This document shows, piece by piece, positions 1-37,070 of a stretch of DNA of 37,070 nucleotides. The stretch is taken from positions 1 through 37,070 of IMG/VR virus record IMGVR_UViG_3300046328_001234; one strand, 5' to 3'. A model generated the notes under the pieces. That model was not told the DNA's origin and did not search any database. It saw only the letters and a list, made by a program, of their open reading frames with translations. The position numbers were made by a program, and so were the translations under genes. Numbering within the stretch: the stretch's first letter is position 1; every line of letters begins with the position of its first letter. This stretch comes from a virus.

Positions 1-584
1 GAAATCTGCCTCTGCTCCGAGTCTTTATTACCCGTAAGGGTGTTAAGAGAAAAGGGGTGCTCTAATATTTCTCTCTGTTGATCACTCTGTTGATCAATAT
101 GATGATCACTCTGACAGAGTGGATCAAAATGATCCGATGCTAGTTCATTTTGATCCGATGCTAGTTCATTTTGATCCGATGCTAGTTCATTTTGATCCGA
201 TGCTAGTTCATTTTGATCCGATGCACCAACAGCCTCAGTCAAGGCGAGTAGTTTCTCGTAGTCGATTCGATACCACTTCGTTCGATTGCCTCGATTCTTG
301 TTAAAATCATCTGAGATAAGTAGTCCGTCTTTCTCAAGGGCTAATATCTGCCGCTTCATGGTTGGAAGAGGAATAAAATCTAGGTCTTTATGCCATTTTG
401 CGTAACTGTTAAAAACCCAGTAAAAACCCTTGAAGAAGTGGGTCTTATCTGACTTTCTTGAGTAGATCTTTATCCAGAAATGGATTTGCTGCATAATCAC
501 AGCTTTCGAGATGCTCCCTAGAGCTTTGGCTAGGGTTGGAGAGAAGCTTTTTGGCTCCTCATCAAAAAGATACTTGTTATTCAT
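1..584 (-). CDS. Replication initiator-like protein, N-terminal part (continues across the circular junction)
   Basis: Translated from ATG at 584 the frame is open to position 1, about 194 codons with no stop. The start MNNKYLFDEE, followed by SPTLAKALGS and VIMQQIHFWI, resembles the winged-helix N-terminus of phage and plasmid replication initiators (replisome organisers). Residues 1-115 look like a DNA-binding domain. Residues about 122-150 are a tandem heptapeptide (SDQNELA, four copies plus part), followed by a Gln/Asp/His-rich linker. The ATG overlaps the stop of the upstream RHH gene as ATGA, which implies translational coupling. At position 1 the leftover bases TC join the reverse complement of position 37070 in phase with the frame at 36557-37070, giving 366 codons in all. 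dnaB follows directly. The initiator role is inferred from fold-like N-terminus, repeats and neighbours; no catalytic motif is visible. Confidence 0.8.
   Translation of the reverse strand, partial: MNNKYLFDEEPKSFSPTLAKALGSISKAVIMQQIHFWIKIYSRKSDKTHFFKGFYWVFNSYAKWHKDLDFIPLPTMKRQILALEKDGLLISDDFNKNRGNRTKWYRIDYEKLLALTEAVGASDQNELASDQNELASDQNELASDQNELASDHFDPLCQSDHHIDQQSDQQREILEHPFSLNTLTGNKDSEQRQI
79..114. repeat. Three 12-bp repeats with TGATCA cores (possible origin element)
   Basis: TGATCA palindromes start at 79, 91 and 103, exactly 12 bp apart; units one and three are TGATCACTCTG followed by T or A. They lie inside the initiator gene, next to the 21-bp array. Regular helical spacing of palindromic boxes beside iterons is typical of replication origins or partition sites. 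They encode part of the protein linker on the minus strand. Confidence 0.6.
131..224. repeat. Iteron-like array: 21-bp direct repeat, 4.5 copies, inside the initiator gene
   Basis: Four identical 21-bp units start at 131, 152, 173 and 194, with a 10-bp partial unit at 215-224. Each begins GATCCGATGCTAGTTC and ends in a T-run. 21 bp is two helical turns, and each unit encodes one SDQNELA heptapeptide on the minus strand. Iterons inside the initiator gene that also encode an interdomain linker are the known arrangement of the lambda O gene. The perfect nucleotide identity, including third codon positions, argues for selection or recent expansion at DNA level. Likely the binding site of the encoded initiator (inference). 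Confidence 0.75.
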
Positions 585-826
585 AGCTGCGCTTCCTTGC
601 TGGTGGTTTCATACTTAGCGCTAGTCTCCGCCAATTGCGGTGATCGCCCATCAGAAGCACCGTACTGACCGATTTCTGCTAACCTATCTAGCCCAAGACT
701 GACTAAATACTCAAGGGTATCGCATGGGCGATTACCTCTTTCAACCGCCAATAAATCGATCTCTTTTTTAAGCGTTGGCTTCATCATGAATGTGACGCTT
801 TTCTTCTTTTCAATATTCTCAGACAT
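581..826 (-). CDS. Ribbon-helix-helix (CopG-like) regulator upstream of the initiator gene
   Basis: An 81-residue protein starting MSENIEKKKS. The segment SVTFMMKPTLKKEIDLLA, followed by a second helix ending VSLGLDRLAE, fits a ribbon-helix-helix DNA-binding fold (beta strand, helix, turn, helix). The start at 826 is preferred over the ATG at 850 because GGAG precedes it at good spacing and 850 lies at or before the expected transcript start. The stop overlaps the initiator ATG (ATGA). A small RHH protein co-transcribed ahead of rep is the layout of the pLS1 CopG-RepB copy-control pair, so this is probably an autorepressor of the replication operon (inference). The tail after residue 50 is polar and unrecognised. 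Confidence 0.75.
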   Translation of the reverse strand: MSENIEKKKSVTFMMKPTLKKEIDLLAVERGNRPCDTLEYLVSLGLDRLAEIGQYGASDGRSPQLAETSAKYETTSKEAQL

Positions 827-853
827 AAAATTGCTCCGTTGCTTAACCATCCA

Positions 854-882
854 ATAATTCCATAATTAATGGATTTCGTCAA
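854..882 (-). promoter_or_regulatory. Promoter of the replication operon with a palindromic operator in its spacer
   Basis: On the minus strand -35 TTGACG (882-877) and -10 AATTAT (859-854) are separated by 17 bp. The near-palindrome CCATTAATTATGG (872-860) fills most of the spacer, a typical repressor site. The expected transcript start lies about 20 nt before the RHH start codon at 826. Read as the autoregulated promoter of the RHH-initiator-dnaB operon; not experimentally shown. Confidence 0.6.
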
Positions 883-1015
883 CCCTTGCTGTGGTTTTGC
901 GGTAAAAAGCGATCGCCACAAATACGCCACAAAATCTAGTCAAATAGCCAATTAGCGATCGCATCCGCCTAAAAACATAGGACAATCGAGCAGAAGATAC
1001 ACATAGGCGAAGCAA

Positions 1016-1720
1016 TTGGCTACTAAAAAGCAATCCCAATCCACTGCACTATTTAACCCTCAAAGCTTAATTTCGGTCAAACCTCTAACCGACAACCAAG
1101 CAAAAACACTTGAACACTGGGCGGGAAATTACAACTTGATTCTGAGCGGGCATGCTGGGACTGGCAAGACATTTTTAGCTCTGTGTCTTGCTCTCAAAGC
1201 CCTGTTTCTCAACAAGCATGAGAAGGTGGTTATCTTCAGATCGATTGTAGCGACTCGAAATATCGGTTTCCTGCCAGGTACTCAAGCGGAGAAAGAGGGG
1301 GTGTATGAAGACACCTACAGGCATTTGCTGAGTGAGTTGCTCCCCAATACTCCAAATGCCTATGACGCGATGAAAAAGCAGGGTGCGCTTGAATTTAGGT
1401 CTACAAGCTTTATTCGAGGGAACACCATCAACAATGCGGTGATTGTCGTCGATGAGTTTTCAAACCAGACATACCATGAACTCAGCTCGGTAATTACCCG
1501 TATCGGCAAGAATTGTCGAGTTATTTTTTCTGGCGATTTCTACCAGTCTGACTTGCGTTATGACGACGAAAAAGCAGGGGTGCTTGATTTTTTAGAGGTG
1601 CTATCTCACATGCCTGAAGACTTCAAGCGTATCGATTTTGGTATTGAAGATATCGTGCGTAGCGGAATAGTCAAGAGATTCTTGCTATCAGAATATAACT
1701 TGAGGAAGTCGGCGGCTTAG
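1016..1720 (+). CDS. phoH: PhoH-like ATPase
   Basis: A 234-residue P-loop protein of the PhoH/RNA-helicase-like family. Walker A GHAGTGKT is at residues 45-52, Walker B VIVVDE at 142-147, and a later IFSGD at about 170-174 is typical of PhoH. PhoH-type ATPases are common in phages and phage-like elements; their exact role (an ATPase linked to RNA metabolism or phosphate stress) is unsettled. The start is TTG at 1016, after a purine-rich AGGCGAAG. The gene diverges from the replication operon, and its stop overlaps the stop of the convergent RHH gene by four bases. It lies outside the main plus operon and probably has its own promoter in 883-1015. Confidence 0.9.
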   Translation: MATKKQSQSTALFNPQSLISVKPLTDNQAKTLEHWAGNYNLILSGHAGTGKTFLALCLALKALFLNKHEKVVIFRSIVATRNIGFLPGTQAEKEGVYEDTYRHLLSELLPNTPNAYDAMKKQGALEFRSTSFIRGNTINNAVIVVDEFSNQTYHELSSVITRIGKNCRVIFSGDFYQSDLRYDDEKAGVLDFLEVLSHMPEDFKRIDFGIEDIVRSGIVKRFLLSEYNLRKSAA

Positions 1721-1965
1721 TCGCCGTCGCCGTCTTTAGATTCAGCGATCGCCTCTAAAGTGCTTAGGCGATCGCTGAATTCCGCCATCTTCTCTTCAAC
1801 CTGCTGAATCCGAACCTGAAGTGCTGGTTTCCGATCTGACATACCCAACTCTTTGTTTAGCAAGCTTGTCACAAAGTCCGTTTTTGTCTGTCCTGTCTGA
1901 CTGAGCTTTATGTCGATCTTCTCGGATAATTCGTCCGAGATGTTCAGCCCTAGATATTTAGTCAT
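1717..1965 (-). CDS. Second small RHH-type regulator with coiled-coil tail
   Basis: An 82-residue protein. The N-terminal segment YLGLNISDELSEKIDIKL, followed by a second helix ending SLLNKELG, fits the ribbon-helix-helix fold. Residues about 50-75 (RIQQVEEKMAEFSDRLSTLE) look like a short coiled coil. The acidic C-terminus is KDGDGD. It is transcribed away from the plus-strand membrane/packaging operon and adjoins its promoter region, which carries repeated ATTTAA boxes, so it may repress that operon and itself. The 3' end is convergent with phoH and shares the TTAG overlap of stop codons. Confidence 0.7.
   Translation of the reverse strand: MTKYLGLNISDELSEKIDIKLSQTGQTKTDFVTSLLNKELGMSDRKPALQVRIQQVEEKMAEFSDRLSTLEAIAESKDGDGD
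1740..1780. repeat. 15-bp perfect inverted repeat built on two HIP1 octamers
   Basis: Arms 1740-1754 and 1766-1780 are perfect reverse complements, each containing GCGATCGC, around an 11-nt loop. The repeat lies in the coding 3' part of the second RHH gene, just past the convergent phoH stop. It could fold in phoH read-through RNA and act as a weak terminator, but no T-run follows. HIP1 is itself palindromic, so two nearby copies form such a hairpin easily. Confidence 0.5.
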
Positions 1966-2072
1966 TTAATTTATATTTAACAGGGTTTAATTTTGGCATA
2001 ATAGCTCAGAAACCAACCTATCAGAGCTATAGATGAATTGCAAATATAAAGACGACAGAGTTTTGACGGGGG

Positions 2073-2101
2073 TTGACAGGTAGTATTTAATAGTGTTAAA
2101 T
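2073..2101 (+). promoter_or_regulatory. Promoter with overlapping inverted repeat, upstream of the membrane/packaging genes
   Basis: -35 TTGACA (2073-2078), a 17-bp spacer and -10 TTAAAT (2096-2101). The inverted repeat ATTTAA-TAGTG-TTAAAT (2085-2101) covers the spacer and the whole -10, and further TATTTAA boxes occur near 1973 and 2103. This fits a repressor-controlled promoter, most likely bound by the adjacent RHH protein (inference). The transcript would start near 2108. Confidence 0.6.
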
Positions 2102-2147
2102 GATATTTAATACGAGATACAAATAAGCAATCGCGCTTTTTTATTTC

Positions 2148-2510
2148 TTGTTAAATTTCCGACTCGATCCAACCTACTCCGAAACCTGCGCCGCAATGAC
2201 AAGATCAGATCAGACTCATTCAGAAAAAAGGCAGTGGTTTTTGGCAGTTTTAGGAGGTGATATTGAACCCAACACTGCCCAAGTTGCTAAAGCTGTGGGA
2301 GTTGTTAGCAGGACAATCTTGACGTGGAGAAAAAGAGCTGAACAGGAGGGCTATCCTACTGGAATCTACGATGGTAATAACGGGTGGGTCTTTCCGCCCG
2401 ATCATCTGAGCGAACTTTTCAACTTTGTCTCTACTCGAATCAAACCATGTACCTACAAGTGGATGCAAGACACCATAAATCAATGGAACCAACAACAACC
2501 AGCGAAGTAA
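2148..2510 (+). CDS. Helix-turn-helix protein, function unknown
   Basis: A 120-residue protein with a helix-turn-helix-like segment at about residues 42-68: NTAQVAKAVGVVSRTILTWR. This is the pattern of homeodomain-like or terminase-small-subunit-like DNA-binding modules. The C-terminal half has YKWMQDTINQWNQ and no recognised domain. The start is uncertain: TTG at 2148 gives the longest frame, ATG at 2196 is the first ATG, and neither has a convincing Shine-Dalgarno site. First gene after the plus promoter at 2073-2101; it could regulate the following membrane cassette. Confidence 0.6.
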   Translation: MLNFRLDPTYSETCAAMTRSDQTHSEKRQWFLAVLGGDIEPNTAQVAKAVGVVSRTILTWRKRAEQEGYPTGIYDGNNGWVFPPDHLSELFNFVSTRIKPCTYKWMQDTINQWNQQQPAK

Positions 2511-2875
2511 GGGGTAGCGCAAGCAAGGCTACTCGTGCTGCCCGAAAGGGATCAAAAGCCACCCCCACCGAAGAGCAAACCAAGTCAATTGTTAGCCGTA
2601 TTGACGATGCTAGAAAACTAACTCAGTCAACACAAATTGAGCAAGCCCAAGAGTACGCTGATACCGTAACAGATCAGATAACATCCTTGGCAACACCTCT
2701 TATCGGCTTAGGCTTGGTAGAGAAAGGAATTGATTCAATGAGGGGTGGAGGTAAGATGGCGGTAGCTTTTTTGCTCTCTACGAACAGTACTGGGATAGAG
2801 ATCGAGAATGTTTTTGCCCAGACATCCAATACCCTTTTAGATCCCTTAGCCCAAGCTCTACTGACTGGGAGCTAA
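2483..2875 (+). CDS. Hypothetical protein, 131 aa
   Basis: I chose ATG 2483 (MEPTTTSEV) because the longer frame from 2384 lies wholly inside the preceding gene and reads as out-of-frame sequence. The N-terminal 40 residues are basic and Ala/Ser/Thr-rich, and the middle is helical. A moderately hydrophobic stretch (SLATPLIGLGLVEKGI) is followed by LDPLAQALL. No family is recognised. It overlaps the upstream gene by 28 bp and precedes a broken membrane-protein gene. Its place in the envelope cassette suggests a structural or membrane-associated partner (inference only). Confidence 0.55.
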   Translation: MEPTTTSEVRGSASKATRAARKGSKATPTEEQTKSIVSRIDDARKLTQSTQIEQAQEYADTVTDQITSLATPLIGLGLVEKGIDSMRGGGKMAVAFLLSTNSTGIEIENVFAQTSNTLLDPLAQALLTGS

Positions 2876-2912
2876 TAGACATGCTAGACACCGCCGCAAT
2901 GCAAGACGATTT

Positions 2913-2948
2913 AGGAGCCGCTTGAGGAGCCGCTTGAGGATCCGCTTG
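2913..2948. repeat. Three 12-bp direct repeats (AGGAGCCGCTTG)
   Basis: AGGAGCCGCTTG at 2913-2924 and 2925-2936, and AGGATCCGCTTG at 2937-2948. They encode an EPLEEPLEDPLAD acidic repeat in the frame of the gene annotated from 2960. They sit exactly where that frame has to be joined to the upstream ATG at 2881, so repeat instability may have caused the frame problem. Confidence 0.75.
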
Positions 2949-2959
2949 CCGACTCTCCA

Positions 2960-3475
2960 TTGCCTAGACGTAGACCCACTGTTAGACCCAGCCAAGCACC
3001 ATCCACCAGTCTGGTTGCACCAACGCGAGAGCCGATACGACCAAAAATTACTACAAAATTCTGGTCATATATTGGGATGGCGGTAGTCTCAACAGCTTTT
3101 GTGATTGCGGCGATCGTGAACAGTCAACCAAAGCCCCCTGAAGTTGTCCAACCTTTTAAAGTAAAAACACTTGACGACGCGGCTCCCGATATCCTCAAGC
3201 GCAATTCTGCTCAGCAAGTAAAGAGCTTGGAACAAACTAACGCTGCCGCAAAGGAAGCCCTAGCCCAGTCCGACAACGCCGCAATCCGCAAAATTGCTAC
3301 CAAGCATCTACTTGACGCATTGAAGGCTATCAACTCAGGCGACAAAGAGTGCTTGCGCTCCGAAATCGGTCTCGATTGCTGGCTAAATATCCAAGAGGGC
3401 TTGTGGGCTGATCGCCTAGAGCAAGCATCTTTGGTTATGGATGGCGGACAAATGCTGGCAGCTTCGGCTCAGTGA
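2960..3475 (+). CDS. Single-pass membrane protein of the envelope cassette (interrupted at both ends)
   Basis: The 171-residue frame from TTG 2960 has a basic Pro-rich N-terminus, one membrane segment at residues 35-54 and a soluble helical C-terminal part with a Cys pair (KECLRSEIGLDCW). The natural gene is probably longer. ATG 2881 has GGGAG upstream and encodes MLDTAAMQDDL, then ends at TGA 2923. A +1 shift at TTA-G (2911-2914) continues as EPLEEPLEDPLADSP into this protein. At the 3' end, the TGA at 3473 is followed in the same frame by about 52 sense codons ending at 3634, four bases into the next gene. Function unknown. Neighbours (translocase, wall hydrolase) suggest an envelope complex. 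Confidence 0.65.
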   Translation: MPRRRPTVRPSQAPSTSLVAPTREPIRPKITTKFWSYIGMAVVSTAFVIAAIVNSQPKPPEVVQPFKVKTLDDAAPDILKRNSAQQVKSLEQTNAAAKEALAQSDNAAIRKIATKHLLDALKAINSGDKECLRSEIGLDCWLNIQEGLWADRLEQASLVMDGGQMLAASAQ

Positions 3476-3634
3476 AGAGCTATTGAGTTGGCTCGCTCAG
3501 GCAGTGTCGATCTCCCTAAACTCGATCTTGAAATAATCAAACTGGCTCTACGCGATCGCTATAATACTCGGCTTGCCTTACTCCAATCTAACGCCAATGC
3601 AAAGGCGCGTATTTTTAACAAAAACGGGCTATGA
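3476..3634 (+). pseudogene. Same-frame 3' remnant of the membrane protein after an in-frame TGA
   Basis: Directly after TGA 3473-3475 the same frame continues RAIELARSGSVDLPKLDLEI and beyond to KNGL, ending at TGA 3632-3634. That stop overlaps the ATG of the translocase gene as ATGA, the coupling used elsewhere in this operon. The composition is normal coding sequence and includes a HIP1 site. Read as the original C-terminus cut off by a nonsense change (CGA or similar to TGA), or reached by read-through. Confidence 0.65.
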
Positions 3635-5016
3635 AGAGATCGACAATAAATATCATGCTTGGGCTTAGCTGCTTTGCGTGGCTTTCCGCTGCTGGATATT
3701 CCGCTCTAATTCCTAGAGACTATATGTTCACAAGTCCCGAAGAGTGGAAGGCTGCTGACTCCGCTCTTAACGATCGCGGAGTCAATATAAAGCTAGAGCC
3801 CAACTCATACAACAGCCCTATCGCAACCATTCTTTGCTTAGTACCAGCAATCGCCTCTGGTATTTTGCTGGGGGCGAACCTTGAGGATGAAGAGTCAGCA
3901 AAGGCGGATGAGCCCCCAGCAGCCGAGCCACGAGCAAGGCAGTCGGGCGCATCGCCAACGATCGTCAACAGGATTACAAATACCAATATTAATCCTGCGA
4001 TCGCTAATCAGCCTACCCGACAACCCGCTAGAGTCACCAAGCCCACTCGGTTTGAAGAGGAATTCTATGATGACGAACAACCTGTAGCTGTCACCGAATA
4101 TTCCAAAGGAGGAGTATTCACTGGTGATATTATTGGAGAAATCGCCGCCACAGATTTACATGTGCTGATTGCCACAAAAACAGGCGCAGGTAAATCCACT
4201 CTTCTTAAAGCTGTTATTCAAAGAATAAAGAAGGACAGCCCTGCCTCCAAATTCGGTATAGTTGATCCAAAAACAACTGACTGGCTTGGGCTTCAAGGCG
4301 AGGAAGGTGTGGTCACATACCTAGATCAAGATAGCCAAGAAGAGCAGCTCGATGCAGCTTCTGAGCAGATTAGCCACGCATTTCAAATTCTGAAGAACAG
4401 GATTCGTGCCAAGCAAAAGGCGTTACGCGAAGGTGGAAAAACCCCAGTTTTTGCGCCTCAATACTTAATCCTCGATGAATGGTGGGTGTTGCAAGATATG
4501 ATCGCCTTCTCGAAGAGGGAGGCGGAATTCTTTGGAATGCTCAATCAGGTCGTGGCTATGGGTAGGGAGATGAACGTTCGGCTTATCTTGGTCAGCCAAA
4601 CTCACCTGTGCACTCAGATCGGGTTTAGCGATCCAGTCAGGGGTTGCTTCTCCGTCCTCGCTTTGGGGCGTATGGGTGCAAAGAACGATGTTGGTTATAG
4701 ACCAATTGAGGCGGCGCTCGCTGATGCGAAACTGTTTCCAAACAAGCAGCAACGTCTATCGCTTGCTGCTACTCTTGGAGACGCGATCGCGCTGGCGAGA
4801 AAACAAGGCGATCGCCCAGTACTGCTCACCACAATGGGTATACCCAAAATCGCCCTGATGCCAGATCTCAAGCATTTGGATGACTTCAGGTTCGACTCCG
4901 AGGAGTCGGATGATGCTGAAGATCCGATGGGTGATCTTATTGCTGAACTCGATAGGATTGCCGCGATCGAGAGTCAGACAAACTTAGTCCCGTTCCCCAA
5001 AGCGGTTAACTTATGA
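3631..5016 (+). CDS. FtsK/VirD4-like membrane-anchored DNA translocase ATPase
   Basis: 461 residues. Two N-terminal membrane segments (about 7-26 and 63-82) are followed by a polar linker to residue 155. A P-loop ATPase domain then has Walker A TKTGAGKST at 182-190, Walker B YLILDE at 278-283 followed by WW, and a sensor-like LVSQTH near 320-325. This is the architecture of FtsK/HerA and type IV coupling-protein ATPases, which pump DNA or protein at the membrane. The ATPase core is compact, and no C-terminal FtsK gamma domain is visible. It sits between membrane proteins and a TM-M23-lysozyme protein with 4-bp overlaps. Likely the motor of an envelope-spanning transfer or egress complex (inference); a virion packaging role is an alternative. 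Confidence 0.8.
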   Translation: MKRSTINIMLGLSCFAWLSAAGYSALIPRDYMFTSPEEWKAADSALNDRGVNIKLEPNSYNSPIATILCLVPAIASGILLGANLEDEESAKADEPPAAEPRARQSGASPTIVNRITNTNINPAIANQPTRQPARVTKPTRFEEEFYDDEQPVAVTEYSKGGVFTGDIIGEIAATDLHVLIATKTGAGKSTLLKAVIQRIKKDSPASKFGIVDPKTTDWLGLQGEEGVVTYLDQDSQEEQLDAASEQISHAFQILKNRIRAKQKALREGGKTPVFAPQYLILDEWWVLQDMIAFSKREAEFFGMLNQVVAMGREMNVRLILVSQTHLCTQIGFSDPVRGCFSVLALGRMGAKNDVGYRPIEAALADAKLFPNKQQRLSLAATLGDAIALARKQGDRPVLLTTMGIPKIALMPDLKHLDDFRFDSEESDDAEDPMGDLIAELDRIAAIESQTNLVPFPKAVNL

Positions 5017-5543
5017 ATGTATCAAATATGCCACCCCAAGGTGGAGGAAGAGATAGACCAATGAAAAGTGTTAACCCAGATGATTTTGCTATTGTTTACG
5101 GAAAAGGCGGTTCAGTCGCGATCGACTATGACCGCGATGGTAAGGCTGATGGTAGACCCTCTGGAGAGCCTCCTCTCTGGATGGTTGACTCGAAAAACTG
5201 GTGGTCGATCACTGTCGCTGTACGCGCCTTGTTTTCTGCCGCTTGGCACAACAAATTAGCCGCAGTCGGCTTGTTCTTCGCCGCACTCGGAATTCTCCCG
5301 TTCGTGTGGATGGGTGGCTTAGCCTTGCTATCCAAGGATGCTCGGCAACTCACAAACGCTGAGGGCGGCGGACATTCGGGTGCGATGGGCAACAACCTTG
5401 TTGTCAATATCAAAAATACCGTGTCTGGTCCTGTTACATCGGTTTACAACGACACGATCGAAGCAAACCTCAAGGGTGCTAACGACGTGGCGTTCTCATC
5501 ACCCCGCGAAGGCAGAGCAGCTTCCGCTTCTACACGTCGATAA
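5013..5543 (+). CDS. Hypothetical membrane protein
   Basis: 176 residues; ATG overlaps the translocase stop (ATGA). The N-terminal region is polar and contains DYDRDGKADG, a calcium-loop-like acidic motif (DxDxDGxxD). A hydrophobic membrane segment lies at about residues 81-105, preceded by an amphipathic stretch from 63. The C-terminal 65 residues are polar and low in hydrophobics (NNLVVNIKNTVSGPV). No family is recognised. Operon position makes it a probable partner of the translocase. Confidence 0.7.
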   Translation: MNVSNMPPQGGGRDRPMKSVNPDDFAIVYGKGGSVAIDYDRDGKADGRPSGEPPLWMVDSKNWWSITVAVRALFSAAWHNKLAAVGLFFAALGILPFVWMGGLALLSKDARQLTNAEGGGHSGAMGNNLVVNIKNTVSGPVTSVYNDTIEANLKGANDVAFSSPREGRAASASTRR

Positions 5544-5565
5544 TCCACAACCCGTCAAAGATACG

Positions 5566-5742
5566 ATGTTAAAAAAAATGGTTGTTACATTGGGAGCCTC
5601 GGCTTGCGTCTTCGCAGTCGCGCTACCACTATCGGCTCAAGAAGGGAGAGTTTTCTGCCCAGGTGAAACTTTCACCAGACCAGCAGGATCTGTTTGTCCA
5701 GCACCAGCACCACCTCCGCCACCAATAGAGATGCGGAAATAA
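5566..5742 (+). CDS. Small secreted or periplasmic protein
   Basis: 58 residues from ATG 5566. Residues 1-24 (MLKKMVVTLGASACVFAVAL) form a typical signal peptide, with a cleavage-like PLSAQ at 22-26. The mature part is only about 33 residues, with two Cys and a proline-rich tail PAPAPPPPP. The open frame extends upstream to 5338, but that part overlaps the preceding gene and reads as noise. Possibly a small envelope component that spans peptidoglycan through its Pro-rich tail (inference). Confidence 0.65.
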   Translation: MLKKMVVTLGASACVFAVALPLSAQEGRVFCPGETFTRPAGSVCPAPAPPPPPIEMRK

Positions 5743-5755
5743 CCAGAATACGTCA

Positions 5756-6244
5756 ATGAAGAAGCGTGATATAGCGATAAACTTAGCTCTGCCAGCTTTG
5801 GTTATCGCTTTCTTACTAAATATGGCTGAAGAAGGCTATCTAAAATTCGTGGATCTGCGACCGATCGCAGAAACAGAATTAGCCAAAGTCCTTGATGGGA
5901 ATAAAGATGATTGCATCACAATCCCAACCCAAACCACGCCCGTTCCCATGTCTCAGGCACTCAAGCTTGAAGGTAAGACAGTAAGGCAAGTACTAAAAGA
6001 ATTTCCTACCTATTTCTGCGAAGGTAGGAGCGGCGCTATTAAATATTTCAAATTCCTCACAGACTCGACTATCCCTTTATATGTAACGTTTGAAAAGAGT
6101 TTAGACGAGCCGATTACCTATGCTTTTAACGAACCAAAAGCAGCGCCTACCTCCAAAACCGAGACTGGAGGACCTGCCAGAAGTAGATCAATTCAACTAC
6201 CACGAAAGACTGGAACTGACGGAAAGGCGATGGAGAAGCGCTAA
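5756..6244 (+). CDS. Membrane-anchored hypothetical protein
   Basis: 162 residues. An N-terminal hydrophobic anchor at about residues 8-22 (INLALPALVIAFLLN) is followed by a soluble domain with two cysteines (DDCITIP and TYFCEG), possibly a disulfide in the periplasm. The C-terminal 40 residues are basic and low-complexity and overlap the next gene by 125 bp. No family is recognised. Placed between a secreted peptide and the wall hydrolase, it is likely another part of the same envelope cassette. Confidence 0.65.
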   Translation: MKKRDIAINLALPALVIAFLLNMAEEGYLKFVDLRPIAETELAKVLDGNKDDCITIPTQTTPVPMSQALKLEGKTVRQVLKEFPTYFCEGRSGAIKYFKFLTDSTIPLYVTFEKSLDEPITYAFNEPKAAPTSKTETGGPARSRSIQLPRKTGTDGKAMEKR

Positions 6245-6503
6245 AGTCTTTGCGATCATACTCCTACTGGTATTTATGCTCGTCAAGCCTTTAAACGATA
6301 CCCTGAAATGGTCTTACAGGTTGGTGGGATTACCCACCACCGATGCTTCCAAGCTCGCGACGAGCAAAGAATATAAGCCCAGCGACATCTTAAACCAACC
6401 TCTCAAGGAGGGTGATATCGTTTCTGGCTTTCTCATTCGGCTTATGGCGAGCGCACGAAGCCGAATGAGAAAGCCAGCTCCAAGCATGGAGGGGTGGACA
6501 TAG
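6120..6503 (+). CDS. N-terminal membrane-anchor part of the M23-lysozyme wall hydrolase (frame broken)
   Basis: From ATG 6120 the frame encodes a polar cytoplasmic leader, a membrane segment at residues about 42-56 (KVFAIILLLVFMLV) and an extracytoplasmic linker ending LKEGDIVSGF at 6430, the usual lead-in to an M23 peptidase domain. From there the frame is wrong: it reads through a perfect 20-bp palindrome and stops at TAG 6501-6503. The M23 domain resumes in the frame of 6494-7363. Removing 5 (or 2) bases in the palindrome joins them as one protein of about 412 residues. Confidence 0.65.
   Translation: MLLTNQKQRLPPKPRLEDLPEVDQFNYHERLELTERRWRSAKVFAIILLLVFMLVKPLNDTLKWSYRLVGLPTTDASKLATSKEYKPSDILNQPLKEGDIVSGFLIRLMASARSRMRKPAPSMEGWT
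6424..6477. repeat. Perfect 20-bp palindrome (14-nt loop) inside the M23 peptidase gene
   Basis: Arms 6424-6443 and 6458-6477 are exact reverse complements; the loop is 6444-6457. The right arm plus loop encode the genuine M23 sequence (YGERTKPNEKAS), so the left arm appears to be the altered copy. The palindrome coincides with the frame break. It has no transposon-like flanking repeat, and its length fits template-switch correction of an imperfect hairpin, or a recoding signal. Confidence 0.9.
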
Positions 6504-7363
6504 GAACTCCCGTTGGGACTCCTCTCTATGTAATCGGCAGACCAAACCCCGACAGTGCATTTGGCGGTTTCGCCGATGTGTTTTGCTCTATACCCAGTAG
6601 TGACGACACTAGGGGATATGCTGCTTACGTCAAGACCCCAGATTTTCCAGATATTGAGTTTGTTTACTACCACTTAAAACCTTTGAGTTGTGCCAGTGGC
6701 AGGCTCAACACAGGTTCTAAATTCGCCGAGACTGGCAGTAGCGGAAACGTGACTGGACCTCATTTGCATTTTGAGACAAAACTGAGAGGGGACTGGTCTA
6801 AGCTCGACTTCCGTGAGGAGCGTTTTGAGCCAAAGAGATGGCAAGTCCAGTGGACTCTTGAAGGCAAAGAGCCCAGTAAAGACTCTGCCCCTACCGTTGC
6901 ATCTTCAGAAGTAGAAGCCTTCCTTCTTGCTATTCGCCATGCGGAGGGTACAAACAGCAAAAAAGCGTATACAACCATGTTTACGGGCAAGCAATTCAGT
7001 GATCTCAGTAAGCACCCAGAACAGGTTAACTGTACTATAGGTCCTGACGGCAAAGATCTGTGCTCCGCAGCGGCAGGCGCTTATCAGTACATGCCTAAGA
7101 CGTGGGCTAGGATCTCAAAAAAAATCAACGCCGCAGATTTCTCCCCAGAGAATCAAGAGCGTGGCGCAGTTGAACTCCTCAAAGAAAGAGGTGCTTTCAA
7201 GCTTATTCAGGAAGGCAAGATAGAGACTGCCTTTACCTATGTTTGTGAAGAGTGGGCAAGCGTTTCCTGCTACACACACAAAACCAAAGGTGCATACCCT
7301 AATCAAGCGGTTAAACCTATTAGCGAACTGATGGAAGTCTATAGAAAGGCATTGAAAAAATAA
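6494..7363 (+). CDS. M23 zinc peptidase plus lambda-lysozyme-like (GH104) transglycosylase domain
   Basis: 289 residues from the nominal GTG 6494. The first zinc ligand lies just upstream: H at 6485-6487 in K-H-G-G-V-D, with Y-G-E-R further up, so the GTG is not the true domain start. The M23 domain has YYHLKP (H60) and the GPHLHFE motif (H90, H92). From residue 138 a second domain has AIRHAEGT (catalytic-type Glu 151), FSDLSKHP, AAGAYQYMPKTW and DFSPENQERGAVELLKERGA, the pattern of phage lambda endolysin R. It cleaves peptidoglycan cross-links and glycan strands. Joined to the upstream membrane anchor it would be an envelope-tethered wall-remodelling enzyme, either for lysis or for a transfer channel. 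Confidence 0.88.
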   Translation: MDIGTPVGTPLYVIGRPNPDSAFGGFADVFCSIPSSDDTRGYAAYVKTPDFPDIEFVYYHLKPLSCASGRLNTGSKFAETGSSGNVTGPHLHFETKLRGDWSKLDFREERFEPKRWQVQWTLEGKEPSKDSAPTVASSEVEAFLLAIRHAEGTNSKKAYTTMFTGKQFSDLSKHPEQVNCTIGPDGKDLCSAAAGAYQYMPKTWARISKKINAADFSPENQERGAVELLKERGAFKLIQEGKIETAFTYVCEEWASVSCYTHKTKGAYPNQAVKPISELMEVYRKALKK

Positions 7364-7364
7364 A

Positions 7365-7380
7365 TTTGTGGTAGTATTAC
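7365..7380 (+). promoter_or_regulatory. Recurrent intergenic motif TTTGTGGTAGTATTAC
   Basis: The first 15 bases are identical to a minus-strand copy at 17562-17548, which also lies upstream of a gene; variants occur at 31051-31065 and near 11318. It contains a -10-like TAGTAT and lies 5 nt before ATG 7385. Possible element-specific promoter or regulator site. Confidence 0.45.
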
Positions 7381-7384
7381 AATC

Positions 7385-7486
7385 ATGAATCAAGTACTTT
7401 TTCTACTCCTGATCACCATTCCAATTGCTTTCGCGATCGCTCGCTTTGCTAAATTCATGAGGTCTCACGGCTTATCATGCAACTAA
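7385..7486 (+). CDS. Small hydrophobic peptide, 33 aa
   Basis: ATG 7385 to TAA 7484-7486. Residues 4-22 (VLFLLLITIPIAFAIARFA) form one membrane segment, followed by a short basic tail ending HGLSCN. It begins right after the wall-hydrolase gene and the TTTGTGG motif, and overlaps the next gene by 10 bp. A small membrane peptide next to a peptidoglycan hydrolase is suggestive of a holin or regulatory peptide, but the sequence gives no specific evidence. Confidence 0.5.
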   Translation: MNQVLFLLLITIPIAFAIARFAKFMRSHGLSCN

Positions 7487-7812
7487 GGAAGCTATCTCGG
7501 CAAGAGATTCTCGACATGCGGTGTTCTATCCGCGTAATTGTTGACTGCATAACAAAGTGGGGACACGATCCCGAACAGCACTCACTGCATAGCGCAACTC
7601 TAAGAGTTTACGAAAGCACAATCAGCTTGCTATTCGACACAAACCCCATAGCCTTTGATCCTGCAATGCGTGGTTACAGGGAGATCGAGTGGTCTTTATG
7701 TATCCCTGAAACTTTGGAAGACGGGGATCAGTGTTTGGTCGAAGACGGCGCTTTTCTTAATGATGAACTCGTTTACAGTTACCACCTTTACGTTTTTGAC
7801 TCATGCAACTAA
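7477..7812 (+). CDS. Hypothetical protein, 111 aa
   Basis: Mixed alpha/beta composition with helices at the N-terminus (SRQEILDMRCSIRVIVDCI) and an acidic C-terminal half. No domain recognised. It overlaps both the preceding peptide gene (10 bp) and the following clamp gene (10 bp), so it belongs to the clamp operon. Confidence 0.65.
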   Translation: MQLRKLSRQEILDMRCSIRVIVDCITKWGHDPEQHSLHSATLRVYESTISLLFDTNPIAFDPAMRGYREIEWSLCIPETLEDGDQCLVEDGAFLNDELVYSYHLYVFDSCN

Positions 7813-8978
7813 TAATCTCTCTCAAGAAACTAAAATTGATGGTGGCGGCAGCGGAGAAAGCGATCGCTAAGCCAGCCCCCCTTGAGATTCTAAACAATTT
7901 CAAGCTTGCGGCTAAGAATGACCTATTCAGCATCACAGCCACGGATTTAAAGCTCTGGCTGATCGGCAGGGAAGACTGCAACACCATAAAGGAGGAGGGC
8001 GAGGTCGCACTCAACGCCAAGCGCCTTTCCGACGTGGTTAAGTCCTTGAGGGGTGAAGAAGTTTCAATCAAGGTATCCCAGGGAGCTGCGGTGATTAAGT
8101 GTGGCAAGAGTAAGTTTAGCTTGCCGACAATCAGTGCAAGCGAATACCCATCCATGCCCGAAATATCTCAAGAGAGAGCTTTCGCGATCCCTACGGCGCT
8201 ACTCCATCAGGGCATATCCGCAACCCTCAAAACAGTATCGGATAACATCACTAAGCCTGCACTCCAAGGGGTGCATATTTACGAGTTCGACGAGACCTTG
8301 GAGGGTGAGGATGATCCCACGCATTTCTTGGCGTTTGTGTCGGCTGATGGCAGTCGCGGATCTTACTTTAAGGTCGTTAGTCCGCCACTAGCGTCGCTGG
8401 CGGCTACAATTCCAACTAGAACCCTGCGCGAGGTCGAGTACATTACTCAGGCTGAAACCGAGATCACTATCACTAACGGGCGTATCTGTTTCTTAACACA
8501 CTCGTTGATTGTTGCCTCACCACTGATACAACAGCCCTACCCGCCAGTAAGTAAAACGCTGCTTCAGTTAAGGAAGCAGAAGATGTCTGGGTCAATCAAA
8601 TGTGATCGCAAAGAATTGATTGAGAGCCTAAAGCGAGTTAATACGCTCTCAGATAGCGACATCTATGACCAGCGTGTTGACATGTTGATCGAAGGAGAAG
8701 AACTCAAATTCTTCTCCGAAATTGCTGACGTTGGCAACGTGGAGGAGTCGATGATCTGCAATACTGGTTCTGGCAGTTTTAGATCGCTTTTTAATCCCAA
8801 GTATCTGCTCCTAATTCTTGACACAATCAGTTCCAAACAAGTGAAGTTAGAGGCTTACGAGGGAGTGCAACGCTGCCTATTTGCCTCATCCTGCGATGGC
8901 ACGGATCACGAGACATTCTTGATGGCGATCGCTGAGATAAAAAGATACAAGCCAGAGGCAAAAGATGACGACGATTAA
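7803..8978 (+). CDS. dnaN: DNA polymerase III beta subunit (sliding clamp) homologue
   Basis: 391 residues, close to the usual 365-390 of bacterial beta clamps. The N-terminus (LIISLKKLKLMVAAAEKAI), the first-domain pattern LKLAATDL-like SITATDLKLWL, AKRLSDVVKSL and KFSLPTISASEYPSMPEI match the clamp family, which forms a homodimeric ring of three repeated domains and tethers polymerases. The canonical C-terminal M-P-M-R-L is replaced by a tail ending KRYKPEAKDDDD, so the partner-binding end is altered. No polymerase gene is found in this element, so the clamp probably recruits the host replicase or plays a late-gene role like T4 gp45 (inference). Confidence 0.92.
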   Translation: MQLIISLKKLKLMVAAAEKAIAKPAPLEILNNFKLAAKNDLFSITATDLKLWLIGREDCNTIKEEGEVALNAKRLSDVVKSLRGEEVSIKVSQGAAVIKCGKSKFSLPTISASEYPSMPEISQERAFAIPTALLHQGISATLKTVSDNITKPALQGVHIYEFDETLEGEDDPTHFLAFVSADGSRGSYFKVVSPPLASLAATIPTRTLREVEYITQAETEITITNGRICFLTHSLIVASPLIQQPYPPVSKTLLQLRKQKMSGSIKCDRKELIESLKRVNTLSDSDIYDQRVDMLIEGEELKFFSEIADVGNVEESMICNTGSGSFRSLFNPKYLLLILDTISSKQVKLEAYEGVQRCLFASSCDGTDHETFLMAIAEIKRYKPEAKDDDD

Positions 8979-9162
8979 GACAAACTACAATGATCGCATC
9001 CCAGACTTAGATGATCAGGATCTCATTCATTACCGCAGGCATATTCGCACCCACTCAGAAATCCATAGGTGCACTTCCTGTGGGAGAAGTTATCGACATC
9101 TACATGTTGTGAGCAACCCAAGACCTAAGTTATGTCCATCCTGCGAGGCTGAAAATAAATGA
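8965..9162 (+). CDS. Small zinc-ribbon protein
   Basis: 65 residues with CTSCGRSYRHLH followed by LCPSCEAENK: two CxxC knuckles that should bind one zinc ion. The N-terminus is acidic/polar. It overlaps the clamp gene by 14 bp and the next gene by 4 bp (ATGA). A small zinc ribbon could be a nucleic-acid or transcription-machinery binder; no specific family recognised. Confidence 0.7.
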   Translation: MTTIKTNYNDRIPDLDDQDLIHYRRHIRTHSEIHRCTSCGRSYRHLHVVSNPRPKLCPSCEAENK

Positions 9163-9401
9163 CGACGAAGACGAGTAACGAACAAACGCTTGAGGAGTTA
9201 TCTTCAGTCCGAAAGACTTTGCAAGATGTCACAAAACAGATGATGGATTGCATTGAGGGTAGACCTCGCCTAAGTAGCGAAACAATCAATGCTCTCAGGC
9301 AGTATCACCACCAATTGCAGGTAGTAGAGTCTAATCTGGCTTCTGCTATTAGTAGGCTTGAAGATGCGATCGACCTGTCTATACCGAGGCAATCTATATG
9401 A
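9159..9401 (+). CDS. Small coiled-coil protein
   Basis: 80 residues, almost wholly predicted helical, with heptad-like hydrophobic spacing (LEELSSVRKTLQDVTKQMM and LQVVESNLASAISRLEDAI). No recognised family. ATGA overlaps on both sides tie it tightly to the zinc ribbon and the ParB-like gene. Confidence 0.65.
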   Translation: MTTKTSNEQTLEELSSVRKTLQDVTKQMMDCIEGRPRLSSETINALRQYHHQLQVVESNLASAISRLEDAIDLSIPRQSI

Positions 9402-10042
9402 AGAATGGCATCGATTACTCGTTACCGATCGCTCAACGAATCCACGTCGAGCGCAGTGTCAAGATCGAGACCAGTAAAATCCATCCAAACAATTGGAACG
9501 CCAATTTCCTGACTCCGAAAGCTCAAAAAGCTCTTGGTGGCAGCATGGATCTATTTACTCAGGTTGCCGAAATTCTTGTCCGCCCCCACCCATTCATTGA
9601 AAGTGAATATGAGATTATCGACGGTGAACACAGGTACATTGAGAACCCTGAGCATTTGCTATGTCATGTCATTACGGGGCTAACAGACGAAGAATATCAA
9701 TTACTAACCCACGCATCTCACGGATACGGCGAGCATGAACCTGTCAAGCTGAGTAAGTCGCTCAGAGATATTGAAGCTGCTTTGGGAGATCGCACTTACC
9801 TGCCAATCCCCTTCACAAGCGCGGATATCGACAAAATGCTTGAGGTTGCTAACAAGGATCTACCCCCCGAAGCTACAGATGAATTCACGCGCATGGTCTT
9901 TAGTGTCCCCACGGATGCTGTGGATATTGTGCGAGCAGCCTTGGAAAAGGTGATGCAGGAAGGCAACATCCAAGGTGAGAACTACAACGTCAAGGCTGGT
10001 CGGGCTTTGGAGTATTTATGTGCGGATTATTATGGAGGCTGA
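9398..10042 (+). CDS. ParB/Srx-like nuclease-fold protein
   Basis: 214 residues. Residues about 22-90 have the ParB N-terminal pattern: ETSKIHPNNWNANFLTP, then EILVRPHP and the signature IIDGEHRY (residues 73-80). The region after residue 90 is helical but lacks a clear ParB helix-turn-helix, so it resembles the phage ParB-like DNA-interacting proteins rather than a plasmid partition ParB. Stand-alone members of this fold bind nucleotides (CTP) or act on DNA; the function here is unknown. No ParA ATPase is present in the element. Confidence 0.8.
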   Translation: MKNGIDYSLPIAQRIHVERSVKIETSKIHPNNWNANFLTPKAQKALGGSMDLFTQVAEILVRPHPFIESEYEIIDGEHRYIENPEHLLCHVITGLTDEEYQLLTHASHGYGEHEPVKLSKSLRDIEAALGDRTYLPIPFTSADIDKMLEVANKDLPPEATDEFTRMVFSVPTDAVDIVRAALEKVMQEGNIQGENYNVKAGRALEYLCADYYGG

Positions 10043-10043
10043 G

Positions 10044-10325
10044 ATGTTTACCGAACAGATTTGGAGATCTGAGGGGATAGAGTTTAATCTGCGTCGAATG
10101 GGAGTTTTAATACCCAAGGATATCGCCGATACGATCGCTTGCTTGGAAAGAGATGAGCTACATCGCTTGATAGAACTTCTAAACCTAGCTGTTTGGCTTG
10201 AGTCTTACGAGGAGTGGGAGGCTTTTTCGGATGAGCCTCTTTTCCGTAAGGCAAACAGATTCCTTGAAGCTCAAGACAATAAGACTTGGCTGGGTGTCTT
10301 AAAGGTATTGATTGGGCTTTTGTGA
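10044..10325 (+). CDS. Hypothetical protein, 94 aa
   Basis: ATG 10044 is preceded by GGAGG (10034-10038), which sets this start over the ATG at 10032. The product is mostly helical and acidic, with MGVLIPKDIADTIACLERDE and SYEEWEAFSDEPLFRKANRF. No domain recognised. It follows the ParB-like gene by one base and overlaps nothing functional downstream. Confidence 0.65.
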   Translation: MFTEQIWRSEGIEFNLRRMGVLIPKDIADTIACLERDELHRLIELLNLAVWLESYEEWEAFSDEPLFRKANRFLEAQDNKTWLGVLKVLIGLL

Positions 10326-10341
10326 TAACTACGGGGTTTGT

Positions 10342-10620
10342 ATGCGAGAGCACAGGGTCAAGACGGTGAATCCACACTTCCAAAACGTCTGGGAAGGTAG
10401 CAAGACATTCGAGCTTCGCAAGGACGATCGGAATTATTGTGTAGGGGATATCCTACTGCTCAAAGAGTATTATCCCGAATCCGATAGTTATAGCTGTCGC
10501 AGTATCCGCTGTAAGGTCTCCCATACTCTGAGGCATGAAGATTTCTTTGCTGTGACAGAAGGCTGGGTCATTTTGAGTATCATTATCACAGAGAGGTTAG
10601 GATGTACGAAAATCTATTAA
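10342..10620 (+). CDS. DUF3850 (ASCH/PUA-like) domain protein
   Basis: 92 residues from ATG 10342. The pattern HRVKTVNPHFQNVWEGSKTF, ELRKDDR, then VGDILLLKEY matches DUF3850, a small PUA/ASCH-like beta-barrel fold common in phages and thought to bind RNA or modified bases. Conserved features seen are the E-x-R-x-x-D-R segment and the G-D-x-L-x-L-x-E-Y strand. The longer frame from 10312 overlaps the upstream gene and lacks a ribosome site. The next gene overlaps its 3' end by 19 bp. Confidence 0.85.
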   Translation: MREHRVKTVNPHFQNVWEGSKTFELRKDDRNYCVGDILLLKEYYPESDSYSCRSIRCKVSHTLRHEDFFAVTEGWVILSIIITERLGCTKIY

Positions 10621-10910
10621 AAGAAGGCGAGACGGTTGAACAATTAAATCTTGGAGGTTGGATTGTTTTGTCCAATTTATTGGCGATCGGTGACGAGGTT
10701 ATTATCGACTACAGCGGATATATCCCCCCGCTATTTGCCGAGCCAGTCAGGGCGACGATTACCAATATAAGCTCCAACAATTTGCTGAAAATAGATTTGC
10801 AGACCGAAGGAGCTAGGGATGGTCGCGGCAGTCTTTGGAAGACGGGACCGCATTCATATTGGATGGACTGCATGTTTAAATGTAAGAAAATCGTAAAAAA
10901 AGAGGGTTGA
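10602..10910 (+). CDS. Hypothetical beta-rich protein, 102 aa
   Basis: ATG 10602 follows GAGG at good spacing. The sequence is beta-rich with GDEVIIDYSGYIPPLFAEPV and RATITNISSN, like a small SH3/OB-type barrel, but no family is recognised. The basic C-terminus is KCKKIVKKEG. Confidence 0.65.
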   Translation: MYENLLKEGETVEQLNLGGWIVLSNLLAIGDEVIIDYSGYIPPLFAEPVRATITNISSNNLLKIDLQTEGARDGRGSLWKTGPHSYWMDCMFKCKKIVKKEG

Positions 10911-10914
10911 AAAT

Positions 10915-11295
10915 ATGAAGAATGAGCCTTCGGAGCCTTTGATGTTGGTGGTTGAATTTTCCTATTACGAGAAAGCATTTTTCTGGGCTGGCTTGATAAC
11001 TACTTTTTCCGCCTTGTGCTTGTTTCAGTTTCTAGCGGCGACCTGTACCTACCTGTGCTTTGGTGTCCTGTTTTTTGTTGTCATGTATAAAGACGGTAAT
11101 CTTATTGACGAGTCTTGGAGGGTTGCCGAGAGGGATGTCTTCTACAGGGAAAACATAAGGAAGATTGTAGCGAATACCGACATCCAATATAAGGAGGCTC
11201 ACGGCATAGTTGCGGCAATAATCATTTTTGCTCTATTCATCCCATTGGTGTTGTCATTCCCTCGATGGCTTCTTGCCGCAGAGGGGTGGGACTAA
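10915..11295 (+). CDS. Membrane protein with about three transmembrane helices
   Basis: 126 residues. Hydrophobic segments at about 21-41 and 43-57 form a hairpin, and a third is at about 98-114. A polar 40-residue loop between them contains ESWRVAERDVFYRENIRKIV. No family recognised. Last gene before a long non-coding stretch with a strong hairpin, so probably the end of the clamp-ParB-like transcription unit. Confidence 0.65.
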   Translation: MKNEPSEPLMLVVEFSYYEKAFFWAGLITTFSALCLFQFLAATCTYLCFGVLFFVVMYKDGNLIDESWRVAERDVFYRENIRKIVANTDIQYKEAHGIVAAIIIFALFIPLVLSFPRWLLAAEGWD

Positions 11296-11633
11296 TTTAG
11301 ATCTGAATTCCGTAAATCTGTGTTAGAATTACGGAAGCAGTTACCCCCTGACGTAGATCTGGTAAAGTAAAGGCATACCCGCGATCGCTTCGCTACCCGC
11401 GCCGAAAAGTTGCAGAAAGTACGGAAACGGAAACCCCTTCAAAAGTAGGTAAAGATTAGAAGAAAGCGATCGCACCCCAATATTTGTTAATCCCGACATA
11501 GCGAGAGTTGGACGACATAGGCGGATCTGAATCAGCAAGGGATTTAGCCTACTCCAACAAAATACCGACCGAGAACAGTCTCGGTCGGTATTTTGTTGGT
11601 AACATACTGCAATGCGATTATTGTCATAAAAAC
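11296..11633. other. Non-coding spacer between the clamp group and the packaging group
   Basis: 338 bases with no convincing gene. It holds a variant of the recurrent motif (TGTGTTAGAATTAC near 11319-11332, flanked by CCGTAA/TTACGG), two HIP1 octamers, and the perfect hairpin at 11554-11599. Open frames across it have no ribosome site and atypical composition. Confidence 0.6.
11554..11599. terminator. Perfect 21-bp hairpin, probably a bidirectional terminator
   Basis: Arms 11554-11574 and 11579-11599 pair perfectly around an ACAG loop. A GC-rich core (ACCGACCGAGA) is flanked by AAAAT on the left and ATTTT on the right, as in intrinsic terminators that work in both directions. It lies 34 bp upstream of the next gene start and would insulate that gene from read-through. 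Confidence 0.75.
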
Positions 11634-12197
11634 ATGAACAGGAAAGAGAGAGCTTTAAGGGAATACTTTAAGAAGAGGTTTGAGAATAGGGAGGAGATGA
11701 TCGCCTTCCTATTGGATGACGAGGGCGATCAAAGCGATCGCGACGTTTTCTCGGCGATCGCGGTAGTGTTGTATGCAAGGCTTGATGAAGGGGCTGCTTA
11801 CAGAATCGAGAGGAACCTCTATGGCGAAGCATCTGGACAGTGGATTGCTGAGGCTCTCAAACAGCTAGGACTGTATTGGGATTTGGAGTGTAGTTGGCAG
11901 GAAAGGGGGAGGGGGCTAGTACCTATTTTTGAGCGGGTTAACCGCTATGACACCATCACTATTAACGGATATACTGCACGTCAATGGTTGCAGGAATTCG
12001 GGGCTCACAGACCAAACCAAGTTGTCGTATACCCAAAGACTCTTGTTGGGGAACACCCTGCCGAGACTTGCCTTGAACATAGGTTCTTCCACGTTAAGGA
12101 GTGGGCAAGCGGCAAGGGTGAATTTTTCTATTGTTGGCACGAGTATTACCCCGACACACAAACTCTAGCTTTAAAGCCTCAGCCAGAGGATATTTAG
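11634..12197 (+). CDS. Hypothetical protein, 187 aa
   Basis: Start set at ATG 11634 (MNRKERALREYFKKRF), just after the hairpin; the upstream part of the open frame runs through the hairpin and is not credible. The protein is mixed alpha/beta and acidic in the first third (LLDDEGDQSDRD), with clustered aromatics near the C-terminus (FFYCWHEYYP). No recognised domain. It precedes terS by 86 bp and may be a packaging-group gene of unknown role. Confidence 0.65.
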   Translation: MNRKERALREYFKKRFENREEMIAFLLDDEGDQSDRDVFSAIAVVLYARLDEGAAYRIERNLYGEASGQWIAEALKQLGLYWDLECSWQERGRGLVPIFERVNRYDTITINGYTARQWLQEFGAHRPNQVVVYPKTLVGEHPAETCLEHRFFHVKEWASGKGEFFYCWHEYYPDTQTLALKPQPEDI

Positions 12198-12283
12198 TAT
12201 TGTTTTTTGCCTGAATTACTCAATGCGATCGCTACTACCACAAAATCGGCTAGAATCTGCGTTAGATATGCTTTTGTCGATGC

Positions 12284-12871
12284 ATGGCTAAAAAGGGAAG
12301 ACCAAGACTAACACCCTCGATCATTGAGGAGATCAAGGATCGAATCAGATTAACTGGTTTGGTCGAATCCGTGTACGAGCAAGAACCCAAAATAGTCACA
12401 AAAGCTACTTATAGTAAGTGGTATGAGGATCACAGGGAATTATCTACAGAGGTTGATGCCGCGCTAGGGGATTACAGGCGATCGCAGCCTGGTTACTTTA
12501 TACACCTAGCCAGAGCCTGTATAGAGGACTACCTTACCTCTCATAGAACCCCAAGAATCACGACCTCACGAACCAAGAAAACGAGATATGTCCCAAAATA
12601 CGATCAGGCACAAAAGAGGTCGGAACTCGTACTGGATTATGTCGAAGAGAGTGAGACCACTAATGAGGTTATCCTGCGATGCCCTCCAAAGATTATCGAA
12701 ATGATTATGCCTCAAATTCCTCGGACTACGATTGAGGTATTGGCAACACAAATGGCTAATGAAGGCGTGATGCCTCAAGGTAAAGCCCAGACTATTATGG
12801 CGATCGCCGACAAAGCCCAGACCAACATAAGGGAGGTACTCAGCGGTGGGCTTAGCGAAACTGAAGAGTAG
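12284..12871 (+). CDS. terS: Terminase small subunit-like protein
   Basis: 195 residues. The N-terminal GRPRLTPSIIEEIKDRIRLT and a helix-turn-helix ending ATYSKWYEDHRELSTEVDAA match the homeodomain-like N-terminus of phage terminase small subunits, which recognise the packaging site and recruit the large subunit. Middle and C-terminal parts are helical and could form the oligomerisation ring (TTIEVLATQMANEGVMPQGK). It overlaps the large-subunit gene by 26 bp, the normal order. Call rests on the HTH and position. Confidence 0.8.
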   Translation: MAKKGRPRLTPSIIEEIKDRIRLTGLVESVYEQEPKIVTKATYSKWYEDHRELSTEVDAALGDYRRSQPGYFIHLARACIEDYLTSHRTPRITTSRTKKTRYVPKYDQAQKRSELVLDYVEESETTNEVILRCPPKIIEMIMPQIPRTTIEVLATQMANEGVMPQGKAQTIMAIADKAQTNIREVLSGGLSETEE

Positions 12872-14459
12872 TTGTAGTACACAAATTAAGGCTCTTGGTG
12901 GTGACGAGCTTGTTAAGTACGGGGAGGACTTGACGAGATTTGCCAGCGATCCTATCGGGCTGATTCATTATGTTGAACCAGAAAGAGTATTGACCCCTGA
13001 GCAAATTCAGATTTTGGAGTCAGTACGTGATCGCAAAACAACCAACGTCCAAGCAGCCCACGGCGTTGGGAAGACATGGATCGCTGGCTGGGTTGTTATG
13101 TGGTACGTCTTCTGTGTTCGAGGTAAAGTACTGACCACTGCTCCAGTAGCTAGGCAGGTGCGGGAATTGCTCTGGGGGTATATCCGCAAGCTTTACGATA
13201 GGCATTCTCCAACATGGGGTGGTCGTAGAACAATGCTTATGGTCGAGCTAACCGAAGAGGCTAAGGGCTTTGGTTTTAGTACTGATGACTATAACGAAAA
13301 CACTTTCCAAGGATCTCACCAAGAGAAACAGCTCATTATTTTTGATGAAGCCAATGGTATTAGCTATCAAGTCGATGATGGTGCTGCTGCCTGTTTGACT
13401 GGGGAAGACAATAGGATGCTCAGGATTGGCAACCCCACATCAAGTGGGACACCCTTTGAGAAAGCCTGTCGTTCCAGCCATATCCGTATCCCTTGTTGGT
13501 CACATCCAAATGTCGCTTGGGCATACGAACTGCATGAGGATGGTATTCATAGGCTTAAAGAGGCGATCGCCGAACAGATATTGCGATCGCCAACGCACCC
13601 AGACTTTGATGATGAGCCAGTTAAGCCCCAAGTAGAGTGGGCAGCAGAATTACCGCGAGACACAGTACCAGGCGCTATCTCGGTAAACTGGATTGAGCGC
13701 ATTCGTCGAAGAAAGCATGAGAACAGTCCTTACTGGCAAGGTCGTGTTGAGGGGCTATTCCCCGAAGCAACGGGTAGTGCCATAGTTCCGCAGAGTTGGT
13801 TCCTTGCTGCTCGTGCTAGGTTTGACCTCAATCCTACTTATTGGGATTGGCTATACGGCAAGGAGGAGTGGTCGTTCGGCTTAGACGTGGGTGACGGCGG
13901 TGACGATCACTGCATTGTTGGATTCCAAGGGCGAGTTCTTAGAATCTGCAAAGTTATACCTGGTCTAGGCGATCGCATGGACACGATTCATATTGCCAAG
14001 CGAGTTGCCAAGGATTACTTGGATGTCTATGGCGGGGTGTGTGGAGTAGACCGTATTGGTGTTGGCGCAGGTACTTTGGCTTGGCTGCTTGACAATGGTT
14101 ATAACGCTTGGGGGGCAACATTTGGTGAAGCCGCAGAATCTAAGGAGGATAGCGAAACCAAGGACTACTCAGGAACATTCCTTAATTGGAAAGCCGAAGC
14201 CTACTGGACTATGCGTGACCACTTGGCTGCTCGACACGACGAGGATACGTCGGCGATCGCCTTAACCGAGTTCGACGGATATCTGCGAGACGATCTAAGC
14301 AACGTCTACTATGAGGAAACCGACAAGGGAACTCGAATTGAAGACAAGAAAAAAACGATCGCTAGGCTTGGGAGAAGTCCTAATGCTGGGGATGCAGCAG
14401 CGATCGCTTTTATGGGGTTGAAACGTAGGAATGATTTAACTTGGAGGGCTGGTTACTAG
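12846..14459 (+). CDS. terL: Terminase large subunit (packaging ATPase and nuclease)
   Basis: 537 residues from GTG 12846. The N-terminal ATPase has Walker A AAHGVGKT (70-77), Walker B LIIFDEAN (163-170) and a coupling-like RIGNPTSSGTPF (193-204). The C-terminal RNase-H-like nuclease has GLDVGDGGDD (D347), GVDRIGVGAG (D402) and NAGDAAA (D516) as the likely metal-binding acids. Domain order and length are those of a complete large terminase, which cuts concatemers and pumps DNA into a prohead through a portal. No portal or capsid gene follows; the next gene is convergent. Its TAG stop shares CTAG with the opposing gene's stop. Confidence 0.95.
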   Translation: MGLAKLKSSCSTQIKALGGDELVKYGEDLTRFASDPIGLIHYVEPERVLTPEQIQILESVRDRKTTNVQAAHGVGKTWIAGWVVMWYVFCVRGKVLTTAPVARQVRELLWGYIRKLYDRHSPTWGGRRTMLMVELTEEAKGFGFSTDDYNENTFQGSHQEKQLIIFDEANGISYQVDDGAAACLTGEDNRMLRIGNPTSSGTPFEKACRSSHIRIPCWSHPNVAWAYELHEDGIHRLKEAIAEQILRSPTHPDFDDEPVKPQVEWAAELPRDTVPGAISVNWIERIRRRKHENSPYWQGRVEGLFPEATGSAIVPQSWFLAARARFDLNPTYWDWLYGKEEWSFGLDVGDGGDDHCIVGFQGRVLRICKVIPGLGDRMDTIHIAKRVAKDYLDVYGGVCGVDRIGVGAGTLAWLLDNGYNAWGATFGEAAESKEDSETKDYSGTFLNWKAEAYWTMRDHLAARHDEDTSAIALTEFDGYLRDDLSNVYYEETDKGTRIEDKKKTIARLGRSPNAGDAAAIAFMGLKRRNDLTWRAGY

Positions 14460-14647
14460 ATTAATAAATAAGCCTTTCTTTGGCAAAGGCAATCTTCTGG
14501 TTGCTCACAATGGTCGTAATCATCTGAAGTAGAGAGTATACATACGCCTACTCCATTTCGGCATAGGTTGTCATGCCTATGCCTGCGCCTCCATCGACGC
14601 GATCGCGCTTTCTTTCTGAGCAACGGTGCATACATTGAATGTTTCAT
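14456..14647 (-). CDS. Possible small cysteine-rich protein
   Basis: 63 residues, very basic at the N-terminus (LLRKKARSRRWRRRHRH) with five cysteines later (CRNGVGVC, CEQPEDCLC). ATG 14647 lies 6 nt after the stop of the upstream gene, with AGGCGA as a possible ribosome site. It ends on the CTAG shared with terL. The Cys pattern could bind metal; composition is unusual, so this may be spurious. Confidence 0.45.
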   Translation of the reverse strand: MKHSMYAPLLRKKARSRRWRRRHRHDNLCRNGVGVCILSTSDDYDHCEQPEDCLCQRKAYLLI

Positions 14648-14653
14648 ATTCGC

Positions 14654-14857
14654 CTAACCGTAGTTAAGCCTTTCTTGGTACTGTGAGTCGGAGATTCTTA
14701 GCCATCCATTATCTATTCCCATCTCATTGAAAAAGGCAAGGGCTTCATCAAAAACATCGAATTCCTTGATCGACACTGGGGCGGCGTTGTGGCGAACGTA
14801 TTTCACAACGGAATAACCAGATGCGCTTATTCTGAATGAGCAGCCAGCCATATACAT
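14654..14857 (-). CDS. Hypothetical protein, 67 aa
   Basis: ATG 14857 is preceded by AGGAGG at 8-nt spacing, one of the clearest ribosome sites in the window. Short alpha/beta protein (CSFRISASGYSVVKYVRH, then VFDEALAFFNEMG) resembling the generic strand-helix small phage proteins. No family recognised. Confidence 0.7.
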   Translation of the reverse strand: MYMAGCSFRISASGYSVVKYVRHNAAPVSIKEFDVFDEALAFFNEMGIDNGWLRISDSQYQERLNYG

Positions 14858-14908
14858 ATTTTATACCTCCTAAAAAATCTCGCCTTCTTCCACGCGATCG
14901 CTGCCCAA

Positions 14909-15106
14909 CTAATCAGCAGGTACATACACGCTGATGCTCGATAGATATACATGCCTGCCAACACCTAAAGTATCTTTGTCCAGCATTATCTCAGCCCATT
15001 GAACAGGCGACCGATACGAGCATAAGGTGTAAATCTCGCCCAAGCCATAACTTGTAACCACTTTCGTGCGATCGCGATAGCAACGCTCTGCCTCTTCCCT
15101 AGTCAT
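14909..15106 (-). CDS. Hypothetical protein, 65 aa
   Basis: Start taken at ATG 15106 (MTREEAERCYRDRT) because GGAGG lies 6 nt upstream; the longer frame from 15193 lies inside the preceding gene. Contains an N-terminal helix then a beta-rich part (VVTSYGLGEIYTLCSYRSP). It overlaps the upstream gene's stop by 8 bp, a spacing repeated throughout this arm. Function unknown. Confidence 0.65.
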   Translation of the reverse strand: MTREEAERCYRDRTKVVTSYGLGEIYTLCSYRSPVQWAEIMLDKDTLGVGRHVYLSSISVYVPAD

Positions 15107-16232
15107 TGATTTCCTCCACTCCATGAAGCTCTTGATGTGGTGGCTCGACATGAGGTTGAGGAGGCACTGCCATTCCGCACATGTGAGATGCAAGAGTTCT
15201 CCTCATTATGTCCGCCGCCGATTCATGGGATTCCCAGATGTTTTGCAACATAGGCGTGATACCGTTATCCAATCCCCACTCGTATGGTCTCCGCTGACCG
15301 CGATCGTATATAGACCTAATCGTGGACTGGACTCTAGCAATTTCTATCTCAGCTTCTTCGTAGGTATTGGCATGAAGCTCAAGTATCTCTATGCGGATAG
15401 ACCCGTCAGGATTAGTGAATGCTGTAGCGATCGCGGTTGAATCTTCTTCAGAGCTTCTATCGACAGCGACAAAAGGGCGCTGAATACCCGCCTCACGCAA
15501 TCTGGCGATCGCTCCTTGTACTCGCGAGTCATCAAAGTTGACATGGAATGATACGCTGGGCGGGGCGATATGAGGGATGCGAATATTGGACGTTCCTCGG
15601 AGCGTATCCCCCACCGACTGCATTGCCCTAACTACTCCTTGGAAACCGCCGCCTCTCATGATCACGTCTTCAATAGATTTTAGGTACTCACTTAGAGCTT
15701 CGCCATGACTTGAGGGCATCCCTTTCCAAACAAATAGATCCTCGTTGAAACCCGCAGATACATCGCTACAGTCCTTGCAGGGCATACAAGGATTGACCGC
15801 GCATTTTAAGTCGATTGAGCCGCTAAAGTATGGGCAGTTAACATCTACGTCCTTCACACTGCGATCGCCAAACCATTTGGCTAGATATTTGACCAGCAAG
15901 GGGTGCAAAGCTCCCCAAAACGACAATGCATCGATTTCAAGTTGCTGCCCCAATGTTTTTGATGCGATCGCGTAAGCGCCTAAGTGAAAACAGGTGTTAA
16001 ACCCTGTGCCCTCCTCGGCGATCGGGTTACTAATTAAGCGACCATTGCCATCAGAGTGGATTATAAAAACATCCTTCTCTAGCCCAAAAGTATAGCCGTA
16101 AAAGTTGAAGTCACACCGCAAGACAAAAGCGTGAAGCTCTTTAACATTGTTGTGGATCGCAGTCCATTTCGCCTCTTCGAGTTCGGGACTGCTGCATTCA
16201 AAGCGATCGCCTACCCATGTGATTCTATTCAC
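15099..16232 (-). CDS. Large hypothetical protein with a DUF6464-like cysteine motif
   Basis: 377 residues. A cysteine cluster near residues 134-157 (VNCPYF, then LKCAVNPCMPCKDCSD) resembles the C-x-V-N-P-x-x-P-C-x-x-C motif of the cyanobacterial DUF6464 family. The N-terminal third is alpha/beta. The C-terminal region has PFVAVDRSSEEDS, strand-rich SIRIEILELHANTYEEAE, and the phage-like RSIYDRGQRRPYEWGLDNG. Probably metal-binding; the function is unknown. The 3' end overlaps the next small gene by 8 bp, and its start overlaps the upstream gene by 8 bp. Confidence 0.7.
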   Translation of the reverse strand: MNRITWVGDRFECSSPELEEAKWTAIHNNVKELHAFVLRCDFNFYGYTFGLEKDVFIIHSDGNGRLISNPIAEEGTGFNTCFHLGAYAIASKTLGQQLEIDALSFWGALHPLLVKYLAKWFGDRSVKDVDVNCPYFSGSIDLKCAVNPCMPCKDCSDVSAGFNEDLFVWKGMPSSHGEALSEYLKSIEDVIMRGGGFQGVVRAMQSVGDTLRGTSNIRIPHIAPPSVSFHVNFDDSRVQGAIARLREAGIQRPFVAVDRSSEEDSTAIATAFTNPDGSIRIEILELHANTYEEAEIEIARVQSTIRSIYDRGQRRPYEWGLDNGITPMLQNIWESHESAADIMRRTLASHMCGMAVPPQPHVEPPHQELHGVEEIND

Positions 16233-16524
16233 TTAAATTCCTCCAGCTCTCGTATTTATAAGGTGGGTTGTTTAGAGCAAGTATTTCGGTCGTAATCTTG
16301 TAATAGGTCTTCCAGTCCCAATGCCTAGCGAGCAAACCCTTGTCAACCATCTCGTTGAGGTATATATAGGCTGGCTCCTCTAAATACTTCTGGTCAAGAT
16401 CTATACCTGCTTCCCTGCAAACGCTCAAAACTTCTACGGCGACTTCACTCGCTATTAAGCATTGATCGGCGATCTCTGCCAATATCACCATCTCTTCAGG
16501 TGATAGCTCTAGCTTTATGCTCAC
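16225..16524 (-). CDS. Hypothetical helical protein, 99 aa
   Basis: Mostly alpha-helical (LELSPEEMVILAEIADQCLIA), with a possible winged-helix-like second half (YLNEMVDKGLLARHWDWKTYY). No recognised family. It overlaps its neighbours by 8 bp downstream and 29 bp upstream. Confidence 0.65.
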   Translation of the reverse strand: MSIKLELSPEEMVILAEIADQCLIASEVAVEVLSVCREAGIDLDQKYLEEPAYIYLNEMVDKGLLARHWDWKTYYKITTEILALNNPPYKYESWRNLSE

Positions 16525-16687
16525 GGATTAGCCCCTCAATAGTTATTTGTTCAAGTTCTACGCCCCGCCCATATTCTTTGCGATACCAATAGCCGCAGGG
16601 CGGATATTCCTTAATCGCTATACCAAGAATCTTGCAGTGGCGATTAAGGTTGTGCCGACAGCGATCGCATGGGCTAGAAATCGTCAT
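16496..16687 (-). CDS. Small cysteine-rich (zinc-finger-like) protein
   Basis: Start taken at ATG 16687 (MTISSPCDRCRHNLNRHC), inside the SSB stop region; the longer frame from 16738 would be an SSB shadow. 63 residues with C-x-x-C, H-C and P-P-C-G-Y-W, suggesting a single zinc site. No family recognised. It overlaps ssb by 14 bp. Confidence 0.6.
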   Translation of the reverse strand: MTISSPCDRCRHNLNRHCKILGIAIKEYPPCGYWYRKEYGRGVELEQITIEGLIREHKARAIT

Positions 16688-17036
16688 CGTAATTGTCGTA
16701 ATCGGAGCTGTCGTTATTGCGTTTTCCTGCTTTGCCAAGTAGGGTTAACTCCTCAATTTGAAAAACGGCTTTACTTTTTTCTTCACCCGTTTGGCGATCG
16801 GTCCAAGTCTCGATCTTGAGAGTTGCATCGACCCCGATCAGATCACCTTTATGAACATACTCTGCGATAATTTCGGCGGTCTTGTCCCAAGCGACAAGAC
16901 CCACCCAGTCAGGTGGTGAATCCTTTGCTCTGCGATTAACGGCAATCCGCAGATTTGCGACAACCTTCCCACTCTCCAAATATTTAATCTCAGGATCACT
17001 ACCCAGTCTTCCAACGAACGATGCTGTGTTTATCAT
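16674..17036 (-). CDS. ssb: Single-stranded DNA-binding protein
   Basis: 120 residues, compact for SSB. OB-fold signature: MINTASFVGRLGSDPEIKYL, then VANLRIAVNRR, DWVGLVAWDKTAEIIAEYV, KGDLIGVDATLKIETW and QIEELTLLG. The C-terminus is a short acidic tail YDNYDDDF that keeps the terminal Phe but lacks the usual I-P. SSB coats ssDNA and recruits replication and repair partners through this tail. A second SSB-like protein with the canonical tip is encoded 10 bp upstream. Confidence 0.95.
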   Translation of the reverse strand: MINTASFVGRLGSDPEIKYLESGKVVANLRIAVNRRAKDSPPDWVGLVAWDKTAEIIAEYVHKGDLIGVDATLKIETWTDRQTGEEKSKAVFQIEELTLLGKAGKRNNDSSDYDNYDDDF

Positions 17037-17046
17037 AATTTTTTAC

Positions 17047-17508
17047 CTAAAAGGGGATATCGTCGTATTCTGGTGTTCTAGAAGCCGAAGGTTCAGGCTT
17101 GTAAATAGGTGTAACAGCTTTTGGAGCTACATTTCTCTCGGCTACAGGTGCTGGCGCATGGGTAGGTAGCGAAGCCGCCTCACGTTGACCTGCTTCCTCG
17201 GTTTCAGAGGACTTGCCAACTCTAGTGATCTTGCCGATCACGAAGAAGTAAAGATAAGCCTTGCCACCACCGTTGAGATCCTTGGTCTCACTACGGTATT
17301 TACCCTGAGCTTCAAGCCTACTACCGATCGCCACACCCTCTAGCCTTTCAGCCGCCTTGCCATAAGCAAGTAGTGGAATATGCCTAAGAGTGCATTCACC
17401 GTAAGCCTCGCGGAACGAGCCGAGACCCCTAAAGCAAGTAGCCCCTTCTCTGTTTTTGTAAATCTCTCCATTCACTATGGTCAAATGAGAAAGTATGAGT
17501 TTGTTCAT
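17047..17508 (-). CDS. Second SSB-like OB-fold protein with canonical DDIPF tip
   Basis: 153 residues. The N-terminal 100 residues look like a diverged OB fold (LTIVNGEIYKNREGATCF, then IPLLAYGKAAERLEGVAIGS and RLEAQGKYRSE). A disordered Ala/Pro-rich linker at 100-145 follows, and the last residues EYDDIPF match the conserved bacterial SSB C-terminal peptide that binds replication partners. It sits directly upstream of ssb. Possibly a specialised or regulatory SSB, or a PriB/RecT-like OB protein, but the tip strongly supports an SSB role. Confidence 0.85.
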   Translation of the reverse strand: MNKLILSHLTIVNGEIYKNREGATCFRGLGSFREAYGECTLRHIPLLAYGKAAERLEGVAIGSRLEAQGKYRSETKDLNGGGKAYLYFFVIGKITRVGKSSETEEAGQREAASLPTHAPAPVAERNVAPKAVTPIYKPEPSASRTPEYDDIPF

Positions 17509-17546
17509 AGTTTTTTAGCGATTCATGTAGCGATCGCGTGGTGAAA

Positions 17547-17562
17547 ATAATACTACCACAAA
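17547..17562 (-). promoter_or_regulatory. Recurrent intergenic motif TTTGTGGTAGTATTAT
   Basis: Minus-strand copy of the motif at 7365-7380, identical in 15 of 16 positions, in the 64-bp gap upstream of the SSB-like gene. It includes TATTAT as a possible -10 element. Likely start of a transcription unit for the SSB pair and the genes beyond. Confidence 0.5.
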
Positions 17563-17572
17563 TGCGCGTCAG

Positions 17573-17926
17573 TTAATAAACGGGATTTGATGATAACTTC
17601 GGGTAGTTGTAGTCAATCTCTATATCAGACTCAAGAAGCTCGTCACCCGCGACAATTATCGTTCTTGGTCTTAAAGTTATGGAACCATCTTCAGCACTAT
17701 AAAGAGGGGGAAAATAGCTTCCAAAATCTATGTTTGATATTAGAGATTGACTCCCTTCGATACCGACTCTTCTGAACAATTCTTTGACCGACTCCATTCG
17801 CGCATGGGGGATACGGCAACTACCTCCTCGCAAGTCTACCGACCACATAGCGATTGTAAGATCAAAGCCGCAATCCTTTAGTTCGACTGGGTATACAAAT
17901 TCATCTGGCAAGACATCTGTAGGCAT
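17573..17926 (-). CDS. Hypothetical protein, 117 aa
   Basis: Beta-rich acidic protein (DEFVYPVELKDCGFDLTIAM, then RTIIVAGDELLESDIEID). No family recognised. It starts 3 bp after the RusA-like gene and ends 64 bp before the SSB-like gene. Confidence 0.65.
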   Translation of the reverse strand: MPTDVLPDEFVYPVELKDCGFDLTIAMWSVDLRGGSCRIPHARMESVKELFRRVGIEGSQSLISNIDFGSYFPPLYSAEDGSITLRPRTIIVAGDELLESDIEIDYNYPKLSSNPVY

Positions 17927-17929
17927 ACT

Positions 17930-18412
17930 TTAATACAAAACAATTAATGTGCTAGGCGATCGCTTCTTATCGTAATTCAACGTTGCTGCTTGCGATGGAA
18001 GCCTAAGAAAGTTGTCGTCCTTGAGAACCCCTGCCTGAACAAGGGCATCTTCAATAGCCCCCTCTGAGTTGTCGCCATCGCAGCTACGGTCGTGCTTCCC
18101 GTCAAAGACAAAGAATACGTTTGCTTGGAGTAGGGGGTAGGTATATTTCGGGAACAGGGTTATTATCTTTCCCAGCTCCCGCTTAGCCTCCTCCTTCCAT
18201 TCATCGTATTTCTGATCGGGGTAAGCGATCGCCTTACCCCTTCTAACACCGCATCTTGGGCGAGCTTTGGGTACTACTGGTCCATACAAGCGGAAGGTGA
18301 TTGAATTGTTCGCCGCTTGGCGTAAATCGGCAGTGTATTGGGTGATCGCGTAATCTCTTAATTCCTCATCAGATAGAGGCGGTGGCAGGATCTTGAGTGA
18401 TCGCTTAGGCAT
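17930..18412 (-). CDS. rusA: RusA-like Holliday junction resolvase
   Basis: 160 residues. After a 35-residue N-terminal extension comes the RusA pattern: FRLYGPVVPKARPRC, then YPDQKYDEWKEEA, VFFVFDGKHDRSCDGDNSEG, EDALVQAGVLKDDN. The acidic residues D112/D114 (DGDN), D122 and D132/D133 (KDDN) correspond to the metal-binding aspartates. RusA dimers cut four-way junctions and help resolve replication or recombination intermediates before packaging. It overlaps the upstream gene by 8 bp. Confidence 0.88.
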   Translation of the reverse strand: MPKRSLKILPPPLSDEELRDYAITQYTADLRQAANNSITFRLYGPVVPKARPRCGVRRGKAIAYPDQKYDEWKEEAKRELGKIITLFPKYTYPLLQANVFFVFDGKHDRSCDGDNSEGAIEDALVQAGVLKDDNFLRLPSQAATLNYDKKRSPSTLIVLY

Positions 18413-18632
18413 GGACGATTCTCCTCTTTTTAGCGGTTACACCCTTTTGGCTCGCCAACTTGAGAGCTTTGTTTGCGATCGCTAAGCAGAAATCGCCGTC
18501 CTCGTCCTCAAGCATCATTTCAATCATCAGAGAATACGGCGTTGTGCCACCATGTTGGCGCTGAATATCATGAGAAGCTTTAAGCTCATCAAATAAGCGC
18601 CAACAGTCCTGCTGTTTCAGGAGGTCAGCCAT
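18405..18632 (-). CDS. Small protein, paralogue of the adjacent upstream gene (copy 2)
   Basis: 75 residues from ATG 18632 (MADLLKQQDCWRLFDELKAS); the longer frame from 18725 overlaps the upstream gene. The segment GGTTPYSLMIEMMLEDEDGD, followed by FCLAIANKALKLA, aligns with GSTTPYSMLIEEMLKDSPSD and FCLTIAERAINIG in the neighbour. The C-terminal tail is basic (AKKRRIVHA). Function unknown; helical. Confidence 0.7.
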   Translation of the reverse strand: MADLLKQQDCWRLFDELKASHDIQRQHGGTTPYSLMIEMMLEDEDGDFCLAIANKALKLASQKGVTAKKRRIVHA

Positions 18633-18903
18633 CGGTCGCACCGTGAATGGCTTCAGCCTTTGGTTTGCGACCCCGCTTTGCAGGGGGCTCAAGTACTGCT
18701 GGTTCGGGGCGATCGCGTAAACCATCCTTACCTCGACCGATATTGATAGCTCTTTCGGCGATCGTTAGGCAGAAATCCGAGGGCGAATCTTTGAGCATCT
18801 CCTCAATAAGCATAGAGTAGGGGGTGGTACTCCCAAAACCACCTTGCTCGTTTTGGGCGATTTGCACCTCTTCAAAAAGCTTCTGTAGTCTAGCTAGCTT
18901 CAT
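18625..18903 (-). CDS. Small protein, paralogue of the adjacent downstream gene (copy 1)
   Basis: 92 residues; ATG 18903 overlaps the NrdJ stop (ATGA) with GGAGG just upstream. Shares the TTPYS and DFCL motifs with the next gene, then has a basic AT-hook-like tail (AKRGRKPKAE). The tail suggests DNA binding. Tandem duplication with divergence of the C-termini. Confidence 0.7.
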   Translation of the reverse strand: MKLARLQKLFEEVQIAQNEQGGFGSTTPYSMLIEEMLKDSPSDFCLTIAERAINIGRGKDGLRDRPEPAVLEPPAKRGRKPKAEAIHGATDG

Positions 18904-21900
18904 AAAACCTCCGCATTGAATGAATCGGATTTAATTTGTTCCAAAGTTTCTTTTAGTTCGCACAACCCTGTATCACAGGCAGCAGTCTCAGGGGAGAGTG
19001 CGTCGCCTTGATCGTAGAACTTATAGAGATTATCGAAGTCGTAGGTTTCGATACCTGCTTGCTTTAATCTGAACGCGAGAGCAACTTCTTTTTGCGCTTT
19101 ACGTTCCGCGATCGCCTGCTCAAGCTCGTGATACTTTGCACGATCAATCGGCTCGAAAGGCATACGAGGATAGGTTTGCATATCGTCAAAGCGAGCAAGA
19201 ATGGCTGAGCTTATGTAGCCTTCGTCATTCTGGATCGCATCATAGATGCACTTAGCCAAAGCCTCTACTTCATTCTCACGCAATTCCAAGGTGCTACTGG
19301 TGTTCATAACCAGAATATTGTCGGTAAGCGTAAAGTGATTTGTTTGAGGTTCCATAACGCACCAGCCATACCTCTTCCCTTCAAGCCTATTAATCTCTGA
19401 GACTTTCCACTGACAGGGCTGCGATTCGGAGTTGTTAAAGTGGTCGAGGTGGTGAGGACGAAGAATAAGCTCCTCAGAGATAGTCCCCTTGCTAAAGACA
19501 AGAATGAAGGCTCCTCCGTCTTTTTTGTAGGAGTCGGAACCGAACCACTTGTAACTACAAAGTTTCACCCCAATTCGGGGGAGTTGCTCAGAAAGAAAGT
19601 TAATAAGTTCTTGACTGATCGTAGAGAGGGAAATTACTGACTGATACACACTTCCGTCAGTTGCCAATAATCCTGCAAAGAATCCTGCTAGATAGCTTTG
19701 GCTGCAATCTCTTTTTGGGAGGTACTTCCACTCTGTCGGCAACCCATAGATGCGAGTTTGGTCTATGTCATCTCGCTCACGAGCATTGCTAAACCCATCA
19801 AAGTACGAGACAAGATGCCTTTTGCCTCCGCAGAGATACAGTTGACAGCCAATTTCTCTGCTAGTACCACTTCTATATATAGAACCGTCTCCATAAACAA
19901 GACCGTGCCTAATACCATCTAAATCCAAAGTTAGAACCTCAAAATCCGTACTATTCAGAACAAATCGATGCCCAGTCTTCAGCTCAGCCGCAGTAACTAT
20001 TTTGGTCACACAGCTACCCCCCGAAATTCTTTTTACTGGGAATCGATGACATAGAGTTGAGATAATCCGTTTTTCCTTGCCAGTTTTACCTTCGCGGAGA
20101 ATAATCTCAACCATCTCCCTTTCGTCTTCCGTTTTTACGACTTTCGCTTCTACCCAATTACCATCTTTGTTTAAGACGGTAGTGATATCGCCAGCCTCAA
20201 AGTCCTGAAAACTCTTAATCCCTTGGGCTGTCAAGAAAGTAGTGTCTCTATCAAAACAATTGTGCTTTGTGTAATGCTTCTGAACCTGCATCATGAAGTC
20301 GAACTGGGCTACGGCGCTGAACTTTGAAATATCAATCGCGTCTGCCCCGTCCAAATCTGCCCAAACCGTCTTCATGGGGATTTCGATAAGCCATTCAGTG
20401 CAGCGATAATCGAACGGGTCATCAAGTAAGACCCCATTCTCGTCCTTGTCTGACTGACTTGGCAGTACCGAGTGTCCCAACGCGATCGCGGCAAAGGCGA
20501 CAGGGTGATTCTTCCGCACAGTGATACGGCGAATCATATAAGCTGCCTTGGGTGGGTGATAGCCAGGCGAAGCTCCTGTGAGTAGAGATTTTGTTCCACT
20601 GGGTTGTACTGCGGTAGATCTGTTTGGCACTTTCAGTCCATGGCGATCGCAATACTCTTGTACGGTGTCTTCAACAATTTGCCTCCAGTCAGACAAATAG
20701 TTTTGCTCGGCTTCCTTGAAGTATTCGGATAAGTAGGTGTAGTCAGCCTCCAAGAGTGTAAACAAGTCTGTGGCTTCAGGGCTAAAAGCTTTGATCTTTG
20801 AGTCGTTGAGCAAGTCAAGAATACGACCCCATTCAGCAGGGCGACCAGCTTCCCACCACTTCAGCCAATCCACACCAAAAGCTTTTACGAAGAAATCGAA
20901 AATTCCCGTTGGGCAGACCGCCACAATTGGATCGAGTTCGCGGGACTTTTGGTAGCGATCGCCTAAAGCGGATAGATCGTGATTCAGTAAAGCGACCACG
21001 GACAATGCGCCAGCTCTAAACGCTTCTTTCTGTTCGCCAAAATTATTGGGGTCAAGTTGGTTAGCGTGAACCTCTGCCAAATTGCAGTTTTTCGTCAGGG
21101 TGTTACCGAAAACACCTTGATTAAATTCTGGTTCGGTGAAACAAAATGAATCCCGCGCTTCTGGCAGCTCCTCTACGGACGTGATCACTTGGTACTTACC
21201 CCTACATTTTGGCTTGTGAGATCTACTTACATCTAGTCGGTGGCAGGGGATGGAACCACACTCGGTAATTTGGATGCCATAGAGATCGTGCTTCCTTTTC
21301 CCGTAGTTAGTGATTTCACCCGCTTTGTATATCTCACAAATCGAAGAACGAACTCCACACTTTGCCAGTAGGAGCTGCAACCTTCTAGCCCTCCCATACT
21401 GAGAGATGTATATACGAATATCACCCGAATTAGTGTTGCTTCCATCGGTATCAGCCAATCCCGCGATAAAATTCAAGATCGCTTCCTTATTCCAAGACGC
21501 AATAGCATCGAGTCCGTCTAGACTGTTTTTTAGCGACAAAATCATCATGTGGTCTAATACGTGGTTTAGACCCTTGACCTCAACACAGGTGTTTTTATAC
21601 CCCTCGTACTGCTTTGGCTCACTCTTGTTCCCGACGACAGGAAGATGCTGTTTTTCTCCGTGTAATACGAGTTGATTTCTAAGAAAAGAACCGTCCTTGT
21701 TTCTGGCTACAGTGCCATCACCAACCATTACCCCAAGCGTATAAGCCTTTTGCGGATCTACGAAAGCTCCATCTTTGTACTCAATACTGAACGGCTTAGT
21801 CTGCAACTGGTACTTCGATTGGCTGGAGAGATTCTTGGCTTGAACAACAGAGTAGTCAAGCTGGAACCTATTCTTCACAAGAAATCGATGGTATTCCGTT

Positions 21901-23384
21901 GTGTCCAAATAAGATCCATCTCCAAAGCGAACTCGGAGCATCCTTTGATCTTCGCCCGTCTTAAAAGGAGTAACCCTACTCCACCTTTCGCCATTCCAGA
22001 TCTCTACCTCCCTACCAACAAGGGACTCGATAGTAGCCATCCCTTCCCTTGTAATAAGTAGGGTATCGCCAGCAACGCAGAAATTGTCTTTCAGTAAAAT
22101 TTCACCACAGGGGTTCAAACCCAGTCTGAGTAAGCGATCGAGCAATTCCTCTTTACCCTTATCACTTTCCCAGAAGCTCCAGCCATATTTCTCTTGGTTG
22201 AGTTTGTCAAGATAAAGTCCCGCAAAAGTAGCACCTTCCTTAGTCTCGTCAACCTCGGCTTCGTAGAGACGAATAAATTCTATGCGTTTAGCATCGGTGT
22301 CTAACAGGTCGGCATTCGCTCTAGCGATCGCCTCTGGTGCATATTGAATAGCACCTTCGCCAGACTGGTATTGCTTGGTTACAGATGCAAGGGTGTCTGC
22401 CCATGACGGCTTGCGATGAAATACTCGCGTGTGGTTTGCCATTCTCAAAGCATCACGTTCAGGATCGATACTCCATTTACCGTCAGGGAGCTGAATCCAA
22501 AGGTTATCCTTGGCAACTTCCCCCAATTCATCGTCCGAAGAAAATTGGCGCATTCCAGCACTGCGACGGATCGACCCTGCCACGATCGCTACCGCAGCCT
22601 CGTCAATCAACAGGCAGCATTCAGCAGAAGTCAAATTTCGTCCAATCGCCCCATTCAGAATCTTGGCGACACGAGGGAATACATCGGGCAACTTCACGGG
22701 ATTCGCTGTACCGCCAAAGCTTTGTAGCAGCTCTCCAGAAGGTCGGATATTAGACATATCGACATCAACCACAAAAAGTGCTGGCGCAGGTAATGATGTC
22801 GGTCTTGAGCTGAGTGCCAGCAGGTAGTGGTAAGCATCGACCCAACCCTGCCTAGAATCGCCCACAGTAATTGTGCAGCGAATTTTGTCGCGATTACCAT
22901 CATCGGGATGCAGTAAAGTAGTTGTCCTTTCTTGGCGATCGCCCTTAGCGATCGCACCGATTTCTCCAACAACTGTTACTTCCAATCGATTACGAATGGC
23001 AGGTAGTCGCGAGATGCATCTGCCTTCCAATACAGCGCCAGTGCCACAACCTTGCATCGCCAAATTCATTACGCTAGCAAAAGATTGCCAGTCCACAATG
23101 TCGGTCGATGAGCAGTTATATGCACCAGCAAAATTCTCAGGTCTGAGTGACCACTCAGTACCGCCCACCCACAACCAACGACCACTGGTGAGGGTTTTTA
23201 GTTGAGATTGCATTCTATAAACAAGGTCTCTTTCTTCATCGGTGAACTTACCAAGAACAGCGATCGCGGGGATAGTGCGATCGCATACATTCTTCCAGTT
23301 CTCAAGCAATCCTGATACTAAGCGGCGGAAATATGTACGCGCAGCTACGACACTGCCGAGAGTGCCAGAGGGGAATTGGGACAT
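18900..23384 (-). CDS. nrdJ: Class II (adenosylcobalamin-dependent) ribonucleotide reductase with two inteins
   Basis: 1494-residue precursor; about 844 after removal of two inteins, close to single-chain ribonucleoside-triphosphate reductases (Lactobacillus leichmannii type). It reduces ribonucleotides to deoxyribonucleotides using B12. Visible residues: C91 in YNCSS; radical-type C426 in NPCGE; the rejoined CNLAEV after intein 1 (C767); the QPSGTKSLL loop near 927-935; and the C-terminal dithiol C1470/C1475 (CDTGLC) that re-reduces the active site. Intein 1 spans C436-N766 and intein 2 C1043-N1361. The start overlaps the upstream gene by 40 bp. With dcd and thyX it supplies dNTPs in the same transcription direction. 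Confidence 0.96.
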   Translation of the reverse strand: MSQFPSGTLGSVVAARTYFRRLVSGLLENWKNVCDRTIPAIAVLGKFTDEERDLVYRMQSQLKTLTSGRWLWVGGTEWSLRPENFAGAYNCSSTDIVDWQSFASVMNLAMQGCGTGAVLEGRCISRLPAIRNRLEVTVVGEIGAIAKGDRQERTTTLLHPDDGNRDKIRCTITVGDSRQGWVDAYHYLLALSSRPTSLPAPALFVVDVDMSNIRPSGELLQSFGGTANPVKLPDVFPRVAKILNGAIGRNLTSAECCLLIDEAAVAIVAGSIRRSAGMRQFSSDDELGEVAKDNLWIQLPDGKWSIDPERDALRMANHTRVFHRKPSWADTLASVTKQYQSGEGAIQYAPEAIARANADLLDTDAKRIEFIRLYEAEVDETKEGATFAGLYLDKLNQEKYGWSFWESDKGKEELLDRLLRLGLNPCGEILLKDNFCVAGDTLLITREGMATIESLVGREVEIWNGERWSRVTPFKTGEDQRMLRVRFGDGSYLDTTEYHRFLVKNRFQLDYSVVQAKNLSSQSKYQLQTKPFSIEYKDGAFVDPQKAYTLGVMVGDGTVARNKDGSFLRNQLVLHGEKQHLPVVGNKSEPKQYEGYKNTCVEVKGLNHVLDHMMILSLKNSLDGLDAIASWNKEAILNFIAGLADTDGSNTNSGDIRIYISQYGRARRLQLLLAKCGVRSSICEIYKAGEITNYGKRKHDLYGIQITECGSIPCHRLDVSRSHKPKCRGKYQVITSVEELPEARDSFCFTEPEFNQGVFGNTLTKNCNLAEVHANQLDPNNFGEQKEAFRAGALSVVALLNHDLSALGDRYQKSRELDPIVAVCPTGIFDFFVKAFGVDWLKWWEAGRPAEWGRILDLLNDSKIKAFSPEATDLFTLLEADYTYLSEYFKEAEQNYLSDWRQIVEDTVQEYCDRHGLKVPNRSTAVQPSGTKSLLTGASPGYHPPKAAYMIRRITVRKNHPVAFAAIALGHSVLPSQSDKDENGVLLDDPFDYRCTEWLIEIPMKTVWADLDGADAIDISKFSAVAQFDFMMQVQKHYTKHNCFDRDTTFLTAQGIKSFQDFEAGDITTVLNKDGNWVEAKVVKTEDEREMVEIILREGKTGKEKRIISTLCHRFPVKRISGGSCVTKIVTAAELKTGHRFVLNSTDFEVLTLDLDGIRHGLVYGDGSIYRSGTSREIGCQLYLCGGKRHLVSYFDGFSNARERDDIDQTRIYGLPTEWKYLPKRDCSQSYLAGFFAGLLATDGSVYQSVISLSTISQELINFLSEQLPRIGVKLCSYKWFGSDSYKKDGGAFILVFSKGTISEELILRPHHLDHFNNSESQPCQWKVSEINRLEGKRYGWCVMEPQTNHFTLTDNILVMNTSSTLELRENEVEALAKCIYDAIQNDEGYISSAILARFDDMQTYPRMPFEPIDRAKYHELEQAIAERKAQKEVALAFRLKQAGIETYDFDNLYKFYDQGDALSPETAACDTGLCELKETLEQIKSDSFNAEVL
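19302..20258 (-). mobile_element. Intein 2 of NrdJ (LAGLIDADG type)
   Basis: 319 residues, C1043-N1361, inserted at KHN/TSSTLEL; the following residue is Thr. Splicing block A begins CFDRDTTFLT, and the C-terminal block is YGWCVMEPQTNHF ending NILVMN. Two LAGLIDADG-like helices (RHGLVYGDGSIY and AGFFAGLLATDGSVY) mark a homing endonuclease. The residue before the terminal Asn is Met instead of the common His, as in a minority of inteins. Confidence 0.9.
21087..22079 (-). mobile_element. Intein 1 of NrdJ (LAGLIDADG type)
   Basis: 331 residues, C436-N766, inserted at KDNF/CNLAEV within the reductase active-site region; next residue Cys. Block A is CVAGDTLLITREG, block B TTEYHRFLVKN-like, and block F SFCFTEPEFNQGVFGN ending TLTKN. 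LAGLIDADG motifs are YTLGVMVGDGTV and FIAGLADTDGSN, so the homing endonuclease appears intact. The penultimate residue is Lys, not His. Confidence 0.9.
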
Positions 23385-23689
23385 GATTTTACGAAGTTCT
23401 CTAAAAATTTATTGCTAGCGTTTCTAATGTCTGTGGGAGGGAGGGCAAAATCCAAGCGACTCCTTGAAACCTCCTCTATCTTACCTTGGGGGTAAAACAA
23501 AATACGGATGTGTGTGGCGGTTTTGTTGTGATCTGTTGACGAGATTACAACACCATAATGAGACTCCCCCCTTCGGGAGCCGTCAATCTCAATCTGAGAT
23601 CTGGTCACGCCCTCCACCACAAAGGGGCGTTCCCGCTTCTGAACCCACTGTTCCTGAACAAATACTCGTGGTTGTCTGCTTTTCTGCAT
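23345..23689 (-). CDS. Hypothetical protein, 114 aa
   Basis: ATG 23689 is preceded by GGAG. Residues 15-75 are basic and beta-rich (RERPFVVEGVTRSQIEIDG, then THIRILFYPQGKIEEV). It overlaps the upstream gene by 101 bp and nrdJ by 40 bp; such long overlaps are unusual here, so one of the ends may be altered. No family recognised. Confidence 0.6.
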   Translation of the reverse strand: MQKSRQPRVFVQEQWVQKRERPFVVEGVTRSQIEIDGSRRGESHYGVVISSTDHNKTATHIRILFYPQGKIEEVSRSRLDFALPPTDIRNASNKFLENFVKSCPNSPLALSAVS

Positions 23690-24035
23690 ATCTCTCCAAT
23701 AGGTTTATCAATTGTTCTATCTGTTGTGCGATCGCAATCTCTTGTGAATGCTCTGTGAATACACTCAGGATCTTACCGAGCTTTTTGTAAACCTCAGAAA
23801 CTATATCTGTTCCCGCCTCAAACGGGATGCCGATATACTTGCCGATCGCAATAAAACTGCGGCGATCCTCTTCGGCGTTAACCCTTTCTATCGCGATCGC
23901 CGCCTCTGAGACAAAAACAACTCGCCCAATATAGAAGGGCAGAATGTGAGGGTCTCTCAGCGTGTCCAACGGTTCGCCCGTCTTAAATTTGTATAGAGAG
24001 AGCGCAATCTGTTCAACCTCTTCGCTAGTTAGCAT
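23589..24035 (-). CDS. Hypothetical protein, 148 aa
   Basis: Helical N- and C-terminal parts around a beta core (PFYIGRVVFVSEAAIAIERV); IAQQIEQLINLLERYAEK looks like a terminal helix. The last 30 residues are Gly/Thr/Ser-rich and overlap the next gene by 101 bp, so the original stop may have been earlier. The start MLTSEEVEQIALSL resembles that of the upstream neighbour (MLNKEQIEAIATKL), hinting at common ancestry. Confidence 0.65.
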   Translation of the reverse strand: MLTSEEVEQIALSLYKFKTGEPLDTLRDPHILPFYIGRVVFVSEAAIAIERVNAEEDRRSFIAIGKYIGIPFEAGTDIVSEVYKKLGKILSVFTEHSQEIAIAQQIEQLINLLERYAEKQTTTSICSGTVGSEAGTPLCGGGRDQISD

Positions 24036-24276
24036 TGCTCACCTCTTTGAGGGGGAGTTCCAACCCTTCAAGGCGGTAATTGAAGCCCTCCAAGAAGATG
24101 CTGTCGTTGGAGATACCCCTTTCAAAAAAGTTCACCACAGAAACGGTGCTGTCGGGGCGGCGGATAAAAATTTGAGCTGGTATAAAAGCCTCTAGATTAA
24201 CGATTACGTTGAAGTTCACATCGTAAGGAGCCAAAAGCTTTGTCGCGATCGCTTCAATCTGCTCTTTGTTTAACAT
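24025..24276 (-). CDS. Hypothetical protein, 83 aa
   Basis: Starts MLNKEQIEAIATKLLAPY, like its downstream neighbour. A beta-rich middle (FNVIVNLEAFIPAQIFIRRP) follows. No recognised family. Its start overlaps the thyX stop by 7 bp and its stop overlaps the next gene by 11 bp. Confidence 0.65.
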   Translation of the reverse strand: MLNKEQIEAIATKLLAPYDVNFNVIVNLEAFIPAQIFIRRPDSTVSVVNFFERGISNDSIFLEGFNYRLEGLELPLKEVSNAN

Positions 24277-26090
24277 CCTCTACCCTCCACAAGTTTTCCA
24301 TCTCGATATATCAAAGCCCCAGTCCTCATTTCGTGGCGGACGCTAGCCCACTCATAAAAATTGTCGTTCTTGGTTCTCCAAGGGGCAACTCTCGCAAAGT
24401 GCTCAAGCGGTGTTAAGTGTTTTGGCTTGCTACACCAAAGCTTTTGGAACAATTCGACATCTTTTTTGGGATCTCTGATACCTTCGTGAGTCAGGTAACT
24501 AACTCTGGCACATCGACCGATCCCTACCTGAAGAACGGTTTCAGGGTCGAGATCCGAGTCTTGCTCTGAGTCGATAAAAGGCATGTGCCATTCGTCGATT
24601 CCCCGCTCTTTTGGCTTGCTAGCTGTGTAAGCAAGCTTCATCCTGTTGGCTAGCGCTTGCATCTCAGGCTGGGAATCTGGGTGACACCTCTGCTCAAAGA
24701 AATTCTCATAGTCTGTCCCTGAACAAATAACCGTGATGGAGGAAAATGGCTCAAGCAGTCGATTTGGGATCTGCTTGTGAAGGTTTAGCGCTATAAACCT
24801 TTTTACATGCTTGGTAGCGTCCCTTCGAGCGTCTGCCCAGATCTCTCTGGCTAAATCGATATCATCAATCTCCTTTGCCGCTGACATGCCTGTTTGATTT
24901 TCGCCCCAATACAGTGGGTATACCTCTTGACTTTCGACAAGTTTAATCATTTTCTCAATAGGAATTGCTCTGCTACTGCTGCTGTTCTTGCTATTGTGAA
25001 CGACAACTCCATTGGCAAAGAAATTTGGGAAGTCCCCAGCAATCTCTAAGTCAAATGTTTCCTCAAAGCCGCAAGACCTGATAATTTCAACCTGCTCAAA
25101 TCCAGTCATAAGTGGACATCCTGTTTGCCAGCCTTGAATTTTATGTATTTCTTTGTGCGCCTCTGGGGTAACAGCGATTACATTGTCAATATCGAAGGCG
25201 AGATCGGGTCGCTGGTGTCGGGGAATAACATGATGTATATCAAACGTACTAGATAGATCTTCGCCAGTGATTGCACACTTGCCATTTTGCCTATTACGCA
25301 CAAACTCCTTGTTATTTCTAACCCATTGACAAACCCATTTCCCATCTATTTTGTTAAACGCGCTAGATTCGATCCCAGTACCATACCTGTAGGTCATAAC
25401 CGAGTCAGTCTCAGGCTGTAGTTCTTCCAGCCTGAGCCATCCGCGCCGTGACAAGATCAAATGGTCTTTGCTTGCTTTAACCTCATAGTTTCTGGTTTTG
25501 AGTAAGAAAACTTCTTTTTTCCCAGATCGAAAAACGTTAGAGACGCTAGATAACTGCACCTCATTTGTCACCTCGTTGACCTGCCTGATCGACATCTCCT
25601 TGAGGCGATCGCGGATAGCAAACCTTCTTTTTCCAGTACTACTGTTTCTCCAATTAGTCCATGAATTTGCGTGGGCAAAACACTCTCTACCAACCTTGTA
25701 AGCGCCCTCAATTAGTTTGTCTCGACAAGCTAGATTTAGGTTCAAAGCCTTTGCAAAACCTAGTAAACCAGCAATCTCTTTTGACGAATAATCCCTGTCT
25801 TCTAGATTGGACAAATAAATCCCGTTATGTCTAGAGGTCTCGTGGGGGGTGGAACCGTTTTCCCACTTCTCAGCAAGCTCGGCGATTGTCATTGAGTGGA
25901 CACGTCTTAAACCTTTGGATGTTTTTGCAGGCAGCTCAAAGTCGATACGACTATCTCCAGACAAGCACAACATTCGATGGGTCATGAATTCCGAGTGAAT
26001 CATTCGATGATATGTCAGCACAAAAGTTGTGAGTCGAGTGCCCCAAGGATTGATACTATCGGCGATGATTTCTGCTTTAGGTTGGAACAT
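24270..26090 (-). CDS. thyX: Flavin-dependent thymidylate synthase ThyX with an HNH intein
   Basis: 606-residue precursor, about 281 after splicing. ThyX makes dTMP from dUMP using FAD/NADPH and methylenetetrahydrofolate. The signature is split by the intein: ..EFMTHRML / SKNSSSSRAIP (S367 onward), matching the phage-type form of the R-H-R-x7-S flavin and substrate motif. Downstream features are LNLHKQIPNRLLEPF and SVRHEMRTGAL. The N-terminus (FQPKAEIIADSINPWGTRLT) also fits. It overlaps the broken small gene upstream and a small gene downstream. Together with dcd and nrdJ it makes the element self-sufficient in dTTP supply. Confidence 0.95.
   Translation of the reverse strand: MFQPKAEIIADSINPWGTRLTTFVLTYHRMIHSEFMTHRMLCLSGDSRIDFELPAKTSKGLRRVHSMTIAELAEKWENGSTPHETSRHNGIYLSNLEDRDYSSKEIAGLLGFAKALNLNLACRDKLIEGAYKVGRECFAHANSWTNWRNSSTGKRRFAIRDRLKEMSIRQVNEVTNEVQLSSVSNVFRSGKKEVFLLKTRNYEVKASKDHLILSRRGWLRLEELQPETDSVMTYRYGTGIESSAFNKIDGKWVCQWVRNNKEFVRNRQNGKCAITGEDLSSTFDIHHVIPRHQRPDLAFDIDNVIAVTPEAHKEIHKIQGWQTGCPLMTGFEQVEIIRSCGFEETFDLEIAGDFPNFFANGVVVHNSKNSSSSRAIPIEKMIKLVESQEVYPLYWGENQTGMSAAKEIDDIDLAREIWADARRDATKHVKRFIALNLHKQIPNRLLEPFSSITVICSGTDYENFFEQRCHPDSQPEMQALANRMKLAYTASKPKERGIDEWHMPFIDSEQDSDLDPETVLQVGIGRCARVSYLTHEGIRDPKKDVELFQKLWCSKPKHLTPLEHFARVAPWRTKNDNFYEWASVRHEMRTGALIYRDGKLVEGRGC
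24993..25967 (-). mobile_element. Intein of ThyX with HNH homing endonuclease domain
   Basis: 325 residues, C42-N366; next residue Ser. Block A is CLSGDSRIDFELP, block B VKASKDHLILSRRGW, and block G ends FFANGVVVHN with the canonical His-Asn. The internal nuclease is HNH type: CAITGEDLS, then DIHHVIPRHQRPDLAFDIDN and VTPEAHKEIH. A helical segment (YSSKEIAGLLGFAKALNLN) may add DNA binding. Inserted directly in the ThyX active-site motif. Confidence 0.92.
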
Positions 26091-26288
26091 TGCTGTCTAC
26101 CTCCTCAAATTTATCAACAAAAAGATATAAAGGGCGAGTCCAAGGAATCGCATCTTCCGACTTTTTATAACTGACCAGAAGCTCATTGCCGATTCGGAAG
26201 AAAACGACAGAAGAACCACTTGATATATGCACTTGGTCTTGGTATTGCGATAATATCTACCGATCGCCACTCCCAAAAAATCAACCAT
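26077..26288 (-). pseudogene. Small protein gene with an internal frameshift (weakly DUF1653-like)
   Basis: From ATG 26288 (after GGAGAGAGGA) the frame reads MVDFLGVAIGRYYRNTKTKC then IYQV, a good start for a small barrel protein. From about 26230 the coding-like sequence moves to another frame (-1/+2): SGSSVVFFRIGNELLVSYKK, then SEDAIPWTRPLYLFVDKFEE, stopping at TAA 26079-26077 inside thyX. The uninterrupted frame to 26097 gives an implausible hydrophobic tail instead. The R-Y-Y-R-N and W-T-R-P-L-x-x-F spacing recalls DUF1653, without certainty. Confidence 0.6.
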
Positions 26289-26640
26289 TCCTCTCTCCTT
26301 TCGCCGCAATGTAAGTCCCCGTTCTGGCGATCGCGCAACGGCTAACCCCGTCAAGACAACGAATCTCGATGTCACTCTCGCGAATTTCTAGGACAGTACC
26401 AACGCGATTGAGGCAGTCTTCGTCTGCAAACCGGTCAGAAATGTTTGCAACCAAATCGCCGATTTGGTATTGAGACAGCTCTTGAACGTAGCCCCAATCA
26501 CCAGCTTTAGGGGCGAGCCTAGTTAATTCCAAAACTGTTGATACCAAGGCGATCGCAATCAGTTTGAAGTCAACCAAACTTTCCGTTTCTTCAGTTACGG
26601 CTTCTGCTTCTTTAGGTGCAGTCGTCACTTTCTTAGGCAT
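26281..26640 (-). CDS. Hypothetical protein, 119 aa
   Basis: Start at ATG 26640 (MPKKVTTAPKEAEAVTEETE), overlapping the upstream stop by 8 bp; the longer frame from 26898 is a shadow of that gene. Acidic leader, a hydrophobic helix (FKLIAIALVSTVLELTRLA), then a beta-rich C-terminal part with GDLVANISDRFADEDCLNRV and GTVLEIRESDIEIRCLDG, like a small SH3/Tudor-like barrel. Function unknown. Confidence 0.65.
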   Translation of the reverse strand: MPKKVTTAPKEAEAVTEETESLVDFKLIAIALVSTVLELTRLAPKAGDWGYVQELSQYQIGDLVANISDRFADEDCLNRVGTVLEIRESDIEIRCLDGVSRCAIARTGTYIAAKGERNG

Positions 26641-27028
26641 ATTTTTGTGTTTCGGTAGCGGTTTTCTTTTTAATGTTGCAATTAAACTCTTTGCCTTCCA
26701 AGAGTTGTGCGAAATCTGCGGCAAGGACGAGTGCTTGCCAGTAGTAATACCGCATCTCTTCGTCCCCTCTTTCAACTCCCTGCCGCATATAGGCAATGAA
26801 GTCCTCAATCTCTTGAAACCCATCGATCCTATGGTCACGCCCATTGGATTTCTGAAGGGGCGTACCATGCTTGGCGATACCGAATGCTTTGCGATCAAGT
26901 AAGTGGGGAATCAGAATAAGGAACTCCCCGCCATACACCCCAATATCTTTGATCGCCAAGTCAATGATCGCGGGTTCATCAGTGGCGATCGGGTCGGGTT
27001 CGGGAACGGAATAATTCACATCAGACAT
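26633..27028 (-). CDS. MazG-like nucleotide pyrophosphohydrolase-type protein (tentative)
   Basis: 131 residues from ATG 27028 (GGAG upstream). The core KHGTPLQKSNGRDHRIDGFQ, followed by EIEDFIAYMRQ, has the N-G-R-D and E-x-x-D helical pattern of phage MazG-like/DUF550-type proteins, which hydrolyse dNTPs or related nucleotides. A further helix (YYYWQALVLAADFAQLLEGK) follows. The second metal-binding motif is not obvious, so catalysis is uncertain. Position among dcd, thyX and nrdJ supports a role in nucleotide metabolism. Confidence 0.55.
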   Translation of the reverse strand: MSDVNYSVPEPDPIATDEPAIIDLAIKDIGVYGGEFLILIPHLLDRKAFGIAKHGTPLQKSNGRDHRIDGFQEIEDFIAYMRQGVERGDEEMRYYYWQALVLAADFAQLLEGKEFNCNIKKKTATETQKYA

Positions 27029-27254
27029 CAGCTTTATCTCCAAATTTAAAGGCTAATCGAGCACTTGTAATAAAGGGGTGTAGATCATCTTCACCCTCCA
27101 CTATCTCGGTCGTGTGCACGTCCCAAGCAGTAATATACCGAAGAACTCCTTGCGGGTCGTAACCAACAAGCGGGGCAGAGAGAACCCTACCACCTAAGTC
27201 TTCGGATTCCTCAATAATGTCGTCCAATCTAATCGCTTTCTTATGGTCTGGCAT
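27021..27254 (-). CDS. Hypothetical acidic protein, 77 aa
   Basis: Start at ATG 27254 (MPDHKKAIRLDDIIEESEDL); the upstream extension overlaps dcd. Beta-rich centre (RVLSAPLVGYDPQGVLRYIT). It overlaps dcd by 14 bp and the next gene by 8 bp. No family recognised. Confidence 0.65.
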   Translation of the reverse strand: MPDHKKAIRLDDIIEESEDLGGRVLSAPLVGYDPQGVLRYITAWDVHTTEIVEGEDDLHPFITSARLAFKFGDKADV

Positions 27255-27873
27255 CTCGCTTAGCCTCCTGTGTATAGCAATCGCCGTTATAGCGACCATG
27301 CTCTGAATAAGGGATCAACGGCTCGGAGTCCATTGTATAGAAAATCATTTGGCAGACCCTCTGACCTTTTTGAACGATGAACGGTCTATTTCGATCAACG
27401 CAGTGCAGTTCAAGTGTGCAGACCGAATCATTCCAGCCTGGTTCGCAATGCCCCGCCTTTAAGTGCTGACACCCAAGCCTTGCTGAGGTTGATCGAAGAT
27501 CTACTGAGGCAACTAACCATAGCGGGAAATTAAATACCTCACCACTCGAAGAAAGGTAAAACTCTCCGTAGTGCAGTGCATATTTCTGACCCCTGCTAAG
27601 GTCTATCTCAAGCCAGCCATCGGGCGTGGATTTTTTGATCGTGTCACCAATGCAAATATCTAGACTTGAACAGCCAACATTTTCGGGGGTGTATGGAGTT
27701 ATTAATGGCTTTTCAGGTAAGGGTACGAAACATTTCCAGAAAAGCATTTTAAGGCGAGTATAGATTCTGCTTGGGTGGGAGAAATCTTCTAACCTAAGCC
27801 GTGGAATCCGCCAAGACGGGTCTCGACATATATGCTTTATCTGCCAATCGGCTAGAATTCCCATTCTCTGCAA
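27241..27873 (-). CDS. dcd: dCTP deaminase
   Basis: 210 residues. Family motifs: GCSSLDICIGDTI (67-79), RSTSARLG (127-134), AGHCEPGW (140-147), the catalytic-type Glu in TLEL (E155), QRVCQMIF (171-178) and GRYNGD near the C-terminus (193-198). The enzyme converts dCTP to dUTP, feeding dUMP to ThyX after dUTP hydrolysis. Some homologues are bifunctional with dUTPase activity, which the sequence alone does not settle. An N-terminal extension of about 50 residues precedes the core. It overlaps the upstream gene by 22 bp. Confidence 0.92.
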   Translation of the reverse strand: MQRMGILADWQIKHICRDPSWRIPRLRLEDFSHPSRIYTRLKMLFWKCFVPLPEKPLITPYTPENVGCSSLDICIGDTIKKSTPDGWLEIDLSRGQKYALHYGEFYLSSSGEVFNFPLWLVASVDLRSTSARLGCQHLKAGHCEPGWNDSVCTLELHCVDRNRPFIVQKGQRVCQMIFYTMDSEPLIPYSEHGRYNGDCYTQEAKRDARP

Positions 27874-28313
27874 GCCTCAACGATCGCCTGTAATTTTGTG
27901 CAATCCAGCCCATCCCCAGAGATATAGCCGATATTGACATGGGTTGCGGGATTGTAAGTTTCAGCGCGATCGCCTAACTCCCTCCAAAGGTCAGCCCTCC
28001 AATGCGAGTCCTCTAGGTGTCGCAAACGCTCAAGAGGCTTGACCTCAATGCGAATCTTGCGACCCCAGCAAACAACGATCGCGAACTGGTCATTACCTTT
28101 ACCCAAGAAGGACTGGTGTTCTTGAAGTATTTCGGAAATATATTCCTTTACCACCAGACCTGTCTCGACATGTATGGGGTAGTAGGCAACCAAACCATTA
28201 GAGACCAACCTGCGTGATTGGTTGGGGCTAAAGGGGTTGCGAGGTCGATACAGCAGATCTTTTATTGCGATCGCGGCGGCTGCGTGTCTTTGGTTCGGGG
28301 TCTTTAGAGTCAT
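27852..28313 (-). CDS. Hypothetical protein, 153 aa
   Basis: Alpha/beta protein. AIVVCWGRKIRIEVKPLERL has the strand pattern with a charged E-x-K of restriction-endonuclease-like nucleases, but the upstream acidic partner is not clear. The start overlaps the upstream gene by 86 bp. Function unknown; a nuclease fold is only a possibility. Confidence 0.6.
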   Translation of the reverse strand: MTLKTPNQRHAAAAIAIKDLLYRPRNPFSPNQSRRLVSNGLVAYYPIHVETGLVVKEYISEILQEHQSFLGKGNDQFAIVVCWGRKIRIEVKPLERLRHLEDSHWRADLWRELGDRAETYNPATHVNIGYISGDGLDCTKLQAIVEACREWEF

Positions 28314-28467
28314 AGGATGTGATATCGAATAATGGAAGTTGTAAAGACAGTTTTCTCAAGGATCGGACTGCGGGGCGACCGCTCGCCATTTTCATCCATG
28401 TTGGCAGCAACTCTGCACTGCCTTGTGACACATCGATCTCAAACTCGGCTTGTAAGTATTTGGACAT
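28228..28467 (-). CDS. Hypothetical protein, 79 aa
   Basis: ATG 28467 is preceded by GAGGAA at 8 nt. N-terminal strand-helix region (SKYLQAEFEIDVSQGSAEL), C-terminal 30 residues very basic and low-complexity, read over the start of the next gene. Function unknown. Confidence 0.6.
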   Translation of the reverse strand: MSKYLQAEFEIDVSQGSAELLPTWMKMASGRPAVRSLRKLSLQLPLFDITSYDSKDPEPKTRSRRDRNKRSAVSTSQPL

Positions 28468-28468
28468 T

Positions 28469-28657
28469 CTATTTCCTCAGTTTTGACATGAAGTGGGAGA
28501 CGAGACGAGCTTGATGCTTAATCAAGCCCTTTATCTGTCCATAGCTCGTGCTGCTTCCAGCTCTGGGATTAGCTCGAAAATATTCTTTCATCGCCTCAGC
28601 AAATTCTAAAAAAAGCTTTGCAGAGGCGATCGCGTTATCCAAATCAGCTTCGTTCAT
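28469..28657 (-). CDS. Small helical protein, 62 aa
   Basis: Helix-rich (LDNAIASAKLFLEFAEAMKE) with a basic C-terminus (LIKHQARLVSHFMSKLRK). One base separates its stop from the next start. No family recognised. Confidence 0.6.
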   Translation of the reverse strand: MNEADLDNAIASAKLFLEFAEAMKEYFRANPRAGSSTSYGQIKGLIKHQARLVSHFMSKLRK

Positions 28658-28724
28658 AATAACTCAAGTTTGTGGCGGTTTTATTTGTTTTAAAGCGAAA
28701 CTTTTGACAATTGATCGGCAACCT

Positions 28725-28925
28725 TTAATCCTCAACAATATCAGCGCCGCCGCTAATAGTCTCCCAGACCCATTCGATCCACGCTTCTTGTAACGCTTCT
28801 TTCAGACCCGTTTCGTCAAGCATCTCCCATTCCTCAACAAGTGTATCTAGACTGCTGGACTGTTCTAGCTCTACATTAGCGAGACCTATACTAAGCCCAA
28901 ACCTAACTTGTGTCTGTCCGTCCAT
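28725..28925 (-). CDS. Small acidic protein, 66 aa
   Basis: ATG 28925 follows AAGGAG at good spacing. Strongly acidic C-terminal half (LVEEWEMLDETGLKEALQEA, then WETISGGADIVED). Acidic small proteins next to a methyltransferase can be DNA mimics, but nothing in the sequence proves this. It follows the methyltransferase by 10 bp. Confidence 0.6.
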   Translation of the reverse strand: MDGQTQVRFGLSIGLANVELEQSSSLDTLVEEWEMLDETGLKEALQEAWIEWVWETISGGADIVED

Positions 28926-28935
28926 GATTTTCTCC

Positions 28936-30378
28936 TTAGTTAAGACTTTCCGCGATCGCGTCCAGAACTTTTACAGTTCGACGCTGCAACCACGAAAGGC
29001 ATGGGACTGCAATACTATTCCCGATCGCCGCATACTTGCGGGTGTCACTGGCAGGCTTGTTTTGATACATAAAATCAAGATGGTCATCAGGGAAACCCAT
29101 CAGCCTCAAGCACTCAGTTGGGGTAAATCGGCGGGTGATATAGGTTGTGCGATTACCCTCTAAGGCGATCGCCGCACCACCACCACGACCATTCATCCAG
29201 CTCTGATCGTGCTTGCCAGATCTGATTGGTGGGCACACTTCGCCAGCATCCCTGCCATTATCAACAGAAGAGAACGCGATCGCCGCAGCATTGTTACTGC
29301 GTATCGCGGGGCAGGTTTCACTAGCACTTCGACGCTGATCCCTCGATGAGAAGGCGATCGCGGGAGCATTACTGCTATGCCCACCTCTGCGGATCGGTGG
29401 GCATACTTCGCCAGCATCGAGGAGGTTGTCGTTTGAGGAAAAAGATATTTCCTTTACCAAGTGATACTTACCCGAAAAACCGTCTTGATTGCCAAGCCAT
29501 TGCTTAGTACCGCAGTTGGCGAGAATGGGACCAGCTACGTCCTGCTCGTTTGCCAATTGCCAGTCGCGATCGCTTGGGTCTAAGCCGAGATGATCAGCGA
29601 TCGCAATAGCCAGAAGTTCTTCTCGACAAAACTGAGGTGGCTCTCCAATGCCAGTTTTAGCAGCCTTGGCAGCCTTACCTTTTGCTTTGCCGACCTTCGC
29701 AACAGCCCGTCTTTCGCCTTCTGGCTCAAATAGTATCGCTGCTGGTATTCCTCCCAGTCCTGAAAGCTCGCCTGCGGGTATTTGAGGGAATAACTTTCCC
29801 AAGACTCTAGTATTGATCGCACAGAGGAAGATGCGATTTCTTCGCTGGGGTACTCCAAAGTACTGAGCATCGACAACTCGGTATGCGACACTACGGTGCT
29901 GTCCAAGAAAAAACCCTGAACGCGACCATTTGCCGTTTTTTCGGCGAGAAGCGATCGGTTCTTCCTCTCCCAAAATTGCCGCGAGCATGCATCCAAAAGC
30001 GTTGTCCTTGGTTGAGAGGACTCCATCGACGTTCTCCCAGAACAGGATTGGACATTGATCTCTAGCTGTAAGTTCATTCCAAGCCTCTACAAATGTTTTT
30101 GTTAATTGTCCGCGTGAATCGTTCAAGGATTTGCGGCTACCTGCAAGAGAAAATGATTGACAGGGGGTTGAACCCATAAAGATGTCGGTGTCTTCGATTT
30201 GCGACCAATCGATCGCAGTCATATCACCAAGATTCGGTATCGAAGGGTACTTGTGCGCTAAGAAGGCATTGCAGAAAGGATCTACGTCAGCGAATGCCAC
30301 TGCATCCCAATGTTCGTCCCACGCTGTTGACTGCGCTTCAATACCAGAACATACGGTCAAGTATTTTAGTCTTCGCAT
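28936..30378 (-). CDS. dcm: DNA cytosine-5 methyltransferase
   Basis: 480 residues from ATG 30378, which overlaps the upstream stop (TAATG). Conserved C5-methyltransferase motifs, in the numbering of the five-residue longer frame: I (TVCSGIEAQSTAWD), II-like DVDPFCNAFLAHKYP, IV with catalytic Cys in GSTPCQSFS (C78), VI FWENVDG, VIII VPQRRNRIF and X AIGNSIAVP. The target-recognition region (318-410) contains three copies of an F-S-S-x-D...C-P-x-I-R...A-I-A unit. It transfers methyl groups to cytosine C5. No partner endonuclease is adjacent, so it is an orphan enzyme, perhaps protecting the element or matching host methylation. Confidence 0.95.
   Translation of the reverse strand: MRRLKYLTVCSGIEAQSTAWDEHWDAVAFADVDPFCNAFLAHKYPSIPNLGDMTAIDWSQIEDTDIFMGSTPCQSFSLAGSRKSLNDSRGQLTKTFVEAWNELTARDQCPILFWENVDGVLSTKDNAFGCMLAAILGEEEPIASRRKNGKWSRSGFFLGQHRSVAYRVVDAQYFGVPQRRNRIFLCAINTRVLGKLFPQIPAGELSGLGGIPAAILFEPEGERRAVAKVGKAKGKAAKAAKTGIGEPPQFCREELLAIAIADHLGLDPSDRDWQLANEQDVAGPILANCGTKQWLGNQDGFSGKYHLVKEISFSSNDNLLDAGEVCPPIRRGGHSSNAPAIAFSSRDQRRSASETCPAIRSNNAAAIAFSSVDNGRDAGEVCPPIRSGKHDQSWMNGRGGGAAIALEGNRTTYITRRFTPTECLRLMGFPDDHLDFMYQNKPASDTRKYAAIGNSIAVPCLSWLQRRTVKVLDAIAESLN
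29164..29442. repeat. Three imperfect repeats (about 78-110 bp) in the methyltransferase recognition region
   Basis: Encoded units start FSSNDNLLDAGEVCPPIR, FSSRDQRRSASETCPAIR and FSSVDNGRDAGEVCPPIR, each ending near A-I-A with a HIP1 or GCGATCGC-like site in the A-I-A codons. One such unit is usual in phage Dcm-like enzymes; here it is triplicated. Confidence 0.8.
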
Positions 30379-31031
30379 TAACGCAACCCCCAAAATAATC
30401 CTATAAACTTACCGCCGAGATGTTCGTTGTAAACGACATTGATTTTTACCGATCGCCTCTCACTCAAGCAAATGAGATCCTCAAAGGTTGTCTCCCATTC
30501 GGCAGCGCGATCGCATAGCTCAACCACATCGTGAGTACTAAAAACACGGTAATCTTCAGTCTTTGACTGGCGTTCCCGCATGTTGTCCAAGATAATTGCT
30601 TGGCGATCGCATGGTTCTAGTAAATCCCACTCACCGACTCCTTGAAGGCAGAGTCCAGTTTGAGGCGCATCCTGTAAATCGTTAGTGCCGCTTCCTTGAG
30701 GACTTGGCGATCGCTGGTCGTCTTCACCGTAAAGGCGATCGAGCAGGTCTCCAGCCCAGAAGCCAAGGAACTCGTCATAGGTCTCAGTTGAACTACCAAT
30801 CTCTTCTTGTGCTCGAATAGGTTGAGCAAGTTTGATACCATCTGCCTCGACTCCTCTATTGGAAGCCTTGCTATTGGCTCCGCAAACTCCGTCTCGAATA
30901 TCCTTGCGTACAACTCTGTGATGTCCATGTGGGATCTCCCAAAATATTACGGATGCCAAAAATTTTGTCGCGTAGTAAGCTGTTTGGATCTTGCTTACTA
31001 GGTATGCGATCGCTTGTTTTAGTTTATTCAT
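30378..31031 (-). CDS. Hypothetical protein, 217 aa
   Basis: Long frame from ATG 31031 to TAA 30380-30378. The N-terminal 30 residues carry a weakly hydrophobic segment (YYATKFLASVIFWEI). The middle is polar, with TYDEFLGFWAGDLLDRLYGE, and the C-terminal part is charged (AEWETTFEDLICLSERRSVK). Codon use (GAT, GGT, CAA, CTT) matches neighbouring genes. A shorter overlapping frame at 30617-30928 also has a ribosome site but less typical codons. No family recognised. Its stop is coupled to the methyltransferase start. Confidence 0.6.
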   Translation of the reverse strand: MNKLKQAIAYLVSKIQTAYYATKFLASVIFWEIPHGHHRVVRKDIRDGVCGANSKASNRGVEADGIKLAQPIRAQEEIGSSTETYDEFLGFWAGDLLDRLYGEDDQRSPSPQGSGTNDLQDAPQTGLCLQGVGEWDLLEPCDRQAIILDNMRERQSKTEDYRVFSTHDVVELCDRAAEWETTFEDLICLSERRSVKINVVYNEHLGGKFIGLFWGLR

Positions 31032-31050
31032 TGTTTTGACAATTCTGCGT

Positions 31051-31065
31051 TAATAATGCCACAAA
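31051..31065 (-). promoter_or_regulatory. Variant of the TTTGTGG motif (TTTGTGGCATTATTA)
   Basis: Upstream of the 217-residue gene by about 20 nt, in the same orientation as the copy at 17547-17562. TTTGTGG and TATTA are conserved and the middle differs. Contains a -10-like CATTAT. Confidence 0.35.
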
Positions 31066-31104
31066 AATACGTTGTTGATCAAAGTATTTTACAGCGCGAA
31101 ATCC

Positions 31105-31329
31105 TTAGCAGTTTTTCTGCTCTTCTCGCGGCTTTCTACCGCATTTCGTCGGCTCTAGCGTTCGGCAAGTAGCGATCTCGCGAAGTATATCTCCAAACTT
31201 TTTGAAGTACCCGCAGTCAATTAGACTGTAGCCCACAAGCATCTTTGCCTTGGCATGAGTAGTAGCTTCGATTACACAGTCATAATCTGTGTAACGCTTG
31301 AACTTAATCTCAAATCTTCTTGTTTTCAT
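31105..31329 (-). CDS. Hypothetical protein, 74 aa
   Basis: Basic strand-helix protein: FEIKFKRYTDYDCVIEATTH then AKAKMLVGYSLIDCGYFKKF, typical of small phage proteins that pair a beta hairpin with a helix. Followed by an 80-bp gap before the next minus-strand gene group. No family recognised. Confidence 0.65.
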   Translation of the reverse strand: MKTRRFEIKFKRYTDYDCVIEATTHAKAKMLVGYSLIDCGYFKKFGDILREIATCRTLEPTKCGRKPREEQKNC

Positions 31330-31369
31330 GGTGATTTTGTGTTAATTCGGATCTGAAAAGGCGCGATCG

Positions 31370-31549
31370 CTATTCACTCTCTCCCCTCAAACCCAAGATC
31401 AAGTCGATCATCTCGTTGAGGGTTTGTTCGATAGAAAAGTGGTTGCTGCTTCGCCCGTAGCAATCGGTCGCTGCGACAACGAGGTTTACTTGCTGCTCTT
31501 TGGATAGCGCCTTAAAAAACCTTTCGCGATCGCTTTTCTGGATGTCCAT
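31370..31549 (-). CDS. Hypothetical helical protein, 59 aa
   Basis: Start at ATG 31549 (MDIQKSDRERFFKALSKEQQ), chosen because AGGAG lies 8 nt upstream. The upstream open frame to 31603 is the duplicated tail of another gene. All-helical; FSIEQTLNEMIDLILGL looks like the final helix. No family recognised. Confidence 0.65.
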   Translation of the reverse strand: MDIQKSDRERFFKALSKEQQVNLVVAATDCYGRSSNHFSIEQTLNEMIDLILGLRGESE

Positions 31550-31558
31550 GTGTCTTAG

Positions 31559-31603
31559 TCTCCTAAAATATTCTTCAATAATTTCTTCAACAAGCGCGAT
31601 CAC
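31559..31603. repeat. Duplicated gene tail plus ribosome site (second copy at 31835-31883)
   Basis: On the minus strand both segments read from a HIP1-like octamer through codons for F/L-V-E-E-I-x-x-E-E-Y-F and then TTTTAGGAGA, the ribosome site for the next gene. In 31835-31883 they are the genuine 3' end of the gene at 31839; in 31559-31603 they form a leader. Evidence of local duplication that carried the ribosome site with it. Confidence 0.75.
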
Positions 31604-31606
31604 CTA

Positions 31607-31825
31607 TTAATGTCGAGATTCGTAAGCTAGGTCAACGGCTTCATCTGGAATGACGGTCGTGTTCAGAACCTGAACGCCTTGGGTTCCAAAATTCTTACCA
31701 ATCATTAAAAGGGCATTAGCCCTAGCTTCATCATGGTCGGTCGCCGTGTTGATCGAGTACTTAATGTCAAATCCCGAACGAGCGGTTACAGCAAAAAGCG
31801 TTATGTAAATATTTTGTATACTCAA
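31607..31825 (-). CDS. Hypothetical protein, 72 aa
   Basis: Start uncertain: TTG 31825 is preceded by AGGAG about 10 nt upstream and is preferred; ATG 31855 lies inside the upstream gene's tail. Beta-rich N-terminus (SIQNIYITLFAVTARSGFDI) then helix and strand (DEARANALLMIGKNFGTQGV). No family recognised. Confidence 0.6.
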   Translation of the reverse strand: MSIQNIYITLFAVTARSGFDIKYSINTATDHDEARANALLMIGKNFGTQGVQVLNTTVIPDEAVDLAYESRH

Positions 31826-31838
31826 AACCCAGCCTCTC

Positions 31839-32135
31839 CTAAAAGTATTCTTCATCAACAATTTCTTCAACAAATGCGATCGCATAGTCACCAGCCTTAA
31901 TACGATCGCGCATCCTCGCGTCCAGTCCCTCAGCATCGCCAACCGAAATCTTTGGCATTGACTCAAGGGCTTTAAGCAGTTGCTCTAGCCCTTGAACATC
32001 TAAATGCGTGAGGTTATTGGCGGCGAGGTATTTGGCTTTCCAAGTCTCTAACTGAGGAGTTAGAGACTTGCCTCGGATGTCCTCTAGCCACATGCGCTGG
32101 CATTGGATTTTGGCTAGGAGTTCACTGCGATCCAT
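31839..32135 (-). CDS. Hypothetical helical protein, 98 aa
   Basis: Mostly helical, acidic (LLAKIQCQRMWLEDIRGKSL, then VQGLEQLLKALESMP). The C-terminus AFVEEIVDEEYF belongs to the segment that is duplicated at 31559-31603. It starts 6 bp after the HAD gene. Function unknown. Confidence 0.65.
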   Translation of the reverse strand: MDRSELLAKIQCQRMWLEDIRGKSLTPQLETWKAKYLAANNLTHLDVQGLEQLLKALESMPKISVGDAEGLDARMRDRIKAGDYAIAFVEEIVDEEYF

Positions 32136-32141
32136 GCCGCA

Positions 32142-32696
32142 CTACCATGAAGCGAAGACTTGATTCGGGATAGGTCCCTTCCGCCAATCGTCCGCCCACA
32201 CAAAGTCAAATCCTGCGGCTTGCGCGGCTCCTTGGTCTTCGTCGCGATCGCCGATCATAAGGGACGCTGTTATCTCCGACTCATGGGTGTCGAAGTGGCT
32301 CCATAAAGCCGTCAGCATCCCACCTTGAGGCTTGCGGAAAGAACCAATTAGATTCTTATAATGCTCGACTTTATGTAATGGCGGGGCGCTAAAGTCGGAG
32401 ACGATATAGCACTCATCTCCATTGAAATCGGGGCAAAACAAGCCGTGGTATTGGATGCCGATCAGCTTCATTGCATAACGCACCTCCGCGATCGCGTCAT
32501 TCAAACTCTTATGACGCGCAGCAACGCCGCCTTGATTGCTGGCGATCGCCACCCGCCACCCATCAGCAACATATCTCTGGATAGCCTCAGCCACTCCTTC
32601 GATCAACTCTTGATCTTCAGGGTGCTGGACGAAGGTGTTGCCCGATTTTGGGCGAACCAGTGTGTCGTCTTTGTCTAGGACGAGTAGTTTAGTCAT
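32142..32696 (-). CDS. HAD-superfamily phosphatase
   Basis: 184 residues from ATG 32696. All four HAD motifs are visible: I LDKDDTLV (D8, D10), II IASNQGG (S53-N54), III FRKPQGGM (K122) and IV MIGDRDEDQGAAQAAG (D150/D152/D154). The pattern with NQGG and KPQGGM matches the histidinol-phosphate/heptose-bisphosphate and polynucleotide-3'-phosphatase branch. In a phage-like element, a nucleic-acid end-healing phosphatase is plausible, but no kinase or ligase domain is attached. The start overlaps the upstream gene by one base. Confidence 0.85.
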   Translation of the reverse strand: MTKLLVLDKDDTLVRPKSGNTFVQHPEDQELIEGVAEAIQRYVADGWRVAIASNQGGVAARHKSLNDAIAEVRYAMKLIGIQYHGLFCPDFNGDECYIVSDFSAPPLHKVEHYKNLIGSFRKPQGGMLTALWSHFDTHESEITASLMIGDRDEDQGAAQAAGFDFVWADDWRKGPIPNQVFASW

Positions 32697-32956
32697 TAAT
32701 ATTCTTCCTCTAAGCCGCATTTTTCCCAATCAAGTACCTTTAGCTGGTCTACAGCAACGCCAAGTACAGACACCCAAGTTAACAAAGTCTTATCTTGTAG
32801 CCAATCATCGAAGCCATAAGGTGTCTCGTAAGTCCCGTCGTGAAGCGCCTGAACAAGTCTATGGCAGAGATTTAGTAGGGAGTCTTTATCTAAACCCGCA
32901 ACAACTCGAAAGAAATTTTCTGGCACTGACTCTATAGGCAGTTTGTTAGCACTCAT
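32696..32956 (-). CDS. Hypothetical protein, 86 aa
   Basis: Start at ATG 32956 (MSANKLPIESVPENFFRVVA), with GGAGG 11 nt upstream; the longer frame begins inside that ribosome site. Helical, acidic C-terminus (CGLEEEY). Overlaps the upstream HTH gene by 11 bp. No family recognised. Confidence 0.65.
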   Translation of the reverse strand: MSANKLPIESVPENFFRVVAGLDKDSLLNLCHRLVQALHDGTYETPYGFDDWLQDKTLLTWVSVLGVAVDQLKVLDWEKCGLEEEY

Positions 32957-33233
32957 TTCGCGTATATCCTCCATTCTGATTGTTTGTGCTTGACTTGAGA
33001 TCCCAAGGCTCTTTGATTAGCCCCAGAATCTCGTTGACTTGCCTTGATTTACGATTGAGAATCTCAGCGATCTCACTGGCTTTAATAAATTTCCCATCGG
33101 TGGGAATTTCGTCGTAGATAGCGATCGCTAGCTGCTGTGATTGCGTCAGAACCTCATCGGGCGATCGCTGGAAGTTTTTGGCTTTATAAGCGATCGCCCA
33201 TTTGATGAAGTTGGCTTTAGTTGTTGGTGTCAT
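32946..33233 (-). CDS. Small helix-turn-helix-like protein, 95 aa
   Basis: Helical N-terminus (ANFIKWAIAYKAKNFQRSPD), then KFIKASEIAEILNRKSRQVN, which fits a helix-turn-helix or winged-helix motif, and a polar tail. Possible transcription or replication regulator. Its 5' end has a partial duplicate at 33942-33973. Confidence 0.65.
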   Translation of the reverse strand: MTPTTKANFIKWAIAYKAKNFQRSPDEVLTQSQQLAIAIYDEIPTDGKFIKASEIAEILNRKSRQVNEILGLIKEPWDLKSSTNNQNGGYTRNEC

Positions 33234-33245
33234 TGATTCTATCGG

Positions 33246-33707
33246 TTAAAAAACTTCAATTTCTGCACCCCAGATAGTGTTAAACGCAAAACGAACCTCT
33301 TTGGTATAGAAGAATCCGCTATGCATTCCACCCAAGCGCCCTTGGACAGTGCCAGAGTAGCCAATGCCTCCAGAAGCCTCAAGCCGAAAGTAGTTATGGC
33401 TATTGGCTTGCTGAAAATCATTTTCGGATATCCGTCGAGCGGAATAACCGAAATGCTCTATACCAAGAACCTCTGTCAGGGGTTCTAGCCTGAAGACAAA
33501 TTGCGAAGATTGGTTCGCTATAAATACCTCAAAGTATCCTGAGCTAGAATTTGTTGCCCTGTGCTTGATGCAATAGCCTTTGCGATCGCACCCATTAAGA
33601 GTCACGGCGGTCAAGTAAGACTCAGCCTCTGCATAAATCAAGTTCTGGGCAAACTCAATAAATGCATTCATGTTTTGCTTGACATAAAGCGCTTGCGCGA
33701 TCTCCAC
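33246..33707 (-). CDS. Hypothetical protein (downstream part of a gene interrupted by TAA)
   Basis: 153 residues from the nominal GTG 33707. Alpha/beta protein with a basic, Gly-rich C-terminal half (ASGGIGYSGTVQGRLGGMHS, then YTKEVRFAFNTIWGAEIEVF). The same frame is coding-like further upstream, back to ATG 33908, broken only by TAA at 33854-33852. The full gene would be about 220 residues. Whether GTG 33707 is a real re-start is unclear. No family recognised. Confidence 0.6.
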   Translation of the reverse strand: MEIAQALYVKQNMNAFIEFAQNLIYAEAESYLTAVTLNGCDRKGYCIKHRATNSSSGYFEVFIANQSSQFVFRLEPLTEVLGIEHFGYSARRISENDFQQANSHNYFRLEASGGIGYSGTVQGRLGGMHSGFFYTKEVRFAFNTIWGAEIEVF

Positions 33708-33908
33708 GGCTCTTTCTAGATGACCTAGATACAGTCCCGAATCTGAGCCGCTGCGCTCAATATCGTATTCGGCTAATAGAGTTGGAATCCCAAAACCTTC
33801 GATGCCAATAGATTCGCGATCGTCGGTCTTGCCCCGCCTGTCAAATGTTTCTTACAGGTAGGCGATAGCTCCGCTAAAAAATTCCTTCTCAGAAGTTTTG
33901 ATTTTCAT
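33708..33908 (-). pseudogene. Upstream part of the same gene, ending at an in-frame TAA
   Basis: ATG 33908 encodes MKIKTSEKEFFSGAIAYL, then TAA (33854-33852), then in the same frame ETFDRRGKTDDRESIGIEGF, GIPTLLAEYDIERSGSDSGL and on into the annotated protein. One C-to-T change (CAA to TAA) explains the break. Confidence 0.7.
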
Positions 33909-33941
33909 TGTTTTGAGTGCTCTGTTTGCTTTGATTGTGGC

Positions 33942-33973
33942 GCGATCGCCCATTTGATGAAGTTAGCTCTAGT
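33942..33973. repeat. Gene fragment duplicating 33190-33221
   Basis: 32 bp, 30 identical to 33190-33221, beginning at a HIP1 octamer. On the minus strand both encode A-N-F-I-K-W-A-I-A, the N-terminus of the HTH-like protein. Here the frame has no start codon and stops as ATGA on the ATG at 33908. A recombination remnant. Confidence 0.7.
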
Positions 33974-34037
33974 ATCGGCATGAATAGTTTGAGTGATTCA
34001 AGCTTGTCTGCGCTTATTAAAGCCATTTCCATATTGC

Positions 34038-34262
34038 TTACCAGTAGTTAGTGTATTTGGTTTTCTTTGAGCCTTTCGGGGTGAAGGCTTTTTCGATACA
34101 TTGGCGATCGCCTGCTGGAGTCCCAGCCTCCCATCCAGCTAGAGTACCGTCGGAATTTCTCGCCTCGGAAGCAAATATCTTTCGATAGACCGACTTCCCA
34201 AATGCGCCATGAATAACGACTTCTCCATATTGGAGTTTTTCTACAATGTCTCTTGGTGGCAT
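34038..34262 (-). CDS. Hypothetical protein, 74 aa
   Basis: Basic beta-rich protein (YGEVVIHGAFGKSVYRKIFA) ending in KGSKKTKYTNYW. No family recognised. Flanked by short gaps of 24 bp upstream and 129 bp downstream. Confidence 0.65.
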   Translation of the reverse strand: MPPRDIVEKLQYGEVVIHGAFGKSVYRKIFASEARNSDGTLAGWEAGTPAGDRQCIEKAFTPKGSKKTKYTNYW

Positions 34263-34286
34263 ATTGTTTTGATTCCGAAACTAGGT

Positions 34287-34808
34287 CTAATCATACACAC
34301 TATTAGCCGTAGTGTCAACAATTTCGTTCATCTCCCACAAACAAGCCAGTGGCAAGCGTTTGCGTACTCCTGAGACAGACACAGTTGCCATGCCATCTTG
34401 GGAAATTGCAACGCATCGCATTTTGGCTCGAAAATTCCATTTGTATGCAGAATCGATAAATCTCTGCTTCTCCCACTTGTCGCTAATGTGCTGCGCTTCG
34501 AGGGTAATCCATGCGTTGTAAGGTCGCTCAGCGATCGCGCAGATATCGTTGACCTCTGGTTGAGATATCCAAGGGGTGTTGGAAAAAATATCCGCGACAT
34601 GGCGAGGATATTTCGCGATGTTCTCACTACTGGACTTGTCCCAATAGTTATTCTGCTTCTTCGTTTTAGGTTTGATTTGCTTTGCTGGCGAGGGGTTTGG
34701 GTCTTTTGGGACAAGATCCCAAATTGAGTGCTGCTGCGATCGCTGCATTTTCTTCAACCTTGCAGCGGCGATCGCAGCAAGGTCTTGTTCGGAGACTTCT
34801 TCTGACAT
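34287..34808 (-). CDS. Hypothetical protein between dnaB and the small-gene region
   Basis: 173 residues. The N-terminal 60 residues are polar and basic (SEQDLAAIAAARLKKMQRSQ, then IKPKTKKQNN), probably disordered. The C-terminal part is alpha/beta with aromatic-rich WNFRAKMRCVAISQDGMATV and SVSGVRKRLPLACLWEMNEI. Directly downstream of dnaB by 27 bp, so a helicase-associated role (loader or modulator) is possible but not shown. Confidence 0.65.
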   Translation of the reverse strand: MSEEVSEQDLAAIAAARLKKMQRSQQHSIWDLVPKDPNPSPAKQIKPKTKKQNNYWDKSSSENIAKYPRHVADIFSNTPWISQPEVNDICAIAERPYNAWITLEAQHISDKWEKQRFIDSAYKWNFRAKMRCVAISQDGMATVSVSGVRKRLPLACLWEMNEIVDTTANSVYD

Positions 34809-34835
34809 GATCTAACTTCTCGCGGGTGGAATTAT

Positions 34836-36560
34836 CTAAACTCGACGCAGTTCATCTACCGCGACCCTCATTTCGGAGTTGTCGGGCAGTATGAGGTGGG
34901 CAACTCCAAGCTTACCTACTTCGGGGATGTCGTGAACGCTCAAGCGGGTCACTCCACACACCTCATTCGGTTTTGGTATCTGCTTCGCCTTGATACGGGT
35001 GTTCATTTCCTGTTTTTCTTCTGGTGTTGAGTAGGAAACATTGAGTACAACTTGGCATCCAACTTCCAAGTCTCCAAAGTAATTCTGCTTGTTGGCAGAT
35101 GGAGTTGCGATCGCCTGCTCTGGCTCAGAATTTACGAGCTTTGGTGCTCCAAGATCGTAAAAAGTGGCAAGAGAGCCGTTATATCCGAGCAAAATCTTCT
35201 TACTTTTCCCAGAACTATTGGCGTTACGGCGCTTTAGCGAGATTATTTCAGCTCGATCCGAAGGAATTTCAAAATCGTCGTATTTCTCTCCTCGATACAA
35301 GCCAAATACGTCATCGGCATTCTCTTCGATCGCCTTTCCACCATAAAGCCCGTCAATAGTTGGGCGTTTATCTGTCCCCTTCAAGGACTCCTTGGTCAGT
35401 TGAGACAAAGACAGTACAGCGATATTGTAATCCTTGGCAATCCCTTTCATTTCCTTGACATAGCGGTTAATGAGGCTGAAATCGTCACCGCCTTTCTCGG
35501 CGATTTTGATGTTGTCTATGACAATAAAGCCTAACTCGCCAGTACCACCATGCTTTCTCGCGTGTTTGCGAGCGAATTCCTTTGCTCGATTGAGTATTTG
35601 AGGAATGGTAGCCTTATTGTCCTCGTCGATCGCCAAGTTGTTGAGCAAATCCCCGACGGCGGACGCTTTGGCAATCCGCTCAAGGTCTTCGTCCCGAAAA
35701 TCTCTGCGACGCATACGCGATAAGGCGACTTTTGCTTCGGAAGCAATCCATCGATCAACAACGTTTCGGGTGGACATCTCCATCGAACCTATGTAGCCCA
35801 CCTTACCTTGGGCTGACAGGTGCTTAGCCATATTCCACGCCGCCCCAAACAGGAGCATGGACTTGCCAATCCCAGAGTCCCCACCAATTACGGTAAATTC
35901 GCCACCTCTAAAGCCCCCTTCGAGCATTTGGTCCCAAGCTGCATAGCCACTAGGAATGATCGGGCTAGAATCCTCGGCTTCTGGGTCAAGAAACTCGGTA
36001 ATGCGATCGCTATAAGCAATTCCAACCTCAAAAACCGTACTGCGAGGCTGAGACGCGGACATCGTCTCGCCAATCAAGTCTTGAGCTTTTGTGCAGGCAT
36101 CGAGGATAGGTGTCTCAAGGTTTTGAGCTGCGGCGATCGCTGCCCTACCCGCCTTGATAAGCCCACGGCGAATATATGCTTGCCGAATCAAATCGGCGGC
36201 GGACTCGTAATGTGCTGGGCTTTGAATGTATGTGCTGCCCATGATATCGGCATAGGTGTTGCTCACCAGATCCGAGATGCTCTCATGCCCGTAAGTGTCT
36301 CTAAATCCAGATTCTTGAAGCGCAGAAGCTATCGTCAACGGGTTGATATCGCGATCGCTTTGCCTTAAAAACATTGCTGCCCTGTAAAACACCCCTAGAA
36401 GGCTCGAAAAGAACATCTCAGGTGTGATTGCATCCACAACCAACCCAAGATAGCTCCCACCCTCAAAAACTCCAGCGATAATAACTTGTTCGGCTTCGAC
36501 GTTGTTCGGCTCAACCAATGAGTTGAGGTTTTGGATTTTTGTAGTTTCTTGCATGATCAT
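34836..36560 (-). CDS. dnaB: Replicative DNA helicase DnaB
   Basis: 574 residues; ATG 36560 overlaps the initiator stop (ATGA). The N-terminal DnaB domain (NNVEAEQVIIAGVFEGGSYL) is followed by a linker and the RecA-like ATPase: GGFRGGEFTVIGGDSGIGKS with Walker A at 226-234, Walker B FIVIDN (D349), the sensor-type LSLSQLTKE near 389-397, and EENADDVFGLYR with an ISLKRRNANSSG arginine-finger region. It has a C-terminal extension of about 100 residues that is not typical of DnaB (VVLNVSYSTPEEKQEMNTRI, then GVTRLSVHDIPEVG). It unwinds the fork as a hexamer, loaded by the initiator at the iterons. Confidence 0.95.
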   Translation of the reverse strand: MIMQETTKIQNLNSLVEPNNVEAEQVIIAGVFEGGSYLGLVVDAITPEMFFSSLLGVFYRAAMFLRQSDRDINPLTIASALQESGFRDTYGHESISDLVSNTYADIMGSTYIQSPAHYESAADLIRQAYIRRGLIKAGRAAIAAAQNLETPILDACTKAQDLIGETMSASQPRSTVFEVGIAYSDRITEFLDPEAEDSSPIIPSGYAAWDQMLEGGFRGGEFTVIGGDSGIGKSMLLFGAAWNMAKHLSAQGKVGYIGSMEMSTRNVVDRWIASEAKVALSRMRRRDFRDEDLERIAKASAVGDLLNNLAIDEDNKATIPQILNRAKEFARKHARKHGGTGELGFIVIDNIKIAEKGGDDFSLINRYVKEMKGIAKDYNIAVLSLSQLTKESLKGTDKRPTIDGLYGGKAIEENADDVFGLYRGEKYDDFEIPSDRAEIISLKRRNANSSGKSKKILLGYNGSLATFYDLGAPKLVNSEPEQAIATPSANKQNYFGDLEVGCQVVLNVSYSTPEEKQEMNTRIKAKQIPKPNEVCGVTRLSVHDIPEVGKLGVAHLILPDNSEMRVAVDELRRV

Positions 36561-37070
36561 GCCGCCTGCGAATTTCTAAGTAGTTTTTTACGCTTGAGAT
36601 TAGCGAGGACTTCACCGACATCCACTCGCTCGGATTCACCCCCAACGGGTTGTTCAAATAGTTGCTCGACTTGGCGCTGTTTAGTTGCGATCGCTTCAGC
36701 GGACTCAAGGGCGATCGCCTGATCGACCAGCTCCTGAAACTTACCCCAAAAGCCGAGGTTCACACAGTCCTTGATGGTATTGAAAATAAAATCTGTTGCC
36801 GCGCCCACGGTGGCTGCGTCACCACGCCTCTTCTTGCGCTGGATACAGACATCGATCAACGACTTGCGCCAGTCGTTTGGGTGTTTGCCATTATGCCACT
36901 CCGCGTAACCAGCATCGACAACGGATTGAGGAATATGGCGATTTTGCGGCTTGGGCTGACTAAACCGCTTTTCAAACTGCATATATTTTTCTGCTTGTTT
37001 TGAAACAGCGACTGAAGGTGTGATCGCCTTGCTGAGATTTTCGAGCGGTAAAGGGGAAGCGGGGGTAGGG
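36557..37070 (-). CDS. Replication initiator-like protein, C-terminal part (joins position 1)
   Basis: The frame from the window's right edge to TGA 36559-36557 is open for 171 codons and lacks a start at its 5' end; the ATG at 36982 is internal. It begins P-T-P-A-S-P-L-P-L-E-N-L, then basic and helical segments (WRKSLIDVCIQRKKRRGDAA, FIFNTIKDCVNLGFWGKFQE). Taken in phase with the frame leaving position 1, it completes a 365-residue protein. The C-terminal domain probably contacts DnaB, whose gene overlaps the stop. The clean phase and lack of stops support circularity. Confidence 0.8.
   Translation of the reverse strand, partial: PTPASPLPLENLSKAITPSVAVSKQAEKYMQFEKRFSQPKPQNRHIPQSVVDAGYAEWHNGKHPNDWRKSLIDVCIQRKKRRGDAATVGAATDFIFNTIKDCVNLGFWGKFQELVDQAIALESAEAIATKQRQVEQLFEQPVGGESERVDVGEVLANLKRKKLLRNSQAA

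Follow-up and report, generated by a model that had tools for sequence, protein, structure and literature searches.

A 37-kb virus record that very probably is a ring cut inside its replication-initiator gene

The window analysed here is the entire IMG/VR record IMGVR_UViG_3300046328_001234, 37,070 bp long, and its recognisable genes and repeats are collected in Table 1. Its two ends lie within minus-strand frames that, when joined, encode a single putative replication initiator, set between a gene for a small RHH-like protein and dnaB. The HIP1 octamer occurs 86 times, against 0.4 copies expected, and thus points to a cyanobacterium as the host. No integrase was seen in the window, Rfam and tRNA searches returned no match, and a search of INPHARED with positions 1-20000 found no near-identical phage; the FtsK-like ATPase likewise had no relatives in the phage collection. 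The AlphaFold model of the protein encoded just before TerL was uninformative (mean pLDDT <50).

Table 1. Genes and sequence features of the 37,070-bp window
Feature	Position	Strand	Remarks
Initiator, 5' part	1-584	-	Codons 1-194 and two bases of the next; encodes the N-terminal winged-helix domain and contains the iterons
12-bp repeat containing TGATCA	73-113		3.4 copies; near the joint, in a 60-bp stretch among the AT-richer ones there
Palindromic site	121-135		GGATCAAAATGATCC; adjoins the iterons; carries the core for a fifth time
21-bp iterons	130-224		4.5 exact copies; GCATCGGATCAAAATGAACTA on the minus strand; in frame with the initiator, coding ASDQNEL
RHH-like protein, 89 aa	581-850	-	First gene of the initiator-dnaB operon; assigned by eye
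PhoH-like ATPase	1016-1720	+	Divergent from the replication operon
FtsK/HerA-like ATPase	3631-5016	+	Hydrophobic N-terminus; weak relatives on Nostoc-group plasmids
Peptidoglycan hydrolase	6494-7363	+	M23-like stretch and endolysin-family match
DNA polymerase III beta-type sliding clamp	7803-8978	+	
ParB-like protein	9398-10042	+	86% identical in G001
Conserved 195-aa protein, candidate small terminase subunit	12284-12871	+	Just before TerL; candidate by position only
Large terminase subunit (TerL)	12846-14459	+	Motifs HGVGKT, IIFDEAN, GNP and D347/D402/D516 conserved
Single-strand DNA-binding protein (SSB)	16674-17036	-	
RusA-like Holliday junction resolvase	17930-18412	-	
Ribonucleotide reductase (RNR)	18900-23384	-	Two intein-like insertions
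Thymidylate synthase ThyX	24270-26090	-	HNH-bearing intein
dCTP deaminase	27241-27873	-	
C5-cytosine DNA methyltransferase	28936-30393	-	
DnaB-type replicative helicase	34836-36560	-	DnaB_C, E=1e-36; 84% identical in G001; ATGA overlap with the initiator
Initiator, 3' part	36557-37070	-	Rest of codon 195 to codon 365, and stop; lineage-specific C-terminal domain

The initial annotation had proposed that the window is a complete circle whose initiator gene spans the cut, and the joined frame agrees with its description. When 36557-37070 is placed before 1-584 and the whole is reverse-complemented, an open frame of 1098 nt with zero internal stops results, made up of 365 codons and TGA and so of the 366 codons it had counted, and the codon at the joint is completed across it as TC plus C (Ser195). 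Across the joint 37070/1 the sequence runs ...GGGGTAGGG up to the last base and GAAATCTGCC... from the first. Each fragment supplies what the other lacks: the left one (584 to 1, minus strand) has a start and runs out without a stop, and the right one (37069 to 36557, minus strand) has a stop, its earliest in-frame ATG coming only at 36982. The expected ATGA overlaps lie on both flanks, at 584-581, where the initiator start meets the stop of the RHH-like gene, and at 36560-36557, where the dnaB start meets the initiator stop. Of the two neighbours that had been named, dnaB has a profile match, but no profile matches the 89-aa RHH-like protein to any family and its assignment stays a reading of the sequence; a CopG-like autorepressor is a possible role for it.

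There is no terminal repeat at the ends of the record, the longest word common to the two end kilobases being 10 bp, and an exact 23-mer across the joint had 0 matches in viral_contigs, a collection that may lack near records, so that this does not count against closure. Most assemblers leave a terminal repeat on circular contigs; its absence speaks against a ring, and circularity is not shown by end overlap. The in-frame fusion, taken by itself, is modest to weak evidence, since 202 of 4000 random joints between two points of the window (~5%) also gave a spanning open reading frame of at least 365 codons, a rate probably owed to the long RNR frame. A strong case for circularity comes instead from homology, by which the two halves appear to be complementary parts of one protein family.

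In profile searches, residues 2-149 of the left half match the DnaD-like helicase loader family phrog_6493 (E=1e-30) and also O-like initiator families, phrogs 428 and 678 and others among the matches, and this half, with its winged-helix (wHTH) domain, is ~40% identical to initiators of Geobacillus and Staphylococcus phages and to lactobacillar proteins. The N-terminus may on these grounds be classed as a phage-type initiator DNA-binding domain. In many phages the gene for a DnaB-type helicase, or for the loader of that helicase, comes directly after the one encoding this domain: the Geobacillus order is initiator, G39P loader, DnaB; Staphylococcus phages carry a DnaB helicase or loader gene downstream of the initiator; and in Bacillus vB_BhaS-171 DnaB follows immediately. 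The right half had no family match in profile searches, and the AlphaFold model of this C-terminal domain was poor (mean pLDDT <50). Aligned with the C-terminus of a 463-residue initiator from a second record, IMGVR_UViG_3300031951_000374 (43,022 bp; hereafter G001), it is identical in 114 of 174 columns (66%). That initiator is contiguous, matches PHROGs 6493, 428, 678, 270 and 9773 with its N-terminus and is followed by dnaB. A homologue search of the joined protein, which had been put forward as a check on the circle, thus turned out in its favour, a single protein in G001 uniting both halves.

G001 belongs to the sole related lineage that we found, a population with three further near-identical partial contigs; searches with ParB, DnaB and the protein encoded before TerL returned only this population, and neither DnaB nor the FtsK-like ATPase had a relative in Genome_contigs. 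It is collinear in gene order and strand with window positions 2384-37070 (~34 kb), sharing the operons, TerL, the FtsK-like ATPase and the lack of recognised virion genes. It differs in the stretch from the initiator to window position 2384, which is ~2 kb in the window and ~13.6 kb in G001, where it includes ParA and CopG-like genes. The G001 initiator also has an inserted HNH domain and lacks the iterons described below, and an IS605-type element lies at the contig ends.

Those contig ends argue for a second ring. At the left end a TnpB-like frame begins (MLVLEAKLKGKT...) and continues beyond the contig, and a TnpB C-terminus (VGHT...) is found at the right end. DNA searches matched both ends to the ends of cyanobacterial insertion sequences; on the cyanobacterial plasmid CP150887 the right end matches 167864-167918 and the left end 169148-169190, two sites that lie ~1.3 kb apart and flank one TnpB-like transposase, in the order required for G001 to close. 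A tblastn search of plasmids with the 41-residue fused TnpB remnant gave no match. The G001 termini thus read as opposite ends of one IS200/IS605-type element, through which G001 also closes; two separate copies on a linear G001 would look alike, but a single split copy is simpler. With the split transposon in G001 and the joint in the window, two independent records close at the corresponding place. Taken with the homology of both halves and the synteny, this supports the proposal of a complete circle, and the 37-kb record is very probably a ring whose ends, judged from sequence, are two halves of one replication gene.

Two other accounts of the joint have to be weighed. A linear fragment whose ends happen to lie in two unrelated genes fusing in frame is very improbable and strongly disfavoured: roughly one random joint in twenty within the window does give an equally long frame, but the left end carries an initiator N-domain without its C-terminus, the right end an initiator C-terminus without its N-terminus, and the dnaB gene beside the right half is the gene that follows this N-domain in other phages. 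It is also unlikely, although the missing terminal overlap and the variability of the region, with its very different extents in the two records, speak for it, that the ends are only approximately adjacent, with bases or a whole module absent between 37070 and 1. A large module would have to sit inside the initiator gene, breaking it between codon 194 and codon 196, whereas the G001 initiator is contiguous, and the frame is preserved without a stop. Conservation is lacking in the linker at the junction codon, which also favours a gap: a small in-frame number of bases may be missing, and exact adjacency, like the count of 365 residues, is to be read as likely.

A complete circle is not the same as a complete phage. 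Profile searches, which very divergent proteins could escape, recognised no portal, capsid, tail or tape-measure genes in the window or in G001, whose variable region was covered by ORF size and in part by profile. TerL is intact in both rings and the next gene is convergent, whereas in the distant TerL relatives L015, L017, L018 and L021 a portal gene sits at or near that position. Of the features of tailed phages (Caudoviricetes), the large terminase is present and portal, major capsid and tail genes were not recognised, so that the reading as a complete tailed phage is not supported. We also consider it unlikely that the record is a linear or circularly permuted phage genome, packaged by the headful and circular only as a map, that is complete with virion proteins too divergent for detection. 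Permuted phages do assemble as circles, TerL is intact and 87% of PHROGs are without a function, all of which would suit such a genome. However, the large genes are all non-structural (RNR, ThyX, DnaB, TerL, methyltransferase, FtsK-like, clamp), none is of tape-measure size, and the biggest conserved unknown protein, at 377 aa, is Cys-rich and has only 292 aa in G001; moreover, the same method yields clear portal, protease and tape-measure matches in distant TerL relatives. We also considered a virus without a tail whose packaging ATPase would be the FtsK/HerA-like protein and rejected it: TerL is present, and the flanking small proteins look membrane-associated, not capsid-like.

The element is therefore better compared with plasmids and satellites. 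Of phage-plasmid features, a ParB-like protein is encoded in both rings, ParA in G001 only, and virion structural genes went unrecognised; the lack of its own virion structural genes, within profile sensitivity, is also what characterises a phage satellite. ParA in G001 favours plasmid-style maintenance. A phage-derived or phage-like plasmid, or a helper-dependent element, appears more likely than a complete phage. More tentatively, it might be a satellite that replicates autonomously and depends on others for the particle alone, or a circle that holds part of a phage genome divided between two molecules; the window and G001 would then possibly represent a family of circular elements of cyanobacteria, 37-43 kb in size, with a nearly complete set of replication genes, a terminase of their own and no virion.

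The initiator gene itself contains a likely binding array directly behind the wHTH domain. The core of the iterons, TCAAAATGA, also occurs in the initiator genes of unrelated phages: a count over 21 homologous initiator genes gave 24 exact cores, where codon shuffles predict 0.5, although these genes are related and the cores are not independent events. Nine of the genes have at least two cores, one has a single core and 11, including that of G001, have none; all copies fall at codons 108-154. The arms flanking the core are mostly complementary and covary (GGA/TCC, GTA/TAC, TGC/GCA, TGA/TCA), with complementarity at the first three positions in 17/24, 21/24 and 15/24 cases, and this covariation favours a DNA-binding site over a constraint on the peptide. 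An iteron 32-mer had 0 matches in viral_contigs, where near records may be lacking. The 60-bp windows at 41-120 reach up to 65% AT, other nearby windows being equal or higher. Together, the repeats suggest that the replication origin probably lies inside the initiator gene, an arrangement that lambda O and SPP1 gene 38 also have. The GC skew has its minimum near the joint and its maximum near 14-15 kb, compatible with an origin here, but it tracks gene strand and was not counted.

We consider it likely, on the whole, that the record is the circular map of a replicon with an intragenic origin, a phage-derived cyanobacterial plasmid that would rely on helper particles if it is packaged. The cut point would be arbitrary, inside an operon running from the RHH-like gene through the initiator to dnaB. 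The initiator, a wHTH protein of the phage O/DnaD-like type, would bind the iterons in its own coding sequence (window 121-224), open the DNA beside them and recruit the DnaB encoded by the neighbouring gene, its lineage-specific C-terminal domain possibly serving as loader or contact. The replicon would supply its own clamp, SSB and nucleotides and persist as a plasmid in its cyanobacterium, and any packaging would presumably use the particles of a helper phage.

Should the ring be closed, nothing is missing from its gene content, and the lack of virion genes reflects biology and not a broken assembly; the idea of a large element that has no capsid but a packaging motor of its own thereby becomes testable. 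Glacial viromes include circular phage-plasmids and satellite phage-plasmids with partition genes and terminase, the satellites without structural genes (PMC4490671), but those satellites are <16 kb and carry a P4-like prim-pol and an integrase, whereas the window, at 37 kb, encodes a DnaB, a clamp, an RNR and ThyX of its own, and we saw no integrase in it. The Streptomyces satellites Mulch and Flayer encode particles and lack key replication genes (PMC10690885); a capsid-less element of the kind proposed here would, if true, be their mirror image.

Origins located within the initiator gene have been described for lambda O and the Stx phages (PMC7466680), for SPP1 gene 38, encoding gp38, at oriL (PMC6316719) and for TP901-1 ORF13 and Tuc2009 Rep (PMC8965321); in lambda O, gp38, ORF13 and Rep, the repeats that the initiator binds are part of the gene encoding it, and genes for the helicase or its loader are nearby. 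The window differs from this group in its cyanobacterial setting, its 21-bp iterons with the TCAAAATGA core, a C-terminal domain found only in its lineage, and dnaB directly next, with no separate loader gene. The initiator family in question is widespread, and a palindromic iteron common to a cyanobacterial element and to phages or plasmids of Bacillota, E. coli and Rickettsiales offers a handle for locating origins. Also close are the DnaD-like initiators (phrog_6493) of Bacillota phages such as Bacillus phage vB_BhaS-171, Geobacillus phage NIIg9.7 and Staphylococcus phage L-m44, which share the order initiator, (loader), dnaB as well as the wHTH domain, at ~35-44% identity; they differ in their hosts and in the C-terminal part, and where several of them carry the same palindromic core at the same place, the iterons are mostly spaced by 45 bp and not by 21 bp.

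The window's initiator gene carries a palindromic iteron whose core, TCAAAATGA, is invariant and whose arms covary when initiator genes are compared. The core recurs in the initiator genes of loci L037, L038, L041, L043, L044, L048, L050, L053 and L054, directly past the part encoding the wHTH domain, and the hosts are unrelated. The spacing differs, however, being 21 bp in the window and 45 bp in most Bacillota initiator genes. The initiator of G001, the only relative found, contains an HNH endonuclease domain (residues ~136–250) between its wHTH and C-terminal domains.

The FtsK/HerA-like ATPase of the window has a hydrophobic N terminus. It is flanked by small, conserved proteins of membrane type, along with a peptidoglycan hydrolase, and its weak relatives lie mainly on Nostoc-group plasmids, so a role of this region in DNA transfer or the envelope is possible.

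The window RNR contains two intein-like LAGLIDADG insertions (residues ~437–766 and ~1043–1357), whereas RNR is uninterrupted in L012, a partial contig of the G001 population; in G001 itself two RNR frames are seen. ThyX has one intein-like insertion, bearing HNH (residues ~50–353). The window's HAD protein, polynucleotide kinase 3'-phosphatase-like (PNK3P match, E=8e-13), is without counterpart in G001, and the ParA and CopG/RHH-like gene of the G001 variable region are not present in the window. The window also encodes a DUF3850/ASCH-like protein.

Coordinates of the features discussed (L002 and L004 are stretches of G001)
Feature	Sequence	Position
Palindromic iteron	Window	121-224
FtsK/HerA-like ATPase and flanking genes	Window	2960-6503
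DUF3850/ASCH-like protein	Window	10312-10620
RNR with two intein-like insertions	Window	18900-23384
ThyX with HNH-bearing intein-like insertion	Window	24270-26090
PNK3P-like HAD protein	Window	32142-32729
Initiator with HNH insertion	L002	701-2092
ParA and CopG/RHH-like gene	L004	6485-7361

Follow-up and report, generated by a model that had tools for sequence, protein, structure and literature searches.

A probable replication origin written through the initiator gene linker of a virus

In a 37,070-bp viral record, analysed here over its full length (the window), the linker-coding part of the initiator gene very probably serves as the origin of replication and thus lies within protein-coding sequence, with dyad sites that would be recognized by the N-terminal domain of the encoded protein and adjoining 12-bp repeats at which the DNA would be opened.

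The initiator gene and its iteron array

The window is the whole viral record, and PHROG profiles matched a terminase, a ribonucleotide reductase, a thymidylate synthase and a polymerase processivity factor within it. The initiator ORF runs on the minus strand from 584 to 1 and then in frame across the record ends to 36557, giving a joined frame of 365 aa without a stop. Because the frame continues over both ends, we take the record to be a circle cut within the initiator gene; a search of the record for a terminal repeat found none. The 5′ part of the gene (P0001; 1–584, minus strand) encodes an N-terminal winged-helix domain and the linker, and matched two PHROG profiles, phrog_6493 (DnaD-like helicase loader, 3.6e-31, residues 2–150) and phrog_678 (O-like proteins of other phages, 8.5e-8). 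The 3′ part (36557–37070, minus strand), assigned from the frame across the record ends, clusters with the C-terminal parts of two relatives, L003 and L120, and gave no DnaD match in Pfam and PHROG profile searches. The next gene downstream (34836–36560, minus strand) encodes a DnaB-like replicative helicase (PF03796, 1e-36; phrog_19, 2.1e-67).

An AlphaFold model of the N-domain (residues 1–115, built with 64 sequences; pLDDT 90.1, pTM 0.79) is a winged helix in which the helix at residues 73–85 occupies the recognition position. The DNA-binding domain (residues 1–111) maps to 252–584, and the predicted recognition helix, which the covariation and tree co-changes described below also indicate, maps to 330–368, with the putative specificity residues P74 and K77 at 363–365 and 354–356, all on the minus strand. 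A sequence search of the PDB with the domain profile gave PadR-type regulators at a best E of 0.038, an NCBIfam search gave no meaningful match, and a promoter scan of 1–1200 found two promoter-like sites versus 2.4 expected and no terminator. The host may be inferred to be a cyanobacterium, because the nearest cellular relative, L120, lies in a Pseudanabaena genome and because GCGATCGC-type sites, which we take to be typical of cyanobacteria, are frequent. Elsewhere in the window, the 1494-aa ribonucleotide reductase ORF (18900–23384) has its PHROG match split in three stretches and may carry an insertion such as an intein, and the thymidylate synthase ORF (24270–26090) has an internal HNH endonuclease match.

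The first-pass annotation had described four and a half perfect 21-bp repeats and three TGATCA boxes at 12-bp spacing in the linker-coding part of the gene, and this description held throughout: Tandem Repeats Finder reported 4.5 copies of period 21 at 130–224 with a 100% match, the boxes stand at 79–84, 91–96 and 103–108, and the whole array lies with the boxes inside the linker. The program also reported 3.4 copies of period 12 at 73–113 (82%, minus strand), the proposed counterpart of a CAGAG-ATTACTA element in relatives. A pattern scan of the record resolved the iterons as five 15-bp quasi-palindromes of the form arm-AAA/TTT-arm, spaced by a 21-bp step over 121–219 on the minus strand. Iterons 1 to 4 (205–219, 184–198, 163–177 and 142–156) read GGATCA-AAA-TGAACT, and iteron 5 (121–135) is the perfect dyad GGATCA-TTT-TGATCC. 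When all 37,070 bp were scanned for GGWTCAWWWTGAWCY with at most one mismatch, the 10 strand matches fell at five places, all of them iterons, whereas shuffled sequence gave a mean of 0.31 and at most 3. Another perfect dyad, CACTCTGACAGAGTG, lies at 107–121, between the iterons and the TGATCA boxes.

In 5000 within-gene synonymous shuffles, five copies of TCA(AAA/TTT)TGA had a P of 0.0008 in the window gene and three TGATCA boxes a P of 0.0026 in the window region. The window alone nevertheless holds few independent sites, because four of its five iterons are identical tandem copies. A DNA-level role had originally been argued from perfect conservation at synonymous positions; that argument is weak on its own, because a recent tandem duplication would also yield perfect copies, and the real test therefore comes from relatives, which together with the synonymous shuffles bear the role out.

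Linker arrays are constrained as DNA and covary with the recognition helix

The closest relative, the viral contig L003 (64% identity to P0001), carries one AGTTCA-AAA-TGAACC, four GGATCA-TTT-TGAACC and one GGATCA-TTT-TGATCC, all 21 bp apart, together with three TGATCA boxes, and its last iteron is identical to that of the window. Between the two, the dyad centre changed from AAA to TTT with the dyad unchanged, and for this reason the peptide differs, SDQNELA in the window having become SDHFEPP (QN to HF). A comparison of related elements had been proposed as a check on the origin, with a kept peptide and a lost DNA repeat as the outcome that would speak against it; L003 gave the opposite, since it keeps the 21-bp DNA dyads and alters the peptide. 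In L003, synonymous shuffles gave P = 0.0020 for the core of the sites and P = 0.049 for its TGATCA boxes.

In both sequences the 21-bp period makes each repeat encode the same heptapeptide, as it would if the repeat were selected as peptide, either for a flexible repetitive linker or for a protein-binding motif. We consider such selection highly improbable and rejected it, because the two closest relatives share the DNA and differ in the peptide, because the arrays of the wider family mix reading frames (see below), and because the signal is removed by synonymous shuffles. The window heptapeptide is thus a special case that arises because a period of 21 is a multiple of three. In addition, the linker that the pSK41 origin encodes can be deleted from Rep and is dispensable as protein (PMC5703833). 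A heptapeptide repeat also occurs in a distant initiator, that of a B. subtilis plasmid (L382, ∼1330–1500), where in-frame SKLQNEV repeats that parallel those of the window stand directly before the 12-bp element described below.

For a family-wide survey, loci from viral contigs and genomes (L003–L199 and L209–L367) were collected in five scans, one with the window protein as its starting point and the other four with alignments. A profile search found the initiator gene in 358 of 366 sequences, and a redundancy cut at 80% identity left 117 genes. This search replaced an earlier motif-based ORF set (genes in 136 of 201 sequences, three left out), on which a first test had found linker dyads in 25 of 57 genes versus 7.8. 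We scored perfect dyads with 6-bp arms and a 3-bp spacer in a 100-codon linker against 300 within-gene synonymous shuffles. Such dyads were present in the linkers of 52 of the 117 genes (86 sites), a number that none of the 300 shuffles reached (mean 14.8, sd 3.4, maximum 24). In the 100 codons upstream and downstream of the linker, the corresponding numbers were 9 (null 7.9) and 8 (null 5.9) of 117 genes. An array caller that requires at least two like sites was run with 20 shuffles on 116 genes, after removal of one (L132) in which a run of N was miscalled as sites; it found arrays in 71 linkers (shuffles: mean 9.2, maximum 15) and in only one upstream segment.

Sixty-eight of the 71 array genes, with half-sites required to begin with TG, CG, TT or AG, were used for covariation. 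Their sites are mostly spaced by 22 bp (58), 23 bp (48) or 21 bp (11), and 61 of the 68 arrays span more than one reading frame (two frames in 37, three in 24, one in 7); for example, agtgcaAAAtgcact-type sites occur in all three frames in L036, and tgatcgAATcgatca sites in two frames in L120. The same arrangement of dyads, built from other half-sites, is seen in lineages of different phyla. This comparison of genes shows the linker sites to be constrained as DNA, independently of reading frame and with dyad symmetry. The four identical copies in the window could, as products of slippage, represent a neutral and functionless recent tandem duplication, but the relatives make this very hard to sustain, since the dyad layout is found across phyla with varied half-sites and is absent from the flanks, and since the half-sites covary with the recognition helix, and we rejected it. 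In two relatives (L054, and L154 from Geobacillus thermodenitrificans), the linkers are very long and contain many VQDG/VQGG-type repeats, which the dyad caller does not resolve.

For the 68 genes, we tested half-site bases for covariation against all variable columns in an alignment of the N-domain, whose coding sequence lies upstream of the linker. All six top-scoring base-residue pairs involve the positions of window P74 and K77: residue 74 with base 4 (z = 18.1), base 3 (z = 12.6) and base 5 (z = 10.4), and residue 77 with base 6 (z = 11.3), base 5 (z = 9.1) and base 3 (z = 7.7). With N at residue 74, bases 3–5 are GGT in 6 of 6 genes; D goes with CAC (4 of 4), P with ATC (4 of 5), S with AAC (8 of 13), K with ACC (10 of 19) or TCC (9 of 19), and R with TCA, GCA or TCG (4, 2 and 1 of 7), while A is mixed. 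At residue 77, K goes with C (23 of 28) or T (5 of 28) at base 6 and R with A (20 of 25), and Q is mixed. The same top pairs were recovered among the 43 genes with <70% identity outside the helix, and 0 of 300 permutations reached them. Among 21 genes with <60% identity, base 4 with residue 74 (0 of 300) and base 6 with residue 77 (1 of 300) were kept; among 13 with <55% identity only base 6 with residue 77 remained, and at the strictest cut (8 genes, <50% identity) the signal was gone.

On a tree built without the recognition helix, co-changes of bases 3–5 with residue 74 (p = 1.4e-5) and of base 6 with residue 77 (p = 3.2e-6) each ranked first of 87 columns, and base 4 alone with residue 74 (p = 0.012) ranked third, not first. 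When predictions were trained only on genes <50% identical, residue 74 predicted bases 3–5 in 27 of 55 genes (majority guess, 6) and residue 77 predicted base 6 in 43 of 60 (majority guess, 22). The comparison thus shows that the bases of the half-sites and two residues of the predicted recognition helix, 74 and 77, vary together.

At 14 distant loci the agreement was uneven, and in eight of these the dyad caller gave nothing clear. PEp14 (D74, K77) has five agggcaATTtgccct-type sites that match the code at bases 3, 5 and 6 and have C, not A, at base 4; phage AF (D74, K77) has agggcaATTtgcact, which is weak. NIIg9.7 (R74, K77) has gtgccaAGTtggcac, as the code predicts, in a gene close to the training genes, and a Nostoc plasmid (R74, Q77) has atggcaTAGtgccaa twice, with a base 3 unlike that of the training genes. 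Clear dyads were not called in L368, L369, L371, L374, L375, L377 or L378, although a TCAAAATG series was seen by eye in HannyBb (L375); L379 has a weak TGCATT pair, and in lambda the caller gave two sites of TGAGGG type. The skin phage 2F_1 (S74, K77; predicted TGAACC) was missed by the caller. Its intergenic sites, GGTTCA-TCT-TGATCC and AGTTCA-TCT-TGATCC, have left arms that equal or nearly equal the prediction and right arms that differ from it. An 83% match had suggested horizontal transfer of the window iterons to 2F_1, which we rejected: an IMG/VR scan for GTTCAWNTTGATCCGATG returned eight stretches, only one with two copies (L207, taken as 2F_1 itself), and it is simpler to suppose that similar recognition helices go with the same site.

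A 12-bp element after the array

We counted the commonest 8-mers over the 110 bp that follow the last site and compared them with synonymous shuffles. ACCAGAGA was present there in 47 of 68 genes (shuffles 3.7, maximum 9) and CTACAGAG in 29 of 68 (shuffles 1.6); the consensus, ACCAATACCAGAGATTACTACAGAGATTACTACAGAGA, is a 12-bp repeat with the unit CAGAGATTACTA. At least two copies of CAGAGA within 80 bp were found in 48 of 68 genes, mostly 12 or 11 bp apart. The offset of ACCAGAGA from the last site was 7, 8 or 18 bp in 42 of the 45 genes having one within 60 bp, and its reading frame was 2 (32 genes), 0 (12) or 1 (1). Overall, 76 of 117 linkers contain ACCAGAGA. A tie to one type of C-terminal domain was rejected, as ACCAGAGA occurs in seven clusters of at least two genes and in six single types.

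A 38-nt element query matched 97 phage records (Acinetobacter 33, Staphylococcus 18, Klebsiella 15, Pseudomonas 6, and others) and 57 plasmid records, including Bacillus, Arsenophonus, Escherichia and Nostoc. Among the 60 phage matches listed of the 97, which we grouped by our own reading of feature names, 27 fall within genes called initiator, O, DnaD, replication or primosomal protein and 16 within ORFs that are hypothetical or merely numbered; a further 11 are in records without annotation, and 6 coincide with another feature or with none. In Nostoc HK-01 the element is inside an unnamed gene with dnaB as the next gene, which is the gene order of the window; in the Bacillus plasmid pBSG3 (L380, 804–839) it stands outside annotated genes, ∼550 bp before a rep gene and after repeats of CCTACAGGGAAA. 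A 30-nt form matched 2356 of 5426 complete E. coli genomes, nearly always in the chromosome, and these matches point to likely origins in prophages; in those listed, the overlapping gene is annotated as a hypothetical protein, 'phage replication protein O', RepO or the like. In Acinetobacter, element-bearing genes in two phage matches and one plasmid match are annotated 'GntR family transcriptional regulator' and are probably misnamed initiators. The spread of the 12-mer over phyla argues against a reader factor from one host group.

ACCAGAGA is absent from the window, L003 and L120 (0 of 3), which share one C-terminal cluster. Shortly after the last site, the window reads, in steps of 12, CAGAG-TGATCAT, CATAT-TGATCAA, CAGAG-TGATCAA and CAGAG-AGAAAT. 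Because the TGATCA boxes have the same place and period as the element, with CAGAG in three of four steps, we suggest with moderate confidence that they are its cyanobacterial variant.

Origin reading and relation to known systems

From these sequence comparisons we infer physical binding of the array by the initiator, origin activity, opening at the 12-mers and helicase loading. The winged-helix N-domain would occupy the five 15-bp dyads, probably in the form of dimers or tetramers arrayed at intervals of about two helical turns, and residues 74 and 77 of its recognition helix would read the outer half-site bases. Opening or helicase loading would take place at the 12-bp repeats next to the array, where the C-terminal part of the initiator and the neighbouring DnaB would act. 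The heptapeptide would be a by-product of a linker protein that merely tolerates the DNA. The spacing of the dyads at about two turns, the set distance from them to short direct repeats and the adjacent helicase gene are together consistent with a lambda- or RepA-type origin. The detrended GC skew on the circle, which had been put forward as a check, reaches its minimum at 1117, a distance of ∼0.9 kb from the array, and its maximum at 14540; the minimum agrees with a nearby origin and coincides equally with a switch in gene strand.

Alternatively, the sites could bind the initiator for autoregulation or copy control (handcuffing), with the origin proper elsewhere. Sequence alone cannot separate regulatory from initiation binding, and in a skin phage (L002, MF417929.1, 2970–3090) window-type sites with a period of 22–23 stand between genes, ∼750 bp before an O-like gene, so that an array need not be in-gene. 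We regard this alternative as unlikely, because the same gene segment acts as the origin in pSK41 and pPR9 (PMC5703833), and because the offset of the 12-bp element is fixed at 7, 8 or 18 bp in 42 of 45 genes, which fits an origin better than an operator.

A replication origin within the linker would have precedents, as in-gene origins are already known in lambda, pSK41 and P1 oriL; others are Tuc2009 rep2009, Listeria A118 gp49 and pLS32 repN. The first-pass comparison with lambda O stood for layout and failed for descent. Like oriλ, the window has iterons in the initiator gene between the N- and C-terminal parts, and the lambda sites (ccctcAAAAcgaggg) are dyads around an A-tract, as the window iterons are built around AAA or TTT. 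However, the half-sites differ, and lambda has P where the window has the DnaB-like helicase gene. The 68-gene N-domain profile did not find lambda O (E 1.3), and neither the window protein nor the 64 members matched any Pfam phage-O family; descent from lambda O is therefore not supported. Lambda iterons are followed by an AT-rich stretch (PMC7466680), and P1 oriL, whose origin function inside repL was demonstrated by synonymous substitutions (PMC9948254), differs from the window in having an AT-rich region. The window shows no obvious unwinding stretch of the classic AT-rich kind, because A+T reaches only about 0.62–0.65 at 61–180 (0.42–0.67 around it).

In fold, the predicted N-domain appears most like the N-terminal domain of plasmid RepA. 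Structure comparison gave as its best matches the RepA/initiator entries 4pql (Z 10.2, rmsd 4.9, 106 aligned), 4pt7 (Z 10.0) and 5kbj (Z 9.4), which we take to be of the pSK41 type, in a range of scores that overlaps with unrelated entries (up to 9.5), and Foldseek gave 4pql at E 0.018 and nothing at E≤0.001. Likenesses to RepA_N plasmids such as pSK41 and pPR9 include the predicted winged-helix N-domain, a central position of the binding sites within the initiator gene and DnaD-like relatives; the window differs in being a viral genome and in lacking a RepA_N match (PF06970; window protein at E≤1, 64 members at E≤0.01). In RepA_N plasmids, Rep boxes lie within rep and are bound by the N-domain, four of them centrally in pSK41 rep (PMC5703833), and the linker arrays of the window and its relatives show the same in-gene placement. 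The same paper reports that in pPR9 a phage-like N-domain and origin replace those of pSK41 as a ∼500 bp block that replicates as a mini-replicon, and that this N-domain is pfam13730 (HTH_36) (PMC5703833), a family that 7 of our 64 members match weakly.

The DnaD-like phage initiators of phrog_6493, whose N-domain profile matches at 3.6e-31, include relatives with the same linker arrays and suggest helicase loading by name only; the window differs in its C-terminal part, which has no DnaD match, and in the TGATCA form of its 12-bp element. The unwinding region of B. subtilis oriC, with its DnaA-trios and DnaD recognition element, likewise has a box array followed by short repeats, and its strand CTACTATTACTTCTACTA shares TnnT and TTA/CTA steps with the phage 12-mer ATTACTACAGAG, which contains TACT. 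This is a resemblance only. DnaD binds TnnT pairs in single-stranded oriC (PMC10201434); the period is 3 in oriC versus 12 in the phage element, and the latter occurs in hosts of several phyla. A literature search that covered few subscription journals did not find a frame-free array as a family rule, a two-residue code or the shared 12-bp element.

More broadly, these loci may constitute a portable two-part origin cassette that is carried across phyla by phages and plasmids and combines a self-addressed array with a near-universal (CAGAGATTACTA)n element, a generalization to which we give roughly even odds. In such a cassette the half-sites would follow the two-residue code and the 12-mer would be read by a factor common to unrelated hosts or by the initiator. 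Hidden inside coding sequence and free to move between frames, the cassette would have escaped annotation as anything but protein. The recognition code could be tested by two-residue swaps, and the second element would offer a handle on origin opening and helicase loading. Since each such gene encodes a protein and holds its target no more than a few hundred bases away, natural protein-DNA pairs would be readable from sequence in very large numbers.

Follow-up and report, generated by a model that had tools for sequence, protein, structure and literature searches.

A perfect palindrome at the frame break of an M23 peptidase gene in a virus record: probable scar of a quasipalindrome template switch

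The M23 gene and the module around it

The window, meaning the whole stretch of DNA that was analysed, is a virus record of 37,070 bases. The HIP1 sequence (GCGATCGC), which is linked to cyanobacteria, occurred 86 times in it compared with 0.44 occurrences expected from the base composition, an abundance that points to a cyanobacterium as the host of the element. A 21-bp, iteron-like tandem repeat (4.5 copies, 100% identical) was found near the contig end at 130-224.

The gene of interest encodes a membrane-anchored M23 peptidase/lysozyme and is split over two reading frames (Table 1). Frame A carries a hydrophobic anchor segment at about 6246-6300, as judged by eye, and reads through GDIVSGF into LIRLMASARSRMRKPAPSMEGWT before the TAG at 6501-6503. 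Its product shares 47% identity with the first 118 residues of the homologue at locus L003 of the related viral contig G001, a single protein of 382 aa. The domain then resumes in frame B, as originally predicted. This frame bears SAYGERTKPNEKASSKHGGVD, the motifs S-A-Y-G-E-R ... H-G-G-V-D (6437-6499) and H-L-H (6761-6769), and the lysozyme-like domain. The Pfam model Peptidase_M23 (PF01551) scored 33.1 bits in frame B, above the cut-off of 28.7, and gave no match in frame A. A PHROG endolysin family also matched frame B (1.9e-28), and the tblastn matches to this frame carried lysozyme or GH104 annotation. The zinc-ligand His is encoded at 6485-6487, within an HxxxD motif (6485-6499) that is followed by the HxH at 6761-6769. 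No ATG, GTG or TTG was present in frame B from 6416 to 6493. Translation beginning in frame B itself would therefore miss the zinc-ligand His, the first start being the GTG at 6494; on this point the original prediction was correct. Frame B contained no further lesion over its 315 codons, and a six-frame search of the window revealed no M23 motifs beyond the split gene.

Table 1. Features of the M23/FtsK module and of the palindrome (positions in the window).
Feature	Positions	Strand	Remarks
Upstream module gene, broken	2881-3634	+	Frameshift near 2911; in-frame TGA at 3473-3475
FtsK/HerA-like ATPase	3631-5016	+	Intact
Small module protein	5013-5543	+	Intact; 67% identical to L003
Protein overlapping the M23 gene start	5756-6244	+	Intact; 60% identical to L003
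Frame A, N-terminal piece	6120-6503	+	ATG at 6120; GDIVSGF is followed by 23 out-of-frame residues up to the TAG
Frame B (-1 relative to A)	6416-7363	+	M23 domain, then lysozyme-like (endolysin/GH104-like) C-terminal domain
Left arm of the perfect palindrome	6424-6443	+	Recipient arm; holds the net 4-nt loss
Loop	6444-6457	+	14 nt; frame B reads it as part of the conserved Y-G-E-R-T
Right arm	6458-6477	+	Encodes K-P-N-E-K-A in frame B
Only start-codon ORF of frame B	6494-7363	+	GTG at 6494; would omit the first zinc-ligand His

The M23 gene belongs to a module in which the first gene is also broken. The ORF from the ATG at 2881 stops at a TGA at 2923-2925, and the second TGA, at 3473-3475, is flanked by conserved sequence on either side; the L003 counterpart of the 2881-3634 gene is intact as a single ORF of 241 aa. 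Three 12-bp tandem repeats (2913-2948) adjoin the frameshift near 2911. They were dropped as its cause, as 24 nt of repeats keep the frame, and the likelier origin is a small indel close to 2911.

The extent of the damage was assessed by matching 39 ORFs of G001 to the window, one of which proved to be an antisense shadow. Two of the 38 counterparts were disrupted in the window, both of them in the M23/FtsK module. The other interrupted matches were explained by inteins in two cases (the ThyX and ribonucleotide reductase genes) and by an inserted ORF in one, and all three of the remaining apparent in-frame stops lay upstream of the true ATG. The ribonucleotide reductase ORF (18900-23384) holds two apparent inteins and the ThyX ORF (24270-26090) one; G001 has neither the ThyX insert nor the second reductase insert; where the first reductase insert sits in the window, it has two ORFs separated by about 230 bp. 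The ORF at 10312-10620, located where G001 ORF 19221-19871 is continuous, is either an insertion in the window or the result of a fusion in G001.

A second related contig, G002, was 99.93-100% identical to G001 over their shared stretch and carried a 168-bp deletion (L004 1311/1312 relative to L003 5863-6030), by which the upstream module gene loses its end and the FtsK-like gene its start. Of the three related viral contigs, two thus show damage to the module. Relaxed selection on it is favoured by this pattern, and against such a background a broken M23 gene is nothing unusual; judged from its sequence, the module looks dispensable or in decay. An assembly cause for all of the module lesions is possible.

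Motif spacing in homologues and the origin of the palindrome

Exactly at the point where the M23 gene changes frame lies an inverted repeat with two arms of 20 nt, 100% complementary and 14 nt apart, confirming the perfect 20-bp palindrome of the original prediction. No perfect inverted repeat longer than 12 bp (loop of at most 60) turned up in 20 order-1 Markov versions of the window, and a chance origin was rejected. A mobile or repeated element was likewise rejected, as the 141-nt stretch matched nothing but itself within the window record; an exact match to the palindrome arm was not found in viral_contigs either. Folded as an RNA hairpin, the palindrome has a minimum free energy of -45.5 kcal/mol (z -5.73).

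Just one other repeat of at least 16 bp was present in the window, a perfect 21-bp inverted repeat with a 4-nt loop at 11554-11599, outside any well-supported gene. By eye, its stem is GC-rich and lies between A- and T-rich ends (T-rich on both strands), and it is probably a bidirectional terminator; a scan listed just a short inner segment of it, and that on the minus strand. A common cause for this repeat and the M23 palindrome was rejected, as the 11554-11599 repeat precedes the probable start of its ORF and falls in no known gene.

Homologues were reached through the FtsK-like neighbour, which led to the IMG/VR contigs G001 (L003) and G002 (L004); these are identical in the M23 gene, each having one ORF of 382 aa. 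Plasmids of Leptolyngbya, Nostoc and Oscillatoria likewise encode the M23 protein in a single frame, and the Leptolyngbya protein is, as in the window, close to an FtsK-like ATPase. All of these share with the window the motif GD....[FY]x[VI]xSxxGxR. The window differs by its split gene and by the lysozyme-like second domain. This second domain has been swapped among the anchored M23 homologues (window 6860-7363, L003 8990-9397, L007 and L013), being lysozyme-like in the window, SLT in L003, DUF2927 in Leptolyngbya and GH108 in Oscillatoria. Four more distant plasmid rows out of nine were excluded from the spacing count, since L021 had no motif match and L022-L024 were without the GD motif.

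In all five homologue rows, i.e. two viral contigs and three plasmids representing four distinct sequences, the gene was a single ORF with no palindrome, and none encoded two separate proteins split as in the window. From the aromatic residue of GD....[FY] to S-x-x-G-x-R the gap was three residues (9 nt) in each of the five (GDKVLSYEVTSGFGKR, GDTVAGFEITSGFGKR, GDRIGKFSVSSGFGWR, GDEVAGYIVGSDVGYR in the four distinct sequences), compared with 5 nt between GDIVSGF and SAYGER in the window. The left arm has therefore lost 4 nt net, and MAFFT placed a 4-nt gap within it. The right arm is ungapped relative to L003, with 21 residues from S to the D of HxGVD in both, and is for that reason taken as the template arm. 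It had originally been proposed that deleting 5 (or 2) bases within the left arm would restore one protein. The frame arithmetic holds, but the event that it implies, an insertion of 5 or 2 nt, is not supported, as the relatives indicate that 9 nt were replaced by 5, a net loss.

The length change is thus confined to one arm, the other being unchanged relative to L003, and the repeat is more perfect than in that relative (20 bp in the window compared with 7 bp in L003 at the corresponding codons). L003 is the nearest relative and still distant, at about 48% protein identity. Its 7-bp inverted repeat (TGGCTTT/AAAGCCA, 11-nt loop) is one of four repeats of at least 6 bp with a loop of 3-20 in that gene, and may simply reflect shared GGCTT and AAGCC codons; it would be a plausible seed and shows that a seed can exist.

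An arm that has been resized and made exactly complementary, next to an arm that has kept its length, is what quasipalindrome correction produces: the nascent strand serves as template and an imperfect repeat becomes perfect or more perfect, as described in PMC7202029. Yeast CYC1 and phage T4 rIIB gave the first examples of the effect, and E. coli lacZ reporters have been built on an 18-bp quasipalindrome with a 4-bp frameshift (PMC7202029). With relatives that are intact and devoid of the palindrome, and a length change inside one arm, this emerged as the best-supported of the explanations originally put forward. The M23 gene was in our judgement probably once a single frame, broken by one templated quasipalindrome template-switch mutation. 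The stretches coding for [SG]F...S-A-Y and K-P...K-A would already have formed an imperfect inverted repeat. While the DNA was being replicated, the nascent strand would have switched to the opposite arm as template and then back, exchanging about 9 nt of the left arm for 5 nt copied as the complement of the right arm. Such a replacement would have perfected the hairpin and at once shifted the frame by -4 nt, leaving a truncated anchor piece and a catalytic part without a start that takes in the zinc ligand. If SGF is ancestral, the repeat before the mutation must have been fairly long already.

The ancestral left-arm sequence, the template switch and the loss of function are the parts of this explanation that we infer; for the switch this is so because no near-identical relative was found and the ancestral left arm was not seen. 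Searches of genome_contigs and viral_contigs with peptide patterns yielded no near-identical relative, a terminase query returned nothing but a distant 4-kb contig, and no literature on this gene or element was found among open-licence papers.

Artefact, re-initiation and recoding as alternatives

Since frame B is undamaged elsewhere, the break must be recent, tolerated or not real. The last of these would mean that the palindrome arose in library preparation, amplification or assembly and that the gene of the element is intact. The window is an assembled virus record, its frame B is otherwise whole over 315 codons, and false inverted repeats arising from foldback and hairpin artefacts have been described (PMC10908179, PMC6218980, PMC12870357). 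Both flanks, however, run on in the correct genes and on the correct strand, and the difference amounts to just some 9 nt in length, for which two switches are needed, as in the replication event. The other lesions of the module include a point nonsense codon, which such artefacts leave unexplained. We consider an artefact unlikely.

Frame B might instead be a separate protein, made by re-initiation at the GTG at 6494 as a soluble lysozyme with a dead M23 domain. The reading from this GTG overlaps the frame A stop (6501-6503), and the ORF from 6494 to 7363 is intact with the lysozyme domain included. Its product would nevertheless lack the first zinc ligand, and a gene split in this way was seen in none of the five homologue rows, making this reading very improbable.

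The original prediction had also allowed for the two frames being joined by programmed frameshifting or ribosome bypassing, promoted by the hairpin. The window resembles programmed -1 ribosomal frameshifting in the needed shift, which is -1, and in the strong hairpin, the stability of which is given above; it is unlike it in having no slippery heptamer, no spacer and no conservation. In -1 frameshifting the stimulatory structure sits a few nt downstream of the slip site. Here the X XXY YYZ heptamer was absent from 6396-6503, and the usual spacer is missing, since just 8 nt lie between the opening of frame B (6416) and the beginning of the hairpin (6424). For lack of a heptamer and with the wrong hairpin geometry, programmed -1 frameshifting was rejected. 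Bypassing of the T4 gene 60 type could make use of a GGC codon present in both frames (6426 in frame A, 6446 in frame B), but this is the single matched pair and the hop would, by eye, remove the conserved S-A-Y-G motif; with so implausible a product bypassing, too, is improbable. Recoding of either type is moreover conserved in no relative, all five homologue rows being single ORFs, and the adjacent module gene is broken as well. The probability that the frames are joined by recoding is accordingly very small, and smaller still is that of the hairpin being a recoding element without a known slippery site, by which a little anchored M23-lysozyme would still be made.

A probable natural quasipalindrome mutation

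Quasipalindrome template switching, the reading we prefer, places the window beside known mutations of this type (the E. coli thyA hotspot, the lacZ QP reporters and phage T4 rIIB). They are alike in the change from an imperfect to a perfect repeat and in a small frameshifting length change within one arm, here of 4 bp as in the lacZ reporters (PMC7202029). The window differs in being a natural scar in a metagenomic virus record whose ancestor was not observed, and in that the event breaks a frame and does not restore one. The case is ordinary in kind: in all likelihood the M23 gene of a dispensable module was hit by a natural quasipalindrome template-switch mutation, a new instance of an already known mutational mechanism.

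Scars of a mutational mechanism known from the laboratory can thus probably be read in natural cyanophage-like genomes, and a templated change of 4 nt can mimic a programmed recoding site. Cyanobacterial phages and plasmids carry a little-described module, comprising an FtsK-like ATPase, small membrane proteins and an anchored wall hydrolase, to which the locus also draws attention.
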